Source: Perkinsus olseni (lineage: Eukaryota > Perkinsozoa > Perkinsida > Perkinsidae). Taken from it: DNA of 61,866 bases. The position numbers and the translations under genes are program-made. Shown piece by piece: positions 1 to 61,866 of the stretch (position 1 is the first letter of the stretch; the number at the start of each line of letters is the position of its first letter). A model generated the notes under the pieces. That model did no database searches and was not told the DNA's origin. It saw only the letters and a list, made by a program, of their open reading frames with translations. The stretch is from contig JABANP010000304.1 of assembly GCA_013115135.1 (NCBI GenBank), positions 1-61,866 of the forward strand, given 5' to 3'.

Positions 1-369
1 CGCTGACTCTGGGATCACAACGAGTAGAGTTCGCTGAATAGCATTCGCTGAATCTTGGATTCAATTTGACCGAAAAAATATTTCATTTGACCGGAAAATG
101 GTGTAGTAGCACAGCGTATCGGATGGGACCTTCGCAACAAGGGTCCTACAAAACGGTAACTCAACAGTCATTATCACATCAGAACATCGCTAACATCGTG
201 CAACATGAATGGCAGCTGTAGAGGACGGTGAATTACCGGGTAATTAACAAAGCTTTCATCAATTTTGGTAGAAAAAAGTCATGTGTGACCGAGCCGGCTA
301 GCGGCAGAATCGGATGATACGAAAAACGATTGCTCCATCATGTGTCCAGTGCCACCCCAGCATGGTGTA

Positions 370-1146
370 CTAGGCTCTCGCAAATTTACGTAGACGGCGT
401 GCAGCCTTACGTCGATTCTTCTCATTATCCCATGCTTTCATATTCCCGCGCCCGACGCGCCCTTCTCCGTAATGTTGTGAGCTGTCAACTCCGCGCGAAG
501 GAAGGACCAATTCGACACGGTCAGAACCCTCGACATGGGCGTAGACGAAGAGGTGGCCGAAGGACATGAAGTTCAACGTGTCACCCTTGATGCCACTCAG
601 CGATGCGTTGACTGGTATGCCATCTTCGAAGTTCAGCTCGAGGCTGTGCTCGGGGTCGAGGGCTCCGGAATAACGTCCGGTGGGAAGCGGATATTCACGA
701 GTTTTGTGGATGCGGAAGCCGTTGTTTTTGCATATAGCGTTGATATCATTGAGGACCTTCTGATCCACGCTGCTCCCTGATGGAGTCTCCATCCCCGCGA
801 AGCATGAGCTCTTTGGTTTGTTGCTATTGACGGCGACTTCATACTTCTCTTGACGGTTATTCTCATCGACTACATACACCGAGGCGTACTCCACAAGGCC
901 TTCTGGGATACCCTTGTATCCAGTAAGGTAACGGTTCCAGGTTGTGAATGGGCCTACGGCTCCACCGGATTGTTCCACTATCAGAGTCTCACCCCTCAAT
1001 TCACCTTTCGTAGGCGCTAAATAGTACTCGTTACCAGTAGAACCCTTACCGACCAACCACTCGACCCCCACCAGATCACCAGCATGGCAGATCACACTGA
1101 TGCCACCGAGAATGAATAACCTCAGAGAGTTCATATGAGGCAGCAT
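370..1146 (-). CDS. secreted protein of unknown function, 258 aa, single exon
   Basis: An uninterrupted frame runs from an ATG near 1146 to a stop at 370. The N-terminus is hydrophobic (LRLFILGGISVICHAG after an internal Met at codon 5), which is a classical signal peptide, so the product should enter the secretory pathway. The mature part is rich in Gly, Tyr and charged residues with few cysteines, and ends in a very basic tail (KNRRKAARRLRKFARA) that could be a nuclear or nucleic-acid contact or simply a basic C-terminus. I recognise no enzyme motif. The start could be either Met; the second gives the cleaner signal peptide. No intron is needed, unlike most neighbours. Function is unknown; possibly a lineage-specific secreted protein. 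Confidence 0.65.
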   Translation of the reverse strand: MLPHMNSLRLFILGGISVICHAGDLVGVEWLVGKGSTGNEYYLAPTKGELRGETLIVEQSGGAVGPFTTWNRYLTGYKGIPEGLVEYASVYVVDENNRQEKYEVAVNSNKPKSSCFAGMETPSGSSVDQKVLNDINAICKNNGFRIHKTREYPLPTGRYSGALDPEHSLELNFEDGIPVNASLSGIKGDTLNFMSFGHLFVYAHVEGSDRVELVLPSRGVDSSQHYGEGRVGRGNMKAWDNEKNRRKAARRLRKFARA

Positions 1147-1399
1147 TGGTCACGGAAGACCGAACTACGACTGGAAAACTTTTCCTCGGGCACGAGCCAC
1201 ATGTGGAACCCCTGAGTTGTGCTCGGCGAGCGCTATCCTGCCTTTTTCGCTGTAGAACAGCAGTCATGGATGAGCTGGCAGAAGTGACAATGAGAGAACG
1301 AATTTCTAGTCAAGGGGGCACGAAGTATAGAAAGATATACTAACTGAATTGGCTGGACTGAGTTGGTCCAGGTCTGGAGTAAACCGCAGGTTAGTGTTT

Positions 1400-1765
1400 C
1401 GCCTTGGGAACGTTCCCAGGATTGTTCAGGAGACGCTGGGAACGTTCTTGGGAACGGAATTCTCAGGAAAGCTGTCAGCATGCCTGAGAATTTCGTGGCG
1501 CGTGACAGCCTCAAGGATGTCGCCTTCGCAAAGTGGTTCGTTCCTCGGGACGGTGCCAAGGAGACTCGCTACCGACCACTGTCCTCTAAGGCTAGTACTA
1601 GCATAAAAAACAATCTTTGATTCCTGAAGTGAATGCCTCTGTCAACGGAAAAACGAAGGTCACGGGGATTATAGTCAATCGCTCTACGTACTAAATTATA
1701 TTCAATCGCGTAGTATGTAAAGCTCTCCTGAACGGAGCACGATTCCCGCTCTAGGAACGTTCCTG
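1400..1765. promoter_or_regulatory. cluster of GAACGTTC palindromes upstream of the secreted orphan
   Basis: The palindrome GGAACGTTCC occurs at about 1407-1416 and 1754-1763, with half or imperfect copies at 1437-1457. Each contains GAAnnTTC, the inverted pair that defines a heat-shock element in other eukaryotes. They lie 250-620 bp upstream of the minus-strand start at 1146. Regulation is inference; the repetition is visible. Confidence 0.35.
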
Positions 1766-2057
1766 AGGCATTGTTCAACACAACATAAGCCGCTGGAAGG
1801 ATCTTAGTTCTTCGTCTTGTGTCTGCGTACACCAGCACGCAGATGCACATCCACCATGTTACTCGAACAAGCAAGAACGTCAAGGGAACGGATTCGCGCT
1901 TGTCTATTGAACAGCCCGTAGATCCTCCATGAACAACTTGGAATCTTTTCGAGGGCACCATAGGGTGGGGAGTCCCCACCGCGGACGAGAAGCTCTCAGA
2001 GAGCCCACGTCGTGTTCGGCTGGATCAGCAGACGCAAAAGTCGCTGTCAGTAAAGAG

Positions 2058-2536
2058 TGTTTCAAAACCTCGTGAGCACTTTTGAGTACGCGTAAGTCAG
2101 TGTCCTGCAAGAGTTTCGGGTAAATTTTTTGTGGCTTATGCCCAGGGTCCCCATCAAGCGGCATGGCGAATCTCGTCGAACTACGTGGCTGGCGACGAAA
2201 GATATGGCCAATCTACGCGCTCTCGGAGGTGGCTGGCTCAGACGACTTTTGATTCGCTCAGCAACTGTGTCTCAGCGCACTGAGTTGCAAAACGTCATGC
2301 CATTTCGACCCTCCCATCAGCATTTCGGCTCTGAGTTAATCGAAAGTCGTCTGAGCCAGCCACATCCGAAAGCGCGTTCAATGGTCATATCTTCCGTCGC
2401 CAGCCACGTAAATCGACGAAATCCGGCATGCCGATTGGTGGGGATGTTGTCCATACTACCCAAAAAATTTGATTCGAAACTCTCACAGGGCACCGACTTG
2501 CACGTACCCAAATTTGCTCACGAGGTTTTGAAACAC
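2058..2536. repeat. foldback element with about 200-bp inverted arms
   Basis: The left arm (about 2058-2261) and the reverse complement of the right arm (about 2331-2536) match over their whole length, from TGTTTCAAAACCTCGTGAGC at the outer ends to CTCAGACGACTTT at the inner ends, with scattered mismatches and small indels. The loop is about 70 nt. Open frames crossing it (2129-2626 +, 1904-2164 -) are translations of the palindrome and not genes. I saw no obvious target-site duplication. It could be a non-autonomous foldback transposon. Confidence 0.75.
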
Positions 2537-2673
2537 CCTTTAGTCCGAATCGGACGGTCGTTACGCACTTCGTTGCGCATCTGTTTCAGTTACTTTCGTG
2601 TAAGCTACCGCGAAGCAGTACTATAGGCCTTTGACCAGCGTCGCCTGCATGACACTACACCGCGGACTCAGTT

Positions 2674-5600
2674 ATGTTACGAAACCGTCTTTCATCATGT
2701 CTTGGACGCCGCAAGATCCCCTCGTGCCGTTCTACCACGGCAGTTCCATCCACTAGCCGTAGACAGGACTCATTCGACGATGAGGACGAGGTGCGGTTTT
2801 GGGACTCCCAAATTCTTCCCCGAATGCTGCCATCCCAACTTGGGAGAGCACCATTCGGTCATCACTCGCTCCGATACCTTTCGCCAGCAGAGTTTCGCCA
2901 TCAGGACACCCGCATGCCCCATCTTGTCGTCTCCGAGATGCGATCGAAGCTCGAGGCCTGCTTGCGGACTAACGACCTCAACAGAGCACAGGAGTTCATC
3001 GGAGAGGAGCGAAGGAAAATTCAGAAGTATTTCACGCGTTCAATATTCAAATAAACTCGACGACTGGCAGACCCTTCCCCGCAGAAGACCTGACGGCCGC
3101 CCTCGGTGCTTTAGTGGACATGAGTGGAGAGCCCGGCGATGCTGTCGCCAAGGCGCTTATGGAGCTCTTAGGTGAGTAGTGGAAGCTAGCGTTGGTAATT
3201 AACGTGTCTTCAGCGGGAGATTTAGCGTTGATGTACGTGAAGTTGTCAGAGTCGGAGTTGCTTCGTGCTTTCCAAGCTTGCATCTCGCTCAACGACAGGT
3301 GGGGAGCTCATCAGTCGGCCCCCATCGTAGCGTGCGGCCTCAGATCCGATGTCTCCTTCATCAGCGTGCTCATAGCGATACAGGACCATGTAGCGAAGAA
3401 GAAGTCCAAATTCATGTCGAGTCACGGTGAGTGGGTGGTGCGGTCCCGCTGAGGCCTGTTCTTGCGCTCTTCCATATCAGTATTAAACAGAGAAATGAAT
3501 ACTGTGATGCTAAGATGAGGCCAACAATCGACGCTCGTATGTTTCAAAATCCGACCACGGCCGTGTTCCCGCGGACTGTCTCGACGCGAGACCGTCAGAA
3601 TGGGTTTAACCATCGGTTAGACGTACGAATGAGCAATTCAACATGCAAGAGTGGGGCCATTTTGCCGCGTGATTAGAGACCGCACTCAGTACTTAGTCGC
3701 TGCTTCAATAGTTCGACGACGACCGCCGTTCTCGTCTCGCCACCACGCGGCATAGCGGCCCCACTTTTGCATGTTGCCTGTTTCCCGTTCTAACAAACCT
3801 CTGTACGGCCCCTCCCGCTGAAGTATCCTCCAGGCTCTCTCCTTCCCCCTCAGCCCTCGCCTCCCTGGCCGCTTCGTCGCTCCGCTGTGAGCAACTCATC
3901 CGCTCGGAATTTCTCATACCCGTCGCCAAAGAGCTGTTCAATCGTGGTGCGAAGGACAACGGTGGGAAGAAAGACGGTCTGCGAGGACTCTGGACTAAGA
4001 CTGTTCCGGGGGTAGTACTGTAGTAGAGGGCAATTCATCGATTTCTGGTCGTCCCTGGTGCTGGCCTGTTTGCAAACTCGAAGCTCAGCTGGCTTACGAC
4101 CGGCATCCGGCTGGGGTAGGAATTTCCTGAGTATTTTATCGAAACGTCCCTCTCGCTCAAAAACTGCCGAGCGGTCAGGCGCCAATGCCTTCCCACGGAC
4201 AGCATTGGTCCTGAGGCCTGTTTACCACTGGCCAAAGAGGGAAGTAGGTCGGGACTTCCTCTTAGCGTAGCGCTTCTTCAAGAAAGTATTCGGGTGACTC
4301 GAGGCGCTCGGTGTTTTGGAATAGCACACACTCTCAATCTTCGACTATATACTGAATTAAACACCTTGCGTCCGTCTTACTGTAATATAATAAGTTTTAG
4401 TTTTATTCTTTTTGGGATTCTTTTTTCGGCTTTTATGCCGTACGACCTAGGATAGTAATATTGGATTTACATGGTAATAACCTTATACTGGTGTTCATCT
4501 CTGTTTCACTGTAACTACAAGTGATTGAATACCTCAATAGTATCAGGTCTAACTCTTTTCCTTTTTCTATTTCAATCCGCGCATGCCGCGAGTCGCATTG
4601 GAGGCAGTCTCGCCATAGCAACCTCGTCCCTCACGCGGTTTCGCTGAGCAGTGGATGCTTCTTCGCGCTCGTCTATCTTGACGCAAGCGATCGGGTATGA
4701 GTGTTTGTCGTCAGTCGGCGCTCCTCTCCTTCTGCGACACCTATTCGACTGCCATCCTCAAAACGGGCATGCACTGCGATACCAACGTTTTCTGGTTGCT
4801 TCTCGCTTACCTTCGGACCCGGACGCAGGAATATCGACCTGCCGAAATCGCTAGAGGGTTTGCGTATCTGTCACCGGCACGGCTGTATCTCCCAAGACGT
4901 TGTTCATGGTATGATCGATCGCGTGATCGATATCCTGCGTGACTTTACTGGTCGGGAGATCGTCGCCTTCGTGGATGCCGTCACTCGCTTCGGCTGTACT
5001 GATGACTCCCGCCTGGCCTTCTCCAGAGTAGCTCTTGACGTGGCCGTCGGCGACATCAACAGCCTGCGACCCTCTGATGTGGCAACTCTCTTGATTGGCC
5101 TCTCAAGGTTCACAGGGAACCGACTCAAAACGCTTGACTGTGCGTGCGTGCAAAGATTCGTCGACAAGTTGGCAGACGCGGAGGTCGAGCCTGGGGAAGT
5201 GAGACCCTTCGAGATTGTAGAGCTGCCCAAGTGTCTCTTGCGAAACAGCATACTTCACGAGGGGCTTTTCCAACGGTATTATGGGATAGCATGCGGGAGA
5301 ATATCCGTTGAGGAAATGCAAGATGCCGAGAGGGAACTTCTGAGTGTGGCGCAGGTGGTTTCCATTTTTATTACCTACAGCAAGGCGGGTTTTTCAAATC
5401 TCCAATTGGCAGAGGGGCTCGGCCGTGTGCTCGCTGAAACGGCCGTGGTGATGGAGTTCAAAGGGGTGCAGCTTCTTGCGGTGTATAGAGCGATCAATCG
5501 GCTGGAATCGGCGGAGCGAAGCGCGTTTTTTGCCGCTGTGTTGGACCAAATCAACAGATGCGTCTATCAGTTAGTGGCACTGGGGGAGCTAGAGGTGTCA

Positions 5601-5744
5601 GAAAGCCTCGCTCTCTTGGAGGCAGGAGCGCTCAAGCTGGAGTGTGGCACGGTCCTTATCCAGCACACACTGAGCCAATCGAACGATGAAAAGATTCGGC
5701 ATGAGGTAGAGAAATTAATTGAAGCTGCGGAGAGACCTCCATAG
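2674..5744 (+). CDS. helical-repeat protein, probably mitochondrial (HPR/FASTK-like)
   Basis: The proposed ATG at 2674 opens an Arg/Ser-rich N-terminus (MLRNRLSSCLGRRK) resembling a mitochondrial presequence. A 44-nt GT..AG intron (3027-3070) joins RRKIQ to KPFPAEDLTAALGALVDM, and a 42-nt intron (3172-3213) leads to GDLALMYVKLSESELLRAF. A later exon around 3825-3960 is also alpha-helical. The last exon (about 4900-5744) is a run of amphipathic helices with a loose 35-40 aa period (DVATLLIGLSRF, VVSIFITYSKAGF, VQLLAVYRAINRL), typical of octotrico-, hepta-tricopeptide or FASTK-type RNA-binding proteins of alveolate mitochondria. The region 3430-3800 is probably intron, and the 4650-4900 joins are unresolved. 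A family B core lies in frame at 5307-5323 (VEEMQD). Organelle RNA metabolism is inferred from architecture only. Confidence 0.55.
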
Positions 5745-5943
5745 CCTGAATGGTTGTGTTTCTGTGAGCAACGGGCGTTGAGCTAGTTTACTATCGGGTG
5801 GCGAGGAGGATGGGACGACAAGTACCCGGCTCGGTGATGTCGGTGAGTGGGGTATGGGGAGCAGCAAGTCTCCGAGGAAAGCATGCTCAAGAGATGGTGG
5901 ATGAGATCGTCTCGAGGGAAGTTGTGTTGCTGTGCTCTGACCC

Positions 5944-7051
5944 ATGGCGGCCAGAGAGTCCCCTTCGGACTCGACCCAGGAACGGGAGCCGTCTGATGAG
6001 GAGTCAGACACTGCTGAGGAGATCCTCGGGATATCAGCCAGCGATCTGACGGACCAGCGAATCGTGGTAAGGAGAGAGTTTGTGAAATGGAGCCACCGGG
6101 ATTCGAACCTGGGTCATTGCGTGATTGTATTGAGTTTTATCCGTTGGACCACACTACTCACTTTCGACTCAGGACTTCATCAGGAGCAGCATGTCCCGTA
6201 ACTACTATGCTTCTCGAGAGTGGACGGATGAGTTCTATACCCTACAGGCGTATATCGGCTGCATCGCCGTCTCCTACCAGAACCGTCTTCTGATGCCAGA
6301 GATGCAGAAAAGGTCGGCCCTTCGGTTGCGCTTTTACCGAACTTATCAGCAGGATGCTAATAGGTACTGCATGCTGGACTTTTGCAAGTTACACATACCA
6401 AAAAAGATTCGTCGAGCGATTCGGCGGTTGGGCCCCGGGGAGCTCACCTTCCGAACGACACGGGACCCGAGTGGCGCTGCGATTGAACGAGTGATCAAGG
6501 GGATTGCCAGGGCGAATGGGAAGAACAATTGGCTTGGGACAAAGTAAGCTGCTTTCAGGCCCGAGTTCGATCCCGGCACGTGTCATTAATGTCGTCATCT
6601 TATTAAATCAAGGTACGTGACGATTCTCAAACGGATGAATCAGCGTGGACCAATCCCAGTTGGGGACTCTATGTTTGAAGTCGAGTGCGTCGAGATCCTC
6701 GATTCCACTGGCAAACTTCTCGCCGGAGAAGTGGGCTACACCATGGGTGCTGCGTACACCTCCCTCTCCGGTTTCGTCAACCGGAGAGACCCACAGTGCA
6801 GCCATCGGGCAGTGGGACTTCTCCAAATGGTCGCCCTCGCGAAGGTCCTCGAGGACGGCGGATACGATTTCTGGAATCTTGGTCACCCTCCGTGCGGTGA
6901 GCAAATGCGGTATAAAATAGACATCGGCGGAGACGTTCTGCCGAGAGGCGATTTCCTGCGGCGGTGGGACCGGGCTCGTGAGAAGCGACCGCAGAAGAGG
7001 CTCTCCTTGCAGGACCCTATATGTTTGCGCACTTTGTTACAAGTTTCTTAA
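5944..7051 (+). CDS. leucyl/phenylalanyl-tRNA-protein transferase-like protein
   Basis: Three exons close in phase: 5944-6066, 6173-6543 and 6613-7051, giving about 310 aa. After an acidic, Ser-rich N-terminus, the core resembles bacterial Aat-type L/F transferases: EFYTLQAYIGCIAVS, LLMPEMQKR, LDFCKLHIPKKIRRAIRR, then a GNAT-like half with VECVEILDSTGKLLAGEVGY and VGLLQMVALAKVLEDGGYDF. The family transfers Leu, Phe or related residues from aminoacyl-tRNA to protein N-termini for N-degron recognition. The 106-nt first intron contains an antisense tRNA-like sequence, and the 69-nt second intron contains a sense T-arm (GCCCGAGTTCGATCCCGG), so the only introns of a tRNA-using enzyme both carry tRNA relics. 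No clear organelle signal. Family assignment is from motif memory. Confidence 0.7.
6088..6160 (-). repeat. tRNA-like element in intron 1 of the transferase gene (antisense)
   Basis: On the minus strand the sequence has a D-arm-like GTCCAACGGAT, then GACCCAGGTTCGAATCCCGG, a 5-bp T-stem with canonical TTCGAAT loop and B-box. The 3' acceptor strand (TGGCTCC) has no matching 5' strand, because the 5' end runs into GTGAGTAG. Not a functional tRNA as it stands. Confidence 0.7.
6562..6586 (+). repeat. tRNA T-arm relic in intron 2 of the transferase gene
   Basis: GCCCGAGTTCGATCCCGGC lies inside the 69-nt intron 6544-6612, 15-20 nt after the 5' splice site. Only the T-arm is recognisable; there is no D-arm or anticodon arm upstream. 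Confidence 0.55.
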
Positions 7052-8313
7052 CCCAAGTGTTTGCGTTTCATATCATTATGATGGTTTGCATGGCCACCGT
7101 CGAGGCCCACTGAAAAGACTTAGTAGTGTGTTCTTTGCGTGCTGTCGTTGGCATAACGTAGCGGCTGCTGTGCACTACGCATTGGGCTTGTCATGAGAGC
7201 ATTGATGATGAACCGAGACTGTGACACTCCGTTCTCACGGCAGTCACCAACACAACCGGCTCTGTGAAACGGTGAACAGACCAGTCAATGCTGAACTATC
7301 GAGTTGAGTCCCTCCTCCATCGGGTTGTGAGGAGAGGACTCGGCTCCAACTGTGCTTGCGAACACGGACGATGGCCATCAGGTCAATGACCAAGCTGCTG
7401 AAAGTCCAATCGGGACAGACAGTGCAGTATCGCCCTCGTCACACACGTCGAACTCGACTCGTCCCGTCCTGGAGTGAATCCATTTTTCTGAGGAGTTTTT
7501 CGGTATCCTGACTCAGGATTCCTGAGGATGCCTTTGGACTAGGTCTTGGGCAACTTTTTTAAGGCGTAACAGCCTTACATCCGAGCTACGAACACGCTAA
7601 TTCTACTGCCGTGCGAACTCACAATACTTCAATCCAAGGCGGGCGAAACACCGTTCCTCACGATTCTACTTTTTCCTCAGAAAACCGACTTTACTCGTCC
7701 CGTCCTGTCGATGATAGCTGCTGCGGCTATTGGACTACGTGCCAACAGCAATGCACAGAACGCGTATCTCCAATACCAACTTAAACTCCGAGTGGCTGAG
7801 GGTGGGCAAAGAATACATGCCGCAGATCCGAGCAAGCGCTACTCGAAGATATCAAACAGGATGTTGGTAACATCATCAGCATGAGTAGCTCGACAGTGTG
7901 GCGCTGTACAACAGTTAGCTCTATCTCTACAGTAGCCTGATTGACGAACGCTAGCTTCCGCCGCTAGATTTGCACAACTCGACACTTAGCGAGCTTCGCA
8001 GTTCGTCGCGCGAGAACGAGCATCTTCCGAGGACCGACGTGGCATACACCGAAGTCCGTAGGCCTGCTAGCTGACGACGGATGGTTTGGAGCTCTACGAA
8101 GGTGTTATGTGGGCCGGTTGAGCCACTGTACTTTTACGTACCGTTTGGGTTGAAAAACTCGACACTGTAAAGGATAGAAAAGTGGCTACGAGATTATACA
8201 ATAGAAAACAAAGAGCGCATGCTGAGCAGAGGCACAGTCATGATGGGGCATGCGACATGACACATCAATAATGATGTAATAAAAACAACCTACGCCGGGT
8301 TCGAACTCGGGAC
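7052..8313. other. intergenic region, no supported gene
   Basis: No frame with protein-like composition on either strand. It separates the convergent transferase (+) and coiled-coil (-) genes, so it holds both 3' flanks. A tRNA T-arm-like sequence (CCCGAGTTCGAACCCGGC, minus strand) sits at 8291-8310 just past the stop of the minus-strand gene. Confidence 0.6.
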
Positions 8314-11300
8314 CTATCGCCGAAGACTAGCTCTATTGGCTTGAAAGGCGCTCTCTTCGTCTTCGTCAGAGGACCATGCTCGAATCGGCTTCTTCGTCGG
8401 TGACTGCGAAGCGGAGAAGTTCACGAACCGCCGTCCCCCCAAAAAAACTTCAGAGAACGGGATTTTCCCGAGTTGAAAAAAAAGTCTACTGGAAATTCTC
8501 ACTTTTTTAGGGTAAGCTTCCACAGCAACTTCAAGCTCGACCTCCGCGCAATGGTACTGCGACACAGAATTTACACGGCGAGCCTGAATGATGAATCATC
8601 AGCTTTTTCACGCTAATGACATACCGTCACTTCTCGTCACATGACCAACACTGACAGGTGGGGTCTCTCCAAGGCGCTGAAAACCCGAGATTAGCAAGCT
8701 TCGACCTAAGATGCGTCCCACTCTATGATTGCCGGTGGCATCTCGACGCAGCCGCCGGAGAGCTTCTTCTGCTTCTAGCATTTTCAGCCGGTACCGCTCC
8801 TTCTCCAACTCAGCGTCCTGAGTCGAGTGGAAACATAAGGAGTCCACTGAGTCAAATCGCATAACGGTGCTGAACGAGCGGTCGTATCCAACTTGAGCTC
8901 GCCCAACGCGCAGAGTCCCTCAGCGTTGGGAACTGATCTAACGACCGCAAAAATCCGCGATCTGCCAGCTATAACAAGGCTTTAGATTGAAACAGAACAC
9001 CGTGTTTTACAAGGACTCTTCTTCCATTTTGATGTTGTTCGGGTGAATACTCGCGTGGCATGCTCCCAAAATCGCCCCCCTGAGTGCCGACTCCTACATC
9101 GAAGTGGCTCGGAAAAGTCGCCAAATAACTATAGATTACACATTCAGAATATGGCCCGAAAAAATTGACTTTTCTGCCGGAAAATACGAAAATTTACGCG
9201 AATCCGGTGGACGACTGCTATCATTATAAAACTAACGAACGTGTTGACAGACCTCTCCAAGCTCACCTCCAACAGCGAGGTATACATCTTAGCTTTGTCG
9301 CTCTCCTGTCCGCACTGCTGCTGAGCGAACTTGAGCTCTGATCTCAACTTGGCAGTTTGACTGCGCAACTCCGATACCTCGGTCGAGTACTGTTGTGCCT
9401 AGAGAGTTTGACCACTTCCGACGTCAATCGCGCGTTGCAATTGGACGTACGGCGGAGTCGAGTTGCTCTACAAGCCACGCGTCCGCGCTAGGCGGTGTCT
9501 TCTGTACACCACGGCGAGCCTCTTGTAACTCAGCCATCAACTTGGACGACCGATGTGACTCATCCTGAAGACGACCGCTGCATAAATTACTCCTGCCTGC
9601 ATCCAATACCACATTTTCGATATTCTCGTGCAACACTATTGGTGGCCACATTGAAATTACTATTGACCAGCGCTCTCACAACATAAGGGGCTGCACTGCT
9701 GTACACCGACTTAGTCCGGTTGTTCATGGCGAGTCCGAACGGCAAGGCCTCACTTACTGCAAGCTGATTTCTCATACGATCACGCTCTTCCTTGATGTGC
9801 GCTATCTCCTTCCGGAGACCTCTCTGATCAACTTCATGCATCGCATTCTGAACGGAGCATCTTGCTATCTTGCATTTCCTCAACGCTGCCGACCGACCAG
9901 GTTCTCAATTTCTCGAAGGAGTTGCCCCTCTCTATCTGGCGAGACGTAGTCACGGAATTTTTCTTTCATCTCCTCCCTGGCCTTGGAAGCCGCAGCATAG
10001 CGATTTTGCTCCAGTTGGAACTCCTAACAACTTGCAATCTTGCCCTCTCTTGCATTTCCTCAAACCTTATCACTTTCTGCAGAGCAGCATATGCTTTCTC
10101 CAGCTTCGTGTATCCTATACACTGAATCAGAGGAGGCCGAATCTTGCAATCTTGCGTTTCCTCAACGTACCCTAGAGCAGGATGCGAGCTGAACTTGACG
10201 CTGTTGGACCCTGCGCGCTTCTCCCTGCCACTTCCGAACTTCTATTTTGAACATGTCGACTACTCGCTGTGTCGCCACATGCTGAGATCAACACTAGATA
10301 CCACCCGTCTTCCGAACAGTTTCAAAAGGCTTAGTTGTTGGACCTCAGCGCCAACTATCCTCATACATAGCGAAGCTTTGTGCCATCCAGAAATCTTCTT
10401 CACGAAAAAAAATAGCGAGTAAAAACTACGGATTGGTGGTTGACGTGGGAACCTCAAGTTGGCGAACGAAGTGTCTAATGCGTGGACTCCAATAGTTCGC
10501 GGGAGCACAACTTCTTCCGACTCGTAGTGCAATGCCGCCGCGGAACGATACAGTTGCTTCCGTCGGAAGATATTAGGAAGGCATGGTACGGAAATTCCCC
10601 TTTTTCGAGCGGCACTGACCTCCTCAGTCTTCTCTTTCAGCTTCTCACTCACCTCTTGCACTTTCTTCTCAAGGCCCGCGACCTGCACTGAATTTCGCGG
10701 CGAGTGACGCTGCTGTAGGCTTCACCTCATTCTGCATGGCCATGATAACGCTGATATGCTCCTTCGTGGACTTCTCCATTGACGTCTGGATGTCTCTGTT
10801 GCTGCTGCCCAGAGCCTTCACCTTCCTGTCTGCCGCTTTCAACTGAATGAGCGTAAGAAATGGGATGACAATAGAGTATCGCGAACGTATCAAATGAGAT
10901 CTGGTTTTGGCTCATCGTACGTCTATTTTCGCACTATCTTGTCACTGCTATTGGCCTGCTATTTGAGGAGGTTGCGGTAACCTCAACCGATAGGGATGGT
11001 AACCTAGTTACCCTACACAAGTTGCTGCTCATCAACGCCCGCTCAGCTTGAGTGTAAGCCAAAAGAGACATGCAAACGAAAACGAAACAAAGATTTCATA
11101 CCCAAGTTTTCAAGTTGGTTCCTATTGGTTTTCGGCCCATACGCCTGACGCTCTCTGGACACCGCGATATTTGATAGATACGACGGAAAGGACCGAGATG
11201 AAAGACGGCGAGAAATTGTAAACAGAGGGGCAGTATTAGCATGGAGGGGGCTGCCATCGGTGCCGAGATGAGCATTCCACGGCTAATACCGGTCGGCCTG

Positions 11301-14132
11301 GTGGCCAAGACACGACTATTTTTCTTTCAAAATGCAACGAGCGTTGGTACCACACCCCACCTGATTCGACAAATCTTTCCTCGACGCTTGCAGTTGGTCC
11401 CGTTCCGATTCCAATTGCCTTATCCTCAGCTCCAGTGACTGAGCCAACAACAACAACAACAACAACAACAACAGTAACGGCCACACACGGTAGCAGTCGT
11501 ACCGATTTCGCACGCTGAAGATCCCGCAGCTTTGTATTCTTCGCCTGAAGCTCCATCAATTGAGTTTCACTACGGCTCTGCAGCTCCTTCAATGCACTCG
11601 AACTGACCGAGTCCTCACCGGCAAGTATCTTTCTGACACCTCTAGCTTACCATCGGGCGTCCTCCCCTCCAGACGGAGTCACCTCCGCTTGCGTCTCAGC
11701 ATCAACTGCCTTCTTCCGCTCAGTCTGGGAGCTACATGCTACCGTGACACCTGACCCACAACAAGGCCTCCAAATTTCTGGGGTATCGGCCCGGGTCGAC
11801 CACGAGTGCAACAGCAAGCCCGGGGTAGGACAGCGGGCTTCTCCCTGTCCGAGGGCAAATATTCTCCGCCCGATAACGCTTCCTTTCCAGGATTGTACGG
11901 GATCGAATTTCTCGCGCTTCTCCTCATAGAACGTCCAACTTCTGTTCCCGATACTATCGTCGAAAATCAATCCACTCAAAGCTCGTCGCCCGCATGCCCT
12001 GCCCGAAACTCACCAGCCACAGTCTGAGCCGCCGCCGCGCGCATTTCTACGGCGTCCAGGAGCGTCTGTACCGCTGCTGGGGAAGTGTCCAGCGTCGTAG
12101 TCTGGGCGCCACTTTCAACGCCTGACGGTAGCCACTCCCGACTCTAGCGTCGGTGGCAACTCGATCGCTCACCCGGCGAGGGTCTCCTGCGGTACTTCGC
12201 GCGAATCCGCCGTTTTTCCAGTCGGAAGGCGGCCTCCACCACCGAAGTCAGGTCATTATAGAGCTGAGAAATTTTCGGATTATTGCCGAGAGGGAAGAAA
12301 TCGGAGGGTCGTCCAATCCTAGTGGGACACTGGCAGGGTAAGCCAAGCCTGCGGTAATTTCGTGGCGCAGTGACGCTCACAAGGAAATTCTACGAAAACA
12401 TTAGTGTGGTGCACAGTTCAAGCAGGGTCATTGTTAAACATGAGGAACCGTAAGAGAAAGCAAGATGAACAAGATTCATCACTCACCTTTTCTCTTCCCT
12501 TCTGATCTCCTTCTCCCTCTCCGCTCGTCACACTAGGAGGCCCCTCAGCGTCCAATGGCTCGGCGAGGTCAGGTTGGGCGATCGGTCCTGGGCCGGGAAC
12601 AGCGTCATCGACCAGTAGCGCACAGCAAAGGATATTACCATTCAACTCGCCGACTCCGACTGAGCTTCCCTCAGGTAGTGATTCGTCGTTCTAAAAACGA
12701 CACCCGTGGGGATCGAACCCGGGTCCTCGGCGACACGCTCACCGTCGCTAGGGGCATACATTCGCATGTTCTGATGATGGTGCCACCAAAGGGGCGGGTA
12801 GGGGTGCATCAGATGGCCCATTGGAGCATAGAAGCCGCTGTTCACTCTGAGCCACTTGCTTCACTTGCGCACTCTTGCATTTCCCTTACGCTCCAGTGCG
12901 GACTCCTGGCGGTGGCGGGAGCAACAGCGGCTGAGGATGATGCTGCATGTGCTGTGGCAGGAACATCGCCGGTGGGAACCGCGGGGGCGGCAGAGCCTCT
13001 TGAGGAGAATGGTAGGTGGCCACTGGCGTGCCTGATACGGACAAGCATTTCTACTGCCCCGTTATGATATTTGGCTGGTCGAAGAAGTTCAACAACTTCG
13101 ACTGCACACGACCAGCGAAAAGGTTCTACTCGATACAAGCCTGCTTCAAAGCAGCCAATGGTGGTGGTCGTCAAGAAGGAAGCCTCGAACGCATCGCCCG
13201 AAGCCTAACCTATCGGCTTTGTGTCGTCCAGTAGTGATCACAAGAAGGGAACGTGATCCATGACAAATTCTAGTGATAGAGTCGGAAGTCGACGAGGGTG
13301 AAGCATCAGCAGAGAGCGTGCGTTCTATGATGCACGGAGAGCGGTGGAGAAGCTCTTCCCCCTGTGGCGTTCATATCGCTCATCCTATCTTGCCCCGACA
13401 GGAAGCTACGCTTAAGCTGCTAAGTGGCGGATGAAAGACGGTATTCCAGATGGCAGAACCCGGGTCTTGTGACACCCCAGAAGCGAAGAGTGGACTAACG
13501 ACGTCGACGCCAGCTCCCGAACACCGACGCTTTTCAGCTAAACCGCAGTGAGTGTACTGGCTACTTCCAGAGCCTAGCGGTGCGGTTGTAGAAAAAACAT
13601 AGTCGAAAAGATCGCTAGTGGAAGTCTCGAAGGTGCAGCTGAGGTACCGTTTTCAGTGTCCGGGAAGGCCTCCTCTTCGAAGCTGGCCGTCTGGTCGTCA
13701 TAACTCGGCCAGTGCTGGTGCATGGTTGCCTACAAAACGAGTGGTAAAGAAACCTTCGCCATGCGCATACCCTACCTCCGTTTCGAAATGCTCTGCTTGA
13801 TCGGGGTCACCTGCATCCCATGAGATGAATCTTAGGTTGACTCGAGGAAGATGCAAAAGAGCCTCACCAGCGTAGTATCCTTCACTGTGCTGCTGCCATT
13901 CAACACCATTCTCAAGCGAATCGTTCTCGACTGGCGGCACACAAGTAGATGAAACTAAAAGAACACAAGGATCACCATGAGGCAGTGCCGCCCTAGCCCG
14001 AACCCTCATGGCCCAGCTGCGAAGAACTGAAAGAAGACGGCGGTTGCAGGGCCATCGAGAGTGGCGCCGCTGCTGCTCCTGAGATTGAGGACCGCTAGAG
14101 TGCCTCAAGCTTGGCCACCTTACCAGCGCCAT
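8314..14132 (-). CDS. multi-exon proline-rich coiled-coil protein (possibly FKBP15-like)
   Basis: Many short exons read on the minus strand. A proline-rich exon (LPPPRFPPAMFLP, 13015-12890) joins GFYAPMGHLMHPY. Then come coiled-coil exons: around 11570 (LMELQAKNTKLRDLQ), 10850 (ADRKVKALGSSNRDIQ), 10680 (VAGLEKKVQEVSEKLKEK), 10260-10170, 10121-10074, 10023-9898, 9847-9770 (HIKEERDRMRNQLAV), 9580-9450, 9385-9255 and 8835-8745 (LEKERYRLKMLEAEEALRRL). It ends with an acidic C-terminus (SSDEDEESAFQANRASLRR) at 8314. Exon joins at 10170/10121, 10073/10023 and 9897/9847 are in phase. Upstream of the proline-rich part, a weak segment ending AVEVVELLRPA could be the last strand of an FKBP fold, which would fit FKBP15, but this is tentative. 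The 5' end beyond 13.2 kb is unresolved. Confidence 0.55.
9848..9897 (-). other. 50-nt family B intron
   Basis: GT..AG intron of the coiled-coil gene in phase 0 between ..REIENL and NAMHEVDQ... The minus strand reads GTTGAGGAAATGCAAGATAG near the 5' half. Confidence 0.7.
10024..10073 (-). other. 50-nt family B intron
   Basis: GT..AG intron in phase 0 between ..AYAALQK and EFQLEQNRY... It contains TTTGAGGAAATGCAAGAG, a short insertion, then GCAAGATTGCAAG. Confidence 0.7.
10122..10170 (-). other. 49-nt family B intron
   Basis: GT..AG intron in phase 0 between ..QLASCSR and CIGYTKLEK... GTACGTTGAGGAAACG starts at the donor and is followed by CAAGATTGCAAGA. Confidence 0.7.
11445..11473. repeat. 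(CAA)n microsatellite in an intron
   Basis: Nine to ten CAA units (TTG on the gene strand), in an intron of the coiled-coil gene between LRDLQRAKS and SLELRIRQLES. Confidence 0.85.
12703..12760 (-). repeat. tRNA-like element in an intron (sense)
   Basis: The minus strand reads TAGCGACGGTGAGCGTGTCG, then GAGGACCCGGGTTCGATCCC. The donor GTGAGCG directly follows the exon ending ..MRMYAPSD, so the tRNA-like B-box begins within 20 nt of the splice site. The T-stem is imperfect. Confidence 0.55.
12838..12889 (-). other. 52-nt family B intron
   Basis: GT..AG intron between PPPPGVRTGA and GFYAPMGH. The donor GTAAGGGAAATGCAAGAG merges with the B core and GCGCAAG follows. Confidence 0.65.
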
Positions 14133-15339
14133 TGGCCATTCGTGCTTGCGGTGAGTATTGGTAATGTACGGCCTCCTTCATAGAGCTTTGGAAAGCAGGT
14201 TGCCCTTCCATAGGAAAGGTCCCCGGTTCGATCCCCGGTCCCTCCTCTTGTTGCGACCAGTGATGGAGTCAGTGAGGGATTAGCATACCCCCGGTCATTC
14301 GTCATTAGTAAAATATATACCACACTTCTCCCACCTCCCAACCCTGCTGGCTGACATCATCCAACTGAACTCAAGGCCCGCTTTCCGGAGGACCTCGTTA
14401 CATCAATAACAACACTACAACGTTCCGGTTCAAAAATGGTCTACCCCCTAAGTTCTGGCAACGGGCGAGCCAAGCTTCGTAATTTCTCGCCAATTTCGGA
14501 CTCTCATTGAGTCCTACACAGCCCCCTCTCCGCCGCAACTGGATCCCCGAACCGTGGGCCCGAAGGCTAGAAGGCCGTGAAGCTACTGCTACTATTACCA
14601 CACGATAACAGAGATTAGAAAAATATGCCAATCGAGTTGTGGAGAGTATCCTGGAGGTAGCAACGAGTGAGAACGGGACTGGCCTCCCATTACCTCCTAG
14701 TGATAATAATTTTTGAAAATAATACTGTCCTCAATTTCTCCGAATCACCTAGGACTGAGAATCTCTGACACAGTATGAGTAAGACCGCGGCGCCCGCTCA
14801 AAGGCTGTAACGGAGAGGTCCCAAGTTTGGCCATCTTCTCACCTGATACTCACTAGCAGCCTGATTGTGACACTATGATCGAGCGAAAGCTCTGTAAGAC
14901 ACCTGTCGTCATCATCACCAGCTACCGCCATATAAAGGGTCGGATAGTTCCTTGGGCAACCAAAACCTTCCGGACAGCTTGCTGGAACTCACCGGGTGCC
15001 AGCTAGTGGCTTTAACGAGCGATGAGGTTAGTATCGCTAAGCGGCAGTAAGAATGCTCTTTGCGTGCATTAATAGAAGGGGAACCTTTGCATGCTGCGAG
15101 GGTGGTGGCTGGACCAAGGGCTGAGCTTTTTACACTACAACTAACGACCAGAAGGAGCCTACAGTTCGAACCCGCCGTAATTCAGTAAAGTATTTCCGAA
15201 AGCCAGAATCGATTCCAGGATTCATTTTTACACGTCAAATTGCGGGTCCGTAATCGATTCTAAGTTTCAGAATTGGTAAGTTGAACGGCCTCTTAATTGA
15301 GTAATCAGCGAAATGGGGCTAATGACCGGCGAAAGCGAT
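14133..15339. other. intergenic region with a tRNA-like relic
   Basis: No supported protein. It lies between the divergent coiled-coil (-) and Mei2-like (+) genes, so it should hold both promoters. At 14165-14250 (+) there is a tRNA-like stretch with GGTCCCCGGTTCGATCCC, and at 15187-15284 a dispersed repeat (listed separately). Confidence 0.5.
15187..15284 (-). repeat. dispersed repeat of about 95 bp, copy 1
   Basis: Its reverse complement aligns along its whole length with 45103-45195: both begin CCAATTC, both carry GGAATCGATTCTGG or AGAATCGATTCTGG followed by a TTTCGGAA block and TACTTTA. Inner arms (GAATCGATT) are partly inverted, which fits a short MITE. Confidence 0.65.
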
Positions 15340-18300
15340 GGTGGACGTCGTAGGAGCAAGCCAGATACAGAACTCACGGGCCTCGACGGAGCACCGCCGA
15401 GAGGAACTTGAGTGCGAAGATGCGCTGTACGCACGCGCCTCCGTCAGCGAGGTAAGAAATTCCTCATCCGTGCGTTTTTACGCGCGTTAAAACGGTCGCA
15501 TTCTTTCGACTCCGCCTTGCGCGAGTGACGCCAGTCTTCCAAATCGCCGAAGTGCTGAGAGGGATCATGAGCAGTTCTCGGAAGGATCTGATCATCGGTA
15601 GTAGGAGGCGGGGCAACAGCTCGGTGGGGGCGCTGCGAGGGGTTCATTTCGAAATTACTAATTGCCTAAGGCCAGGGCGAATCGTGACGGCGGTGGAATT
15701 GGTCTTCTTCGACCCTGCGTCGTGGTTTTGCTCTTCCCGATCACACTGCAATTGCCTGTTGGGCTGGAGATGGCCCCAGCTGCTTCAATAACGCGAAATA
15801 TTTCAAAATTTTGGGAATCAGCGGAATTTTCGTCTAAAAATTTTGTGCGGGTTGGTTGTGGGAGACGGGAGCGCGAAGATGCGCCGATCGACCAGGGGGT
15901 GGGCCTGAGCTGCCTCTGAAGGGGAGATCAGCTCGGGCTTCACATTAGTGCTCCGAGGGGCGTTAATATCTTATTCGTGCTGGACTTTTCCAGCGGTAGG
16001 GCCTCGGAAACCGGGGGCGTGACGCGGTGACGCTGTGGGGCTTCCGACCGTCCGGGCCGGAATCTCGCCGGACTGCCGGTGCACAGCGCTCGTTTCCAAT
16101 CCCTATTATTATCGCCATCATTGGGCGCTACTGGCTAGTACGGCCCTCGGCTCGAAGTCAGGCGTCGTTTGATGGGCTTGGATGGAGTTGATGTTGTGCA
16201 GGTCTGAGTTCTCCGGCATCTGCGGTGGCCATTTGCTCATACTTTGAGACCTTTGGAGACATCGAGGCTGTGGATCTGTCGGGGATGTTCAACTCGGAAT
16301 CGTCCAGTCTTAGCGCTGTATATATTAAGTGAGTTTATGCGAACTCCGCGGATCGAACCGGGGTCGTTCCAAGGTTAGCCGTGGCTTATGCCGTTAGGAC
16401 ATTTGTTCGCAGATATTTCGACAGCCGGGCGCCTTTCCTGGCGATGAACCATTTGAAGGGCGTGAGCAGCTATGCCCCCAAGGTAGTCACCCTGGCACAC
16501 ATCATCTTGACTCCCTGCGATCTCCGCTCCAGGTGGTTGAAGTGGATCCGCTGGGAACCGGCAAGCCTGAGACAATCGACATCAGTAATGTATCCTTACG
16601 AGCTAGCCCTCTCTCTTGCAAGTCGAGGGGCGAAGTTCATATTGCTAGTCTACGCTGGAAGGTTGGCGAGACTCTGAGTTGCTGCGAGAAGTTCGGTGAT
16701 ATGTAAGTGCCCCAACTTCTTTGCTGATTCCCCCCCCCTCGTTCGAGTTCGATCTCCCGCTCAGTGAATTGATCAACGGTCATTCCCCGTCATCCTCCTC
16801 GGCCTCAGCGTACGCATTGGACTTGGACAGCGTGGCAACAACAGTCACTTTCTACGACAGCCGGGCTGCGGACAATTTTCTAAGGGTACGCGGAGCAACC
16901 GGCAGATCTCCCAAGGGTGGTGGGAATTTAAGGTGCTTCAATCGGTGAAGGACATGCGCCGTGCGTCGTGCAGTTTGGGCGAGGAGAAACCCTCGATAGA
17001 ATCTACGGTGAGTGGGAGGGACCGAGGCTCGAACCTATGCCTTTCGATTATGGAATACGTATCATATCCGCTAGGATATAGTCGTTCTTATTTTTAGGAG
17101 AGGAGAGCTACGGTACCCGTGCTGACTTCGGGGATGGTGAAGAGACCTTCAGGTGGGCGGCGACAAGTTGATGACCCAGCGTATTATGCAAATCCGCGGC
17201 CTTTTTAGATCTTGTGGCAAGCATGTCGAGCATGCAGTCAGCAGCATTGCGAGATACTCTCCCGCTGCTGCACCACCCTTCAGAGCTGCAATCCCCGACT
17301 ACCGAAGGCTTTACTGTGCAGCAAAGACTAGCAGACCTTTTCCGTCAGTACGACAGTGCGGTACACGCTCCCGCCAGCGACAGCGACTTGGCCGAGTATT
17401 CGGGAACTCCGCGAGACGCTAATAGAGTTACTCCAGCCAATGCCGCTGAGACTCTGGCCGTCATCATCGGCAGTCATCATCAGCAGGCTGCAGCGGGGAG
17501 CAGCAACAGTGCAGCCGCGAAGGAAGGGGGGAAATTGGAAATTTCCCTGGCCGAGAAGGCGGCGTTAATGTGCGACACGGTTAGGGAGTGGGGCAAGCCC
17601 TTCAGCCCATCACAACCACCACCGCAAACGACGGTGGGGGAAGAAGGCCAACAGAGTGAAGATGGGGGCGTTGAGGAAATGCAAGATGTGCAAGTGGAGA
17701 AAGTTGGGATCTCTGCCGAACAAGAAGCCGCAACTGCATCGGATACTCCCGCAGTTGTTTCAGGTCGAACTGCGGAGATTCTCACGAGTGACAAGTGAGT
17801 CGGCGTGCTTCGGCCTCAAAGATACGTCTCGCACGCGAAAGATTCCGTGGTGTCCCTCAGGTCGCGACGAAGAGGTTCTTTCTGAGATGATTGACACTCA
17901 GAGATGGTCGTCCGTCGATCACCCCATGTTTGCCCGATTGCTTTCGCTTTCGACGCCTTCGCCACGGGGGTACTTTTCCTTAATGCCGTTAATCCCTCTG
18001 AAGGCTTGTAATGGCGCGTGTCCTCGTTTTCACAAGCTCCTCGTAGCTTAAATCTTTGTCTCGCAAGTTGGCGAAATTCAGAGTTGCCGAAGGGTGGATT
18101 CGAACCTGGGTCTCCTTAGTGTTACTGCATGGCGTCATCCCCTCGGCCTACAAGTACGTCCGCAGATCGCCAGCAGCAGCAGCGCCCGTCGATTACCTCT
18201 GAGATCAGCGAAAGGGGCGGTGACACTGAAAATCCCGGCCCAATTCCGCACCGGACAGGCGGTGGAAGCGAGGAGGCGTCTATGGAGGCCCCAAGCCTCG

Positions 18301-20802
18301 TCTTCCCACCCTACCTAGCACTTGGTACTGCTACCTCGGAATCTTCGACCGCCCAGTGATGACCGATGCTCTCGACAGGTATCGGACGACCAGTTCCATT
18401 AAGCATTCTGGCTATGTATTTCGAATCCTTCGGTGAGGCTGATTTTTTGGACTGCACCCGAATGCTCACGGAGTCGTCCGATCCCTATGCTATCCGACTA
18501 AGGTCACAACAACAACAACGCCTTGCTCTGCTCCATCTATCACGGATGCTTGCCAGTTTCTTCGATCGCCGAGTGACCGAGCAAGTTTACCAACGTCTGC
18601 GAGGGGCCTCAAGTGATGATCCACGGGTGAGAAGATCTTAGCCTTCGACGATGGAAGGGGTTGTTATCTCCCTTGCTGCTTCAGTGCGCCGCAATCTCGC
18701 GCGCTGGGCCTTCATCACAGCTGGCTGCTGAGTCGGGCGGTGGCGCCCCTATGGAGATTATCGCAATTACTTCCTGTATCATGGTGGATGTGAGGTAGGC
18801 CCGCCGGCGCTGTATGCTCACGGCCAACGTGATTGATGTCAGGTCGTCGAGACTCCGGGGAGCTGCTGACCCGAGAGTCGTCGATGTGGAACAATTGTGC
18901 TGGTCTCTGCCGGAGGCAGTTGATTGCTGTTCAGAATTCGGGGCGTTGTAAGTAGAATTGTCGGTCGTGGGATTCGAACTCGGGACCTTTCTCGTCGTCT
19001 TCGTCTTCAGGGCATCGGCCAACGGTAGACCCGTGAGTAGATTAATTATGCAAGCCTCTGAACTTTGCCGAGAGGTCGAATTTCACGACAGTCGTGCGGC
19101 TGAGGCGTTCCGCAACGCAGTGAAAGTTCTCGAAGGAGGAGGAGGAGGAGCAGAAAGCTCGAGTTTTCCCGTGAGCCGGGAGGAAGCGCCGCCCCAGCCG
19201 CCGCCACCACCACGACCACCACCACTAAGAACAGCAGCAGCAGGACCTGCAGGTGGGTCCACTGAGAAGTTTCGATTGTAGTTGTTCGACTGCTGCTTTC
19301 AACAGCGGTTCGAGCTGAGCAGCAGCAGCAGCAGCCTCCTACTACTACGACACCCCTTCCTACTATGCCGACGGAACCTTTAATTAGTGCACGTACGGAG
19401 CCAGGTGGTGGTGGTGATGGTCTGCTAACGACGACGACGGGTGTGTTGCAACAGCAACAGCAACCACCGTCACCTCGTCCGACAACAACGACGCCATGGG
19501 GTGAGAAAAATGGAGCTCCCTGGGTTTGAACCTGATACCTTCAGGTGAACGGTCGGCAACCACTCCTCCGGCACCAAGATATCTCACCAGCCAGGTTGCG
19601 AGATCCCTGGCCCGGTTTTATCGCGCAGTTGGTGTGAGCGATTACAGAGGAGCTAGTGAGGCCTCATCAGGAGCTTTTGGGCGCTTTCTATCGTCGTCTT
19701 ACCGGTCCAGGAGTGCCGTCGTCTGCATCGTTGACTGCGATCCAAGCCACTGTCCCTTCCCCGCGAGCAGCAGCGGCAGCAACGTCCCCAGTGGTATCGG
19801 TCCCGGGGATGGAAGAGTCTCTGCACATTACGGAAGTTGAAGGCGGTCTGGCAGTAATAACAACAATAGCAGCTGACGATTTGTGAAAAGTGTGGTATGG
19901 AACATTTCTCTTAGAACCGAACCACAGTGATGGTTAGGAACATACCGCCAGCGTACACTAGTTCGAGGTTGTTGCAAGAGATTCTAGAGACCCTGTAAGC
20001 GGAGTACCATCCATCGCCCAACTCTTGGCGGCAGTATTACTGCTGACTCTCTGATAGGTTAGAGCAAGCCGGCGAGGATGAGCTAGCGGCAGTCAACGCT
20101 GCCGTTGGAGCGCCCTTCGGAATCGATTTTGTCTATTTACCATTTAACCTTAAGAATAGAGCAGGGGTAAGCAGTTCTCGAGCCTCTCTGGCCACGTTCT
20201 CATCATCATCAGGTAAGTTATGGCTTCGTAAATTTAACGACTACTGAAGAGTTGCTCATCTTCCACGAGAGATTCAACCAGCATATTTGGAGATCTGGGA
20301 CCAGCAGAGCTCATAATGGCGGAGAACGAAGACCGTGCGAGATGTCAGCGGCCAGGTTGCAAGGACAACAGGCACTGGTAAGGTCCAACGTGATGAGTTC
20401 ACAATCGATCGCACTTGTCGCTGTGTTGTTCATCAGATTGAAGCATTCGTGAATCGTCTCCACGCAAAGTCAGAGCACATTCCCCTACAAGCTCGTCCTC
20501 TGATTTACGATCCTCGGGTGGTCCTATCGGCAGCGTCATCCTCGTCATCATCAGCCGCAGCTGCGTTGCCACTACCCACAATACCCCGATCGTTCCATGG
20601 GCAACAGCAGCAGCCGCAGCAACGCTCGCCCACAAGTTATCCCGGATTCTCCCCAATACCACCTCCTTCTGCGGGGTCGTCGCCTGCACGATCAACACCG
20701 TCACAGCACCATCACCCTCGTTCTCCGACACCGCGGTACGGTCGCGGCAGGTCTAGAGGCGCGGGTCCCTCCCAACAGTCGCCACCACGACCACGCGAAT
20801 AA
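15340..20802 (+). CDS. Mei2-like RNA-binding protein with repeated RRMs
   Basis: ATG at 15340. The decisive part is the C-terminal Mei2-type RRM: TTVMVRNIPPAYTSSRLLQE (19919-19995), then GIDFVYLPFNLKNRAG (about 20120-20170), VSYGFVNLTTTEELLIFHER and CEMSAARLQGQQALV, matching in order the family pattern NIPNKYT / YLPIDFKN / GYAFINF / ARIQGK. Upstream are two paired RRM-like modules: AICSYFETFGDIEAVDLSGM with YFDSRAPF plus VTFYDSRAADNF, and LAMYFESFGEADFLDCTRM plus VEFHDSRAAEAFRNAV. The FYDSRAA phrase is typical of Mei2 RRM1/2. Gln-, Pro- and Ser-rich linkers separate them. Several introns hold antisense tRNA-like elements (16.34, 17.02, 18.08, 18.96, 19.51 kb). Known Mei2 proteins bind RNA in meiotic or developmental control; the role here is inferred. 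The join near 19.89 kb and the extreme 3' exon are unresolved. Confidence 0.75.
16340..16412 (-). repeat. tRNA-like element filling an intron (antisense)
   Basis: The intron runs from GTGAGTTTAT (about 16330) to TTCGCAG (16412). On the minus strand it reads GCGAACAAATGTCCTAACGG ... CCCCGGTTCGATCCGCGG ... AGTTCGC. The 7-nt ends pair at six positions, a D-arm (TGTC/GGCA) is present, and the element spans nearly the whole intron. The splice joins SAVYIK to YFDSRAPF in phase. Confidence 0.75.
17005..17085 (-). repeat. tRNA-like element filling an intron (antisense)
   Basis: Between the donor GTGAGTGGGAGG and the acceptor TTTTTAG. The minus strand has a D-arm-like TATCCTAGCGGATA and a T-arm CATAGGTTCGAGCCTCGG. 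The 3' acceptor TCCCTCC has no 5' partner. Confidence 0.65.
18082..18150 (-). repeat. truncated tRNA-like element in an intron (antisense)
   Basis: On the minus strand GCCGAGG and CTTCGGC can form a full 7-bp acceptor stem, with GACCCAGGTTCGAATCCACC as the T-arm, but only about 62 nt separate the ends, so an arm is missing. Confidence 0.6.
18960..19030 (-). repeat. tRNA-like element in an intron (antisense)
   Basis: It follows the donor GTAAGTAG after ..CCSEFGAL. The minus strand reads GTTGGCCGATGCCC ... GGTCCCGAGTTCGAATCCC ... GACCGAC; the outer 7-mers pair at six positions. The next Mei2-like exon starts soon after. Confidence 0.6.
19508..19580 (-). repeat. tRNA-like element in an intron (antisense)
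   Basis: Just inside the donor GTGAGAAAAATGG. The minus strand reads GGAGTGGTTGCCGACCG, an anticodon-arm-like TTCACCTGAAGG, a T-arm TCAGGTTCAAACCCAGG and GAGCTCC. The ends are complementary over GGAG/CTCC. Confidence 0.6.
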
Positions 20803-21868
20803 CGTGGAGTGAAGCTGGCTCTGTTGTTATCTGTTGCCCACTATGATGACTAGAAGCAAATTCGGCAACAGCAAGGAGCCACTGCCTCATTCTCGTATCA
20901 TATGGTCGTTGTTGTTTATCTGCCAACATTCTATGCAGATGATGATGATGATGACAATGTAACTGTACCATGTTAATAACAATAATTAGGCTATTCCATT
21001 TTTATATCGAAGTCTACTCGGTTTTTACCCATTGGCCGTCTGTATGAAGTCACCACACAACAGCAGGCGGCACAACCTCCTCATCATGAGTAGAATACCC
21101 CAAGTGTCGAGGCGGCTGCTGCGAGCTGACGAGGTGGCTGCAGCAGCAGCAGCAGCAGCCTGTGTGTCGATTATCATCGCCGCTTCACCGGTCTAGACCC
21201 CTTGAGGTGGTGTTGTTGGTGGATAATGATGATGATGATTTTGACGGATTGCGAGGTCTTGGTCGCTCATGATGATTGAGAGAAAGTTGATCCAGTGTTG
21301 GGTCGTCGTCGTCGTCGCCGTCGTCTACACTACTCCTACTACTACCATCGGTGCTCATCCTGGTCATGGAAACGACTGCTGTTTCTACGGTAATGATTCG
21401 GAACTCGCCACAACCACCACCACCACTATGTTGACTGTTCACTGTAGGATGAATACGCTAATTTGTACAAAGTTCATCATTATTATCCATATTATCGCAA
21501 GAGTCACCGTGCTGTCCGTCATCAGTGGTCGAATCCACCGCTGCCGCTACCATCACTGCTGCTACTACTACCACTACCATCATCACCACAGTCTGTCCCT
21601 TCTTGGATATGCCACAGTGTTGCTGGTTGTTCTGATAATCATAATCTACTACTTTTCGTGATACCAGTTTATCACCACCACCACCACCACATAACCTCCC
21701 TTATCATACACTCCCTTACGCGGTCTGTCTTACGACGTCTGACCTGTTAAGGAAGAGGAGAAAAGATAATCAACGAGGTCTTGGGTTGTCAATCATTCTG
21801 TCGCTCCCTCTAGCCTCGAGTGTACTGCAGTAGGGGTGAATTCGTAGCAGCTGGTCGGTTGTTAGAGC

Positions 21869-23802
21869 GTGAAGCATTCTCGTATGCAGTCCAGCAGCAG
21901 CCTGCTCCTCTCAGTTCCCGCCTCTTACACTCTTCAGGGTATGCTTCATTATCAACATCACCGCTCATCGTCGTTGTTCTTCGTAGTGGCCTCTCAGGCT
22001 CTCACGGGCTTCGCCACGCTCGCTATCGCGAGGAGTTGGCCTCCCGGCGTCCTGGCACCTGACCTGCTCAACGCCCAGGCAGCACAGATGGCCGCCGTGA
22101 CGGGTTCCCCGTCAGAGACATCAGTACGGGCACCATCCGAGCCAGCACGCTCGTCTGAGCAACAGCCGCAGCCATTACAGCGGTCAGAGCCGCCACTACA
22201 ACAGCTGCAGGAATCAAACTTACCGCTACAACAGGACCCGTCATCACCGCTGCAGCGGCCCGAGCCGTCACTGCAACATCCTCAGCCACGACAACAGCAG
22301 CAGCAGGAGCCGTCGCTACAACAACAGCCACAACAGCAGCTGCAAGATCCGCCAGTAAAACAACCGCAACAACCATCACAACAACAGCTGGAGCCTTTCC
22401 TGCAACAACCGTACCCACCACAACCACAACAGCAATGGCTACCACAACGGCAGCAGTTACAACAAGAAGGAGGACAGGCGGGAGAACGATATCCCACCAG
22501 TGGCGGGGTGGGTCCCCCACCCGCTGTAGCATCATCAGTACCGCCTCAGAAACTTCAACAGCAGCCCATCCCGACGGCACCTAGTCCCCAGCAGCCTGCT
22601 CTGCTACAGCCACTGCTTAGTGCACAGCCATTAGCCAATCCAGCGCTATTTAATAATGTAGCGTTGCAGCGGAGCGAAGCGAAGGATACGCCGAAACCCG
22701 CGGCTGAGAATGATACTCGAGGTGGTAAGTTGTTGCTGTTGACATCGGAAACGGATCGAACGGGGCTCTGATTTCAGGTGATAATGAGAAAGCGAAACTA
22801 GCCGGTGCTGGCCGTGGTACCTTCTCTTGGTGGGCTTGGCTGCTGATAGCGATACTGGTCGCCCTTACCCTCGGGGGCCTTCTCTACTACACTGATTACA
22901 TGTATCATAAACAGCACTATGGCGGTATGCCGAACAAGGTCCTGGGCCTAGTTGTTTCCGCCGACCTGCGGACAAAGCTAGACCGTTCCTACTATGTGAC
23001 GGTGCAGTGCGGCAAAGACGAGGAGACGGTGCTTGAAACCGCGGCCCGTGGGGCTTCTGGGGCCATTCATTGGAACGCGCCCTTCCGCTACAGCCTGAGG
23101 CCCGAGAAAGCTCGCGATTTGCCTCTCCGGAAAAGCGTTGTGAAAGTTACTCTTTACCAGAGCAGCGATGAGGGAGCGAAATCCCTGGGCAGCGGGGAGA
23201 TCTCCTGCAACAACCTCAAGGACGTCCGAATGACCGGCGGAGCGATGGAGACTTTCAGCGTGAACATCTCGCGTTTCGGTATGGTTACCGTGAAAGCCGG
23301 CCTTGGCTTCAGTGGCTGGTCCGAGCAGAAACTTGACAGACTTCGTGCCAGCTGGCGCAAGAAACGATCGGAAGTGTCCTTCTGGACGAGACTGCTGCTA
23401 GCACCAGCGGTGGCAGTGTTGTTGATACTCAAGGGCGTCGAGGGTATCACCCACCTTCACAACGTCATTTTGTCCGCCTACGACCTCTTCTGCGCTGCCA
23501 CTATCGCCACGCTCACTCTACCGTTCCTACTCAACTATGTCGGACTTGGCATGTTCGACAAGTTGAAGTTCAAGGAACTGCGATGGACGTGGGCTACTTA
23601 CAGCAGCCTCTCCGGGACGGGCGTCCTGCTCTGGCGAGTCCTGGGCACCTTTCCTGCGTTCTCCCACCTCGCCCTCTACGGTGGCCTTGGCCTGCTTGCC
23701 CTCCTCTTTATGTTAGCTGATTTCCGCGGAGAGTCCGGCTCCGGTGTCGTATCTCGGGCAGTTGGTAAAGTTGCCGGCTGGTTCGGTGGGCTGCGTTCTT
23801 GA
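21869..23802 (+). CDS. Gln/Pro-rich multi-pass membrane protein with a C2-like segment
   Basis: A first exon (to about 22724) encodes a long Gln/Pro-rich region (LQQ, QQQQ and PPQ repeats) without other features. A GT..AG intron (GTAAGTTG ... GATTTCAG, about 22724-22777) joins it to DNEKAKLAGAGRG, followed by one strong transmembrane helix (WWAWLLIAILVALTLGGLLY). Then comes a roughly 150-residue beta-rich segment (VLGLVVSADLRTKLD ... SVVKVTLYQSSDEGAKSLG ... VTVKAGLGF) that looks C2-like, and finally three to four hydrophobic helices from LLLAPAVAVLLILKG to YGGLGLLALLFMLAD. The stop is at 23802. I recognise no named family; a reticulon- or membrane-contact-type protein is conceivable. The N-terminal start is uncertain because the region 21.2-21.87 kb is low complexity. 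Confidence 0.6.
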
Positions 23803-24400
23803 GAAGCCCCTTTGCTGTACATTACGTCGTACCATGATTCACGCTGTGCTGTCCGACGGAAATCGACTTGGGTTCGCTGGGGGTGTTCCTTAGACTCCCC
23901 TACTTCCACGAAAGCTCTCGGGATTGAATTATGCGTCTTAAAAACGATCCAGGGAGCGCTCTTCGAGCTCAGAAGGGACCTGTTGCGAACCTGGAATAAT
24001 TTTGCACCTGCTCAGCGATTACTATGTTCATTATCATAACCGTGCTTGCTTTACTGCTGTGGCCAGCCGACGGCGCCCCTCAGAGTCGAGCCATCGGTCT
24101 GAGCTTCGCTGAACCGGTGGTGACAAAAGTAAAGGCGAAGACCTCATTGTTGCAGTGAGAAAGCCAATTATCAACTCTTTCGCTTGCTTGTAACTGATGG
24201 TCCTCGGTGTTCTTCGTCGTCCCACCGGCAGTGGTTCGCTCGCTCCTCGCTCACTTTCTCGGTTCGGTTGGTCATGAGACAACTCTCTTCGATGCTACCG
24301 GGAGAACTGTAGGCGTCATGAAGTGATTAGCATCATTACTACAGGGCTCGATTGTTATCGCCGGCTCTAATCTTGTGTTTTATCATAGCCGTAACTCTTC
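23803..24400. other. intergenic region
   Basis: No convincing gene. Short frames in both directions lack consistent composition. It separates two plus-strand genes and probably holds the 3' end of one and the promoter of the next. Confidence 0.45.
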
Positions 24401-24404
24401 CCTT

Positions 24405-25037
24405 CAGGCACTTTCTCCAGCGGGCGCCGCCGCCTCCTGACGACGGCTCCTTCGACCCGCGATCGGGTCTACCTGTTGTTACCATTTCAGAAAGGTCAAG
24501 CAGGTAAGACTTCCTACTGCACTCGGTCTCTGTGAAGTGCCTCCTCAGAAAAAGCCAACCCTCTTTTGTGGCGACGAACGAAGATTCCGATCCCAGGGAC
24601 GACAGCGTAGGCACTCCGGGCGTGCGGTTTCCGCCAAGTCCGGATGACCTTCAGTTTCCTCACCCACCCTCGGAGATATTCAACTCACCTGATTTGAAGG
24701 AGAAGCAGGAGGACGTCGACGCCGACGCGGGAAGGCTGGACGATGAGAGCACAGAGTTCGCCAAGTACGTCTCCTACCGTTGTTTCCAACCTATACTTTT
24801 TTCCGTTGGTTCACTGGAAAGCTTCTCCTACATGCTGAATCGATTTTCCTGTCCTCAGTGACTCGCGTGGTGTCGCCTGGGCCCTCCGGCACTCCGAGAT
24901 GGATAACGACAGGAAGCAGATGAACAGAATAATAAACCGCAGGATGTACCGCGACCCGAAGAGAGCTGCTGAGGGGTGGGCGTCCCCTCTGCTTGGGCTG
25001 CTCGTGTAATTACGTTTTGTCGCAGGCCGTCATGGGA
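24405..25037 (+). CDS. small charged protein of unknown function (multi-exon)
   Basis: Three or four exons with consistent GT..AG joins: FRHFLQRAPPPPDDG to ISERSS (donor GTAAGACT near 24505); SQPSFVATNEDSDP to LDDESTEFAK (about 24552-24763, donor GTACGTCT); and DSRGVAWALRHSEMDNDRKQ to MYRDPKRAAE (24859-24975). A last acceptor at about 25025 gives an early stop. Acidic in the middle, basic near the C-terminus, with no transmembrane helix. I do not recognise it. The start codon is not identified. Confidence 0.45.
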
Positions 25038-25544
25038 CTAACACCGACGTGTTGGCTGCTGTCCTATCGCGCCCTTGCCTTGTGTTGCAAGCTCTCAATG
25101 GTCGACGAATATTGCACCTATGATGGCTCTTCAGAGGAGATGGCTTCGCTATCACAGCAAACCGATATATTAGCCGTGAATGATTGATGGTGAATCATAA
25201 TAAATTCTTTCATTCTAGTCGGCAACTCGTACTAGCTCGATGGCACAGTCCTCGTCAGGGGCCGATCTTTCTTCCTGAGGATTGGGTCCTCCGTGCCACC
25301 GCTCCGCCACTTCCGCCGGAGTATTTCCACAGAGCTCCTGATAGGAGCATCAAGTCAGACTGGACCAGTCTGGCACGGATGTGTCAGATCTCCAGCTCGT
25401 CAGTGGTCCCATCATAGGAGAGTAGACGGTTCTGATCAGACCCGATCTTCTAAATCACCCCTCTCACAAGATGACTCCCAAGCCGGGATTCTGCCAACTA
25501 CTCGGCGATCAGCAACAACTTTGCAATATAGTGATGGCCTCGAC

Positions 25545-26640
25545 TCAAAATTGCTCGGCAGATAATTGCACTGGACGGCACTGGACTATAAACTCACACC
25601 CATACCACTCCAAGGCGAACACTCCCTTCTCTCGGGATACAGTGTGGTGATCGAGCCGACCACTTTCGGTGGATAGCACGGCGATGAGAACCTTGGCACC
25701 AACATAAGATTTCTGGAAATCTGCGAGATCATTAAAACGATCCAAGGATCCCAGCATTTCTTGAGAGCGGTAACCGAGTCGTCTGGGATTTTCCTCCGAT
25801 CTGATGGAGGAAATTATTGTTCGAGTCGGTCAGATGTATCACACAGGTGGCCGGTGACACCGGTGCGTAGCTAAGGAGGAAAACTACGACCTTTCCGCGA
25901 TGAATTCTTGGACTTTACATTCGCGACCGTTTGAGTCTGTGGAGGCGGTCGGTACTGAACAACCACTATCTCGGCTAGGTCACAAGCATGGTGAATCACC
26001 ATGAATCACCAGGTCACACCATGGCCTCTAAGCTGGATCACCAATGGCCGGCTCGAATCACCTCCGATAGAAGCTTTCTTTGTACGTCGCGCTGTACAAT
26101 CGCCACGTCTCTCAGCACAGAGGGCTCCGCCGGCAGTCATCACGCCAATTTTAGACGGTCGTGGTCTTCAAGATTCCTCCAGCCGCTGAAGTTGGTGAAC
26201 ATTAATGACACTACATCAGCTGCGTACGGTATTCCTTAGTTACTCAATCAGTAGCAGAAATGTGGAGTGCTGCTACGGGCTCGGGTTGATAGCCCTTCCC
26301 AAAAACCCTCGGCCCAACTCGAAGTCGCTCAGATGGGTAACTTACGCGAAAGATCGCCATCAGCGCGTACTGTGTGGTTCCATTTCGTTTGAGACGTCTT
26401 ATATAAGCGGAAGCAAGATGAGACAAGTTCGCCCGCAGTCCACAGTCCAATCACCCTCTCCGCAAGACAGGTGGACCGGGGAACACTGTCCAAGGATAGG
26501 GTTGGCAAAAGGTGGAATATCCGTTGGTGACCACGAAGGTCAAATTGCGATCTGTGGTCGGCTTGACAACAGCCCCGGTGATGGTCGATAGAGTAGAGTT
26601 TCCGCCCGGAACTTCTCGCCCAATCAACACAACCGACAAA
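25545..26640 (-). other. region with two possible minus-strand exons
   Basis: Two frames have protein-like composition: 25545-25757 (ADFQKSYVGAKVLIAVLSTE, FALEWYGCEF) and 26451-26639 (GGNSTLSTITGAVVKPTTDR, SYSTFCQPYPW-like aromatic segment). I could not connect them to each other or to the GH18-like gene upstream on the same strand. They may be exons of one poorly resolved gene or decayed paralogue pieces. Confidence 0.25.
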
Positions 26641-26979
26641 GCAGCCTGGTTTAGCCGTTATGTTGCGAATACAGACAAATACTTATGCTATTGCCCTGAA
26701 GAAGAATGGTGGTCTTAACACTGCCCAAGCAGAACACGACCGAGCGTCTACGCCGAGGACATAGTACGACAAACGTTTCAAGACCGGGAAAGAGATGGAC
26801 ACCTTAATGTGTCTCCGTTAACCGTCAACCATCACTCGAAAACATAACTTACACGAATGCCTGACTATATCTTGTTAGCCACAATGGAAGCAATCTTCCA
26901 CTGAGGGACTCTGTCTGAAGCCACGTAGCAACAGAGCCGACAGAAAGCATCGAATGATAATATACTCGACTTCCCTCTA

Positions 26980-28656
26980 TCAAATATTGGTGGCAAGAGC
27001 GTAAAAGAGAGAACGATCGTCCCAAGGGTAGAGATCTGTTTCCCCACCGTCATCTCCGCGTAGCATAAGGCCGTTAAGTCCGTGGCTTTCTGCCAATCCA
27101 ATCTTCTCGATGGCCCGAGGTTGAGAGAGGAAATAGTTAGTCATGTTCCACGCCGAAAAGGTGCCGTTCCCTGCGGGGTCTACACCTTCCTCAACTACTG
27201 CATAAGAATAACCGACGCCAGCTGGAACAAAGCAATCATTGGACCCGATTGATTCGAGTATGAGTGGCATCTGAAGAGGAAATCCGCATCGCAATGCCAA
27301 AGTCGAGCAGTAGTGCTCTGGCCGATCAGCGTAGAGAGAAGTGAGGGATGGTAGAAGGTCTACAGTGAGAAAGGGCAATTACGAGGATCGTCAGTGCGAG
27401 TTGCAGTCCAGCGTTTAGTCAGACAACCACCGATGTATCATTCTTCGAGAGGGAGGATCGTACAAGTGATTGTGACTCACCGTTATAACAAGTGCTTTAG
27501 GGTCCACACCAGCTCCCGTAGAGCTCTTTATGATTTCTTCGGCGTAAGCATTTGTGTCGAACGCGGGCTTTGATGGGTCACAAGACGGCAATAGGGGAGC
27601 GAAGTACATATCCGCGATTTTCCCTAGTCCTTGTTGCAGCATCCGTGGCCAGTCCCCAGGCCGAAACCTGAAAAAAGACATACCACTCCGCAAGAGCGTT
27701 TCTCGAGGGAGGAATTCTCTCAGAAAATGGCGGCGTCCATTGTTACCAAAATCCGCAGCCTCGATAGTGTTAGGGCTGACCGTCACCGGATCTTAGATTC
27801 GCCCTAGCCTCTGGCTGAGCGCTACCTTCTGTGTTCAATAAACTAGTTTAAACTCATCCCTCTTGAAACAAGTTACACGGGTGCTAGTCTGACTAAGCAT
27901 GATCTGGGCGTTGGAGCTGAAACTCACTCACAAAGAACTCACCGCAATGCAGTATCCAGCCCCAGACACTTGAGTATCTCCATCATTTCCCTGATAATTT
28001 TCGTCGCCTCATCAAGATTGGCCCAGTTTGGCACGGTTGCCGGTAACACATGCAGAATGCCGTGGATAGGAAATTTACTGAGGACTCTAGTCAGGGACTC
28101 GCCGAAAAGTGTCTTGTTGAAGTTTCTATAGACATGCCCATCCAACTTCAGTAAGATCTTTCCACCTCGAGCTTCCACCTCCAAGGCTCTTCAAGGCTCT
28201 AAACTTTCCCTCATTCCATGTGGAGTTCTTCCTCGGCGGCCAGATAAATTTCTCCACAATTTCACTCGTGTAGATAACCTCATATCCACCAAAGACGAAG
28301 TGTCTAGTATCCAAAGCAAGAAGGTAATCGAAGTACTCATCCCAGGTGTAATCCGGTGGAGGCTGTGTCGTGCCCAAGTAGTATGGCCATTCTTTGATGA
28401 CCCAGGGTCTTTCTAGCTCCTTGTAGAAGTTAAGACTGGTCTTGCTAGTTACCTTCCCAGATGAACCAAGGGCGTAGAGGCAAAAGAACTGCTGCACGCC
28501 AGTCCACATGTAAGGCAAGGAAAGCTCCTGAATACAATTCCGGCCGTTAACTGTTGCAAAAGGCTTCGACCCACTACGAATAAGATCGACTAAGTCGTAG
28601 GAGTACGATGACGTACTCAATGATGGCACTTCAGCACGTGTCAAATTTTGGACCAA
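26980..28656 (-). CDS. GH18 chitinase-like protein, catalytic motif not found
   Basis: Exons on the minus strand: 28656-28190 (ELSLPYMWTGVQQFFCLYAL, FVFGGYEVIYTSEIVEKF); a segment to 27943 (GGKILLKLDGHVYRNFNK, SKFPIHGILHVLPATVPN); 27780-27480 (VTVSPNTIEAADF, DMYFAPLLPSCD, GAGVDPKALVIT); and 27378-26980 (GYSYAVVEEGVD, AIEKIGLAESHGLNGLML). The order (GG-K-ILL strand, DG-I strand, VTVSP strand, a Y-rich strand, then SHGLNGLML) follows a GH18 barrel, but the DxxDxDxE motif is replaced by IHGILHVLP, so chitinase activity is unlikely. A 10-bp direct duplication near 28185-28204 shifts the frame between the first two segments. It may be a pseudogene or a divergent lectin-like GH18. Confidence 0.45.
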
Positions 28657-28849
28657 GATTCTGCTTCTTGCAATTCCAATCGGTAGTGACCTTGACCTCG
28701 TTCAATTATCAGCGTAGCTTCAGCCTCGTACGCATGCACGAGCACACCCTCGATCAGCTCCCTGCGACGACTATCAGATTGAACTTATCCGTACCGTCTT
28801 GGGGACCGAGGGTGACCCATACCAGTGACAACTCAACATGAGTTGAAGA

Positions 28850-30000
28850 GCCAAGGTCCTGTTCTCATTGGTAAATGAGAATGATGTTCATGTGCTACCG
28901 ATCAACACTTGCGATCGAGGTTATTAACGAGGGGTCCGCGTGTCCCCGCAGCTGGTCAGAGTACGCGAGTACATAGCTGATCTCTCTCGAACGGCCATGC
29001 GTGCCGACCGGGGTAGTTCTTCCTACGGGCGAGTATTGAGGCGTATCTTCCGCACTGTGTAGACTCATGTATCCAGAATAGAATCCAATGCGACATCCTT
29101 CTTAAAGATGATGGTGTGGCTGCTGTGTGTCACACACTTCAGACTAGATTGTGACTAGGATGACTGAAACGCACACAGTGTGTGCGGGTTTAAAGTCCAA
29201 CGCCGACAGTACGGCTTAGTTAGACTAGCACCACCGACGTACCTTTCTGAGGGGGATTGGTACAGCCTGTTGAATAGGCTCCGTTCATCGAGCCGAAGAA
29301 TGTTACTCTCAGAGCGAGGTCATCGTCGGCCGGGAACGTCCTTTCCTCTCGGCAGAATCCACTCCCACAGCTGCGGGGGCTGTGCACGACCACGGAACCG
29401 AGTAGGTTTGGTGGAGACTGGCCTTCAGTCAGAGGAAAAAATAAGCTCGGATTAGGGTATGTCCATCAAACTGTTCATCATTCATGGTGGGCGTACATCC
29501 TCTCGGTTGTATCCCCTCCTCGAGATCTCTGCAGCGGCGCTCGTGATGACGATGATGATGATGATGATGGTTCAGACCTCTCGGAGAGCTTAGGTTCGGT
29601 GAGGAAGATTGCATCTGAGCCGAGCGTCCTGTCGAAGTCCAAAGCCGCGGCAGGCTTAGTTACACTTGATACCGGTGTGCTAGCACCTTAACGATGGACT
29701 CTGTGTTGCGTTATTCAGTTGGGCCGAATTGTGATTCAGGCGGATAATACATATCATACGCCGCACAGACCACGGGCTGAGGCATACCCCGACTAGGTGC
29801 TTCAAGCTGGTACCCTTGGCTTGGTTGGGCGCTCGGAAGCGGATCTGTTGCCGTTGTAGCGATCGAGGACTAAATTTTGTACTTCTTTCACGGCTGTTTA
29901 GTCGACTTAGAAACTCCAACTTTCGCCGAAGTTTGATGTAAGGGTGCGTGTAGTTTTTTTCGTCGAGTGACTTCGCTTTCTCATCTCTCCCCACCCAGAG
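28850..30000. other. gene-poor stretch with a (GAT)n microsatellite
   Basis: No gene I can support. A GATGAT run lies at about 29546-29571, and a basic minus-strand frame at 29680-29994 is the only candidate exon. CACACA/TGTGTG palindromes occur at 29115-29190. Confidence 0.4.
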
Positions 30001-30273
30001 GCTCTGAGCCTCGACTACTTGACTGAATACAACACCGAGGGCAATTCGAAGATACCAATTCAGGTTTCACTCCAGCAGCAAGGTGTTACGAACGACGATA
30101 GTAATAATAATAGCTGTTCTTTTGTACATCACTATACACTGAGCATCATCATCATAATAGGCAACCCCTACAGAGAGTGTGTGCTTGGTTTCGCAAAGGT
30201 AAAGCAGATTCCAAGCAGTTTAATGATGCAAATGACAAGTACGAGCGTGCAATTTCGCCTCCACCAGCGGGCG

Positions 30274-33200
30274 TCAGTTGTTGCCAAGCCAACCGCCGAA
30301 CCACGACCCGCCGTAGTAGTGCTTCGAGTCGGGCGCATTCTCCTCTCCTTTGGGCGAGCTCTCTGAGTCCGCCGCTGTGGCTGATGGTTGCTCTTCACCA
30401 GTGTGAAGCGTAACAACGCCGGCGAATTTCTCATGCATACCGAGAGCCTGCGGGAAAACTCTGTGGGCAAGGGAATCAACAATTGCTGCTTACCCGAGTG
30501 TAGCCAAAGCTCATTGCCGCCTGGTTGAAGAACTGCATCTGAGCGTTGCTGTTCTGTTTGGTCGGGTCACCGTACTCGTCCAGATACGCTCCGTCGTCAT
30601 CCTCATCATCATCAGACAAGGAACTGTCGAAAGACCCTCGGCGATGAGTGATGGACTCATCACCGTCGCTGCAGCGATCAGGACTGTCGCTCTGAAAATA
30701 ACAAGCTATAGAAGGACGCCGCAAATCCGATAGGCTCCCCCACCAGCCACCGTCCAACCGCGTCCTTCGCCCGATCTTCGTTATCAATATACGCCGGGCT
30801 GCTCGGTGATGCATCTAATTTCGGCGTAGAGCACACGGCTCCACCACAGCTCCCACCTGCGCTCCCCTTCCTCCGGCGCTCCGATGACCCCAGCCTTTCT
30901 CTGAGGGGCAAGTCCGCCAGAGGGACCCATTGGCAGTCATATGACGGCAACGTGGGCGAGGGCTCGACCTTCGCTCGGTCAATCTCGGGAATCGCGCTCG
31001 AGTTGCCACTAAACGGGAAGGTTATAGTCCCCTCAAAATCCAGCAGCATCACCTGACGTCATTCTCCTTATCGCTGCGGCTTGAGAGAGATCGGGACTTG
31101 TCCGAATCGTGGTCGATAGAAGTGACCGTCGGGGCCGAGCTTTCACTTTGCAAATGGGGGAGCTCGAGCTGAAGGGCCTGCGTCCACTTGCAATCTTGCT
31201 CATTTCCTCAACGGGAACTCCCCCAACACTTACCTCCTTAGCTCGTTCTACGCCGCCTTCCGGGGACTCCTGTCCGAGTACTGACACTCGGAGAAAATTA
31301 CCCACTATTAAAACGGCCGTCCCCGACTTACGTGCATGACTCTCAGCGAGGCTCCGCCGCCGTGTCCCCGAAACCACAGAGTCCGTCGACACACCTACCA
31401 AAGTCAAAACTAATTTCGTGGCGCGCGACAAGTTACTGAACACCTCTCTCACTGTATTCCCTCATGGCTGCCTGCCGACTGGCCACTGCCGCTGATACCG
31501 TCCCTTCCGGAATCGTCGCGGCTGCCTCGATAATGGCCTCGTGGTGGTCGTCTGGCACGAGGACTCGAGAGAGCCGCCAGGAGTCGCTTTGCCCTTACCT
31601 TCTCCTTGCTGTTGATCTTGATTCCGAGATGATGAGGACCCGTCATTTGCAGACGACATAATTAGCTCCTTCAGAGTATCCTCGGCGATCACCAACCCCT
31701 GGCAACCGTGTTAAATAAGCTCACTTGCCATCTTGCAATTCCTCAACGGTCTCACCTGAATGCCTGCCTCTTCTAGTGTCCTTAGTAGGGCGTTCTGCAT
31801 GGCAGAATTCAACCCCCTCACTAGAGAGACTGTCGCGTAGGCTTTCTGCTTACGTGCCCACGTAACCTGCCATTCAAGACATAACTGTCACTTGCAATCT
31901 TGCAATTCCTCAACGCACCTGCTGAGTGGTTACAGCAAGCACACCTGGCACCATGAGTATCGCTTGCTTAGCGCTGAGACAAAGCTCCTCACTATAGGAG
32001 CCCATGAGCAGTATAACAGCCGTACTTCCTAATGAAAAAAGTGACATACACCGGGATCGAACCCGGGACCTTCGGCTTACGCATCGCCCCTGTCGTTGCC
32101 TTTGAATGCCGTCTGGCTTGTGTACGTGTAGGAGTTGCCACTGAGAAAAGGGCTCGTCAAATCCAAAGCCAAGCGAAAAGAATCAGTCCAGAATCCTCGT
32201 GCGCAGCAGAAAGATTCCTCAAGATACCCGACCACCTCAGTAAAGTGGTCCGGTATCTCATCTCGAGGTAGTGAGGTGACCCTACCTGCTCCCATCGTAC
32301 TGACGGTAGGCGCCGTAGACCGCTGATACGGGCTCGTGTAACCGCACATTCGCCGTGGCCTGCACCGACGAGGAGGACGAAGAGCCCACGCCACTGCCAG
32401 TGGGGCATCGACGAACACGAGCGGCTACCTGGAGGATTTGTGGGAAATTTGGTACGACTTTAGCACGCATGCACACTCGAATCCTACACCTCCTCTTGGG
32501 GTTGGGTAATGTCCTCCCTCTGCTGGATAAGTATTGTGAACGCTGCTGTGGGGGTTTTCGGGGAGGCCGTAAAAATGAGGAGGTACAACAACACGGTCGA
32601 CACCCTAAGGGGATCATTGGGAATAACAAGATACTGTTCCGTGGCACGATCGAGGTTGAACGCATTGAAGAACAGAGCACGGCGAAATGACGAGTGTTGA
32701 GCTTCTTTCTGATGGAGGTTACTGTGGCTGTAGCCGGCAAATGGTGAAGCTGCTAGTTCGACGTAAAAGACGCGGTTGGCAATATTCTACTGGCAACCGC
32801 CCTGATGCTAGATTGGGAGTGATGAGCACTTTACAGTCAAGTGGGAACCATTCGGGTGAAATGGGGTCCGATGAGATGCTTCGAATTAAAGATCGCAGAA
32901 GAGAAGTAGAAGCAACAGTTATTGATGAGAATTTACCGTGCAGGGTGTAGAACCCGATACCTCGCGAATGAAAGTCTTACCTCCGAACCGCGTGGACCAT
33001 ATCCATTTGGGTGATACTGATGTAGTGGCTGCGACACAGCCCCGCCACCCAAAGCCGGGTTGGGAGGAGGCATCATCCCTTCACTCTGGACCCCGTACAC
33101 CGGTTGCTGCTGGTGATGACCCGACTGCCCTACAGGAGCGCTGTGGTACCTTGAATTACACAAAAATCTAGCGGAGCGACGCACAGAAAAATTTACCCGT

Positions 33201-33475
33201 ATTGTGATGATGAGGACCGTATATATGTTACTTTTGAAGGGGCCTGCACCTACAATCCATTGTGATAAGCGCGCGCCCCGGCGATCGATTAGGTCGACAA
33301 CAACCACCTCCCAGCATTGAATAAGCTGCCAAGCGGCTATGCGGAGTCTTACTTCTGGTGTGTGAGTTTCTTGGCGCGCGGGAAAATATTGCCATTGAGG
33401 GGCCGGACGCCCTCGCCCCTCGTTCTCATTTCGTCCTCTGGCGAACCCCATCGGATTCAAGCCGGAGGGATTCAT
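30274..33475 (-). CDS. multi-exon protein of unknown function with YYGGSWFGGWLG C-terminus
   Basis: ATG at 33475 (MNPSGLNPMGFARGR). A Gln/Pro/Gly-rich exon follows (HHQQQPVYGVQSEGMMPPP, 33120-32957), then SSSVQATANVRLHEPVSAV (32400-32285), a Phe/Leu-rich exon (DEIPDHFTEVVGYLEESF), a helical region (LCLSAKQAILMVPGVLAV, then VTWARKQKAYATVSLVRGL, NALLRTLEEAGIQ, LVIAEDTLKELIMSSAND) and LVPDDHHEAIIEAAATIPEG. Acidic and Ser-rich exons (SSLSDDDEDDDGAYLDEY) and a last exon with the Trp/Gly motif, stop at 30274, complete it. Phases close at 31918/31867 (family B), at a 27-nt intron (31331-31305) and across the family C intron near 31440-31390. The tail recalls Trp-rich trafficking motifs, but I do not assign a function. 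Confidence 0.6.
31305..31331 (-). other. 27-nt GT..AG intron
   Basis: Donor GTAAGTCG and acceptor TTTAATAG; 27 nt in total. Splicing joins ..RRRSLAESHA to LGNFLRVSVLGQESPEG in phase 1. Reading through hits TAATAG stops. Confidence 0.6.
31867..31918 (-). other. 52-nt family B intron
   Basis: GT..AG intron between VLAVTTQQ and VTWARKQK. GTGCGTTGAGGAATTGC runs from the donor, then AAGATTGCAAG. A similar intron with GTTGAGGAATTGC lies downstream at about 31700-31755, and a third with the core at 31187-31213. Confidence 0.7.
32043..32110 (-). repeat. tRNA-like element in an intron (sense)
   Basis: The minus strand reads GCGATGCGTAAGCCGAAGG then TCCCGGGTTCGATCCCGG. The T-stem is strong with a 6-nt loop. 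It precedes a pyrimidine-rich TTTTTTCATTAG acceptor. Confidence 0.55.
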
Positions 33476-33504
33476 CAGACCGAACTGGGGCGGCCGAAAA
33501 AGGG

Positions 33505-33568
33505 AGGATGGTGATCAAACTGAAGGGTAGTCGAAAGGTCCCCGGTTCGATCCAACCATCATGCATCC
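33505..33568 (+). repeat. compact tRNA-like element
   Basis: GATGGT ... ACCATC can close an acceptor stem around GGTCCCCGGTTCGATCCA. The central part (about 35 nt) is too short for normal D and anticodon arms. It lies just upstream (5') of the minus-strand gene starting at 33475. Confidence 0.5.
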
Positions 33569-33803
33569 ATTTATGGATTCCATAGCACAAAATATCGAAG
33601 GATGCCGATCAAATCAGTGACCGCAGACGTGAAGGGAAAGGCCTCATTGGCCGTCTAGTGCTGTTCATCCATCGACTTCCTGCCGAAATCGGGCAAAACC
33701 TCCTCCTCCAGCCCCGCATCCTCAGGGTCGTAGGTTCGATTCCTGGCCGAGGTAATTTTAGGCACTCAACTCTACACCCCCTTACAAGAACACCGTCCAT
33801 GAA

Positions 33804-35770
33804 TCAACGCCAAGGCAGGAAATACTCCCGTCGCTTTCGTGATGGTGATGATGGTAATGCATGACACCAAGGACCCCCTCCACGCGTCACTGCGCCACGA
33901 AATTCCTGCCGGGATTCGTGATATTTAGTAGGCACTTGCGGAGTCAGACATGTACGAAGTGGCAAATCTTGCAATCTTGCACGTCCTTTCCGTTCCTCAA
34001 CTCCCCACGGCCTCAAAAATATGCTGCTACTGCACAGCTCATCCTCAGTAATTTCGTGGCGCGCGACAACTTCTGGCCGAGTCGCCAACAATCGTTCGAT
34101 AACGTCAACATTGTCTTCGATTCTTCTCACACTGTCCTCCAAGCACCTCGAGGATATCCTCTCGGCCCTTCGGAGGAGCCCTGCGACGCCGTGACGCCTC
34201 CCCGACCCACCCCTCCCACTCTGCTGGTGACTTGGGCGGTAATAGCATTTCTAGTCGAGAAAACTGACGACTCGAATGACTTTTCTCGCGCGCCACAAAA
34301 TTGCGAAGCCCCAACGCCACCGTAATCGCCACAGAAATGTACACATGTTCTTCAAAGGAAGCATTCAATTCGCTCAGAGCTGCAGTCCCGGGGAGCCAGC
34401 AGGCCCGCAGCAGCCGCCGTGGCGAGTACGGGCGAGGAAGAGGACGCCCAGAGAGGTGGAAGGGATGGGGGCATGCCGACCGCGAAGTCGAACTCGGGAT
34501 GGATCTGTCCATATGCTAGGTGAGAGAGGTCCCCGGTTCGATCCCTGGTGCAGGCATCTCACCCTAGGACCAACATATGGATACTTCGGGCTTCCACCCG
34601 GCAGCGCCTGCATGATGCTCGGATCGTCAAAGGGCGAGCTTGGACCGGTCAGAGGGTTCGGATACCTGCATACTGAGGATCCAAAGATTCCTAAACCGTC
34701 ACTGCGCCACGAAATTACCACCCACCGCCTGGCAGCCCCAGCAGCATCACTCGCTTCGCTGCCTGACACCGATCGAGGTTCGTTTTCACGCGCCATAAAA
34801 TTATTAGACGAGCGAATTTCCTGGCGCAGTGACTCTATAAACCTTCCAGCGGCAAGAACTTCGCGCACAGCCAAGATTCGAAAAGATACGCCTCACCTCT
34901 GCTTCCGCTAGATGAGCATACCTCGCCATTCTCTCAGCCATACCTGCCAGCTCGAGAGGGAGAAGCTGCATGGTGGAACCTAACAACAGAATAATCCAAC
35001 CCATTCCGTATCTTGCACGGATCGACCAAAGATGCGTTCCCTACTTCTGATGCTCCCATCTTTCCTCGGGCTCGTGATGCCTGAATCGATGCAGCCTGTA
35101 GTACCTTCATGCAATATGTGCATACCACATCATCACCAACTATCTTGAGTAAGACGCGCGTCAACCTAAGATTCTGCCTACGCTCAACCATCCACACCGA
35201 GCTAGCTCTAAGGCCCTCCCCCTACCTATCCCCCGTACTGTGATGACCATGATGACGGTGATGGTGGTGATGATGATGGTGGTGATGATGATGGTGGTGA
35301 TTCAGCATCCTCCACAACCGTTCAGAAGAGAGAAGGCATTGATGCGGGAGAGGAGCCCTATGGGACAGCATCATGACAAAGACTCCCATGAGCTCACAGT
35401 ACGACTCGAAAGGTATCTTACAATCCCATAAAATGCAGGCTCAACCTCCAAACTCGAATCAAAAACTGTCAGTCAAACGCTCCGTTTTCTCTTATGCGAT
35501 GGACTGGACGCGTTCTTGGTAATCTTGCAATCTTGCTCTTTCCTAATGCATGCCTCATATCTATGACAACCAACCAAGTGGTCGTTCACGACTCCCACCG
35601 CCTGCAGCAAGGAGTACACCGTCGTCGGACCCCACCATCCTGCAGTAGACATATATATTTACAGCACACCATGAAACGGTTGATCGATTTAAAATTCCAC
35701 CGCCCTCTACTATCTCCACCAGATCACCGTCTCCCTCTCCTCGACACTCCCGATATACCCAAACACGGGT
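33804..35770 (-). CDS. multi-exon protein of unknown function with helical segments
   Basis: Candidate exons on the minus strand: WWGPTTVYSLLQAVGVVNDH (about 35640); LLKIVGDDVVCTYCMKVLQA and ASIQASRARGKMGASE (35150-35040); STMQLLPLELAGMAERMARY with AHLAEAE (34985-34900); LAAGRFIE; ASDAAGAARRW; SELNASFEEHVYISVAITVA (34385-34320); and LLRRAERISSRCLEDSVRR to DNVDVIERLLATRPE (34195-34062). The segments are amphipathic helices. Families B, C and D all occur between or within them, often in open frame, so exon limits are uncertain. I recognise no family. Confidence 0.4.
34787..34833. repeat. family C hairpin
   Basis: CACGCGCCATAAAATT and AATTTCCTGGCGCAGTG are imperfect inverted arms around a 12-nt loop. 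A further arm copy (GTCACTGCGCCACGAAATT) lies at 34698-34716. Confidence 0.65.
35240..35303 (+). repeat. (GATGGT)n-type microsatellite
   Basis: Imperfect ATG/GTG/GAT trinucleotide array with two nearly identical 18-bp blocks. Open frames through it are low-complexity artefacts. Confidence 0.8.
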
Positions 35771-36865
35771 AAAGGTCAGCAGCGATCGTTACTAGATTGC
35801 ATCAACGACATGAACGGTGGGCACACACTCCGTGAAGATTCACTTTCAAGAGTACCGCATTAAACTCAGAAAGCCAGCGCCGGGCAGATAATCTCGCCCG
35901 AGTTCCAGGCCGCACGAGGGTAGTCCGGGACGGATAAAGAACTACTCGCATCGCTATTGGAGGTACTGCTCGTTTTTTACGCTGTAGTTCGACCTAAGGC
36001 CGCCCTCGATTCGAAAAAAACTCCGGTACCCAAATGAGCTATGCCCCTGTAGCGCTCATGTTAAGCCACCAACGGCCTTTATTGGGTATCAATTATTATT
36101 TCACATTGAACCAACAATAAGAGCAACGCGCCGATGATCCTTATATGCTACCATTACTACCGAAATCCCCTCGCCTTCATATCCTTAGCGACCCTCTCCG
36201 ACAACTCCGTGTGGGAGGGGATATCATGGACGCTCTTCCAAGTGTTGACTATCTGACACAGCAACCCTTTCCTGCACCGCTCCGCCGCTCCCAAGAGATT
36301 TCCAAGCCCCCATCTCCACGCATGAACCAGCGCTGGTAGAAAACTCTATAATACTAATCAAAGTCCTCATCGAAATCATTGTTACCATAATGCGCCTCGG
36401 GTGGCCGAGTTTGGCGATATACATATTGTCCAAAGCAGAAGGCGGAGGAAACAGGAATAACCATATCTAGGTACGCATGCTCCTGTGACAACACCTACCC
36501 AGCATAACGTGTTGTACAGTTCACAAAGGCCTACGTCATTGCATGCCAACGAAGGCTTCACAAAGAGTGATCGATTCTCCTCGATTCTCGCAGGAGACCT
36601 TCAGGCCCTCAATCCGCAGACAGCGAGAAGGTGGACGCTCAGGGAGGGTCCAATAATTTCGGGGTTCAGACAGGGTCTTGTTTTCGCTGCCATTTTCCTC
36701 GTCGTCCAAACCCGCCAACAGTGACCACTATTCGAGCCGGATGCCCTCCAAAAGACATAATAGCTACCTGTCTTCCCTCTGTGAAGTGCCATATGTACTC
36801 GCACAAACTGCCGTACCTACCAGTACACCAGGAAGCTGAAGGAAAAGATCTATTTTACTATTGAG

Positions 36866-37111
36866 TAGAGCTGGGCAACCGTACTGGGGTCGAGGAAAGT
36901 ACGGTACGGATTACGTTTCATACTGTCAACTTAGTACGGGTACGGAGAACTAGTACGAACTATATTGAATAACGCATACGTGTATCAAACTAGTACGGTA
37001 CTTGGGGACCGCTGCGACGGGTAGTATGGCTATGGAGCCGTACTCGTACCGTACCGTACTCCGTACTAGACCGTACCCCGGGTACGGTACCCGTACTGTC
37101 GCCCACCTCTA
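36866..37111. mobile_element. non-autonomous hAT-like MITE, 246 bp
   Basis: Terminal inverted repeats TAGAGCTGGGCAACCGTAC (left) and the complement of GTAC..GTCGCCCACCTCTA (right) bound the element. They are flanked by the 8-bp direct repeats CTATTGAG (36858-36865) and CTATTGAT (37112-37119), which match at 7 of 8. hAT elements have 8-bp duplications and TIRs of the TAGAGnTGGGCAA type. The interior is a dense mosaic of GTACGG/CCGTAC units and encodes nothing. Confidence 0.85.
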
Positions 37112-37397
37112 CTATTGATGCATAACTAGCCAACCCAGAGATCCCCCAGATACTCGGCCATTGGCCCCCCTGTTAGTACAAAATAATCGCCTCCTCACAA
37201 GTGCATCCAAAGAGAACCGCCGCGTATACATTCACTTTGGGCGTACCTTTTTGCGCATAACCTCTACTATTCTGTTTTAAGACACGAGGTACTGAACATG
37301 ACCCGCACTCAAAGCTCTCATTCCCAGTCCTCAGTGTTCTATCCCAGAAATAACAAGATAAAATTTTTAACATCTCCCCTCCCTCTTCTCGCCATTA

Positions 37398-37733
37398 CTA
37401 CTCGCCCTGCACCGTCCTCGCAGCCTCAGCATTCCTGTACACGCTTTCGATCTTCCTCCTACTCCTCACTACGTCAAAGTCGCCCTCCACGACAGCATCT
37501 ACAAGCTCATCGATCGAGGTTGCCTCCGACGCTTGCCGGACCAATGTCTCCACGTCGAAGTCCTTGAACGCCCTGAACCACACAGCCACTTCCCTTCGCT
37601 CCGCTGGGTATCTCCCCAACCGAGAGACTCCCCAGTTCCGATGCAATAAAACGAAAGAAGCTAGACTGGAAGCAAACAAACTTCCATTCGTCACCGGTAG
37701 TGCAGTGGGGAATGAACAGTAGTGATGAGCCAT
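37398..37733 (-). CDS. small protein or last exon, unknown function
   Basis: A frame with good composition ends in a helical, acidic segment (VAVWFRAFKDFDVETLVRQA, IDELVDAVVEGDFDVVRS) and stops at 37398. The start codon in this frame is not a clear ATG, so this is probably the 3' exon of a gene whose upstream part I cannot trace. No domain recognised. Confidence 0.45.
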   Translation of the reverse strand: MAHHYCSFPTALPVTNGSLFASSLASFVLLHRNWGVSRLGRYPAERREVAVWFRAFKDFDVETLVRQASEATSIDELVDAVVEGDFDVVRSRRKIESVYRNAEAARTVQGE

Positions 37734-39590
37734 GAATGTCGCATATTCTTCACGAAATTTTGTGGCGCGCGGTCTCTGTCGCCGCAGTGGTAATCACTAG
37801 AGCTGCAGTAGCTCATGCGGAGTGGCAGCTTGTTTTGAGTCCGCTAGTTCGCTCTTTTCTTGATCCCATCATACTGATCAAGCTTGACATCAATATCTAC
37901 CATAACTTGTTATGATACATTCTCAAGTTGTCATAACTCGTTCTGATACTAAGTCCTCCAACGGTCCACATCACCATCATTTTACTGCTATCATCTATAT
38001 CACATCATCGCGCTCCAATGCCCTCTCAAATCAAACTCGTCAAAGTCCCCGAGGACACTTCCAAAACTTTGGAACGCATCAGACCAGACATGATTCCACC
38101 GACGAAAAGTCAGGGGTCTACAATTCGGCGGCAGCAGGCGGGTAAATCAGAGAGGAAATTTCAATAGTATTCTACCCGCTAAAAGATTCCTTCCACCCGG
38201 CAGCCCACCCCCTCCTCGCTACTACTGTTTATATCCGCTTCGCTTCGCCAAAATTGTTGCCCAACTCAACCCGGCCTGTGCCCCTTCCAAACATATCATC
38301 TCAAACATATGACGGTCATCCGACAGGACGGGAAGGCCCCATTCTTCATCATGGTACCTCAAGAAGAAGAGTTGCGGGAAATGTTCTACGGGCTGTATGA
38401 TTATTCTTGCTAGTCTAGCTCACGTATTGAAATTACTACTGTAGTTCCAACAACAGACCCACTTTGAATGACTCCCGTTGAGTCATCCCATCTAACTAAG
38501 ATAATTATCATGCTCACTAAGCAGCCGACCTGCGCATCCATTGTGACATGGGTGCGAATGGGTGCCAGAGTTCCAGTCATCATCTCCCGTAGAAACCGTA
38601 AACCTGCGTTTTCCCAGTTTGGGTAATTTCACCGTCCTGCGGACGAAACTAAGATTCCTGAGCTGTTAAGCTCCCAGTATGACAACGAAGACGAAGCATA
38701 CGTCTCCCATCGAGTAGGATTCCCCATGCGTATTATTTCCTCCGGGCAGGGTGATAGTACTACTATCAACAGCGAGAGGGCCGTTGAATTTAACGACAGT
38801 CAAGATGCTTCTACTGCAGCTTACAAGCACACGATCACTACGATGCGCCCAAGGCGGCGGTTCGACTACCCAACCTAGCTTGGCCGAGGTTCACGTCGAA
38901 AATAACCGATTTCATGTTAGACAACACTGTTTTCCAGCACTAGTCGGCGGTCCATGACATACATTACTGATCAACGGGGGTTGACCCAACAACCTTCCGA
39001 TCCGCAGCCCAACGCTCTACCACTACGCCGCCGTCGCCACGACATCCTGCCCCCCATACTACCGCACGTAGTCCTCCTTATTCGCTCCTGTATACCTCCC
39101 AGCCCATCCGCATCTAGCTACTTCAGAATCCGACATCCTTCTACCGCTGCTGCCAAGCAACAGAAAGAAGATCTCAAAGCAAACGGGGAAAAAACTGAAA
39201 GTGTATCTTCCATGCTTACGACCTTCCCGCAGAACGACGTCGACGAGCAGGTATGATCCGGAAAACACACTCCCCCTCACACTGACCACCGTTACGCTGC
39301 CATTGTACAAGCCACGACCAGTAGCGTTCTACCAAGCACCTATCAAAAGATGCCCTCCGTCGTCAACCTCACTCGGGATTAGGCAACTACAGAACAGGTT
39401 GGATCGCAAGACAAGTACATCATTAACATGTGGTTGTGGGCATCAAGAGCACACAGCGGAAGGCGCAACCAAAGGGAGACATCAGATCAACCTGAACCGT
39501 CGAATGAGAGGCAGTCAACCCGAGCCAAAATATTACCTATTCTCTGTATCTTTGCATCAACCCTCTCATCTATCGACGAGCGTTTCGTCC
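37734..39590. other. gene-poor stretch
   Basis: No supported protein. A family C half-site (TTTTGTGGCGCGCGG) is at 37750-37765 and a tRNA-like relic at 38975-39040. Short frames are of random composition. Confidence 0.45.
38975..39040 (-). repeat. tRNA-Arg-like relic
   Basis: The minus strand reads GTAGTGGTAGAGCGTTGGG, then CTGCGGATCGGAAGG, then TTGGGTCAACCCC. The D-arm and the loop CTGCGGATC (anticodon position GCG, Arg) are recognisable. The anticodon stem is mispaired and the T-loop has lost a base, so this is a decayed copy. Confidence 0.55.
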
Positions 39591-39598
39591 TGACCAGC

Positions 39599-39941
39599 TC
39601 AGCGGGATTGCGACCTTCCCTTCCCGTTGGTACTTTCCACCCTGACCACATCAATCTTCCTTACCTCGTCCGTACCCCAACTGTCCTTATTCAGAACAAT
39701 CGACAAGGTGTCTTCCGAAGAGGTGGGGCAGATCGCAATACTCGAGCGATATCCTCCAAGCATGCCAAGCACCTCGTCAACAGTCACGCCTTTGTAATCT
39801 CCCCCATCAGACTTGACGCGCAATTGACAACAATCCGCCGCATTCAGTGCGCGATACATCCGAGAATCCGACCGATACGCAAAAGACTTCGAACCTCACA
39901 TAACTTGAAGAGACCGCCTCTCCATTGTGAGTGACAGTGAA
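39599..39941 (-). pseudogene. partial second copy of the secreted family
   Basis: Immediately downstream of the intact gene. VKFTVTHNGEAV resembles its VEVSVEVTMDNRN region and CPTSSEDTLSIVLNKDSWGT resembles its CPPTRTEDFASVLRVVLYKQSYGT-type segment. The two halves are in different frames, so this copy is either broken or a second domain joined by an intron I cannot place. Confidence 0.5.
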
Positions 39942-39943
39942 CT

Positions 39944-40579
39944 TCACCTCGCCCCGTCTACCGCCGCAGGAGCCTCAGTTCGGATTACAACTCGAAGCTT
40001 GCCCACGCCATTCTCTTGGGAAGAGTCGTTGACATAAATTCCCGGGTAAATCAGCCGTCTCGGAGGAGCCAAAGAGTGAGAAGCATCGTTTGTGCGATGG
40101 ACCTCGACCACCATCGGCAGCTGCGTACCATAACTCTGTTTGTAGAGAACAACCCGCAGCACCGACGCAAAGTCCTCCGTTCTCGTTGGCGGGCAAACAG
40201 CGATCGTATCAGAGGTCACTTTCCTGAGTCGCACCGGTGTTGACTGCCACGCCCATGGCCTGTATCTCAGTTCCCTGCAATTACGACGACTTAGTAAACC
40301 GCCTTCTATCACTCTCACGAGCTGGTTGAGTGGTGTCGTCGTCATATTCCCATCCGCCGACAGGAAACCAAAGCTAGCCAGAAGATTCCTGTTGTCCATA
40401 GTGACCTCCACTGAGACCTCCACCAGGCCATCAATACCCGTTACATTGCTCCTGTAGTAACCAACAGGTGGTTTCCAATTGAGGTATGCTCGGTCTGGGC
40501 CGACATACGTGTGGCTGGACAAGGCGGATGGTACGATGAAGAGAAATGGTGACAAGATCTTGGACTGGAGAGCTCCCAT
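39944..40579 (-). CDS. secreted protein of a local paralogous family
   Basis: ATG at 40579 opens MGALQSKILSPFLFIVPSA, a signal peptide. The mature part includes YLNWKPPVGYYRSNVTG, LVEVSVEVTMDNRNLLASFG, an RNCRELRYRPWAW segment and LPMVVEVHRTNDASHS, stopping at 39944 (about 211 aa). There are several N-glycosylation sequons. Decayed relatives lie on both sides (39.6-39.9 and 41.0-41.2 kb), so this is a tandem family of secreted proteins. Possibly lineage-specific surface or host-interaction proteins, but that is a guess. Confidence 0.6.
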   Translation of the reverse strand: MGALQSKILSPFLFIVPSALSSHTYVGPDRAYLNWKPPVGYYRSNVTGIDGLVEVSVEVTMDNRNLLASFGFLSADGNMTTTPLNQLVRVIEGGLLSRRNCRELRYRPWAWQSTPVRLRKVTSDTIAVCPPTRTEDFASVLRVVLYKQSYGTQLPMVVEVHRTNDASHSLAPPRRLIYPGIYVNDSSQENGVGKLRVVIRTEAPAAVDGAR

Positions 40580-41029
40580 TTCGTCGTTTAAGGAACAGCT
40601 AACAGCGGGGCAGGCACGGCGGTGCAGAAGCAGCAACGATCAGCAGATAAGTAAAAGTGGGACGAGAGAGATTCTTTCGAGAAAACCGAGGGCAAGAAGT
40701 GGATCATGAAAAGACTGAGACAAGACTTGCACGAATTATCATTCGTGTCTTTGATCCCGTAGGCACCTCACAGCGACGTCATGGCTTCGGTGATTCTTCC
40801 TCGCAAATTTTCGCAAATTTTTCGCCGTTTGGCTCGATATTTGGGCGGTGAAACTTGCGAGTAAGGTGCCACCGGCGCTCAACGAGAGCTCTCGATTGGT
40901 GTGCGTTACAACTCTCACCCCGTTCAGTCCAAAAATTCATGAAGGGTGGGCGCGCCTTTCGAAGTCGGAACCCTGATAAGCTACCTGCATCCTGTCACAC
41001 GTATCAGCTTGTTTATCGGGGTCGCAATC

Positions 41030-41175
41030 ATCTCCCCATCCCCCGACGAGAATCCGAGGCTAGCTTAATTCCTCTTCCTGCTGTCCTGCACAACATCCAC
41101 TGACAGCTCCAAAAGGCCTTCAATGCCCGTCCTCTTGCTCCTGTAGTAACCAACAAGCAGTTTCCATTACGATCT
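41030..41175 (-). pseudogene. fragment of the secreted family
   Basis: The minus strand encodes LLVGYYRSKRTGIEGLLELS and VDVVQDSRKRN, clearly related to VGYYRSNVTGIDGLVEVS and VEVTMDNRN of the intact gene at 40.5 kb, and then stops. No signal peptide in frame. Confidence 0.6.
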
Positions 41176-41768
41176 GCTGGACGGGTGGTAGAATCCTGGA
41201 CGAAAGGGCTCCCATCTTTTTGTCTTCTCGACAGGAAAAACAGAAGGAAGGGTACACCACAGGAGACAGGCAGCAGCAGACAGCTCACCGAAGAGAGTAT
41301 TAGCAAGAGTTTCGTCCAAGGAAAGTTTGTCGGCGGGAAACACCACAAAGTGAGAAGAGAAGGATGGAGAATGCTGCAACTACTCAGTTGCCTCACCCTT
41401 CTCATTATCAATAATTTCGAGGCGTACCCACGATTGAATATTTCGGCATGGAGTGGTACGACTTCCGAGGAAGTACCAAGTCCAATTCAACTAAGCATTG
41501 CGTTCGTAAGGAAGATCTTGATCATGGATTGACTAAGACAAGAGCGACAAGAAGATACGCAGAGGTCAACCTACGATGTCCCCTGATAGACGAAAGATTC
41601 CCTCCCAACCCAGACAGGATTTCCAACAACACAAAACAACCACTGTCTCCATCACTAGCACACACAGAAAGAAACGGAGCGCTCCTTCCGGCGGCGAGAA
41701 CAATCGACCTGGTACATACTACAAATCTTGCAATCTTGCATTTCCTCAACGTTCCTCCGTACCTTCTA

Positions 41769-44249
41769 TCAGCTCTCCTGCGCTGCTGGCTGTGGTTGGC
41801 GTTTCTCTGAACGCAGCTTGACGTTGAAGTTGTGAACTCTTGCGATATTCACCTGACCAGCCACATTCTCTTCGCTCGAAGAATAACTTGAGAAGTAATG
41901 ACAAAAACAATCGACGTCCTCGACGCCAATAGCGGAGAAACAAAAGGAAAAAACCAGAGAACCCAGATACAGTGTAGCAGCCACTAAAATGACCGATAAA
42001 ATTCATTGTAATTGGTTAAAAATGAAGTCAACAATCGTTCGTTCTGCCAGCTATATTATGGATACCATATCCAGCTCCCAGCGACGATTGGACCCATCCA
42101 CCTAATACTACCTCGGTTGTAGTAATCTGATCTCTAACGACAGCGATCCCTTGTTCCAAGTCCGCCAAACTCTTCCGCGCACTCGAGTCGTTCTCGTTCA
42201 GGAGGTCCGCTGAAAATGATGTCCATATTTTCCCGGATATTTTCGGAAACCCGAGGCGCTGGGCCACAGTGATGAGTGCTACTCAAGAAGCCGTACTAAG
42301 AATTCAGAACCCCCGATTTTGGACACTGATGGCTTCACGATGCTCAGCCTTTTGCTCTCAATCGTGGAAGTAATGGGAGCCAATTTAAGAGGGAGAAACG
42401 ACCTCCGATATATTCGAACCGGGCTCGCTCAGTTACCAAGCATGCGCACTACCACTAGAGCAGCCCTCTACACACTTACTTGCTTCATCCAGTTTGTACT
42501 CCAACAGTATGTTGGCTCCCAACCAAAGACAGACCGAATCTATCTCCTACAAAAATGAGGCAGACTATCCACCCAGTACCAATCTCGCCATGCGAGCTTC
42601 ATGAAACAGAGTGCCAACTGAAGGCAGTAAATCAAACCCCCTCCAGAAAAGACCGGAGCATTGATAACGCTACTATCCCGCAACTGCCCGCTCGACTTCA
42701 GAAGTTCGTTCTCGCTCCGTCTGATCATCACTTTCTACTGACCAAAGGCGACCCAGCCAATCCGTAGAAGACTGCTTGCGGATAAGAACAAGAAAACTTG
42801 AAATTAAAAAAGCGCACGAATTTCGAGGTTCCGAACTGGTTGTCGATTTACCTGTGGATTCACCTTAGCATTGGCGTGAGCGTTGTCTGTGAGAGGGAAG
42901 CGACACCGGTACCTACACTCGCCCATGCATAAAAAGCCATACCACATTTCCGCCAAATCATTACTCCCCAACTCCCTCCTCCTTCTGTTTCTTCAAATAC
43001 GTAACCGTCTCCTTAGCCTGCTGAATATCCGGCAACTTCCTCTTAATCGAACGACGCTGCGACATCAGCTGCTCATTCATGTACTGATACCTGCGCGCGC
43101 CACGAAATAACTCTCCTACCGAGAAGCCTTGAGGCGGCTAATTTCGTGGCGCGTGACGATCTTATCCATACGCTTCCTACGGTAAGTCGGATACTCATAG
43201 CACCCCACCTCATACTTGCTGAGAAGCTCCCTGAGTCCGCCAAGGATGGCCATCGGATCTCGCTTGGCGGTGAAGACCTCCACGTTCTCCTGACCATACA
43301 AACAGATATTCTCGCATATCTTAGGTTCACCCACGTCCTCCACAGATTCGACCCAAGGCACAAGCTTTTTTCACACCATCAGTCTCTTAGTTTAGCCCAC
43401 CCTCCGGGAAGCCGCGCAGATTTTCACGAAACCATTTGGTTTTTCTCAGGAAACACGGCGACTGTCAACTTCATTTCTGGAGATATTTTCAACATAATTT
43501 TAAAATTGATAATTTTTATATTTTCAAATTTTTGATCTTTTTTCCTTGGGACGACCTATACATCGATCTGTGCCAGCCGCTATCTTGTCCTGTACTACAC
43601 CCACTTCACCGAGCACTCGGGGCCTCGTTCTCAGTCGAGCCTTGAACTTGCTCGATCGATTGCTCGCGTAATTTTTCCACTTTTAAAATTATTTATCCAC
43701 TTCACAATTTTATGGCTCTTTTATTACCACTGCTTCATCACATTCGGTAGTAAAAGTAGCCTCCACCAGGCGAGAGTTAACAGAAAAATTTCAATCGAAA
43801 AAGGAGGGGGATGGAGACGGTCGCCCTACCTTCCATCACCACCTTGCTCTAAAGACACTGGTATCCTTGAGAGTTCGATAATGGGACGTATCACTACGGC
43901 CCTTGACGGAGCGACTGTAATTTTTTCGTACGTGAAAGATATCGCCAGATGGAAGGGTGACAGTTATTTTTCTTCATCAAAATTTTTAGACCAGCGGGAT
44001 GCAAAAAAATTTTCCGTGCGCTAAAAAAATAGAAAAGAAATGGTTTATGAGCTGAAAGATATGAGAGGTTGAGAAAGGATTTTGCAAAGTGAAAAGATAC
44101 GCTGCCTTTATTACAATGAATTTGGCCCGTGGGATGTTGCTGTTTGCCTTTCCATCCTCTGTGGCTCCGTCGATGTCAGCCGAAAGGACCAGCTCGGCAG
44201 GGTCGAAGGGCTCGTACTCGACCTCTTTTGTATCTTGCACGCTGGACAT
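41769..44249 (-). CDS. PFDN3: prefoldin subunit 3 (VBP1/PFD3), seven exons
   Basis: Exons 44249-44115, 43289-43209, 43083-42973, 42917-42852, 42546-42480, 42209-42112 and 41852-41769 join in phase to about 213 aa, close to the usual 185-200. Diagnostic segments in order: IPRAKFI|ENVEVF, LLSKYE|YMNEQLMSQRRSIK, RKLPDIQQAKETVTYLKKQK, CRFPLTDNAHANAKV, VCLWLGANILLEYKLDEA, LADLEQGIAVVRDQITTTE and VNIARVHNFNVK. The last matches the family's TTTEVNMARVYNWDVK end. Prefoldin is a cytosolic hexamer handing nascent actin and tubulin to CCT; subunit 3 is an alpha-type coiled coil. Intron 2 (125 nt) carries a family C hairpin, intron 5 (270 nt) a tRNA-Thr-like element, and intron 1 (825 nt) a family D motif. 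The exon 3 donor (GTTGGGG) is unusual. Confidence 0.9.
42405..42472 (-). repeat. tRNA-Thr-like element in prefoldin intron 5 (sense)
   Basis: Just after the donor GTAAGTG the minus strand reads GGCTGCTCTAGTGGTAGTGC, GCATGCTTGGTAACTGAGC, then GAGCCCGGTTCGAATATATC. The loop TTGGTAA has GGT (Thr) in the anticodon position. The D-arm and T-loop are recognisable, but anticodon and T-stem pairing has decayed. Confidence 0.65.
43093..43157. repeat. family C hairpin inside prefoldin intron 2
   Basis: GCGCGCCACGAAAT (43095-43108) and ATTTCGTGGCGCG (43141-43153) are a perfect inverted pair around 32 nt. The right arm ends 9 nt from the 3' splice site on the gene strand. Confidence 0.85.
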
Positions 44250-44393
44250 TGAGATTCTCTCCCGGAAAGGAACAACGCTGAGCTGGTTAGAGGCAGAAGA
44301 CGAGGGAATAAGAAATACCTTAACCAGGGATCGAACCGACGACCTTCTCCCTGCAAAAACAACGTCGCGCGCCACGAAATTCGCCGTTTCGAA

Positions 44394-45030
44394 CTAACCA
44401 CTTGAAATCAACGTCGTTGCCACGTCCTGTGCATGCGGGCGCTGTTCGTATGGCTGAATAAGGTTGATGAACGTCTCACTTGTGGCTTGTGTAATGTACC
44501 ATGTCATACGGGTACTCTTTCCGTTTCCACTCAAAACAACTTCGCCGAGACAGTTGCGGGCTGCTGATAACAACAGCGAGGTCAGCGGGTCTAAACTACC
44601 CACTCTAATTGGCAACTCAATAACCAAGGATGATAGGTAACAGAGACAGGTAGATAAGTAGTAAAGGACGCTGTAAGTGAGCTAAGCTACGATGTCTGTA
44701 TCATCACGGCTAACACTGAGGCGCAGTATTACACCACTAGTGATTGTCCTGTGTCTTCGGGCGCTTTTTTCTGTTTGGCTGATTGGGCTGTTGATAAACG
44801 CTTCACTTGTGATCCGGATAATCTACCATGCCAGACGAATTACGTTGCCGCTCAAAAAAGTGCGGATTGAAAATTCGGTGTTTTTGGTATCTTTCCGCTC
44901 ATAGACGATCTCGAATAAGGTCGGCCCTCCGCTCGTCGGCCGTGGTTGTACATAGTAAAGGGTATCTTTCCGCTTTGTGATGTGCCATGATGAAGTTAAG
45001 ATATCTTTTTGTATATATGCTACGACCAAG
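44394..45030 (-). pseudogene. duplicated, decayed small coding unit
   Basis: A frame at 44394-44627 (VIELPIRVGSLDPLTSLLL, STRMTWYITQATSETFINLI) has no ATG. A related copy at about 44745-45030 (SGNVIRLAW, stop, IIRITSEAFINSPI) shares the W-I-T-S-E-F-I-N pattern and long stretches of DNA identity, but contains an in-frame stop. Both look like remnants of one gene family. Function unknown. Confidence 0.45.
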
Positions 45031-45102
45031 TGACGTCATTACTACTGCGGAAAGCAGTATACCTCACAGGACTTCCAGTAATATGGGAAGGGTCTTCAAC
45101 GA

Positions 45103-45195
45103 ACCAATTCAGAATTGATTCTGGAACCGCAACATTTTACGCGAGAAAATAAATTACAGAATCGATTCTGGGTTTCGGAATTACTTTATTGAACG
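45103..45195 (+). repeat. dispersed repeat of about 95 bp, copy 2
   Basis: Reverse-orientation partner of 15187-15284, from CCAATTCAGAATTGATTCTGG through ACAGAATCGATTCTGG to TTTCGGAATTACTTTATTGA. It directly abuts the minisatellite. Confidence 0.65.
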
Positions 45196-45216
45196 AAGGA
45201 ATGATTTCTTTTTCCT

Positions 45217-45500
45217 GACCTGATGAAGCGTATCTTTTTCCCGACCTGATAAAGCGTATCTTTTTCCCGACCTGATAAAGCGTATCTTTTTCCCGACCTG
45301 ATGAAGCGTATCTTTTCCCGACCTGATGAAGCGTATCTTTTCCCGACCTGATAAAGCGTATCTTTTCCCGACCTGATGAAGCGTATCTTTTTCCCGACCT
45401 GATGAAGCGTATCTTTTTCCCGACCTGATGAAGCGTATCTTTTTCCCGACCTGATGAAGCGTATCTTTTTCCCGACCTGATGAAGCGTATCTTTTTTCAG
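45217..45500. repeat. 26-bp minisatellite, about 11 units
   Basis: Unit GACCTGATGAAGCGTATCTT plus TTTCCC; units are 24-26 bp, differing in T-run length and G/A at one site (GATGAAG versus GATAAAG). The 2-bp length change means frames through it (KRYASSGREKDT) are artefacts. The unit contains GTATCTT, the arm of family D. Confidence 0.95.
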
Positions 45501-45933
45501 GCCTCTGCACGGTTCAACCTCTTCCCGAGGGGCACGACGACGCCCAAGGTGCATTTCGAACGCATAAGACGGCTCGGCTGGGGGAATCCCAAAAGGTTAA
45601 CCTCGCTGCCCAATACCATGATTATGAAAATAGATATCTTGGTGCTGGCGACTTCCTATTCATGAGTAATAATCTCGATTGGAATTTTCCGGGAAAAATT
45701 TTTCCGGGGAAATTTCCGGCCTCCGGTAAGGGAGAAAAATTACTCGACCGTCAACCGCGTGAGAAAATAAGGCTCTTCGAACGAAGCTTGACCGTTTCGT
45801 GAAGTACGGTAGCCGCAAACTCAGAAAGAGAACTTATCCGTGGGCTTGTTCTCGTTGGATGGTACGAATTGCTGAAGGAGTGGTATTAGACAACTCTCAG
45901 CAAAATGATACAAGTTAAAATTGGACCTCACTG

Positions 45934-48900
45934 ATGGAGGAAAATCATGTTTTCGTGCCTCTTGAAGGGATAGAATGTGAGGTTAGTAGTATTTGTGTAT
46001 ATTGGTATCTTAGGTTGACCATAGGCTTTCATGAATCAGCTCTCATCGAGTATCTTTCAGGATATCTATCATTACAGTTTTGGTCTACGTTCAACACATG
46101 GAACTTTCGTTATTGGGTTATGTTTTTATTTCTGTGTTTTCTGGCTCATCTATCACAACATCTTATAGTACATTTCTTACTGAAGAACCTATTCGACCAA
46201 GAGGAGTTCTCTGTGGACAGCCCCTTCGAGTCATGGTCGGGCACGTTCTTCTTTATTATATCACCGGTAGTAATGGGGGATATGCATGGGAAGTGGGGGA
46301 AGTGTGGTATGAGAAAATGATAGTGTGCAAATTATTTGGCATGTCATGAATTCGTTGTGACGGTTCGGTGACGCGAAAGGGACTGCGTAGGGCTGGTTGT
46401 GATCTATCAGACGAGCGTCCTTGTCCGCTTACAACGAAATGAATGAATGATAGTCTGCAGAAAACTGAGGTGGTCTTAGTCGGTTGAAGCCTCGAGGTGT
46501 CGTCAAGTTCATCGGTCGAATTTCGTGGCGCGCGGTCATGGCATGATGCTCCTCGTCTTAGGGAATATGGCTGCTTGGTGGGCTGGTATTGGTAATATGG
46601 CGACCAGCCAAGCACTCACATACGGTCGTGGCGGTCACTACCATTCTGGTGGTGATTTCGGAGTTTGTTATCCTGGTCGGCGAAGGCTACGATGAGACCA
46701 CCGTCTACGCCTTACCCGTGCCGTTGATGCTGGTCGCTGTGGGACTCACGGCGAGGCTGATACCTAGTGTGGCGACGCTCACCACTTTTGTACTGATAAT
46801 TGGTAGTAAAGGGAAGCGTCACGCGCCACGAAATTAGTGGGTGAGGTCTGTTGCTAGGCGAGTGTTATCGAAGGCGGGCGTGATTGGAACCATCAGAAAA
46901 AGATTGTCTGCTAGATTCGACGTGGCGGGTCGATTCGTTGCCGCCCGTGTTCGCAGATGCAGAACTGGGAAACGGCAAAATTTGTGCTGTAGAATTTCTG
47001 AATTTTTGGGGAAAACGGGGGCGTCTAAGGGGGGGTTACGCGCAGGGGAGATGCTCGATCATGCGGGGTTGGGTGAAATGAAAAGAAATTAAATTGTGTA
47101 TCGGAAAGTCTGGAAATCTTGCGATCTTTGCTTTTCCTCTACAGGTACCAGTCTGTCAGTGATCGCGTACACAGCCCAGAGTGATGCCGTTGTCTCTTAC
47201 TTGCTTCAGTTGTGGGCGGGGATTGCATGCCATTGGTTTGTAATAATGGACGGGTGGAGACGGTTTTTTCGCGCGCCCGGAAAATCCAGGAATCCACATG
47301 ACTTCTGGCCCTTCTTCCGTGGAATCTTAGGTTGACCATGGGATGTCGTGGAATGATCTTGGGAGTTGTCTCGGGCGGGATTGAAGTTTTTTCTGACACC
47401 TCTAGCCCTTCTTAGGTGTTTGGCCTGTGCCTGGTTGGCGGTACTAATATCCTCCGGGCGCAGTCGGACCTCTTCTCGGCGTTGAACGATCGATTGGTCT
47501 TCCGGAAGAAGACAGATGGATCGTACGAACTAGCATTGCATGTAATACTAGACGGCGGAGCGAAGCGATTTCTGTTTGCATTTTTTGGTTTTGTAGGGCG
47601 TCAGTCATGGGATGATGGAGTACTTTAAGAAATGCTACAACAGTTTCTTCTTCAAACGTTTTGACAGGACTGTGGATGAGCAAACGTACTACTACGGGCG
47701 AGTCTCGGCGACTCTTGTTTCATTCTGGATTTCTTATTATTGTCACTTGCGTACCATCTCAAGCGTAACTTCGTCGGAATTATAGGGAGTACTACTGGTA
47801 GTAGTGATACTACTAGTAATATGGCAATCAACGTGAACGCCTTTTCGAAAAGACGGTCATCAAATTGATGTTTTCGAAGATATTCATAACCTAAGTTTGG
47901 ATAACACTCAAGATGGCTACAGTAGCCGTAGTGGAAGGTTCAGTAGCTCCAATGACGTGTTCAATGTGGCCAACATCGGTCGCTTCAAAATGTAATTTTG
48001 ACATGAGGGAGATATTATGATACTGGGTGACGTGGGACCGTAATAAAAAGAAGCGTCCACGTGTCTCAGGGCGAGCGCGACATTGCCCCTCTTGTTATTA
48101 TCTTCGATGGTGGTATTCGGCTGTTCCGTATTTTCTCAGATACAGGTTGTGGTACTCGTCTCGTCATACCTACTGGATCACACATCACTCGAGATGGGCT
48201 GTTATAGGATTTATATTGTACTGCTACCAGTAGTAGTAGCACTAATATGCGGTTATGGCCTTACTTAGGTTGGTAGTGGCTATGGTCTTTGCGGCAGTTG
48301 AGCCATTTCGAGGTCCCGAAGGCGAGCCTGATTTCTCTTCATACGCTGGGATAACGGTAGTACAGGGGTATACGGTTGAATTTGAGATGAGTTCGGTTTG
48401 GTGTGGTATGGCCGTCTTACCTCGCTTTTCGGATGGCGAGATAGCATTGCATTGATCCGGGCGCTCCCAATTTCGGGACTAGAAAAAATATGAAGAAGTA
48501 TCTTTATCACCTGTGTCGTGCCGGAGTGGCGTATCTTACTGAATTTTCAGGTGCAAGTATTGGCAGCAGTAATGCTGCTGGTTGCTGGTTTCATAGCGAT
48601 GTTCGCGTATGGCAGAAAACGGCGGCTGATGCTCTCAGCGATGATGTTCCTCTTGGCGTGCTGTTTGTTCTCTTGCGTCTACGTATACAACTTCGATCGA
48701 TCTGCTAGGAAGGTGAGAAGTATCTTAGGTTGAAGCATGGAAGATACGGAAGAGGTCGGCAATGGTATCGTTTTTCAGTCCCTGGAAACTGAGGGTAGTA
48801 CGGTATTCTATCACACCGTATGGGATACAGATCCGGTACTAGAGGCCTTGGGCAGTAGCGCTCGCCCAGTTGATCGATTTGGCTCGTCATTTTCAGGGTC

Positions 48901-50428
48901 TGTTCACAATAATCGCCACGCATATCACTATGTCACATATGGGGTATCTTTTCCTACTCTTCCTGGACTGTGTGGTGACCCTGGCCGTTACCTTCAGGTG
49001 AGGTACTCAGCGAATTTCCACTTGTCATTTGACAAACGCACGTGAAAATCGAATTTCCAATGACGCGAATCTGGCGGGTGGAGTTATCCGCTTTTGCCGC
49101 TTCGTGTTGGATTGCCAGGAGTAATTCATCCGGATGCAATTTTGACGATTTTCCTTCCGGTGAGAAATTGGTGGAATTACGGTAGGAGGTTCATAGACCT
49201 GTTCAGAATTTCTTGCTGTTACAATCCTCGAGTCGATAATAATATCAAGTAACATCAGTCGATATTATTACTCATTATCGAGGAGTATCATCCTCGCGTT
49301 GATTCGCCTAATTATCATTTTCCCCTATCAGCGCGTTGCTGTGGTTGGACACGTCATCGGCACAGCTTGTGGTAGCTGGACTGGTGAACTTCCTGCTAAT
49401 GATGTTGATGGGTAATATTGACTTTGCTGGGGATTGAACCGGGGACCTTTGGATTGCCTCAGGATTCCTATACACGCTGGCTATTGATAGCCATTGGCGA
49501 TTGCTCTTCGCCTTGACGAGAGATCCTGTGCCAACCGACCCGAAGGAGAAGATCGTCATTGAGGGATGGTCGACTGAGTACAGCGAGCGGACGATGTATT
49601 ACATCACCGTTAAGGCTGGCCATGGTAGTAAGATAAGATACTCCCTGTTGACTCCTTGTTGACTAATCGTTTCATACGTGCTCACAATCGATCAGCCGTT
49701 TCACGAAAGATACTGAGAAACATTTGTTACTGAGTCTATTTGTATTCTCAGAATCGTCGTATAAGATTTTGGTATCTGCGGCTGAGCTTAGAAGTCGGCT
49801 TGTTGGCATACAGGATCGGTTATGTGTTTATGATGCTGGAGAGGATGGATGGACACAGTAGGGACGTATCTTCAACCTCACTTCTCTTCTGCCATCGTCG
49901 ACCTTGGATTCTCGCTGGATTGCTCCGTGAATCATCGATACAGCGTGCATATCTTTTCGCTCATGCTCGTGGTAAGTTAACCTGTGGAGTACGCTGACGC
50001 TTTAGATACATAGATACCAGCCTCGACTGCTTGGATGACCTTAGTGATGGTGTTGGCCATACTCGAGCTCGAAGGCTGGAAACTCTTCTTAACGGTGTGG
50101 CAGCTCGCTACCCTGAGATGGTAGGGCTCGTCTCGCTCGTGGTGCATTGGCGCGCGCCATCACCCTGGTGTATCGAACTTTTCGGAGGACTTCCCTCCCC
50201 ATGCCGGTCTGCGTTGATCGGTACCATCACTGAGATCTTTGTGTGGATTACGTACCATGGCAACTTCCGATTCTCGGCCTGCTCGGAGCTTACCTCGGGA
50301 TTCGCATAGTCGCGGCAAGAATGTGTTGGTCGGCGTTTAAATCGTGGAAAAGATTTCCCGGACACGCTTTGGCATCGGTTGTTGAGCCCGTGCGCACGTA
50401 TATGATTGGTTATTGTGGCGGCTTCTGA
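45934..50428 (+). CDS. polytopic membrane protein, many short exons
   Basis: ATG at 45934. Exon 1 (MEENHVFVPLEGIECE, to 45981) joins exon 2 at 46078 (FWSTFNTWNFRYWVMFLFLC, then FLAHLSQHLIVHFLLKNLF, then TFFFIISPVVMGDMH). Further hydrophobic exons are VVAVTTILVVISEFVILVG (46.63 kb), PVPLMLVAVGLTARLIP, LSVIAYTAQSDAVVSYLLQL (47.15 kb), VLAAVMLLVAGFIAMFAYG with MLSAMMFLLACCLFSCVYVY (48.55-48.71 kb), a TM at 48.95 kb, WRLLFALTRDPVPTDPKEK (49.49 kb) and GLLGAYLGIRIVAARMCWSA (50.29 kb), ending CGGF at 50428. At least eight membrane segments. Introns between them carry families B, C, D and a tRNA-like element (49.43 kb). It could be more than one gene; I do not recognise the family. Confidence 0.45.
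47909..47923 (-). other. spliced-leader-like 15-mer
   Basis: The minus strand reads ACTGTAGCCATCTTG, differing at one base from the dinoflagellate/perkinsid spliced leader 5' part (ACCGTAGCCATCTTG, from memory). The rest of the leader is not present, so at best this is a relic of a reinserted mRNA. Confidence 0.25.
48720..48747 (+). repeat. family D hairpin at a 5' splice site
   Basis: GTATCTTAGGTTGAAGC then ATGGAAGATAC: perfect 7-bp arms GTATCTT/AAGATAC. It begins 5-7 nt after the donor GTGAGAAG following FDRSARK. Confidence 0.7.
49428..49500 (-). repeat. tRNA-like element in an intron (antisense)
   Basis: The minus strand reads TGGCTATCAATAGCCAGCG, then AATCCAAAGGTCCCCGG and TTCAATCCCCAG. 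D-hairpin and T-arm are recognisable. It sits just after a GTAATATT donor. Confidence 0.6.
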
Positions 50429-50479
50429 TTGATAGATACCGGTGTTATTCCCCGTGCTGAGGGCGATAATGTGCCGCGG

Positions 50480-53400
50480 ATGAACATCACTTTAATAACG
50501 GTTGGTAGCAGAGGTGATGTGCAGCCCTTCATGGCCCTCGCCAAGGTGAGGTAGCGACCGTCGATTAATGTGGGTCTAGTTTAGTATCGGCTGTGTGGTC
50601 TGGTGGTATGATTCTCGCTTTGGGTGCGAGAGGTCCCGAGTTCGATTCTCGGCTCAGCCCATTTCGTGCTATGCTGTAGGCTCTGAACGCCCAAGGGCAC
50701 CGCTCTAGGATATGCACCCACGACAAGTTTCGGGACTTCGTCACCAAACAGGGAATTGAGTTCTTCCCTCTCGCCCTTGCTGAGAAAGGGCCACTGGCAG
50801 CCGGAGACCTTGATGAAGTAAAACAGGTTTTGGGAGGCGATAGCGGTAAACTCTGTGTTCCCCCTTCAACTTGGAATATCATATCACAAAGACCTCATGC
50901 AGCTCAGTCGATGTATTCGTGTAATTCTACGCACTGCGGTGGATACTATCAACACGCGTGACAGTAGGACTAGTGGTGGGAGGTTCAGATGCTCTCCGAC
51001 TTGCCGTGTTGAACAGAAGGCTCAGAATTCTGCGAGAGATTCGATTTGTGGCTACGCGAAGAGTTGATGATATCTTGATCTCTATGAAGACTACGGGGGT
51101 TGTCCGCGACTCTCGGTGTTCATCGTCCTATCCTGACCCACTCCCTGCGTTTAACGGCAGCTTCCGTCGTTCAGGTATGCCGAGGAGAATCCTGGAATGG
51201 GGCCGGATCTTCTGCTGAGTCCACGAGATCTCTACCACTTCATGTTCCACGGCCCAGAGATGCAACACACGCTGAAGGAAATCTACTTCCCTCCTAGGGT
51301 GGGAGGATAATACAGTCGGCAGTTGGGCATCAGTCCAAAGTAAGTGTGCCGGCGTGCGTAAAAGTGTCATACCAACTTTCGCCCAACTCGTAGGTGTCAG
51401 TTCGATGAGATGGGTAACTCATGCGATTATAGCGAACCCTCCCTCTTACACTCATGTCCACTTGGCTGAGAGGCTGGGCGTGCCTTTGCAGATGTAAGTC
51501 GAGCTGGGTGGAGGGTTCATGCAGCGGAGTTGAAGTTCACTGATGTGCATCATTTCAACGATCTATACACGCGAAGAAAGAGAAAATGAAAATTCCATGC
51601 GATACTCTCGCGAATTGGTATAGCTACAGAATTATTAGGATATGTGCGGTATCATTGTGTTGAAAACGAGGAGTCCCAGTACGCGTGTTACAAGGCTAAC
51701 AGGTGACCATCTTACCCTCGCCTCGCTGTTTTCTCGCCTCGCAGTCGTCTGTCTTGTCACCAGGCACCACCTTCCCTGTCAGGTTCTTTACCATGCCCTG
51801 GACCAAGACCGAAGCGGTGGGCCATCCCTTGTGTGTTAACGAGCCAGACACCAACCCCTACTGGAAGAAGATGAGCTACCGATGGATGGAACAGGTACTG
51901 ATATCAATCTTGCAATCTTGCTCTCACTTGGGATTTTCTCCACGGTCGATAGATACAGTGGAGAGGCGTGGCATCCGCTGTCAACAAGTTCCGGCGGAAA
52001 GTTCTCCATCTGCCCGAGCATTGGGATGTGGCATGGCGCGGGCTCCTGATTGATAAATGGGGGGTGGGTCAGTAATAAAATAATTTTTATTCGATACCAA
52101 ATTTCCAGCAACTCGTTAGTGGATGTATACCCTTGCAGGTTCCATTTGCCTATTGCTTTGCTAAGACTCTCCTTCCCAAGCCCGCGGACTGGGGGCCGAA
52201 TATTGATATAACTGGATTCTGCTTTGGAGGGTGTAAGGGGCGGTGCTGTCCTGATATCCGTCAGTGGCGGGACTTAGACCTGTTTATTACCATGATCAAC
52301 CTCGGATACTCCTATGCATAAATATTGTGAGAATAATACTTTTAGGGGTACAGAAAATATTTATTGTGATGCTCTTGCGTGTTTTATTTTTCTTCATGTT
52401 GTGCGTGAATTTACTCGTGAAGTATGAGTGTTACAAACGTTGAGGTCATTTGCATCTTGCAGTGTTCGACCTTGGATTCGTCATTTTCTAAGGTGGGGAG
52501 AATACGACCTACGTACCACCACCGCAGTTGGCGGAATTTCTGGATGCTGGAAGTCCGCCGTTTTACGTTGGATTTGGCAGTATCAGCGGTGACTTGAGCC
52601 CAATGTGAGCAGGTCGCGGGTTCGAACCCGAGGGGAGGCATTTTTCTGCTATTTATTCAGTTACAAAGCCGTGCTCTCCGCCGTGAAAGCAATCCCCGAG
52701 TTGCGAATTATTCTCCATAAGGGATGGTGTGACCTCTCCGGTATCACCAAAGACGATTTCCCAGAAGGTTGGTATGAGATTAATTTGCACGCATGCACAT
52801 GCTGCCAATGTTGCCAGAAATTCGTGAAAGAATTTTCCTCATCGCACCACCGCCGGCCAAGTGCCCGGTTTGCAAGGAAAAAGTCGCTCAGTAAGTCCAA
52901 AGGCGCGAGTATCTTTTATTCTGTTTGTTGCCACCTCGACTGATGCTTCCCTGCAGACCTCGGAGTTTCTTCTGTGAGGACTGTGCTGACAGCGATCCTC
53001 AGCAGCGGCCGCTACCTGGGAATATGAGATGGTTGAGACCCTAGGGCCCTCACATGTCGCCCTTACTGCCGGGTGAGTCACAAAATACGGTGAGGGTTGG
53101 AGTGTACAGCTGGATTCTATTTGTTTTCTCTCATTTACTTACATTTGCTTGCTGGTCGTTTCACATCAGAATTTTTGCTAAATTGCGCCGAGAAAAAATT
53201 TTTCCGCATTTTCCTGCAGTTGGCGCAGCCGTACGGGCGTAATTTGAGAATAGGATTATTTTCAGCCACTGTAAAAAATCTCCTGGACTGTCTTGGCCAA
53301 GTTTTCGGAGAATAGACAAATTTTCCGACTCGATAAGATCGCGGTTTCGAAAAAGTTGCTATTTTTTATCGATCAAACCTTTTTCTGAGTCATTAAAAAT

Positions 53401-54322
53401 TTCCTATAAAACCGTTTTTCCCTCATTTCGCTTGGGACGATTAAAAGCCGGAAGATGGGTCAATCGTCCAACTGCTTTGCATCCGAAAATAGTCGATCGA
53501 TTCGGAATTTCCAGGCGCTCGAAATATGTACTTTTTTGATGTTCAGGTATCCCTCACGACTGGCTGTTCCCTCGTTGCTGTGCATGCATGCATCACGGCG
53601 GGGCTGGCACCACTGCCATGGGTCTGGACTGTGGACTGCCAACTACGGTCGTGGCATTCTTCGGAGATCAGCCCCTTTGGGGTGAGAGATTGGGGGAATC
53701 TTTAATACGTTAACCTCTCGCTAGACTTGCTGGATATTTTGCATTTCCTGTGCCGTTGGTGGAGGCCCTTGCAGCTCTTGCGGGTGCTCATTCCCTTCTT
53801 CATCGATTAGACTTTCTCTGCTACTGCTTTCGGGCGCCGCCCCCATCGGGTTCGGTGACGCGTCTCTTGTAGTACGATGGTCGTAAATTTTCTGAAATTT
53901 AGAAATTTTCGAAAATTTTGGAAAATTTCCCCCCGTGTTGTTGTTCAGGGGGCCTAGTAGAAGTCCGTGGTGGCGGCAAGATGGTTCTCTCGAGACATGT
54001 GTGTGATGATAACATCACCGAGGCCATGAAGTACTGCCTGTCGCCGGCGGCTAAGGAAGCTGCGATGGAGTTGAAGAAGGGACTGGCGGTAGGCGGATGG
54101 GAATGTTTCTCTACACTAGGCGATAAATTCTTGGGAGGAAAGGGTTTCCGATGTTTTCCCTTCGATCGTTCCTTCACAAAGTGCGTGCGGAAGTTTGTTC
54201 TCTCTGCAATTCCGGTAGTCATGTACGAAAAAGGATTCGCCCGAACGTGCGCGGAAATTTCTCAGCGACTTGGTTCCGAGTGTTCGGGATATTTACTCAT
54301 TTTTGAGCGATTAAATGGGTGA
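50480..54322 (+). CDS. sterol 3-beta-glucosyltransferase, multi-exon
   Basis: Exon 1 (50480-50545, MNITLITVGSRGDVQPFMAL AK) is the classic GT28-type start. Exon 2 from 50680 (ALNAQGHRSRICTHDKFRDF) follows in phase. Later exons give THAIIANPPSYTHVHLAERL, RFFTMPWTKTEAVGHP and SYRWMEQ (to 51894), IQWRGVASAVNKFRRKVLHL (51953), VPFAYCFAKTLLPKPADWGP with NIDITGF (52138), PPFYVGFGSIS (to 52588), LRIILHKGWCDLSG (52669), and at 53547 IPHDWLFPRCCACMHHGGAG followed by TTAMGLDCGLPTTVVAFFGD. The last carries the UDP-sugar-binding HHGGAGTT signature. A C-terminal helical exon (ITEAMKYCLSPAAKEAAMEL, 54.0 kb) fits the family end. The enzyme glucosylates membrane sterols. Exons at 52.85-53.0 kb insert CPVCKEK and possibly FFCEDC in the catalytic domain. 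Some joins are unresolved. Confidence 0.9.
50589..50660 (+). tRNA. trnP-UGG: tRNA-Pro(UGG) inside intron 1 of the sterol glucosyltransferase
   Basis: A complete cloverleaf: acceptor GGCTGTG/CTCAGCC with one T-T mismatch, D-arm TGGTCTGGTGGTATGA, anticodon stem CTCGC/GCGAG around TTTGGGT (anticodon TGG), AGGT variable loop, T-stem CCGAG/CTCGG with loop TTCGATT, and discriminator C. A and B boxes are intact. It closely resembles eukaryotic tRNA-Pro. It is sense to the host gene, in the 134-nt intron 50546-50679. No T4+ terminator immediately follows, so expression, if any, might come from the intron or from a readthrough Pol III transcript. Confidence 0.85.
51895..51952 (+). other. 58-nt intron with a family B core in antisense
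   Basis: GT..AG, phase 0, between SYRWMEQ and IQWRGVAS of the sterol glucosyltransferase. It contains AATCTTGCAATCTTGC, the complement of the B core, with the rest of the core degraded (TTTTCTCCACGG). Confidence 0.75.
52589..52668 (+). other. 80-nt intron built around a tRNA T-arm
   Basis: The donor GTGACTTGAG follows VGFGSIS and is followed within 20 nt by GGTCGCGGGTTCGAACCCG, a perfect T-arm with B-box, then a pyrimidine tract and ACAAAG acceptor. No D-arm. In phase with AVLSAVKAIPELR. Confidence 0.7.
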
Positions 54323-54489
54323 AATAGTCCGTCCATTGAGCTCACGTCGATTCTTTTCATTGCGTAAGAATCAGAAACACCCAGATTTTTTGGAATTACA
54401 GCAGTTCACGAGATAGGGCAACATTGATCGTACTTCGTGAAACTGTCTCTTGGAAATGCAGTTGGGGTCGTTGAAGGTTGGCCATTCGT

Positions 54490-56166
54490 TGTGAAAGTTG
54501 AGCATAAGGTGCCCACTTTGGCTTCCTCAGGACGAGAGGGCTGCTGGGCAGGGAGCTGAGGCGGGGGCGGCGGCCTTCGACCATCAGTTGCCGCTGGAGC
54601 TGGTCACTTGTGAGGTCTGCTCGATGAGGGACAGACACGAGGCGGGGGACACGAGACCGAGGGCTGCGGAGTTTACGGAGGTCAATAAGGATCTTAGGAT
54701 ATGTAAGCGAGGAGGTCCCGGGTTCGAATCCTGGTGACGGCACTTCTTATCCATTTGTGAGGAGACTTTTTGATCCCTGGGTTGGGTGCGAGTTCGATTC
54801 CGGCAGGTTTCATTTTTGCTGCAGGTCCTGTGTGTGCTCTGCTGATGCAGAAAGCTGGAGAGAGTATCCGCTTGGAGCCACTCCGCACGGCCGACTGGTC
54901 CCGGACGAGAGGAGGAATTCTCTACGTGCACTTCGTAGGTTAAACCTGAGTTATTTTGAATCATACGCTCTTGACCTCAAGATACGTTGGTTGAAGTCAT
55001 TTGTGAAGCTTTTCCGTCGAATGATTCAGGGTGGCCAGGAGGGTGGTCTGTGCGGCTTCTTTATCGGTGAGTGACGGGCCCACCAGAAGTAGACGGGAAT
55101 TAACATTTTTCGGGGACTGCGAGGCTTCGTATTGTGAAGCGGGGCATAGCCGTGAGAATTTTTTGAATTGCCGATCCTGGGATTTGAACCGGGTGCCTCG
55201 ATGCGCACCCGTGTCTCCACCACTTGGCGGAGCGGGCAACGGTAGAGGCCCCTGATCCGAAGCTTCAATCGATTTCTTGGCGTCTCTTGTTGATGGTAGA
55301 TTGAGTCATTCGCGTTGCTATAAGCATGGGGAAACGAGCACAGAAATATTTCCCTACTTACCGTACCACTCCTTTCACAACTCTTCCTTCTCTCAGGCGT
55401 CGTAGTGGGCATCTTCGAGTTCCTCGTCTTCGTAGTAGTGGCGCCTTTCATCTTCATACGAGATCTCTTCAGAGTTGCTACTCAAATAGTCGTGCCGGCC
55501 AGTAAGTAGAAAAAAGCTTCGCTCCGCCTTTTTTGAGAATCTTTTGTCGCAGATGGAAGAGCTCATTGTGGTTATAAAATCGATCCGTCGATCGATTTTC
55601 TGAAGGACATGGTAGACTTTACCCTCCCTGTCCTCCCCCTCACGCTTTCTTGCCCAGGTGTTGGTCTCCAGCCCGGTCCACGGCCTCACAGCGGTCAATG
55701 TGTCCACGTTAACGGATGATGATTATATCCTGAATGAACAGGAGGTCGAAGAGCTGGAGAGCGTCACGCGGCAGGCTGTTGGAAAAGTCTTAGAAAGGTC
55801 GGTCCGGGGATCGAACCGGGGACCTCCGGTATTCGACGAGAATATCAGTTTTAAGTTTGCAAATATCAATTAATATACACCGCGCAGGGATCGAACCGGG
55901 GACGTTCTCCTGTTAGGCGTAAGGAGGTGGAGGCCCTCACCAAGGCTGTCTGCTCGTTGATCGAGATGAGAGGCGTTGGCATGGAGCTGACGGCCGACCG
56001 GACTGTCAATGAAGCGCCGGAGACATCATACGCAACAACAGCGGAGAAGGAGGAGAGAGAGGAGCTTGCCGAGTTGCCGGGCGACGTTGCTTTCGACGAG
56101 GGAACGATCTCGGGCCTTGGTGGAGGAATCGTCGCGACTGGGGTAGGGAAGTCGGGGACAGTATGA
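54490..56166 (+). CDS. multi-exon membrane protein of unknown function
   Basis: Exons: LWLPQDERAAGQGAEAGAAA to FTEVNKDLRI (to about 54700); PVCALLMQKAGESIRLEPLR with TADWSRTRGGILYVHFV (54826-54940); LFRRMIQGGQEGGLCGFFIG (55010-55068); PDPKLQSISWRLLLMVD; a transmembrane exon VVVGIFEFLVFVVVAPFIFI then RDLFRVATQIVVPA (55398-55501); VLVSSPVHGLTAVNVSTLTD with NEQEVEELESVTRQAVGKVL (55658-55797); and an acidic last exon from EVEALTKAVCSLIEMRG to VATGVGKSGTV, stop at 56166. Three of the introns contain one or two tRNA-like sequences. One clear membrane helix; the tail is acidic. I do not recognise the family. Confidence 0.55.
54700..54815 (+). repeat. two tRNA T-arms in one intron (sense)
   Basis: Directly after the donor GTAAGCGAGG comes GGTCCCGGGTTCGAATCCTG with 3' acceptor-like TGACGGCA. 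About 60 nt further is GTGCGAGTTCGATTCCGGC. Both precede the TTTTTGCTGCAG acceptor. Confidence 0.65.
55163..55240 (-). repeat. tRNA-Leu-like element in an intron (antisense)
   Basis: The minus strand has GCCAAGTGGTGGAGACAC, a hairpin GGGTGC/GCACCC, T-arm ACCCGGTTCAAATCCCAG and end GGATCGGC. The D-arm is Leu/Ser-like. The acceptor pairs only partly. Confidence 0.6.
55799..55923 (-). repeat. tandem pair of tRNA T-arms in one intron (antisense)
   Basis: One intron (donor GTCGGTCC, acceptor GGCGTAAG) has GGTCCCCGGTTCGATCCC twice on the minus strand, at 55806-55828 and 55886-55904, about 75 nt apart and nearly identical. Confidence 0.7.
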
Positions 56167-57060
56167 AAGCTGCGCTCCGTGGTCTTCAGCTTCGCCTAGG
56201 TGTGAAGGGAATACTGTATAAATGATTTGGTAGGATTAACACCTATTTCATAGGACTACGAATAGATTTATTTCCTGTCTCGATACCATATCGATGTGAA
56301 CGCTATTATAAATTTATGGTGCCCAACTGTGCCCCTTCCTGAGGCCCACTACACGGCGCGCCTCTCGCTTCACTGGAGCTCCCTGGAATGTCATCGCGCG
56401 AGCGTCGTCGTTCAGGATTTCTGCTCTACCCCGTACCAGTGGCGGGAAAGGCGCGTTGGATAGTTTTTCTCGAGGGGTAGAAATATCGGGCAACCAGTGT
56501 TCGCTCGCTGGTTCTGCTACATCGTAGTTCTCCGATCCGCATGGTCGTCGGGCGAGCCCCACCCCTCTGTGCACAGCGTTCCGCCATTCCGGCCGGATAG
56601 GCGATACCATCTTTCCGCCAAATCACTTCGTACGGGATCCCAGATATATCTCGCTCGGACTTCCTCGTAATTTCTCCTATTGGCTCTCTAGTGCCGTTCG
56701 ACTGCTTCACCAATGGTGAACTCCGACCGCGAGCAAGCCTTCACTCTCGTCCTTCTTTCAGGAGACCAGCTTCTCGCGAACGGGCTAGATCGTCCATCTG
56801 AGAATGATAATGATTTAACGACTGTTATATGTAAATTAATGAAAATTGACCTTATTGCACTACTACCACAACTTGCCCTTCTCCCGCCCCGCGACCACGA
56901 CCGCCTGGGCCAGCGCTGTGAGTTGGGGGACTGTACTACTTGACTAAGTTGACCAAATATTATCTTCGTTTCCCTTCGTCCTGTGCGACTATCAATTACT
57001 CTTCTTTCACTCGACCTATCAGTAAATAGCAGCAACAGCAGCGGTACTTAGTGCTTCGTC
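56167..57060. other. intergenic region
   Basis: Only two overlapping minus-strand frames (56314-56713) stand out. They are Arg- and Pro-rich, lack consistent exon signals and overlap each other in different frames, so I do not call a gene. Confidence 0.4.
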
Positions 57061-57328
57061 GTTGTGTTGATAGTGTTGGGGAGTCGTCCGATGATTACTG
57101 TGGATTTGGGTATCTTGAGGTCCACCGTGCAAGATTCAAAGCAGCTCGGCTTGCGGGACGCCATGGACTCGTCCTATTTATTGATAACGGCAACAGCGTT
57201 CGTCAGTGGTTCTTGTTGTGTTGGTAGTGTACGGGTGTTGGCGTAGCCGTCCGATGATTACTGTGTATTTGGGTATCTTAAGGTTGACCGTGCAAGATAC
57301 AAAACAGCTCAAGTTGAGGGACGGCATG
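57061..57328 (+). repeat. tandem duplication upstream of the pyrophosphatase, with family D hairpins
   Basis: 57061-57166 and 57214-57328 share GTCCGATGATTACTGTG, then TTTGGGTATCTT, the hairpin (GTATCTTAAGGTTGACC then GTGCAAGATAC in copy 2), then CAAAnCAGCTC and GGGACG(C/G)CATG. About 80% alike by eye. Each ends in an ATG context. Confidence 0.75.
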
Positions 57329-57358
57329 AATTACATAGTTTCGTTCCCAGGCGACCAT

Positions 57359-58611
57359 ATGGCGATCCAAGGGCCTGAGTCATCATCGCGGAAGAGCCGT
57401 TCCCGCTACCCCACCATTGTGGCCCTCTCCCTGCTCGGTCTCCTCTTCTACTCCTCCCTATCACTTCTGCAGTGGGTCCGATCGGCCCCTCGAAAGGCGC
57501 TAGAATCTGTCTGGTCGAGCCACGGCAGCTCCGAGGAGTTCGGCATCATTTCCGTCGGCCAAGCCGGCACTACTTCATACGAGCTTGAGTGCTGCACGCA
57601 CGCCTTGGGAAGCTCTTCTGGATGTCAACCGATGTCCTTCTGGCACGACGTGAGGCCCCTTCCTCTCCTGCCAAAGTCACTCCAGGCCCCATCCCTAGGT
57701 ACCCCTGTACGTCGGTGAGGACGAAGAAGGGCTGATCAGAATGGTGGTGGAGATTCCGCGCTTCACTCGAGCTAAGATGGAGATCAACAGAGAGTCCTAC
57801 AAGTACCCGGCGATGAACCCTATCAGGCAGGACCTCTTCAAAGGTAACGCCGCCCTCCAGCCGCTGTTGGCCTACGCTTGCTGTTAGACGGTTCGCTGAG
57901 GGAGTACCCTGGTGCCATCTACTGGAACTACGGCGCAGCACCGCAGACGTTCGAGGTCGGTCAAGACGTCCGACTATTCTCTCGTGAAGAGGGATCTCCT
58001 GGTCTCCTGCGCGCTCGGTAAGGTGTGTCGTTCTCAGGACCCGAGTGTCGAGGAGGAGCCCGGCCTCTATGGTGACGGCGATCCTCTAGACTTGATAGAA
58101 GTCGGCAGACCTGCAGTCCGCTATCACACTGGTCAGATCATCAACGTCAAAGTAGCCGGCGGAGCGAAGCGCCTCACCATTCATTTTTCCCCTCCTTGAG
58201 ATACTCGGAGCGATCGGTCTGGTCGATGGCGGAGAAGCTGACTGGAAGATCATCGTCATCTCGACTGATGACCCCCTGTTCGACCAGATCAATGACATCA
58301 CCGAGGTAAGTCTCGCCCTGGCTTCACCATCGACCGCCTTTCCTCCTCAGTTGGAAGCGTCGTATCCCAATACCGTATCAGGCATCAGGGAGTGGTTCCG
58401 ATGGTATAAATACCCTTCCCAGTAAGCCCTGCATCAGAGCACTGCTAGCCGCGTTTGAGCCTTCCTGTTGCACTTTGTCAGTGGCGTCATCAACTCCTTC
58501 ATGCACGGTGGCCAGCCTCTCAACCGTCGGAAGGCCATCAGCCTCGTGGCCCGGACCCACGCTATGTGGAAGCGTCGCTTCTCCCCAGACCCCGAGCCCT
58601 CGGAAGTGTGA
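57359..58611 (+). CDS. family I inorganic pyrophosphatase with N-terminal membrane anchor
   Basis: Seven exons close in phase: 57359-57649, 57699-57843, 57888-57955, 58038-58151, 58201-58305, 58351-58421 and 58482-58611 (307 aa). The catalytic core is unmistakable: SFWHD|VPLYVGEDEEGLIRM, VVEIPRFTRAKMEI, PGAIYWNYGAAPQTFE|DPS, GDGDPLDLIEVG (metal-binding DxDPxD), INVK|ILGAIGLVDGGEADWK, NDITE, and IREWFRWYK. It hydrolyses pyrophosphate to phosphate, driving biosynthetic reactions. Before the core lie about 60 extra residues with a hydrophobic helix (IVALSLLGLLFYSSLSLLQW), so this copy is probably membrane-anchored or carried into an organelle. Introns are 44-82 nt and free of the repeated elements. 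The upstream Met in NYIVSFPGDH is an alternative start. Confidence 0.92.
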
Positions 58612-58943
58612 TAATGAGTTTACATATAACAGCGTTGATTGTTTCGCTGTTAATTAGTCCAACAGACAAAAGCGTCTCAACTGTGTCCCGGTGGGCTGCA
58701 TCGACTCGGGTAGTTACTCGATGGTGTTTAGCTCCGCTGAAGAAACGGTCTTTAGAAAATTAAACCGAACCCGTTGTTGTGCTCACTCGTTGTGAGTAGA
58801 AGTCGAGGGCTCTATAAAGCTCAGATAACAATAACAACCGATTAGCGCGCTTCAGCGTCACGCTACAAAAAAGCTTGAAAGCTGAGATAATTATTGTGCA
58901 GTACGGGGGGAAACTCTGCAGCCGCCTTCCCCAGGCAGTTGGC

Positions 58944-61052
58944 ATGATCCTGTATCATGCGTACCTGCTGGGTCTTTACTCTTGCCTTCTACCCGCCGCT
59001 CTCGGCTCGCTGTCGTCAGAAGAGCTCCTGGCCGTCGTCCAGCGAGCTCTGAAGGACTCTAGGGAGCATCAGATAGCTTTGCTCAGTGGTCGAGAGCCCA
59101 ATGCCAGTGCATGGTCTCAAGGATACTGCCGCATGGTGAGGGACCTCCTCGATGTGGTCGTTCCCTCATATATCTGCAATCACCTGGGGATTTCGTGAGA
59201 ACCTCTTGAGTCAATATCTACTCAATTCCGGTGTGAATGGGCTTAGTCATCCTGTAAATTTCCGACGGACTGGGTTGACTCTGTACTGGTTACAACTCCA
59301 GCTCCCACTGCTGCTTTCCTCAATCTCCCGGGCGCCGTAGAGAGTTTGAGAATCTTCACTCCTCGTATTTTCCTCGCTTGAGGCTCGAGCCTTGAGCTCC
59401 CCTTCGGAGTTCCCACAACCTCGCGACGAGTCTGCACTCTCCGCGCCAGTCGAAAGAAGACAGAGCACCACGCTCGATCTTGTGGAGGTTCTCTGTACTC
59501 AGGTGGAAGTAGCCCGTGAACTTTCGGACTACGGTGGCGACCAGGGCTGGAAGGGGGGCAGCGCCGTGGCTCTCCGGATGGATGAGGAATACGGTGACGA
59601 TATCGATGCTGTCGAGTTCTTCCAAACCCGCTCGACCAAGCACAAGCGTCTTGTCTCCAGTAGGGCCCCCTGCCAGCTGTTCCTGTGAGATTGCTTCGCT
59701 CCGCCCTTCAGTGCCCAACTTTTCTCCTCACGGGTATTTAATAAAAGCGACGGCATCTACGAAACGGCTGAGTCTGGTCGATTTCGAATCGGGCTACGGA
59801 GAGATCTTCACCCTGACCTTACCCGAGGGTGGAGGAGAGGCAGCAGCCCGCCTCGCCGTTGGGGCCCTCACCCACGCCGGCGGCCACATCGTAGCGGCCG
59901 TCGGAGGGAAGATAGCGATTCTCTTCATCGAGGTCAAGAGCCCAACCGTGACCCCTGAGGAGCGGAGCCGCTGGCGAAATATCAAGTCCACGTTCGTCGA
60001 CCGGCCCCCGAATGTGACGGTCTGGTCGAGTCGCGTCGTGGACCTGGGTCCGGAAGAAATTATCGAGCTTCTCGTGATGCCATCGGGCAGGGCCTCCACA
60101 GCCAGCAACACCAGCCGCATAGTAGCTGGTAGGCCCTTCCACCTTCTCCTCTGTACTAACCCCTCCGGTATTCTCAGCCGCCCAGTCCGGGCGTGTTCGT
60201 GTGATTGACCTGCACGGCGACATTCTCTCGACCTCTCCCGTCATGGCTGGACTCATCGGAGTCGTGCCGTTGGGCAAGGCGAGGAGCAGCCACGCGGTCC
60301 TCGCCTACGGTGAATTGGGTTGCTGGCCACCAGCCGAAAAGCTGCTGCTTTTCAGGCTGCGACTGGGCCAGGCTGATCGCGATCGGTGATGAGGTTAATG
60401 ACGTGGTCGTGAGCAGCATCGACCAATGGCTCGTAGGGTGCGTTAACTAGCATTGATCTTCCATCAGAATTATAAGGTTGATCGGCGAATAATGACGATG
60501 GCGAGCGGCGACCCTCTGGGGCCGATGGCGACGCTCTTTGCAACCCTCGACGACGGTGGAGTGGTGGCCCTCGGGCTCAAGAAACACCGAACGGGCAAGG
60601 GCAAAGACGAAGGCCAGCCGGCATCGTACGCTGTCAGAGGTGAGAGCCTCCTGCTCCTGCTGGCCATCCCAGTCGATTTTGGCGGGTCAGGTCTTTTCTC
60701 CCTCCCGACGTGCAAGCACGGAAAGCCTTTAGTGCGAGCCCTCGAGCCGCATCTTGTTGTCATCGTCTGTGGTCGGGTCTTGTCGGTGTACGATATTACT
60801 GTGGCACGGAAACAGTCGCTTCGGGCGGTTCGCCGGGGCAGCTGGGATGACACCACCGTCGTGGATGCCGGTCCGCTATGGGAGGAGGTGCATCGTGTAA
60901 CCACAGGCCTGCGGGCTCCTGCGGATGGTGTCACCGTGTGGAGGAGAGAAGACGTGCATAGTGAAGTAACGGAGAACGTATCGGGGGAGTTCAATTGGCT
61001 GCTGCCTCTCCCAAATTTCGGGAGCGTTTACAGGATTGAATGTAACGTCTAA
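58944..61052 (+). CDS. signal-peptide protein of unknown function, multi-exon
   Basis: ATG at 58944 opens MILYHAYLLGLYSCLLPAAL, a signal peptide. Exon 1 then has LLAVVQRALKDSREHQIALL. The donor GTGAGAAC (about 59198) joins in phase to SSPSEFPQPRDESALSAPVE with LDLVEVLCTQVEVARELSDY. Later segments are beta-rich: YGEIFTLTLPEGGGEAA, GHIVAAVGGKIAILFIEV, RVRVIDLHGDILSTSPV, VNDVVVSSIDQWLVGC, FATLDDGGVVALGLKK and LEPHLVVIVCGRVLSVYDI. The repeated short strands suggest a beta-propeller in a secreted or ER-lumenal protein. Last frame stops at 61052. Some joins (59.7, 60.15, 60.45 kb) are unresolved and I do not recognise a family. Confidence 0.5.
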
Positions 61053-61218
61053 AACGGACTCTGGAGAGCGCTTCTCTTGAAACTTTGAGAATCCTTATTT
61101 CAAGAATCGTTCAAACTCAGGAGAGGCAGCAGTCTATTGAACACCTGGTTTGATGCTGCGGCTGTCTGGTTGTCAGATAGCCATCCACAGCGAGGGAAGG
61201 GTCCGCGTCTTAGACATT

Positions 61219-61531
61219 ATGATACCCCGAGAGCGAGACCTGACGTTCGAGTCGGAGCAGGCCATGTGGAACTACTTCCGGGCATGCCTAGGACTGCTCT
61301 GTGCCATTGGAGTCATCACCTACATGTGAGTGGCCGTTTGGTATAAAAATGCCGTCTGTGGGATTCGAACCCGGGTCGCGCGCTACCCACCATTCTTACT
61401 CCCTGTGCGGTTGTATGTTCCAGCCAGGTACTTCAGTTTCAAGCCCAAAGAAGCCGGCGCTCTACGAGCCTTCCTATATAGCCCATGAGAATCCTCCTCT
61501 CCCGCCCACCCTGGCCTCTGGCGGGTAGCGC
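61219..61531 (+). CDS. small single-pass membrane protein, two exons seen
   Basis: ATG at 61219: MIPRERDLTFESEQAMWNYF followed by a membrane helix RACLGLLCAIGVITY. The donor GTGAGTGG (about 61326) starts a 100-120 nt intron with an antisense tRNA-like element. The next exon most plausibly reads SSPKKPALYEPSYIAHENPP to LASG. Size and layout recall small respiratory-complex subunits, but I cannot name it. Confidence 0.45.
61352..61430 (-). repeat. tRNA-like element in an intron (antisense)
   Basis: The minus strand reads AGCGCGCGACCCGGGTTCGA then ATCCCACAGACGGCA; B-box and T-loop intact, T-stem imperfect, upstream arms unclear. Confidence 0.6.
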
Positions 61532-61552
61532 ACCGGTGACGTCCAGAGTGTA

Positions 61553-61866
61553 AATGGCTGCTATGAATATTCCATCTTCCCATTCGATCTCCCCTCCCTC
61601 ACCGCGTTCAGTCCACGATACATGCCTTGGACGCTGTTTCCCATCATGCTGTTTATCTTGCGTTCGGCAGTGGAGGAGAGTCGAGAAGGGAGAATGCTGT
61701 GGATGGCGAACCTGGCCGGTAGGAGATTTCACTTGCCCGGCGGAGTTTACGCCGAGGAACGCTTCATCGTCCAACCAAAGCCACCTCCTGGTAGCCCAAT
61801 GGTACAGAGTTGTAGGGGCAACCCGTGGGCACAACAGGAGCGGGCACAGCACTTTGAGCGCTGCTC
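61553..61866 (+). CDS. partial membrane-protein exon at the window edge
   Basis: An open frame reads SIFPFDLPSLTAFSPRYMPW, TLFPIMLFILRSAVEESREG and RMLWMANLAG, followed by a GTAGGAG donor. Beyond it, GGTAGCCCAATGGTACAGAG looks like the D-arm of another sense tRNA-like element cut off by the window end. It may belong to the preceding small membrane protein. Confidence 0.4.

What the first reader, a model, noticed from the sequence alone, without database searches (positions are those of the whole stretch)
6067..61866. tRNA-derived sequences inhabit introns across the window
I count more than 25 T-arm/B-box motifs of the form GGTCCCnGGTTCGAnTCC in 62 kb, with at least 18 inside introns supported by flanking protein exons. 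They occur in unrelated genes (transferase, Mei2-like, prefoldin 3, sterol glucosyltransferase, membrane proteins), in sense and antisense. In several (16.34, 17.02, 52.6 kb) the element fills almost the entire intron and begins within 20-30 nt of the GT donor. The T-arm is conserved, while acceptor, D and anticodon parts vary and suggest different parent tRNAs (Pro, Thr, Arg, Leu-like). This argues for repeated capture of tRNA sequence as intron material, a kind of tRNA-based introner, or for selection on a tRNA-like fold in introns. I know of no described system of this kind.
Basis: partly seen in the sequence, partly recalled or inferred. Interest (0 to 1): 0.92.

Follow-up and report, generated by a model that had tools for sequence, protein, structure and literature searches.

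The report
tRNA-tail fragments acting as introns
The genome that holds this window, very likely that of the clam parasite Perkinsus olseni, carries about 3,400 short sequences that look like the tail end of a tRNA gene, and a good share of them are predicted to be complete tiny introns inside ordinary protein genes, so that tRNA-like DNA would be a source of new introns.

Summary
The T-arm/B-box motif is real and genome-wide: 3,466 matches at up to 2 mismatches in the 61.5 Mb assembly against 61 for the reversed control (some are true tRNA genes). The window is about 5 times denser than average and holds one true tRNA gene (Pro, 50589-50660).

Most copies examined are not tRNA genes: they score 29 bits or less on a local tRNA model, against 71-82 for three real tRNAs that helped build it. 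They resemble only a pre-tRNA 3' end: variable loop, T-arm, C72, A73, T-run, no CCA.

Ten copies in 8 genes sit where conserved proteins need an intron of 43-56 nt (adenylosuccinate synthetase, kinesin, ammonium transporter, kinases and others), 6 sense and 4 antisense. The element is nearly the whole intron, which points to intron creation.

'At least 18 in introns' is not reproduced: 8 of 24 matches have a good short-intron candidate. Selection on the fold is not supported overall: the T-stem does not covary.

Best reading: an introner-like family derived from tRNA 3' ends. Splicing and mobility are inferred; no RNA data or empty sites were available.

The parts
52605..52660 (+). 56-nt intron filled by a sense element (T-arm 52612-52629), in a sterol-glucosyltransferase-like gene
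   Evidence: spliced peptide aligns across the junction to PDB 1iir GtfB E 2.8e-8; sterol glucosyltransferase 5gl5 E 0.006; unspliced frame has stops; Pfam gave no hit for it
19501..19544 (+). predicted 44-nt intron filled by an antisense element (T-arm 19522-19539 on -)
   Evidence: splice-site and open-frame score 13.9
18948..19010 (+). predicted 63-nt intron with an antisense element (T-arm 18970-18987 on -)
   Evidence: score 12.7
34520..34567 (+). predicted 48-nt intron filled by a sense element (T-arm 34528-34545, exact)
   Evidence: score 14.9; the other orientation scores 12.6, so the strand is uncertain
32029..32080 (-). predicted 52-nt intron filled by a sense element (T-arm 32053-32070, exact)
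   Evidence: score 10.3
49412..49462 (+). predicted 51-nt intron with an antisense element (T-arm 49430-49447 on -)
   Evidence: score 10.9
16329..16397 (+). predicted 69-nt intron with an antisense element (T-arm 16349-16366 on -, 3 mismatches)
   Evidence: score 10.9
33511..33585 (+). predicted 75-nt intron with a sense element (T-arm 33537-33554)
   Evidence: score 11.3
17008..17097 (+). possible 90-nt intron with a degraded sense element (17019-17036, 4 mismatches)
   Evidence: GTGAGT donor and TTTTTAG acceptor seen in the sequence; not scored
12691..12759 (-). possible 69-nt intron with a sense element (T-arm 12709-12726)
   Evidence: score 9.9, just under the line of 10
33726..33743 (+). 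T-arm element, weak short-intron candidate
   Evidence: score 7.8, antisense
14218..14235 (+). T-arm element (exact) with an upstream remnant that looks like a Gly(TCC) anticodon loop; no short intron found
   Evidence: sequence; anticodon reading by eye; no candidate
54714..54731 (+). T-arm element (exact), intron not resolved (two elements close together)
   Evidence: score 2.7
6099..6116 (-). T-arm element with a degraded longer tRNA-like upstream part
   Evidence: sequence, read by eye; no Rfam tRNA hit; score 6.7
8297..8314 (-). T-arm element, no short intron found
44327..44344 (-). T-arm element, next to a copy of the ATTTCGTGGCGC motif
   Evidence: score 3.6
55807..55824 (-). T-arm element (exact, palindromic; also counted as 55801 +); no short intron found
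55887..55904 (-). T-arm element, no short intron found
61361..61378 (-). T-arm element, no 38-75 nt intron found
50589..50660 (+). true tRNA-Pro(TGG) gene: a control, not an element
   Evidence: ARAGORN, Rfam 51.2 bits, local tRNA model 70.7 bits (it is one of the model's ten sequences)

Best explanation
The repeats look like roughly 45-nt copies of the 3' end of a tRNA precursor (variable loop, T-arm/B-box, C72-A73, T-run), and many likely act as complete 43-70 nt spliceosomal introns: a tRNA-derived introner-like family. Inferred mechanism: fragments of tRNA or SINE-type Pol III transcripts, which still end in the U-run and lack CCA, were copied into DNA. They were inserted in either orientation at AG|G sites in exons. 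The target would supply most of the GT and AG. In sense, the element would supply an A/G-rich stretch near the donor (GTRAG...AAGG) and the T-run as pyrimidine tract; in antisense, CCTTTC of the variable loop would serve as the tract. Once spliced out they would be nearly harmless, so they persist and decay. Shown: the copies, their tRNA-3'-end spacing, and their intron position in conserved genes. Not shown: transcription, copying by reverse transcriptase, recent mobility, and splicing at RNA level.
For: Number: 3,466 matches against 61 control. tRNA 3'-end spacing outside the searched letters, in 98 copies: CA at 72-73 in 61 of 98 (mean 7.8 over 20 other offsets); TTT right after it in 54 of 98 (16, 14, 4, 8 at four other offsets); CCA directly after A73 in 1 of 98. 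Information is 0.1 bits or less beyond -12 and +34. Introns: 10 element introns in 8 genes join exons of conserved families: kinesin 6.1e-21, kinase (CK2-like by eye) 1.6e-20, ammonium transporter 8.4e-30, TPP enzyme 1.5e-13 (two introns), adenylosuccinate synthetase 1.5e-53, kinase 1.3e-19 (two introns), RING 2.3e-7; glycosyltransferase 2.8e-8. In adenylosuccinate synthetase 120 of the 120 listed homologues (4,497 found) align without gap across the junction. Lengths of 43-56 nt leave no room for a pre-existing intron. Enrichment: score >=10 in 38.8% of 98 copies and 30.9% of the 81 not in seed loci, against 8.9% of 4,000 random positions; score >=12 in 29.6% and 22.2% against 3.4%.
Against: No RNA-seq and no empty site: in the one homologous contig pair compared, all five elements seen are on both contigs. 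No target-site duplication beyond AG|G in 27 score-picked introns (shuffle fraction 0.17). T-stem positions 51-63 pair in 40% against 42% expected over all 98, so the copies are not recent faithful tRNA pieces; allowing a loop of 6 or 7 changes nothing. Copies could not be traced to a named parent tRNA. More than half of the copies have no short-intron signature at score 10. Copies were found by their T-arm, which biases that part towards looking conserved, and 70 of the 98 come from loci fetched for the motif. The ten homology cases were picked because I recognised the proteins. Score-picked boundaries can be wrong: for the kinesin intron the test chose 71 nt instead of 49.
Confidence: 0.68

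Rival explanations
1. Ordinary introners of DNA-transposon (MITE-like) origin whose sequence only resembles a T-arm.
For: Most introner families are read as DNA transposons, and many lack detectable site duplications (49 of 130 show them) (PMC9860276 passages). Copies occur in both orientations, and the T-arm core is partly palindromic.
Against: tRNA 3'-end spacing outside the searched core (C72, A73, T-run) in more than half of 98 copies; no site duplication beyond AG|G; the ends of the copies vary.
Confidence: 0.15
2. tRNA-derived SINEs or tRNA pseudogenes landed in introns that already existed.
For: More than half of the copies are not in short introns by my test. A few (L116, L117, window 6099, 14218) keep more of the tRNA body (read by eye).
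Against: Homology-fixed introns are 43-56 nt and the element fills almost all of each; an added 40-45 nt would give introns near 90 nt.
Confidence: 0.1
3. Selection keeps a T-arm hairpin or B-box in introns, for example for TFIIIC binding or splicing.
For: The T-arm is the most constant part of the copies. In 21 copies classed as sense introns pair 51-63 forms in 71% against 55% expected.
Against: No covariation over all 98 copies or in the 14 antisense ones (14% against 19%). The constancy is partly the search criterion. One pair of homologous copies differs at 2 of 18 T-arm letters.
Confidence: 0.05
4. Some copies are functional or recently dead tRNA genes.
For: One true tRNA-Pro lies in the window. 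Tyr tRNA genes share GGTCCCTGGTTCGA, so some of the 3,466 matches are tRNA genes.
Against: Other window copies score 22 bits or less against 70.7-75 for the two real tRNAs of that search, which are also model sequences. No 5' acceptor strand: 16 of 98 with 6-7 pairs against 15.9 expected.
Confidence: 0.02

Closest known systems
Introners / introner-like elements (Micromonas, Aureococcus, Amoebophrya, fungi; survey PMC9860276, passages seen; PMC7789003, passages seen)
   Same: Many dispersed copies, each nearly a whole intron, mostly without net change of the mRNA; splice sites partly or wholly recruited from the target; aquatic protist host.
   Different: Published families are mostly read as DNA transposons, part of them with 3-9 bp site duplications and/or terminal inverted repeats. 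'tRNA' and 'SINE' occur 0 times in that survey's main text. Here the body is like a tRNA 3' end and no duplication was found.
p-SINE1-like intron of rice catalase A (Iwamoto et al. 1998 and 1999; original papers not read; cited in PMC2394776 and PMC3151243, passages)
   Same: A SINE insertion that became a coding-region intron.
   Different: A single case; here thousands of copies, many of them likely introns, only about 45 nt long and mostly without a tRNA 5' head.
tRNA-derived SINEs (features recalled)
   Same: B-box, tRNA relationship, dispersed and decayed copies, end in a T-run.
   Different: SINEs normally carry the tRNA head with A and B boxes at their 5' end plus a body. Here the A-box half is missing in most copies examined.
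Alu intronization in human 3' UTRs (PMC2394776, passages)
   Same: A retroelement supplies parts of new splice sites.
   Different: Four alternative introns in UTRs; Alu is 7SL-derived (recalled).

Membership tests
Introner / introner-like element | many similar copies that each make up an intron in unrelated genes | tested here: met
   10 homology-fixed introns in 8 genes; enrichment over random positions
Introner / introner-like element | copies are spliced out of mRNA | not testable with these tools
   no RNA data; inferred from protein homology and splice sites
Introner / introner-like element | recent gain: presence/absence between alleles or relatives | tested here: inconclusive
   one homologous contig pair (L066/L067), all five elements shared; a 5-kb window stretch and the ammonium transporter exons have no second copy to compare
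DNA-transposon-type introner | target-site duplication | tested here: not met
   27 introns, nothing beyond AG|G
tRNA-derived SINE | tRNA-related head with A box and B box | tested here: not met
   no 5' acceptor partner; in 34 of 88 matches of the local tRNA model only positions 44-65 or fewer are covered, and the others outside true tRNAs score 29.1 bits or less
tRNA-derived SINE | Pol III-type T-run end | tested here: met
   TTT right after A73 in 54 of 98, 4-16 of 98 at four other offsets; in sense introns it doubles as pyrimidine tract
tRNA-derived SINE | copied by a LINE reverse transcriptase | not tested
   no LINE search done
functional tRNA gene | full cloverleaf | tested here: not met
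   ARAGORN and Rfam find only the tRNA-Pro in the window; copies 29.1 bits or less against 70.7-82 for three real tRNAs used in the model

The most novel reading that the evidence does not exclude
Perkinsus olseni makes introns out of tRNA: 3' ends of several different tRNA precursors have been captured again and again, in both orientations, as ready-made 45-55 nt introns. A second, A-box-like intron-filling motif (ATTTCGTGGCGCAG) may be the matching 5' side. Pol III genes would then be a renewable source of spliceosomal introns.
Probability: 0.35. Interest if true: 0.87.

Novelty: new variant of a known kind. Interest (0 to 1): 0.73.

Why it matters
Where new introns come from is an old question, and known introner families are mostly read as DNA transposons. 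A genome-scale family built from tRNA 3' ends would add a Pol III/tRNA source. It would show that a 40-nt insert can splice in both orientations by borrowing splice sites from its target, and it would make intron birth testable between Perkinsus species and isolates. It also warns annotators that T-arm 'tRNA fragments' in this genome can be intron bodies.

Tried and rejected
Searches without result: 18S rRNA (family search failed three times; pattern 0 hits) and mitochondrial COX1 (0 hits) to name the organism; a protein search named it. Pfam on ten long window ORFs gave nothing. Codon bias was too weak for gene finding. The candidate-intron length histogram from splice-site pairs was noisy. 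The CK2-like peptide gave no PDB hit at my too strict cut-off of 1e-35.

Considered and rejected: functional tRNA genes, fold selection, insertion into old introns (see rivals). The control AGTG upstream of the T-arm was a poor one, because AGTG contains the donor GTG (82 against 52 matches); I do not rest on it.

The presence/absence search through homologous contigs and an ammonium-transporter query found no empty site.
Full report
OBSERVATION. GGTCCCNGGTTCGANYCC with up to 3 mismatches matches 24 times in the 61.9 kb window (5 exact), and the same pattern read backwards 0 times; in 20 loci of 10 kb chosen without regard to the motif it matches 15 times in 200 kb against 4. The window is contig C229 of a 61.48 Mb, 968-contig genome. 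There the exact 17-mer GGTCCCNGGTTCGATCC occurs 286 times against 0, and the 18-mer with up to 2 mismatches 3,466 times against 61; true tRNA genes are among these. At that stringency the window holds 18, one per 3.4 kb against one per 17.7 kb genome-wide. In a count of 11-mers over the window and the 20 loci the T-arm word GGTCCCCGGTT is about 70 times over-represented.

ORGANISM. A 357-aa window ORF matches a Perkinsus olseni protein at 98% identity over 47% of the query. I take the host to be P. olseni or a very close relative.

NOT tRNA GENES. ARAGORN and Rfam find one tRNA in the window, Pro at 50589-50660. A covariance model built from ten tRNA sequences of this genome scores the three real tRNAs in the searched loci at 70.7-82 bits (all three are among the ten, so they match by construction) and the copies at 29.1 or less; in 34 of 88 matches only positions 44-65 or fewer are covered. 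The 7-nt partner expected for the acceptor strand is no more frequent upstream of 98 copies (16 with 6-7 pairs) than with swapped upstream sequences (15.9); two of the 98 are real tRNA genes (the Pro in the window, an Ala in L017).

WHAT THE COPIES ARE. The 98 copies (up to 2 mismatches) are 18 from the window, 10 from the 20 loci and 70 from loci fetched for the motif; one palindromic place (L001) and one allelic pair (L066/L067) are counted twice, so 96 are independent. They share information only from about -12 to +34 around the T-arm. Positions that were not part of the search still follow tRNA 3'-end spacing: C72 in 73 of 98, A73 in 71 of 98, CA at 72-73 in 61 of 98 (mean 7.8 at 20 other offsets), TTT right behind in 54 of 98 (16, 14, 4 and 8 at four other offsets), CCA directly behind in 1 of 98 (4 of 98 within the next few bases). 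Acceptor positions 66-69 carry 0.15 bits or less. So the copies look like the 3' end of pre-tRNA or SINE-type transcripts, not of mature tRNA. Over all copies the T-stem does not covary: pair 51-63 forms in 40% against 42% expected; allowing a 6- or 7-nt loop, 61 of 98 have 4-5 pairs against 60.9. In the subset of 21 classed as sense introns pair 51-63 forms in 71% against 55%, in the 14 antisense ones in 14% against 19%. On the whole this speaks against selection on the fold and against recent faithful copies of many intact tRNAs. A few places keep more of a tRNA (L116, L117, window 6099 and 14218; read by eye), which fits 5'-truncated copying, an inference.

THEY ARE INTRONS. Examples fixed by protein homology, all with GT-AG ends: kinesin 49 nt, CK2-like kinase 53, ammonium transporter 46, glycosyltransferase in the window 56, TPP enzyme 51 (antisense) and 55 (sense), adenylosuccinate synthetase 48 (antisense), a second kinase 43 (antisense) and 51 (sense), and a RING protein 44 (antisense). 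That is 10 introns in 8 genes, 6 sense and 4 antisense. These examples were picked because I recognised the proteins; they are not a random sample. Pfam E-values of the spliced peptides, in gene order: 6.1e-21, 1.6e-20, 8.4e-30, none for the glycosyltransferase, 1.5e-13, 1.5e-53, 1.3e-19 and 2.3e-7. PDB alignments cross the junctions for adenylosuccinate synthetase (1dj3, 100 residues ungapped), the TPP enzyme (9iz3), kinesin (7rx0), the glycosyltransferase (1iir 2.8e-8) and the transporter (1u77). Across the adenylosuccinate synthetase junction 120 of 120 listed homologues (of 4,497 found) align ungapped within 10 residues with 71% identity; for the TPP enzyme 59 of 120 and 116 of 120 (258 found), the first with an indel nearby. 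The element is almost the entire intron, so the intron most likely arose with the element.

STATISTICS. With a generic splice-site matrix (recalled), intron length 38-75 nt and 90 open bases either side, 38.8% of 98 copies reach score 10 against 8.9% of 4,000 random positions, and 29.6% against 3.4% reach 12; leaving out seed loci, 30.9% and 22.2% of 81. The boundaries it picks are not always right (L001: 71 nt instead of the 49 nt that kinesin requires). In the window 8 of 24 reach 10. So roughly a third of the copies are short introns by this test; the rest are weak, longer or not intronic.

MECHANISM. The two junctions of 27 score-picked introns (of 75 elements tried) share nothing beyond AG|G, so there is no site duplication of the usual 3-9 bp. 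The distance from donor to T-arm varies (3-21 nt in 14 of 15 sense introns, 50 in the other), as does the distance from T-arm to acceptor in the 12 antisense ones (4-23 nt, counted by eye). In both orientations GT and AG seem to come largely from the target, while the element brings AAGG, the T-run or its complement CCTTTC. I infer copying of Pol III transcript 3' ends and insertion at AG|G, followed by splicing. Neither reverse transcription nor recent movement was shown: in the one homologous contig pair I could read (95-96% identical) all five elements are on both contigs, and a 5-kb window stretch and the transporter exons have no second copy.

PRIOR WORK. Introners are known in many genomes and mostly read as DNA transposons; that survey's main text has 0 occurrences of 'tRNA', 'SINE' and 'Perkinsus' (PMC9860276, passages only; its supplements were not seen). 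Amoebophrya, a marine alveolate (as Perkinsus is, recalled), has introners with inverted repeats (PMC7789003, passages). A SINE-derived intron in rice catalase A and four Alu-derived UTR introns are in print (PMC2394776, passages; originals not read). Ten searches showed no paper whose title or abstract start describes a tRNA-based introner family or introners in Perkinsus (of most listed papers I saw only the listing), in an open-access library without preprints. A 2025 study on introners and horizontal transfer that I recall did not come up.

VERDICT. The motif is real, and its intron role is supported by sequence and homology. It is best filed as an introner-like family with a tRNA 3'-end body, a new variant of a known kind. 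Splicing at RNA level, mobility and number of parent tRNAs remain open.

Noticed in passing
window 1490, 12357, 31413, 34051, 43141, 46520 (+); 33903, 34715, 43108, 44380, 46834 (-): Second repeated motif TAATTTCGTGGCGCG(C/T)GAC, A-box-like (TGGCGCAG) in some copies: 11 exact cores in the window, 5 in 200 kb elsewhere. 7 of 29 nonredundant copies fit a 38-75 nt intron at score >=10 (random 8.9%); possibly a second introner family.
   Followed up: partly
window 9861, 10143, 31724, 31891, 33968, 35524, 41727: Dispersed motif CTTGCAATCTTGCATTTCCTCAACG, 7 copies of 27 nt; some of its words are over-represented over window plus 20 loci.
   Followed up: no
window and loci L006-L025: Words of GCTTCGCTCCGC 68-95 times over-represented, another short dispersed repeat.
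   Followed up: no
G000 contigs C154, C172, C778, C823: Tandem arrays of tRNA genes (Lys-like about every 153 bp on C154; Ile on C778; Arg on C823; a Tyr/Lys/Asn unit of about 1.23 kb on C172; Lys, Tyr and Asn named by eye).
   Followed up: no
window 45155-45547: 26-nt tandem repeat array.
   Followed up: no
window 2051-2542: Large imperfect inverted repeat, arms 80-140 nt, 81-83% complementary.
   Followed up: no
L066 1632-2129 against L067 near 1644: 498-nt stretch present on one of two homologous contigs.
   Followed up: no
G000: No COX1 family match and no exact match of one conserved 18S 16-mer in the assembly: organelle and rDNA contigs may be left out.
   Followed up: no
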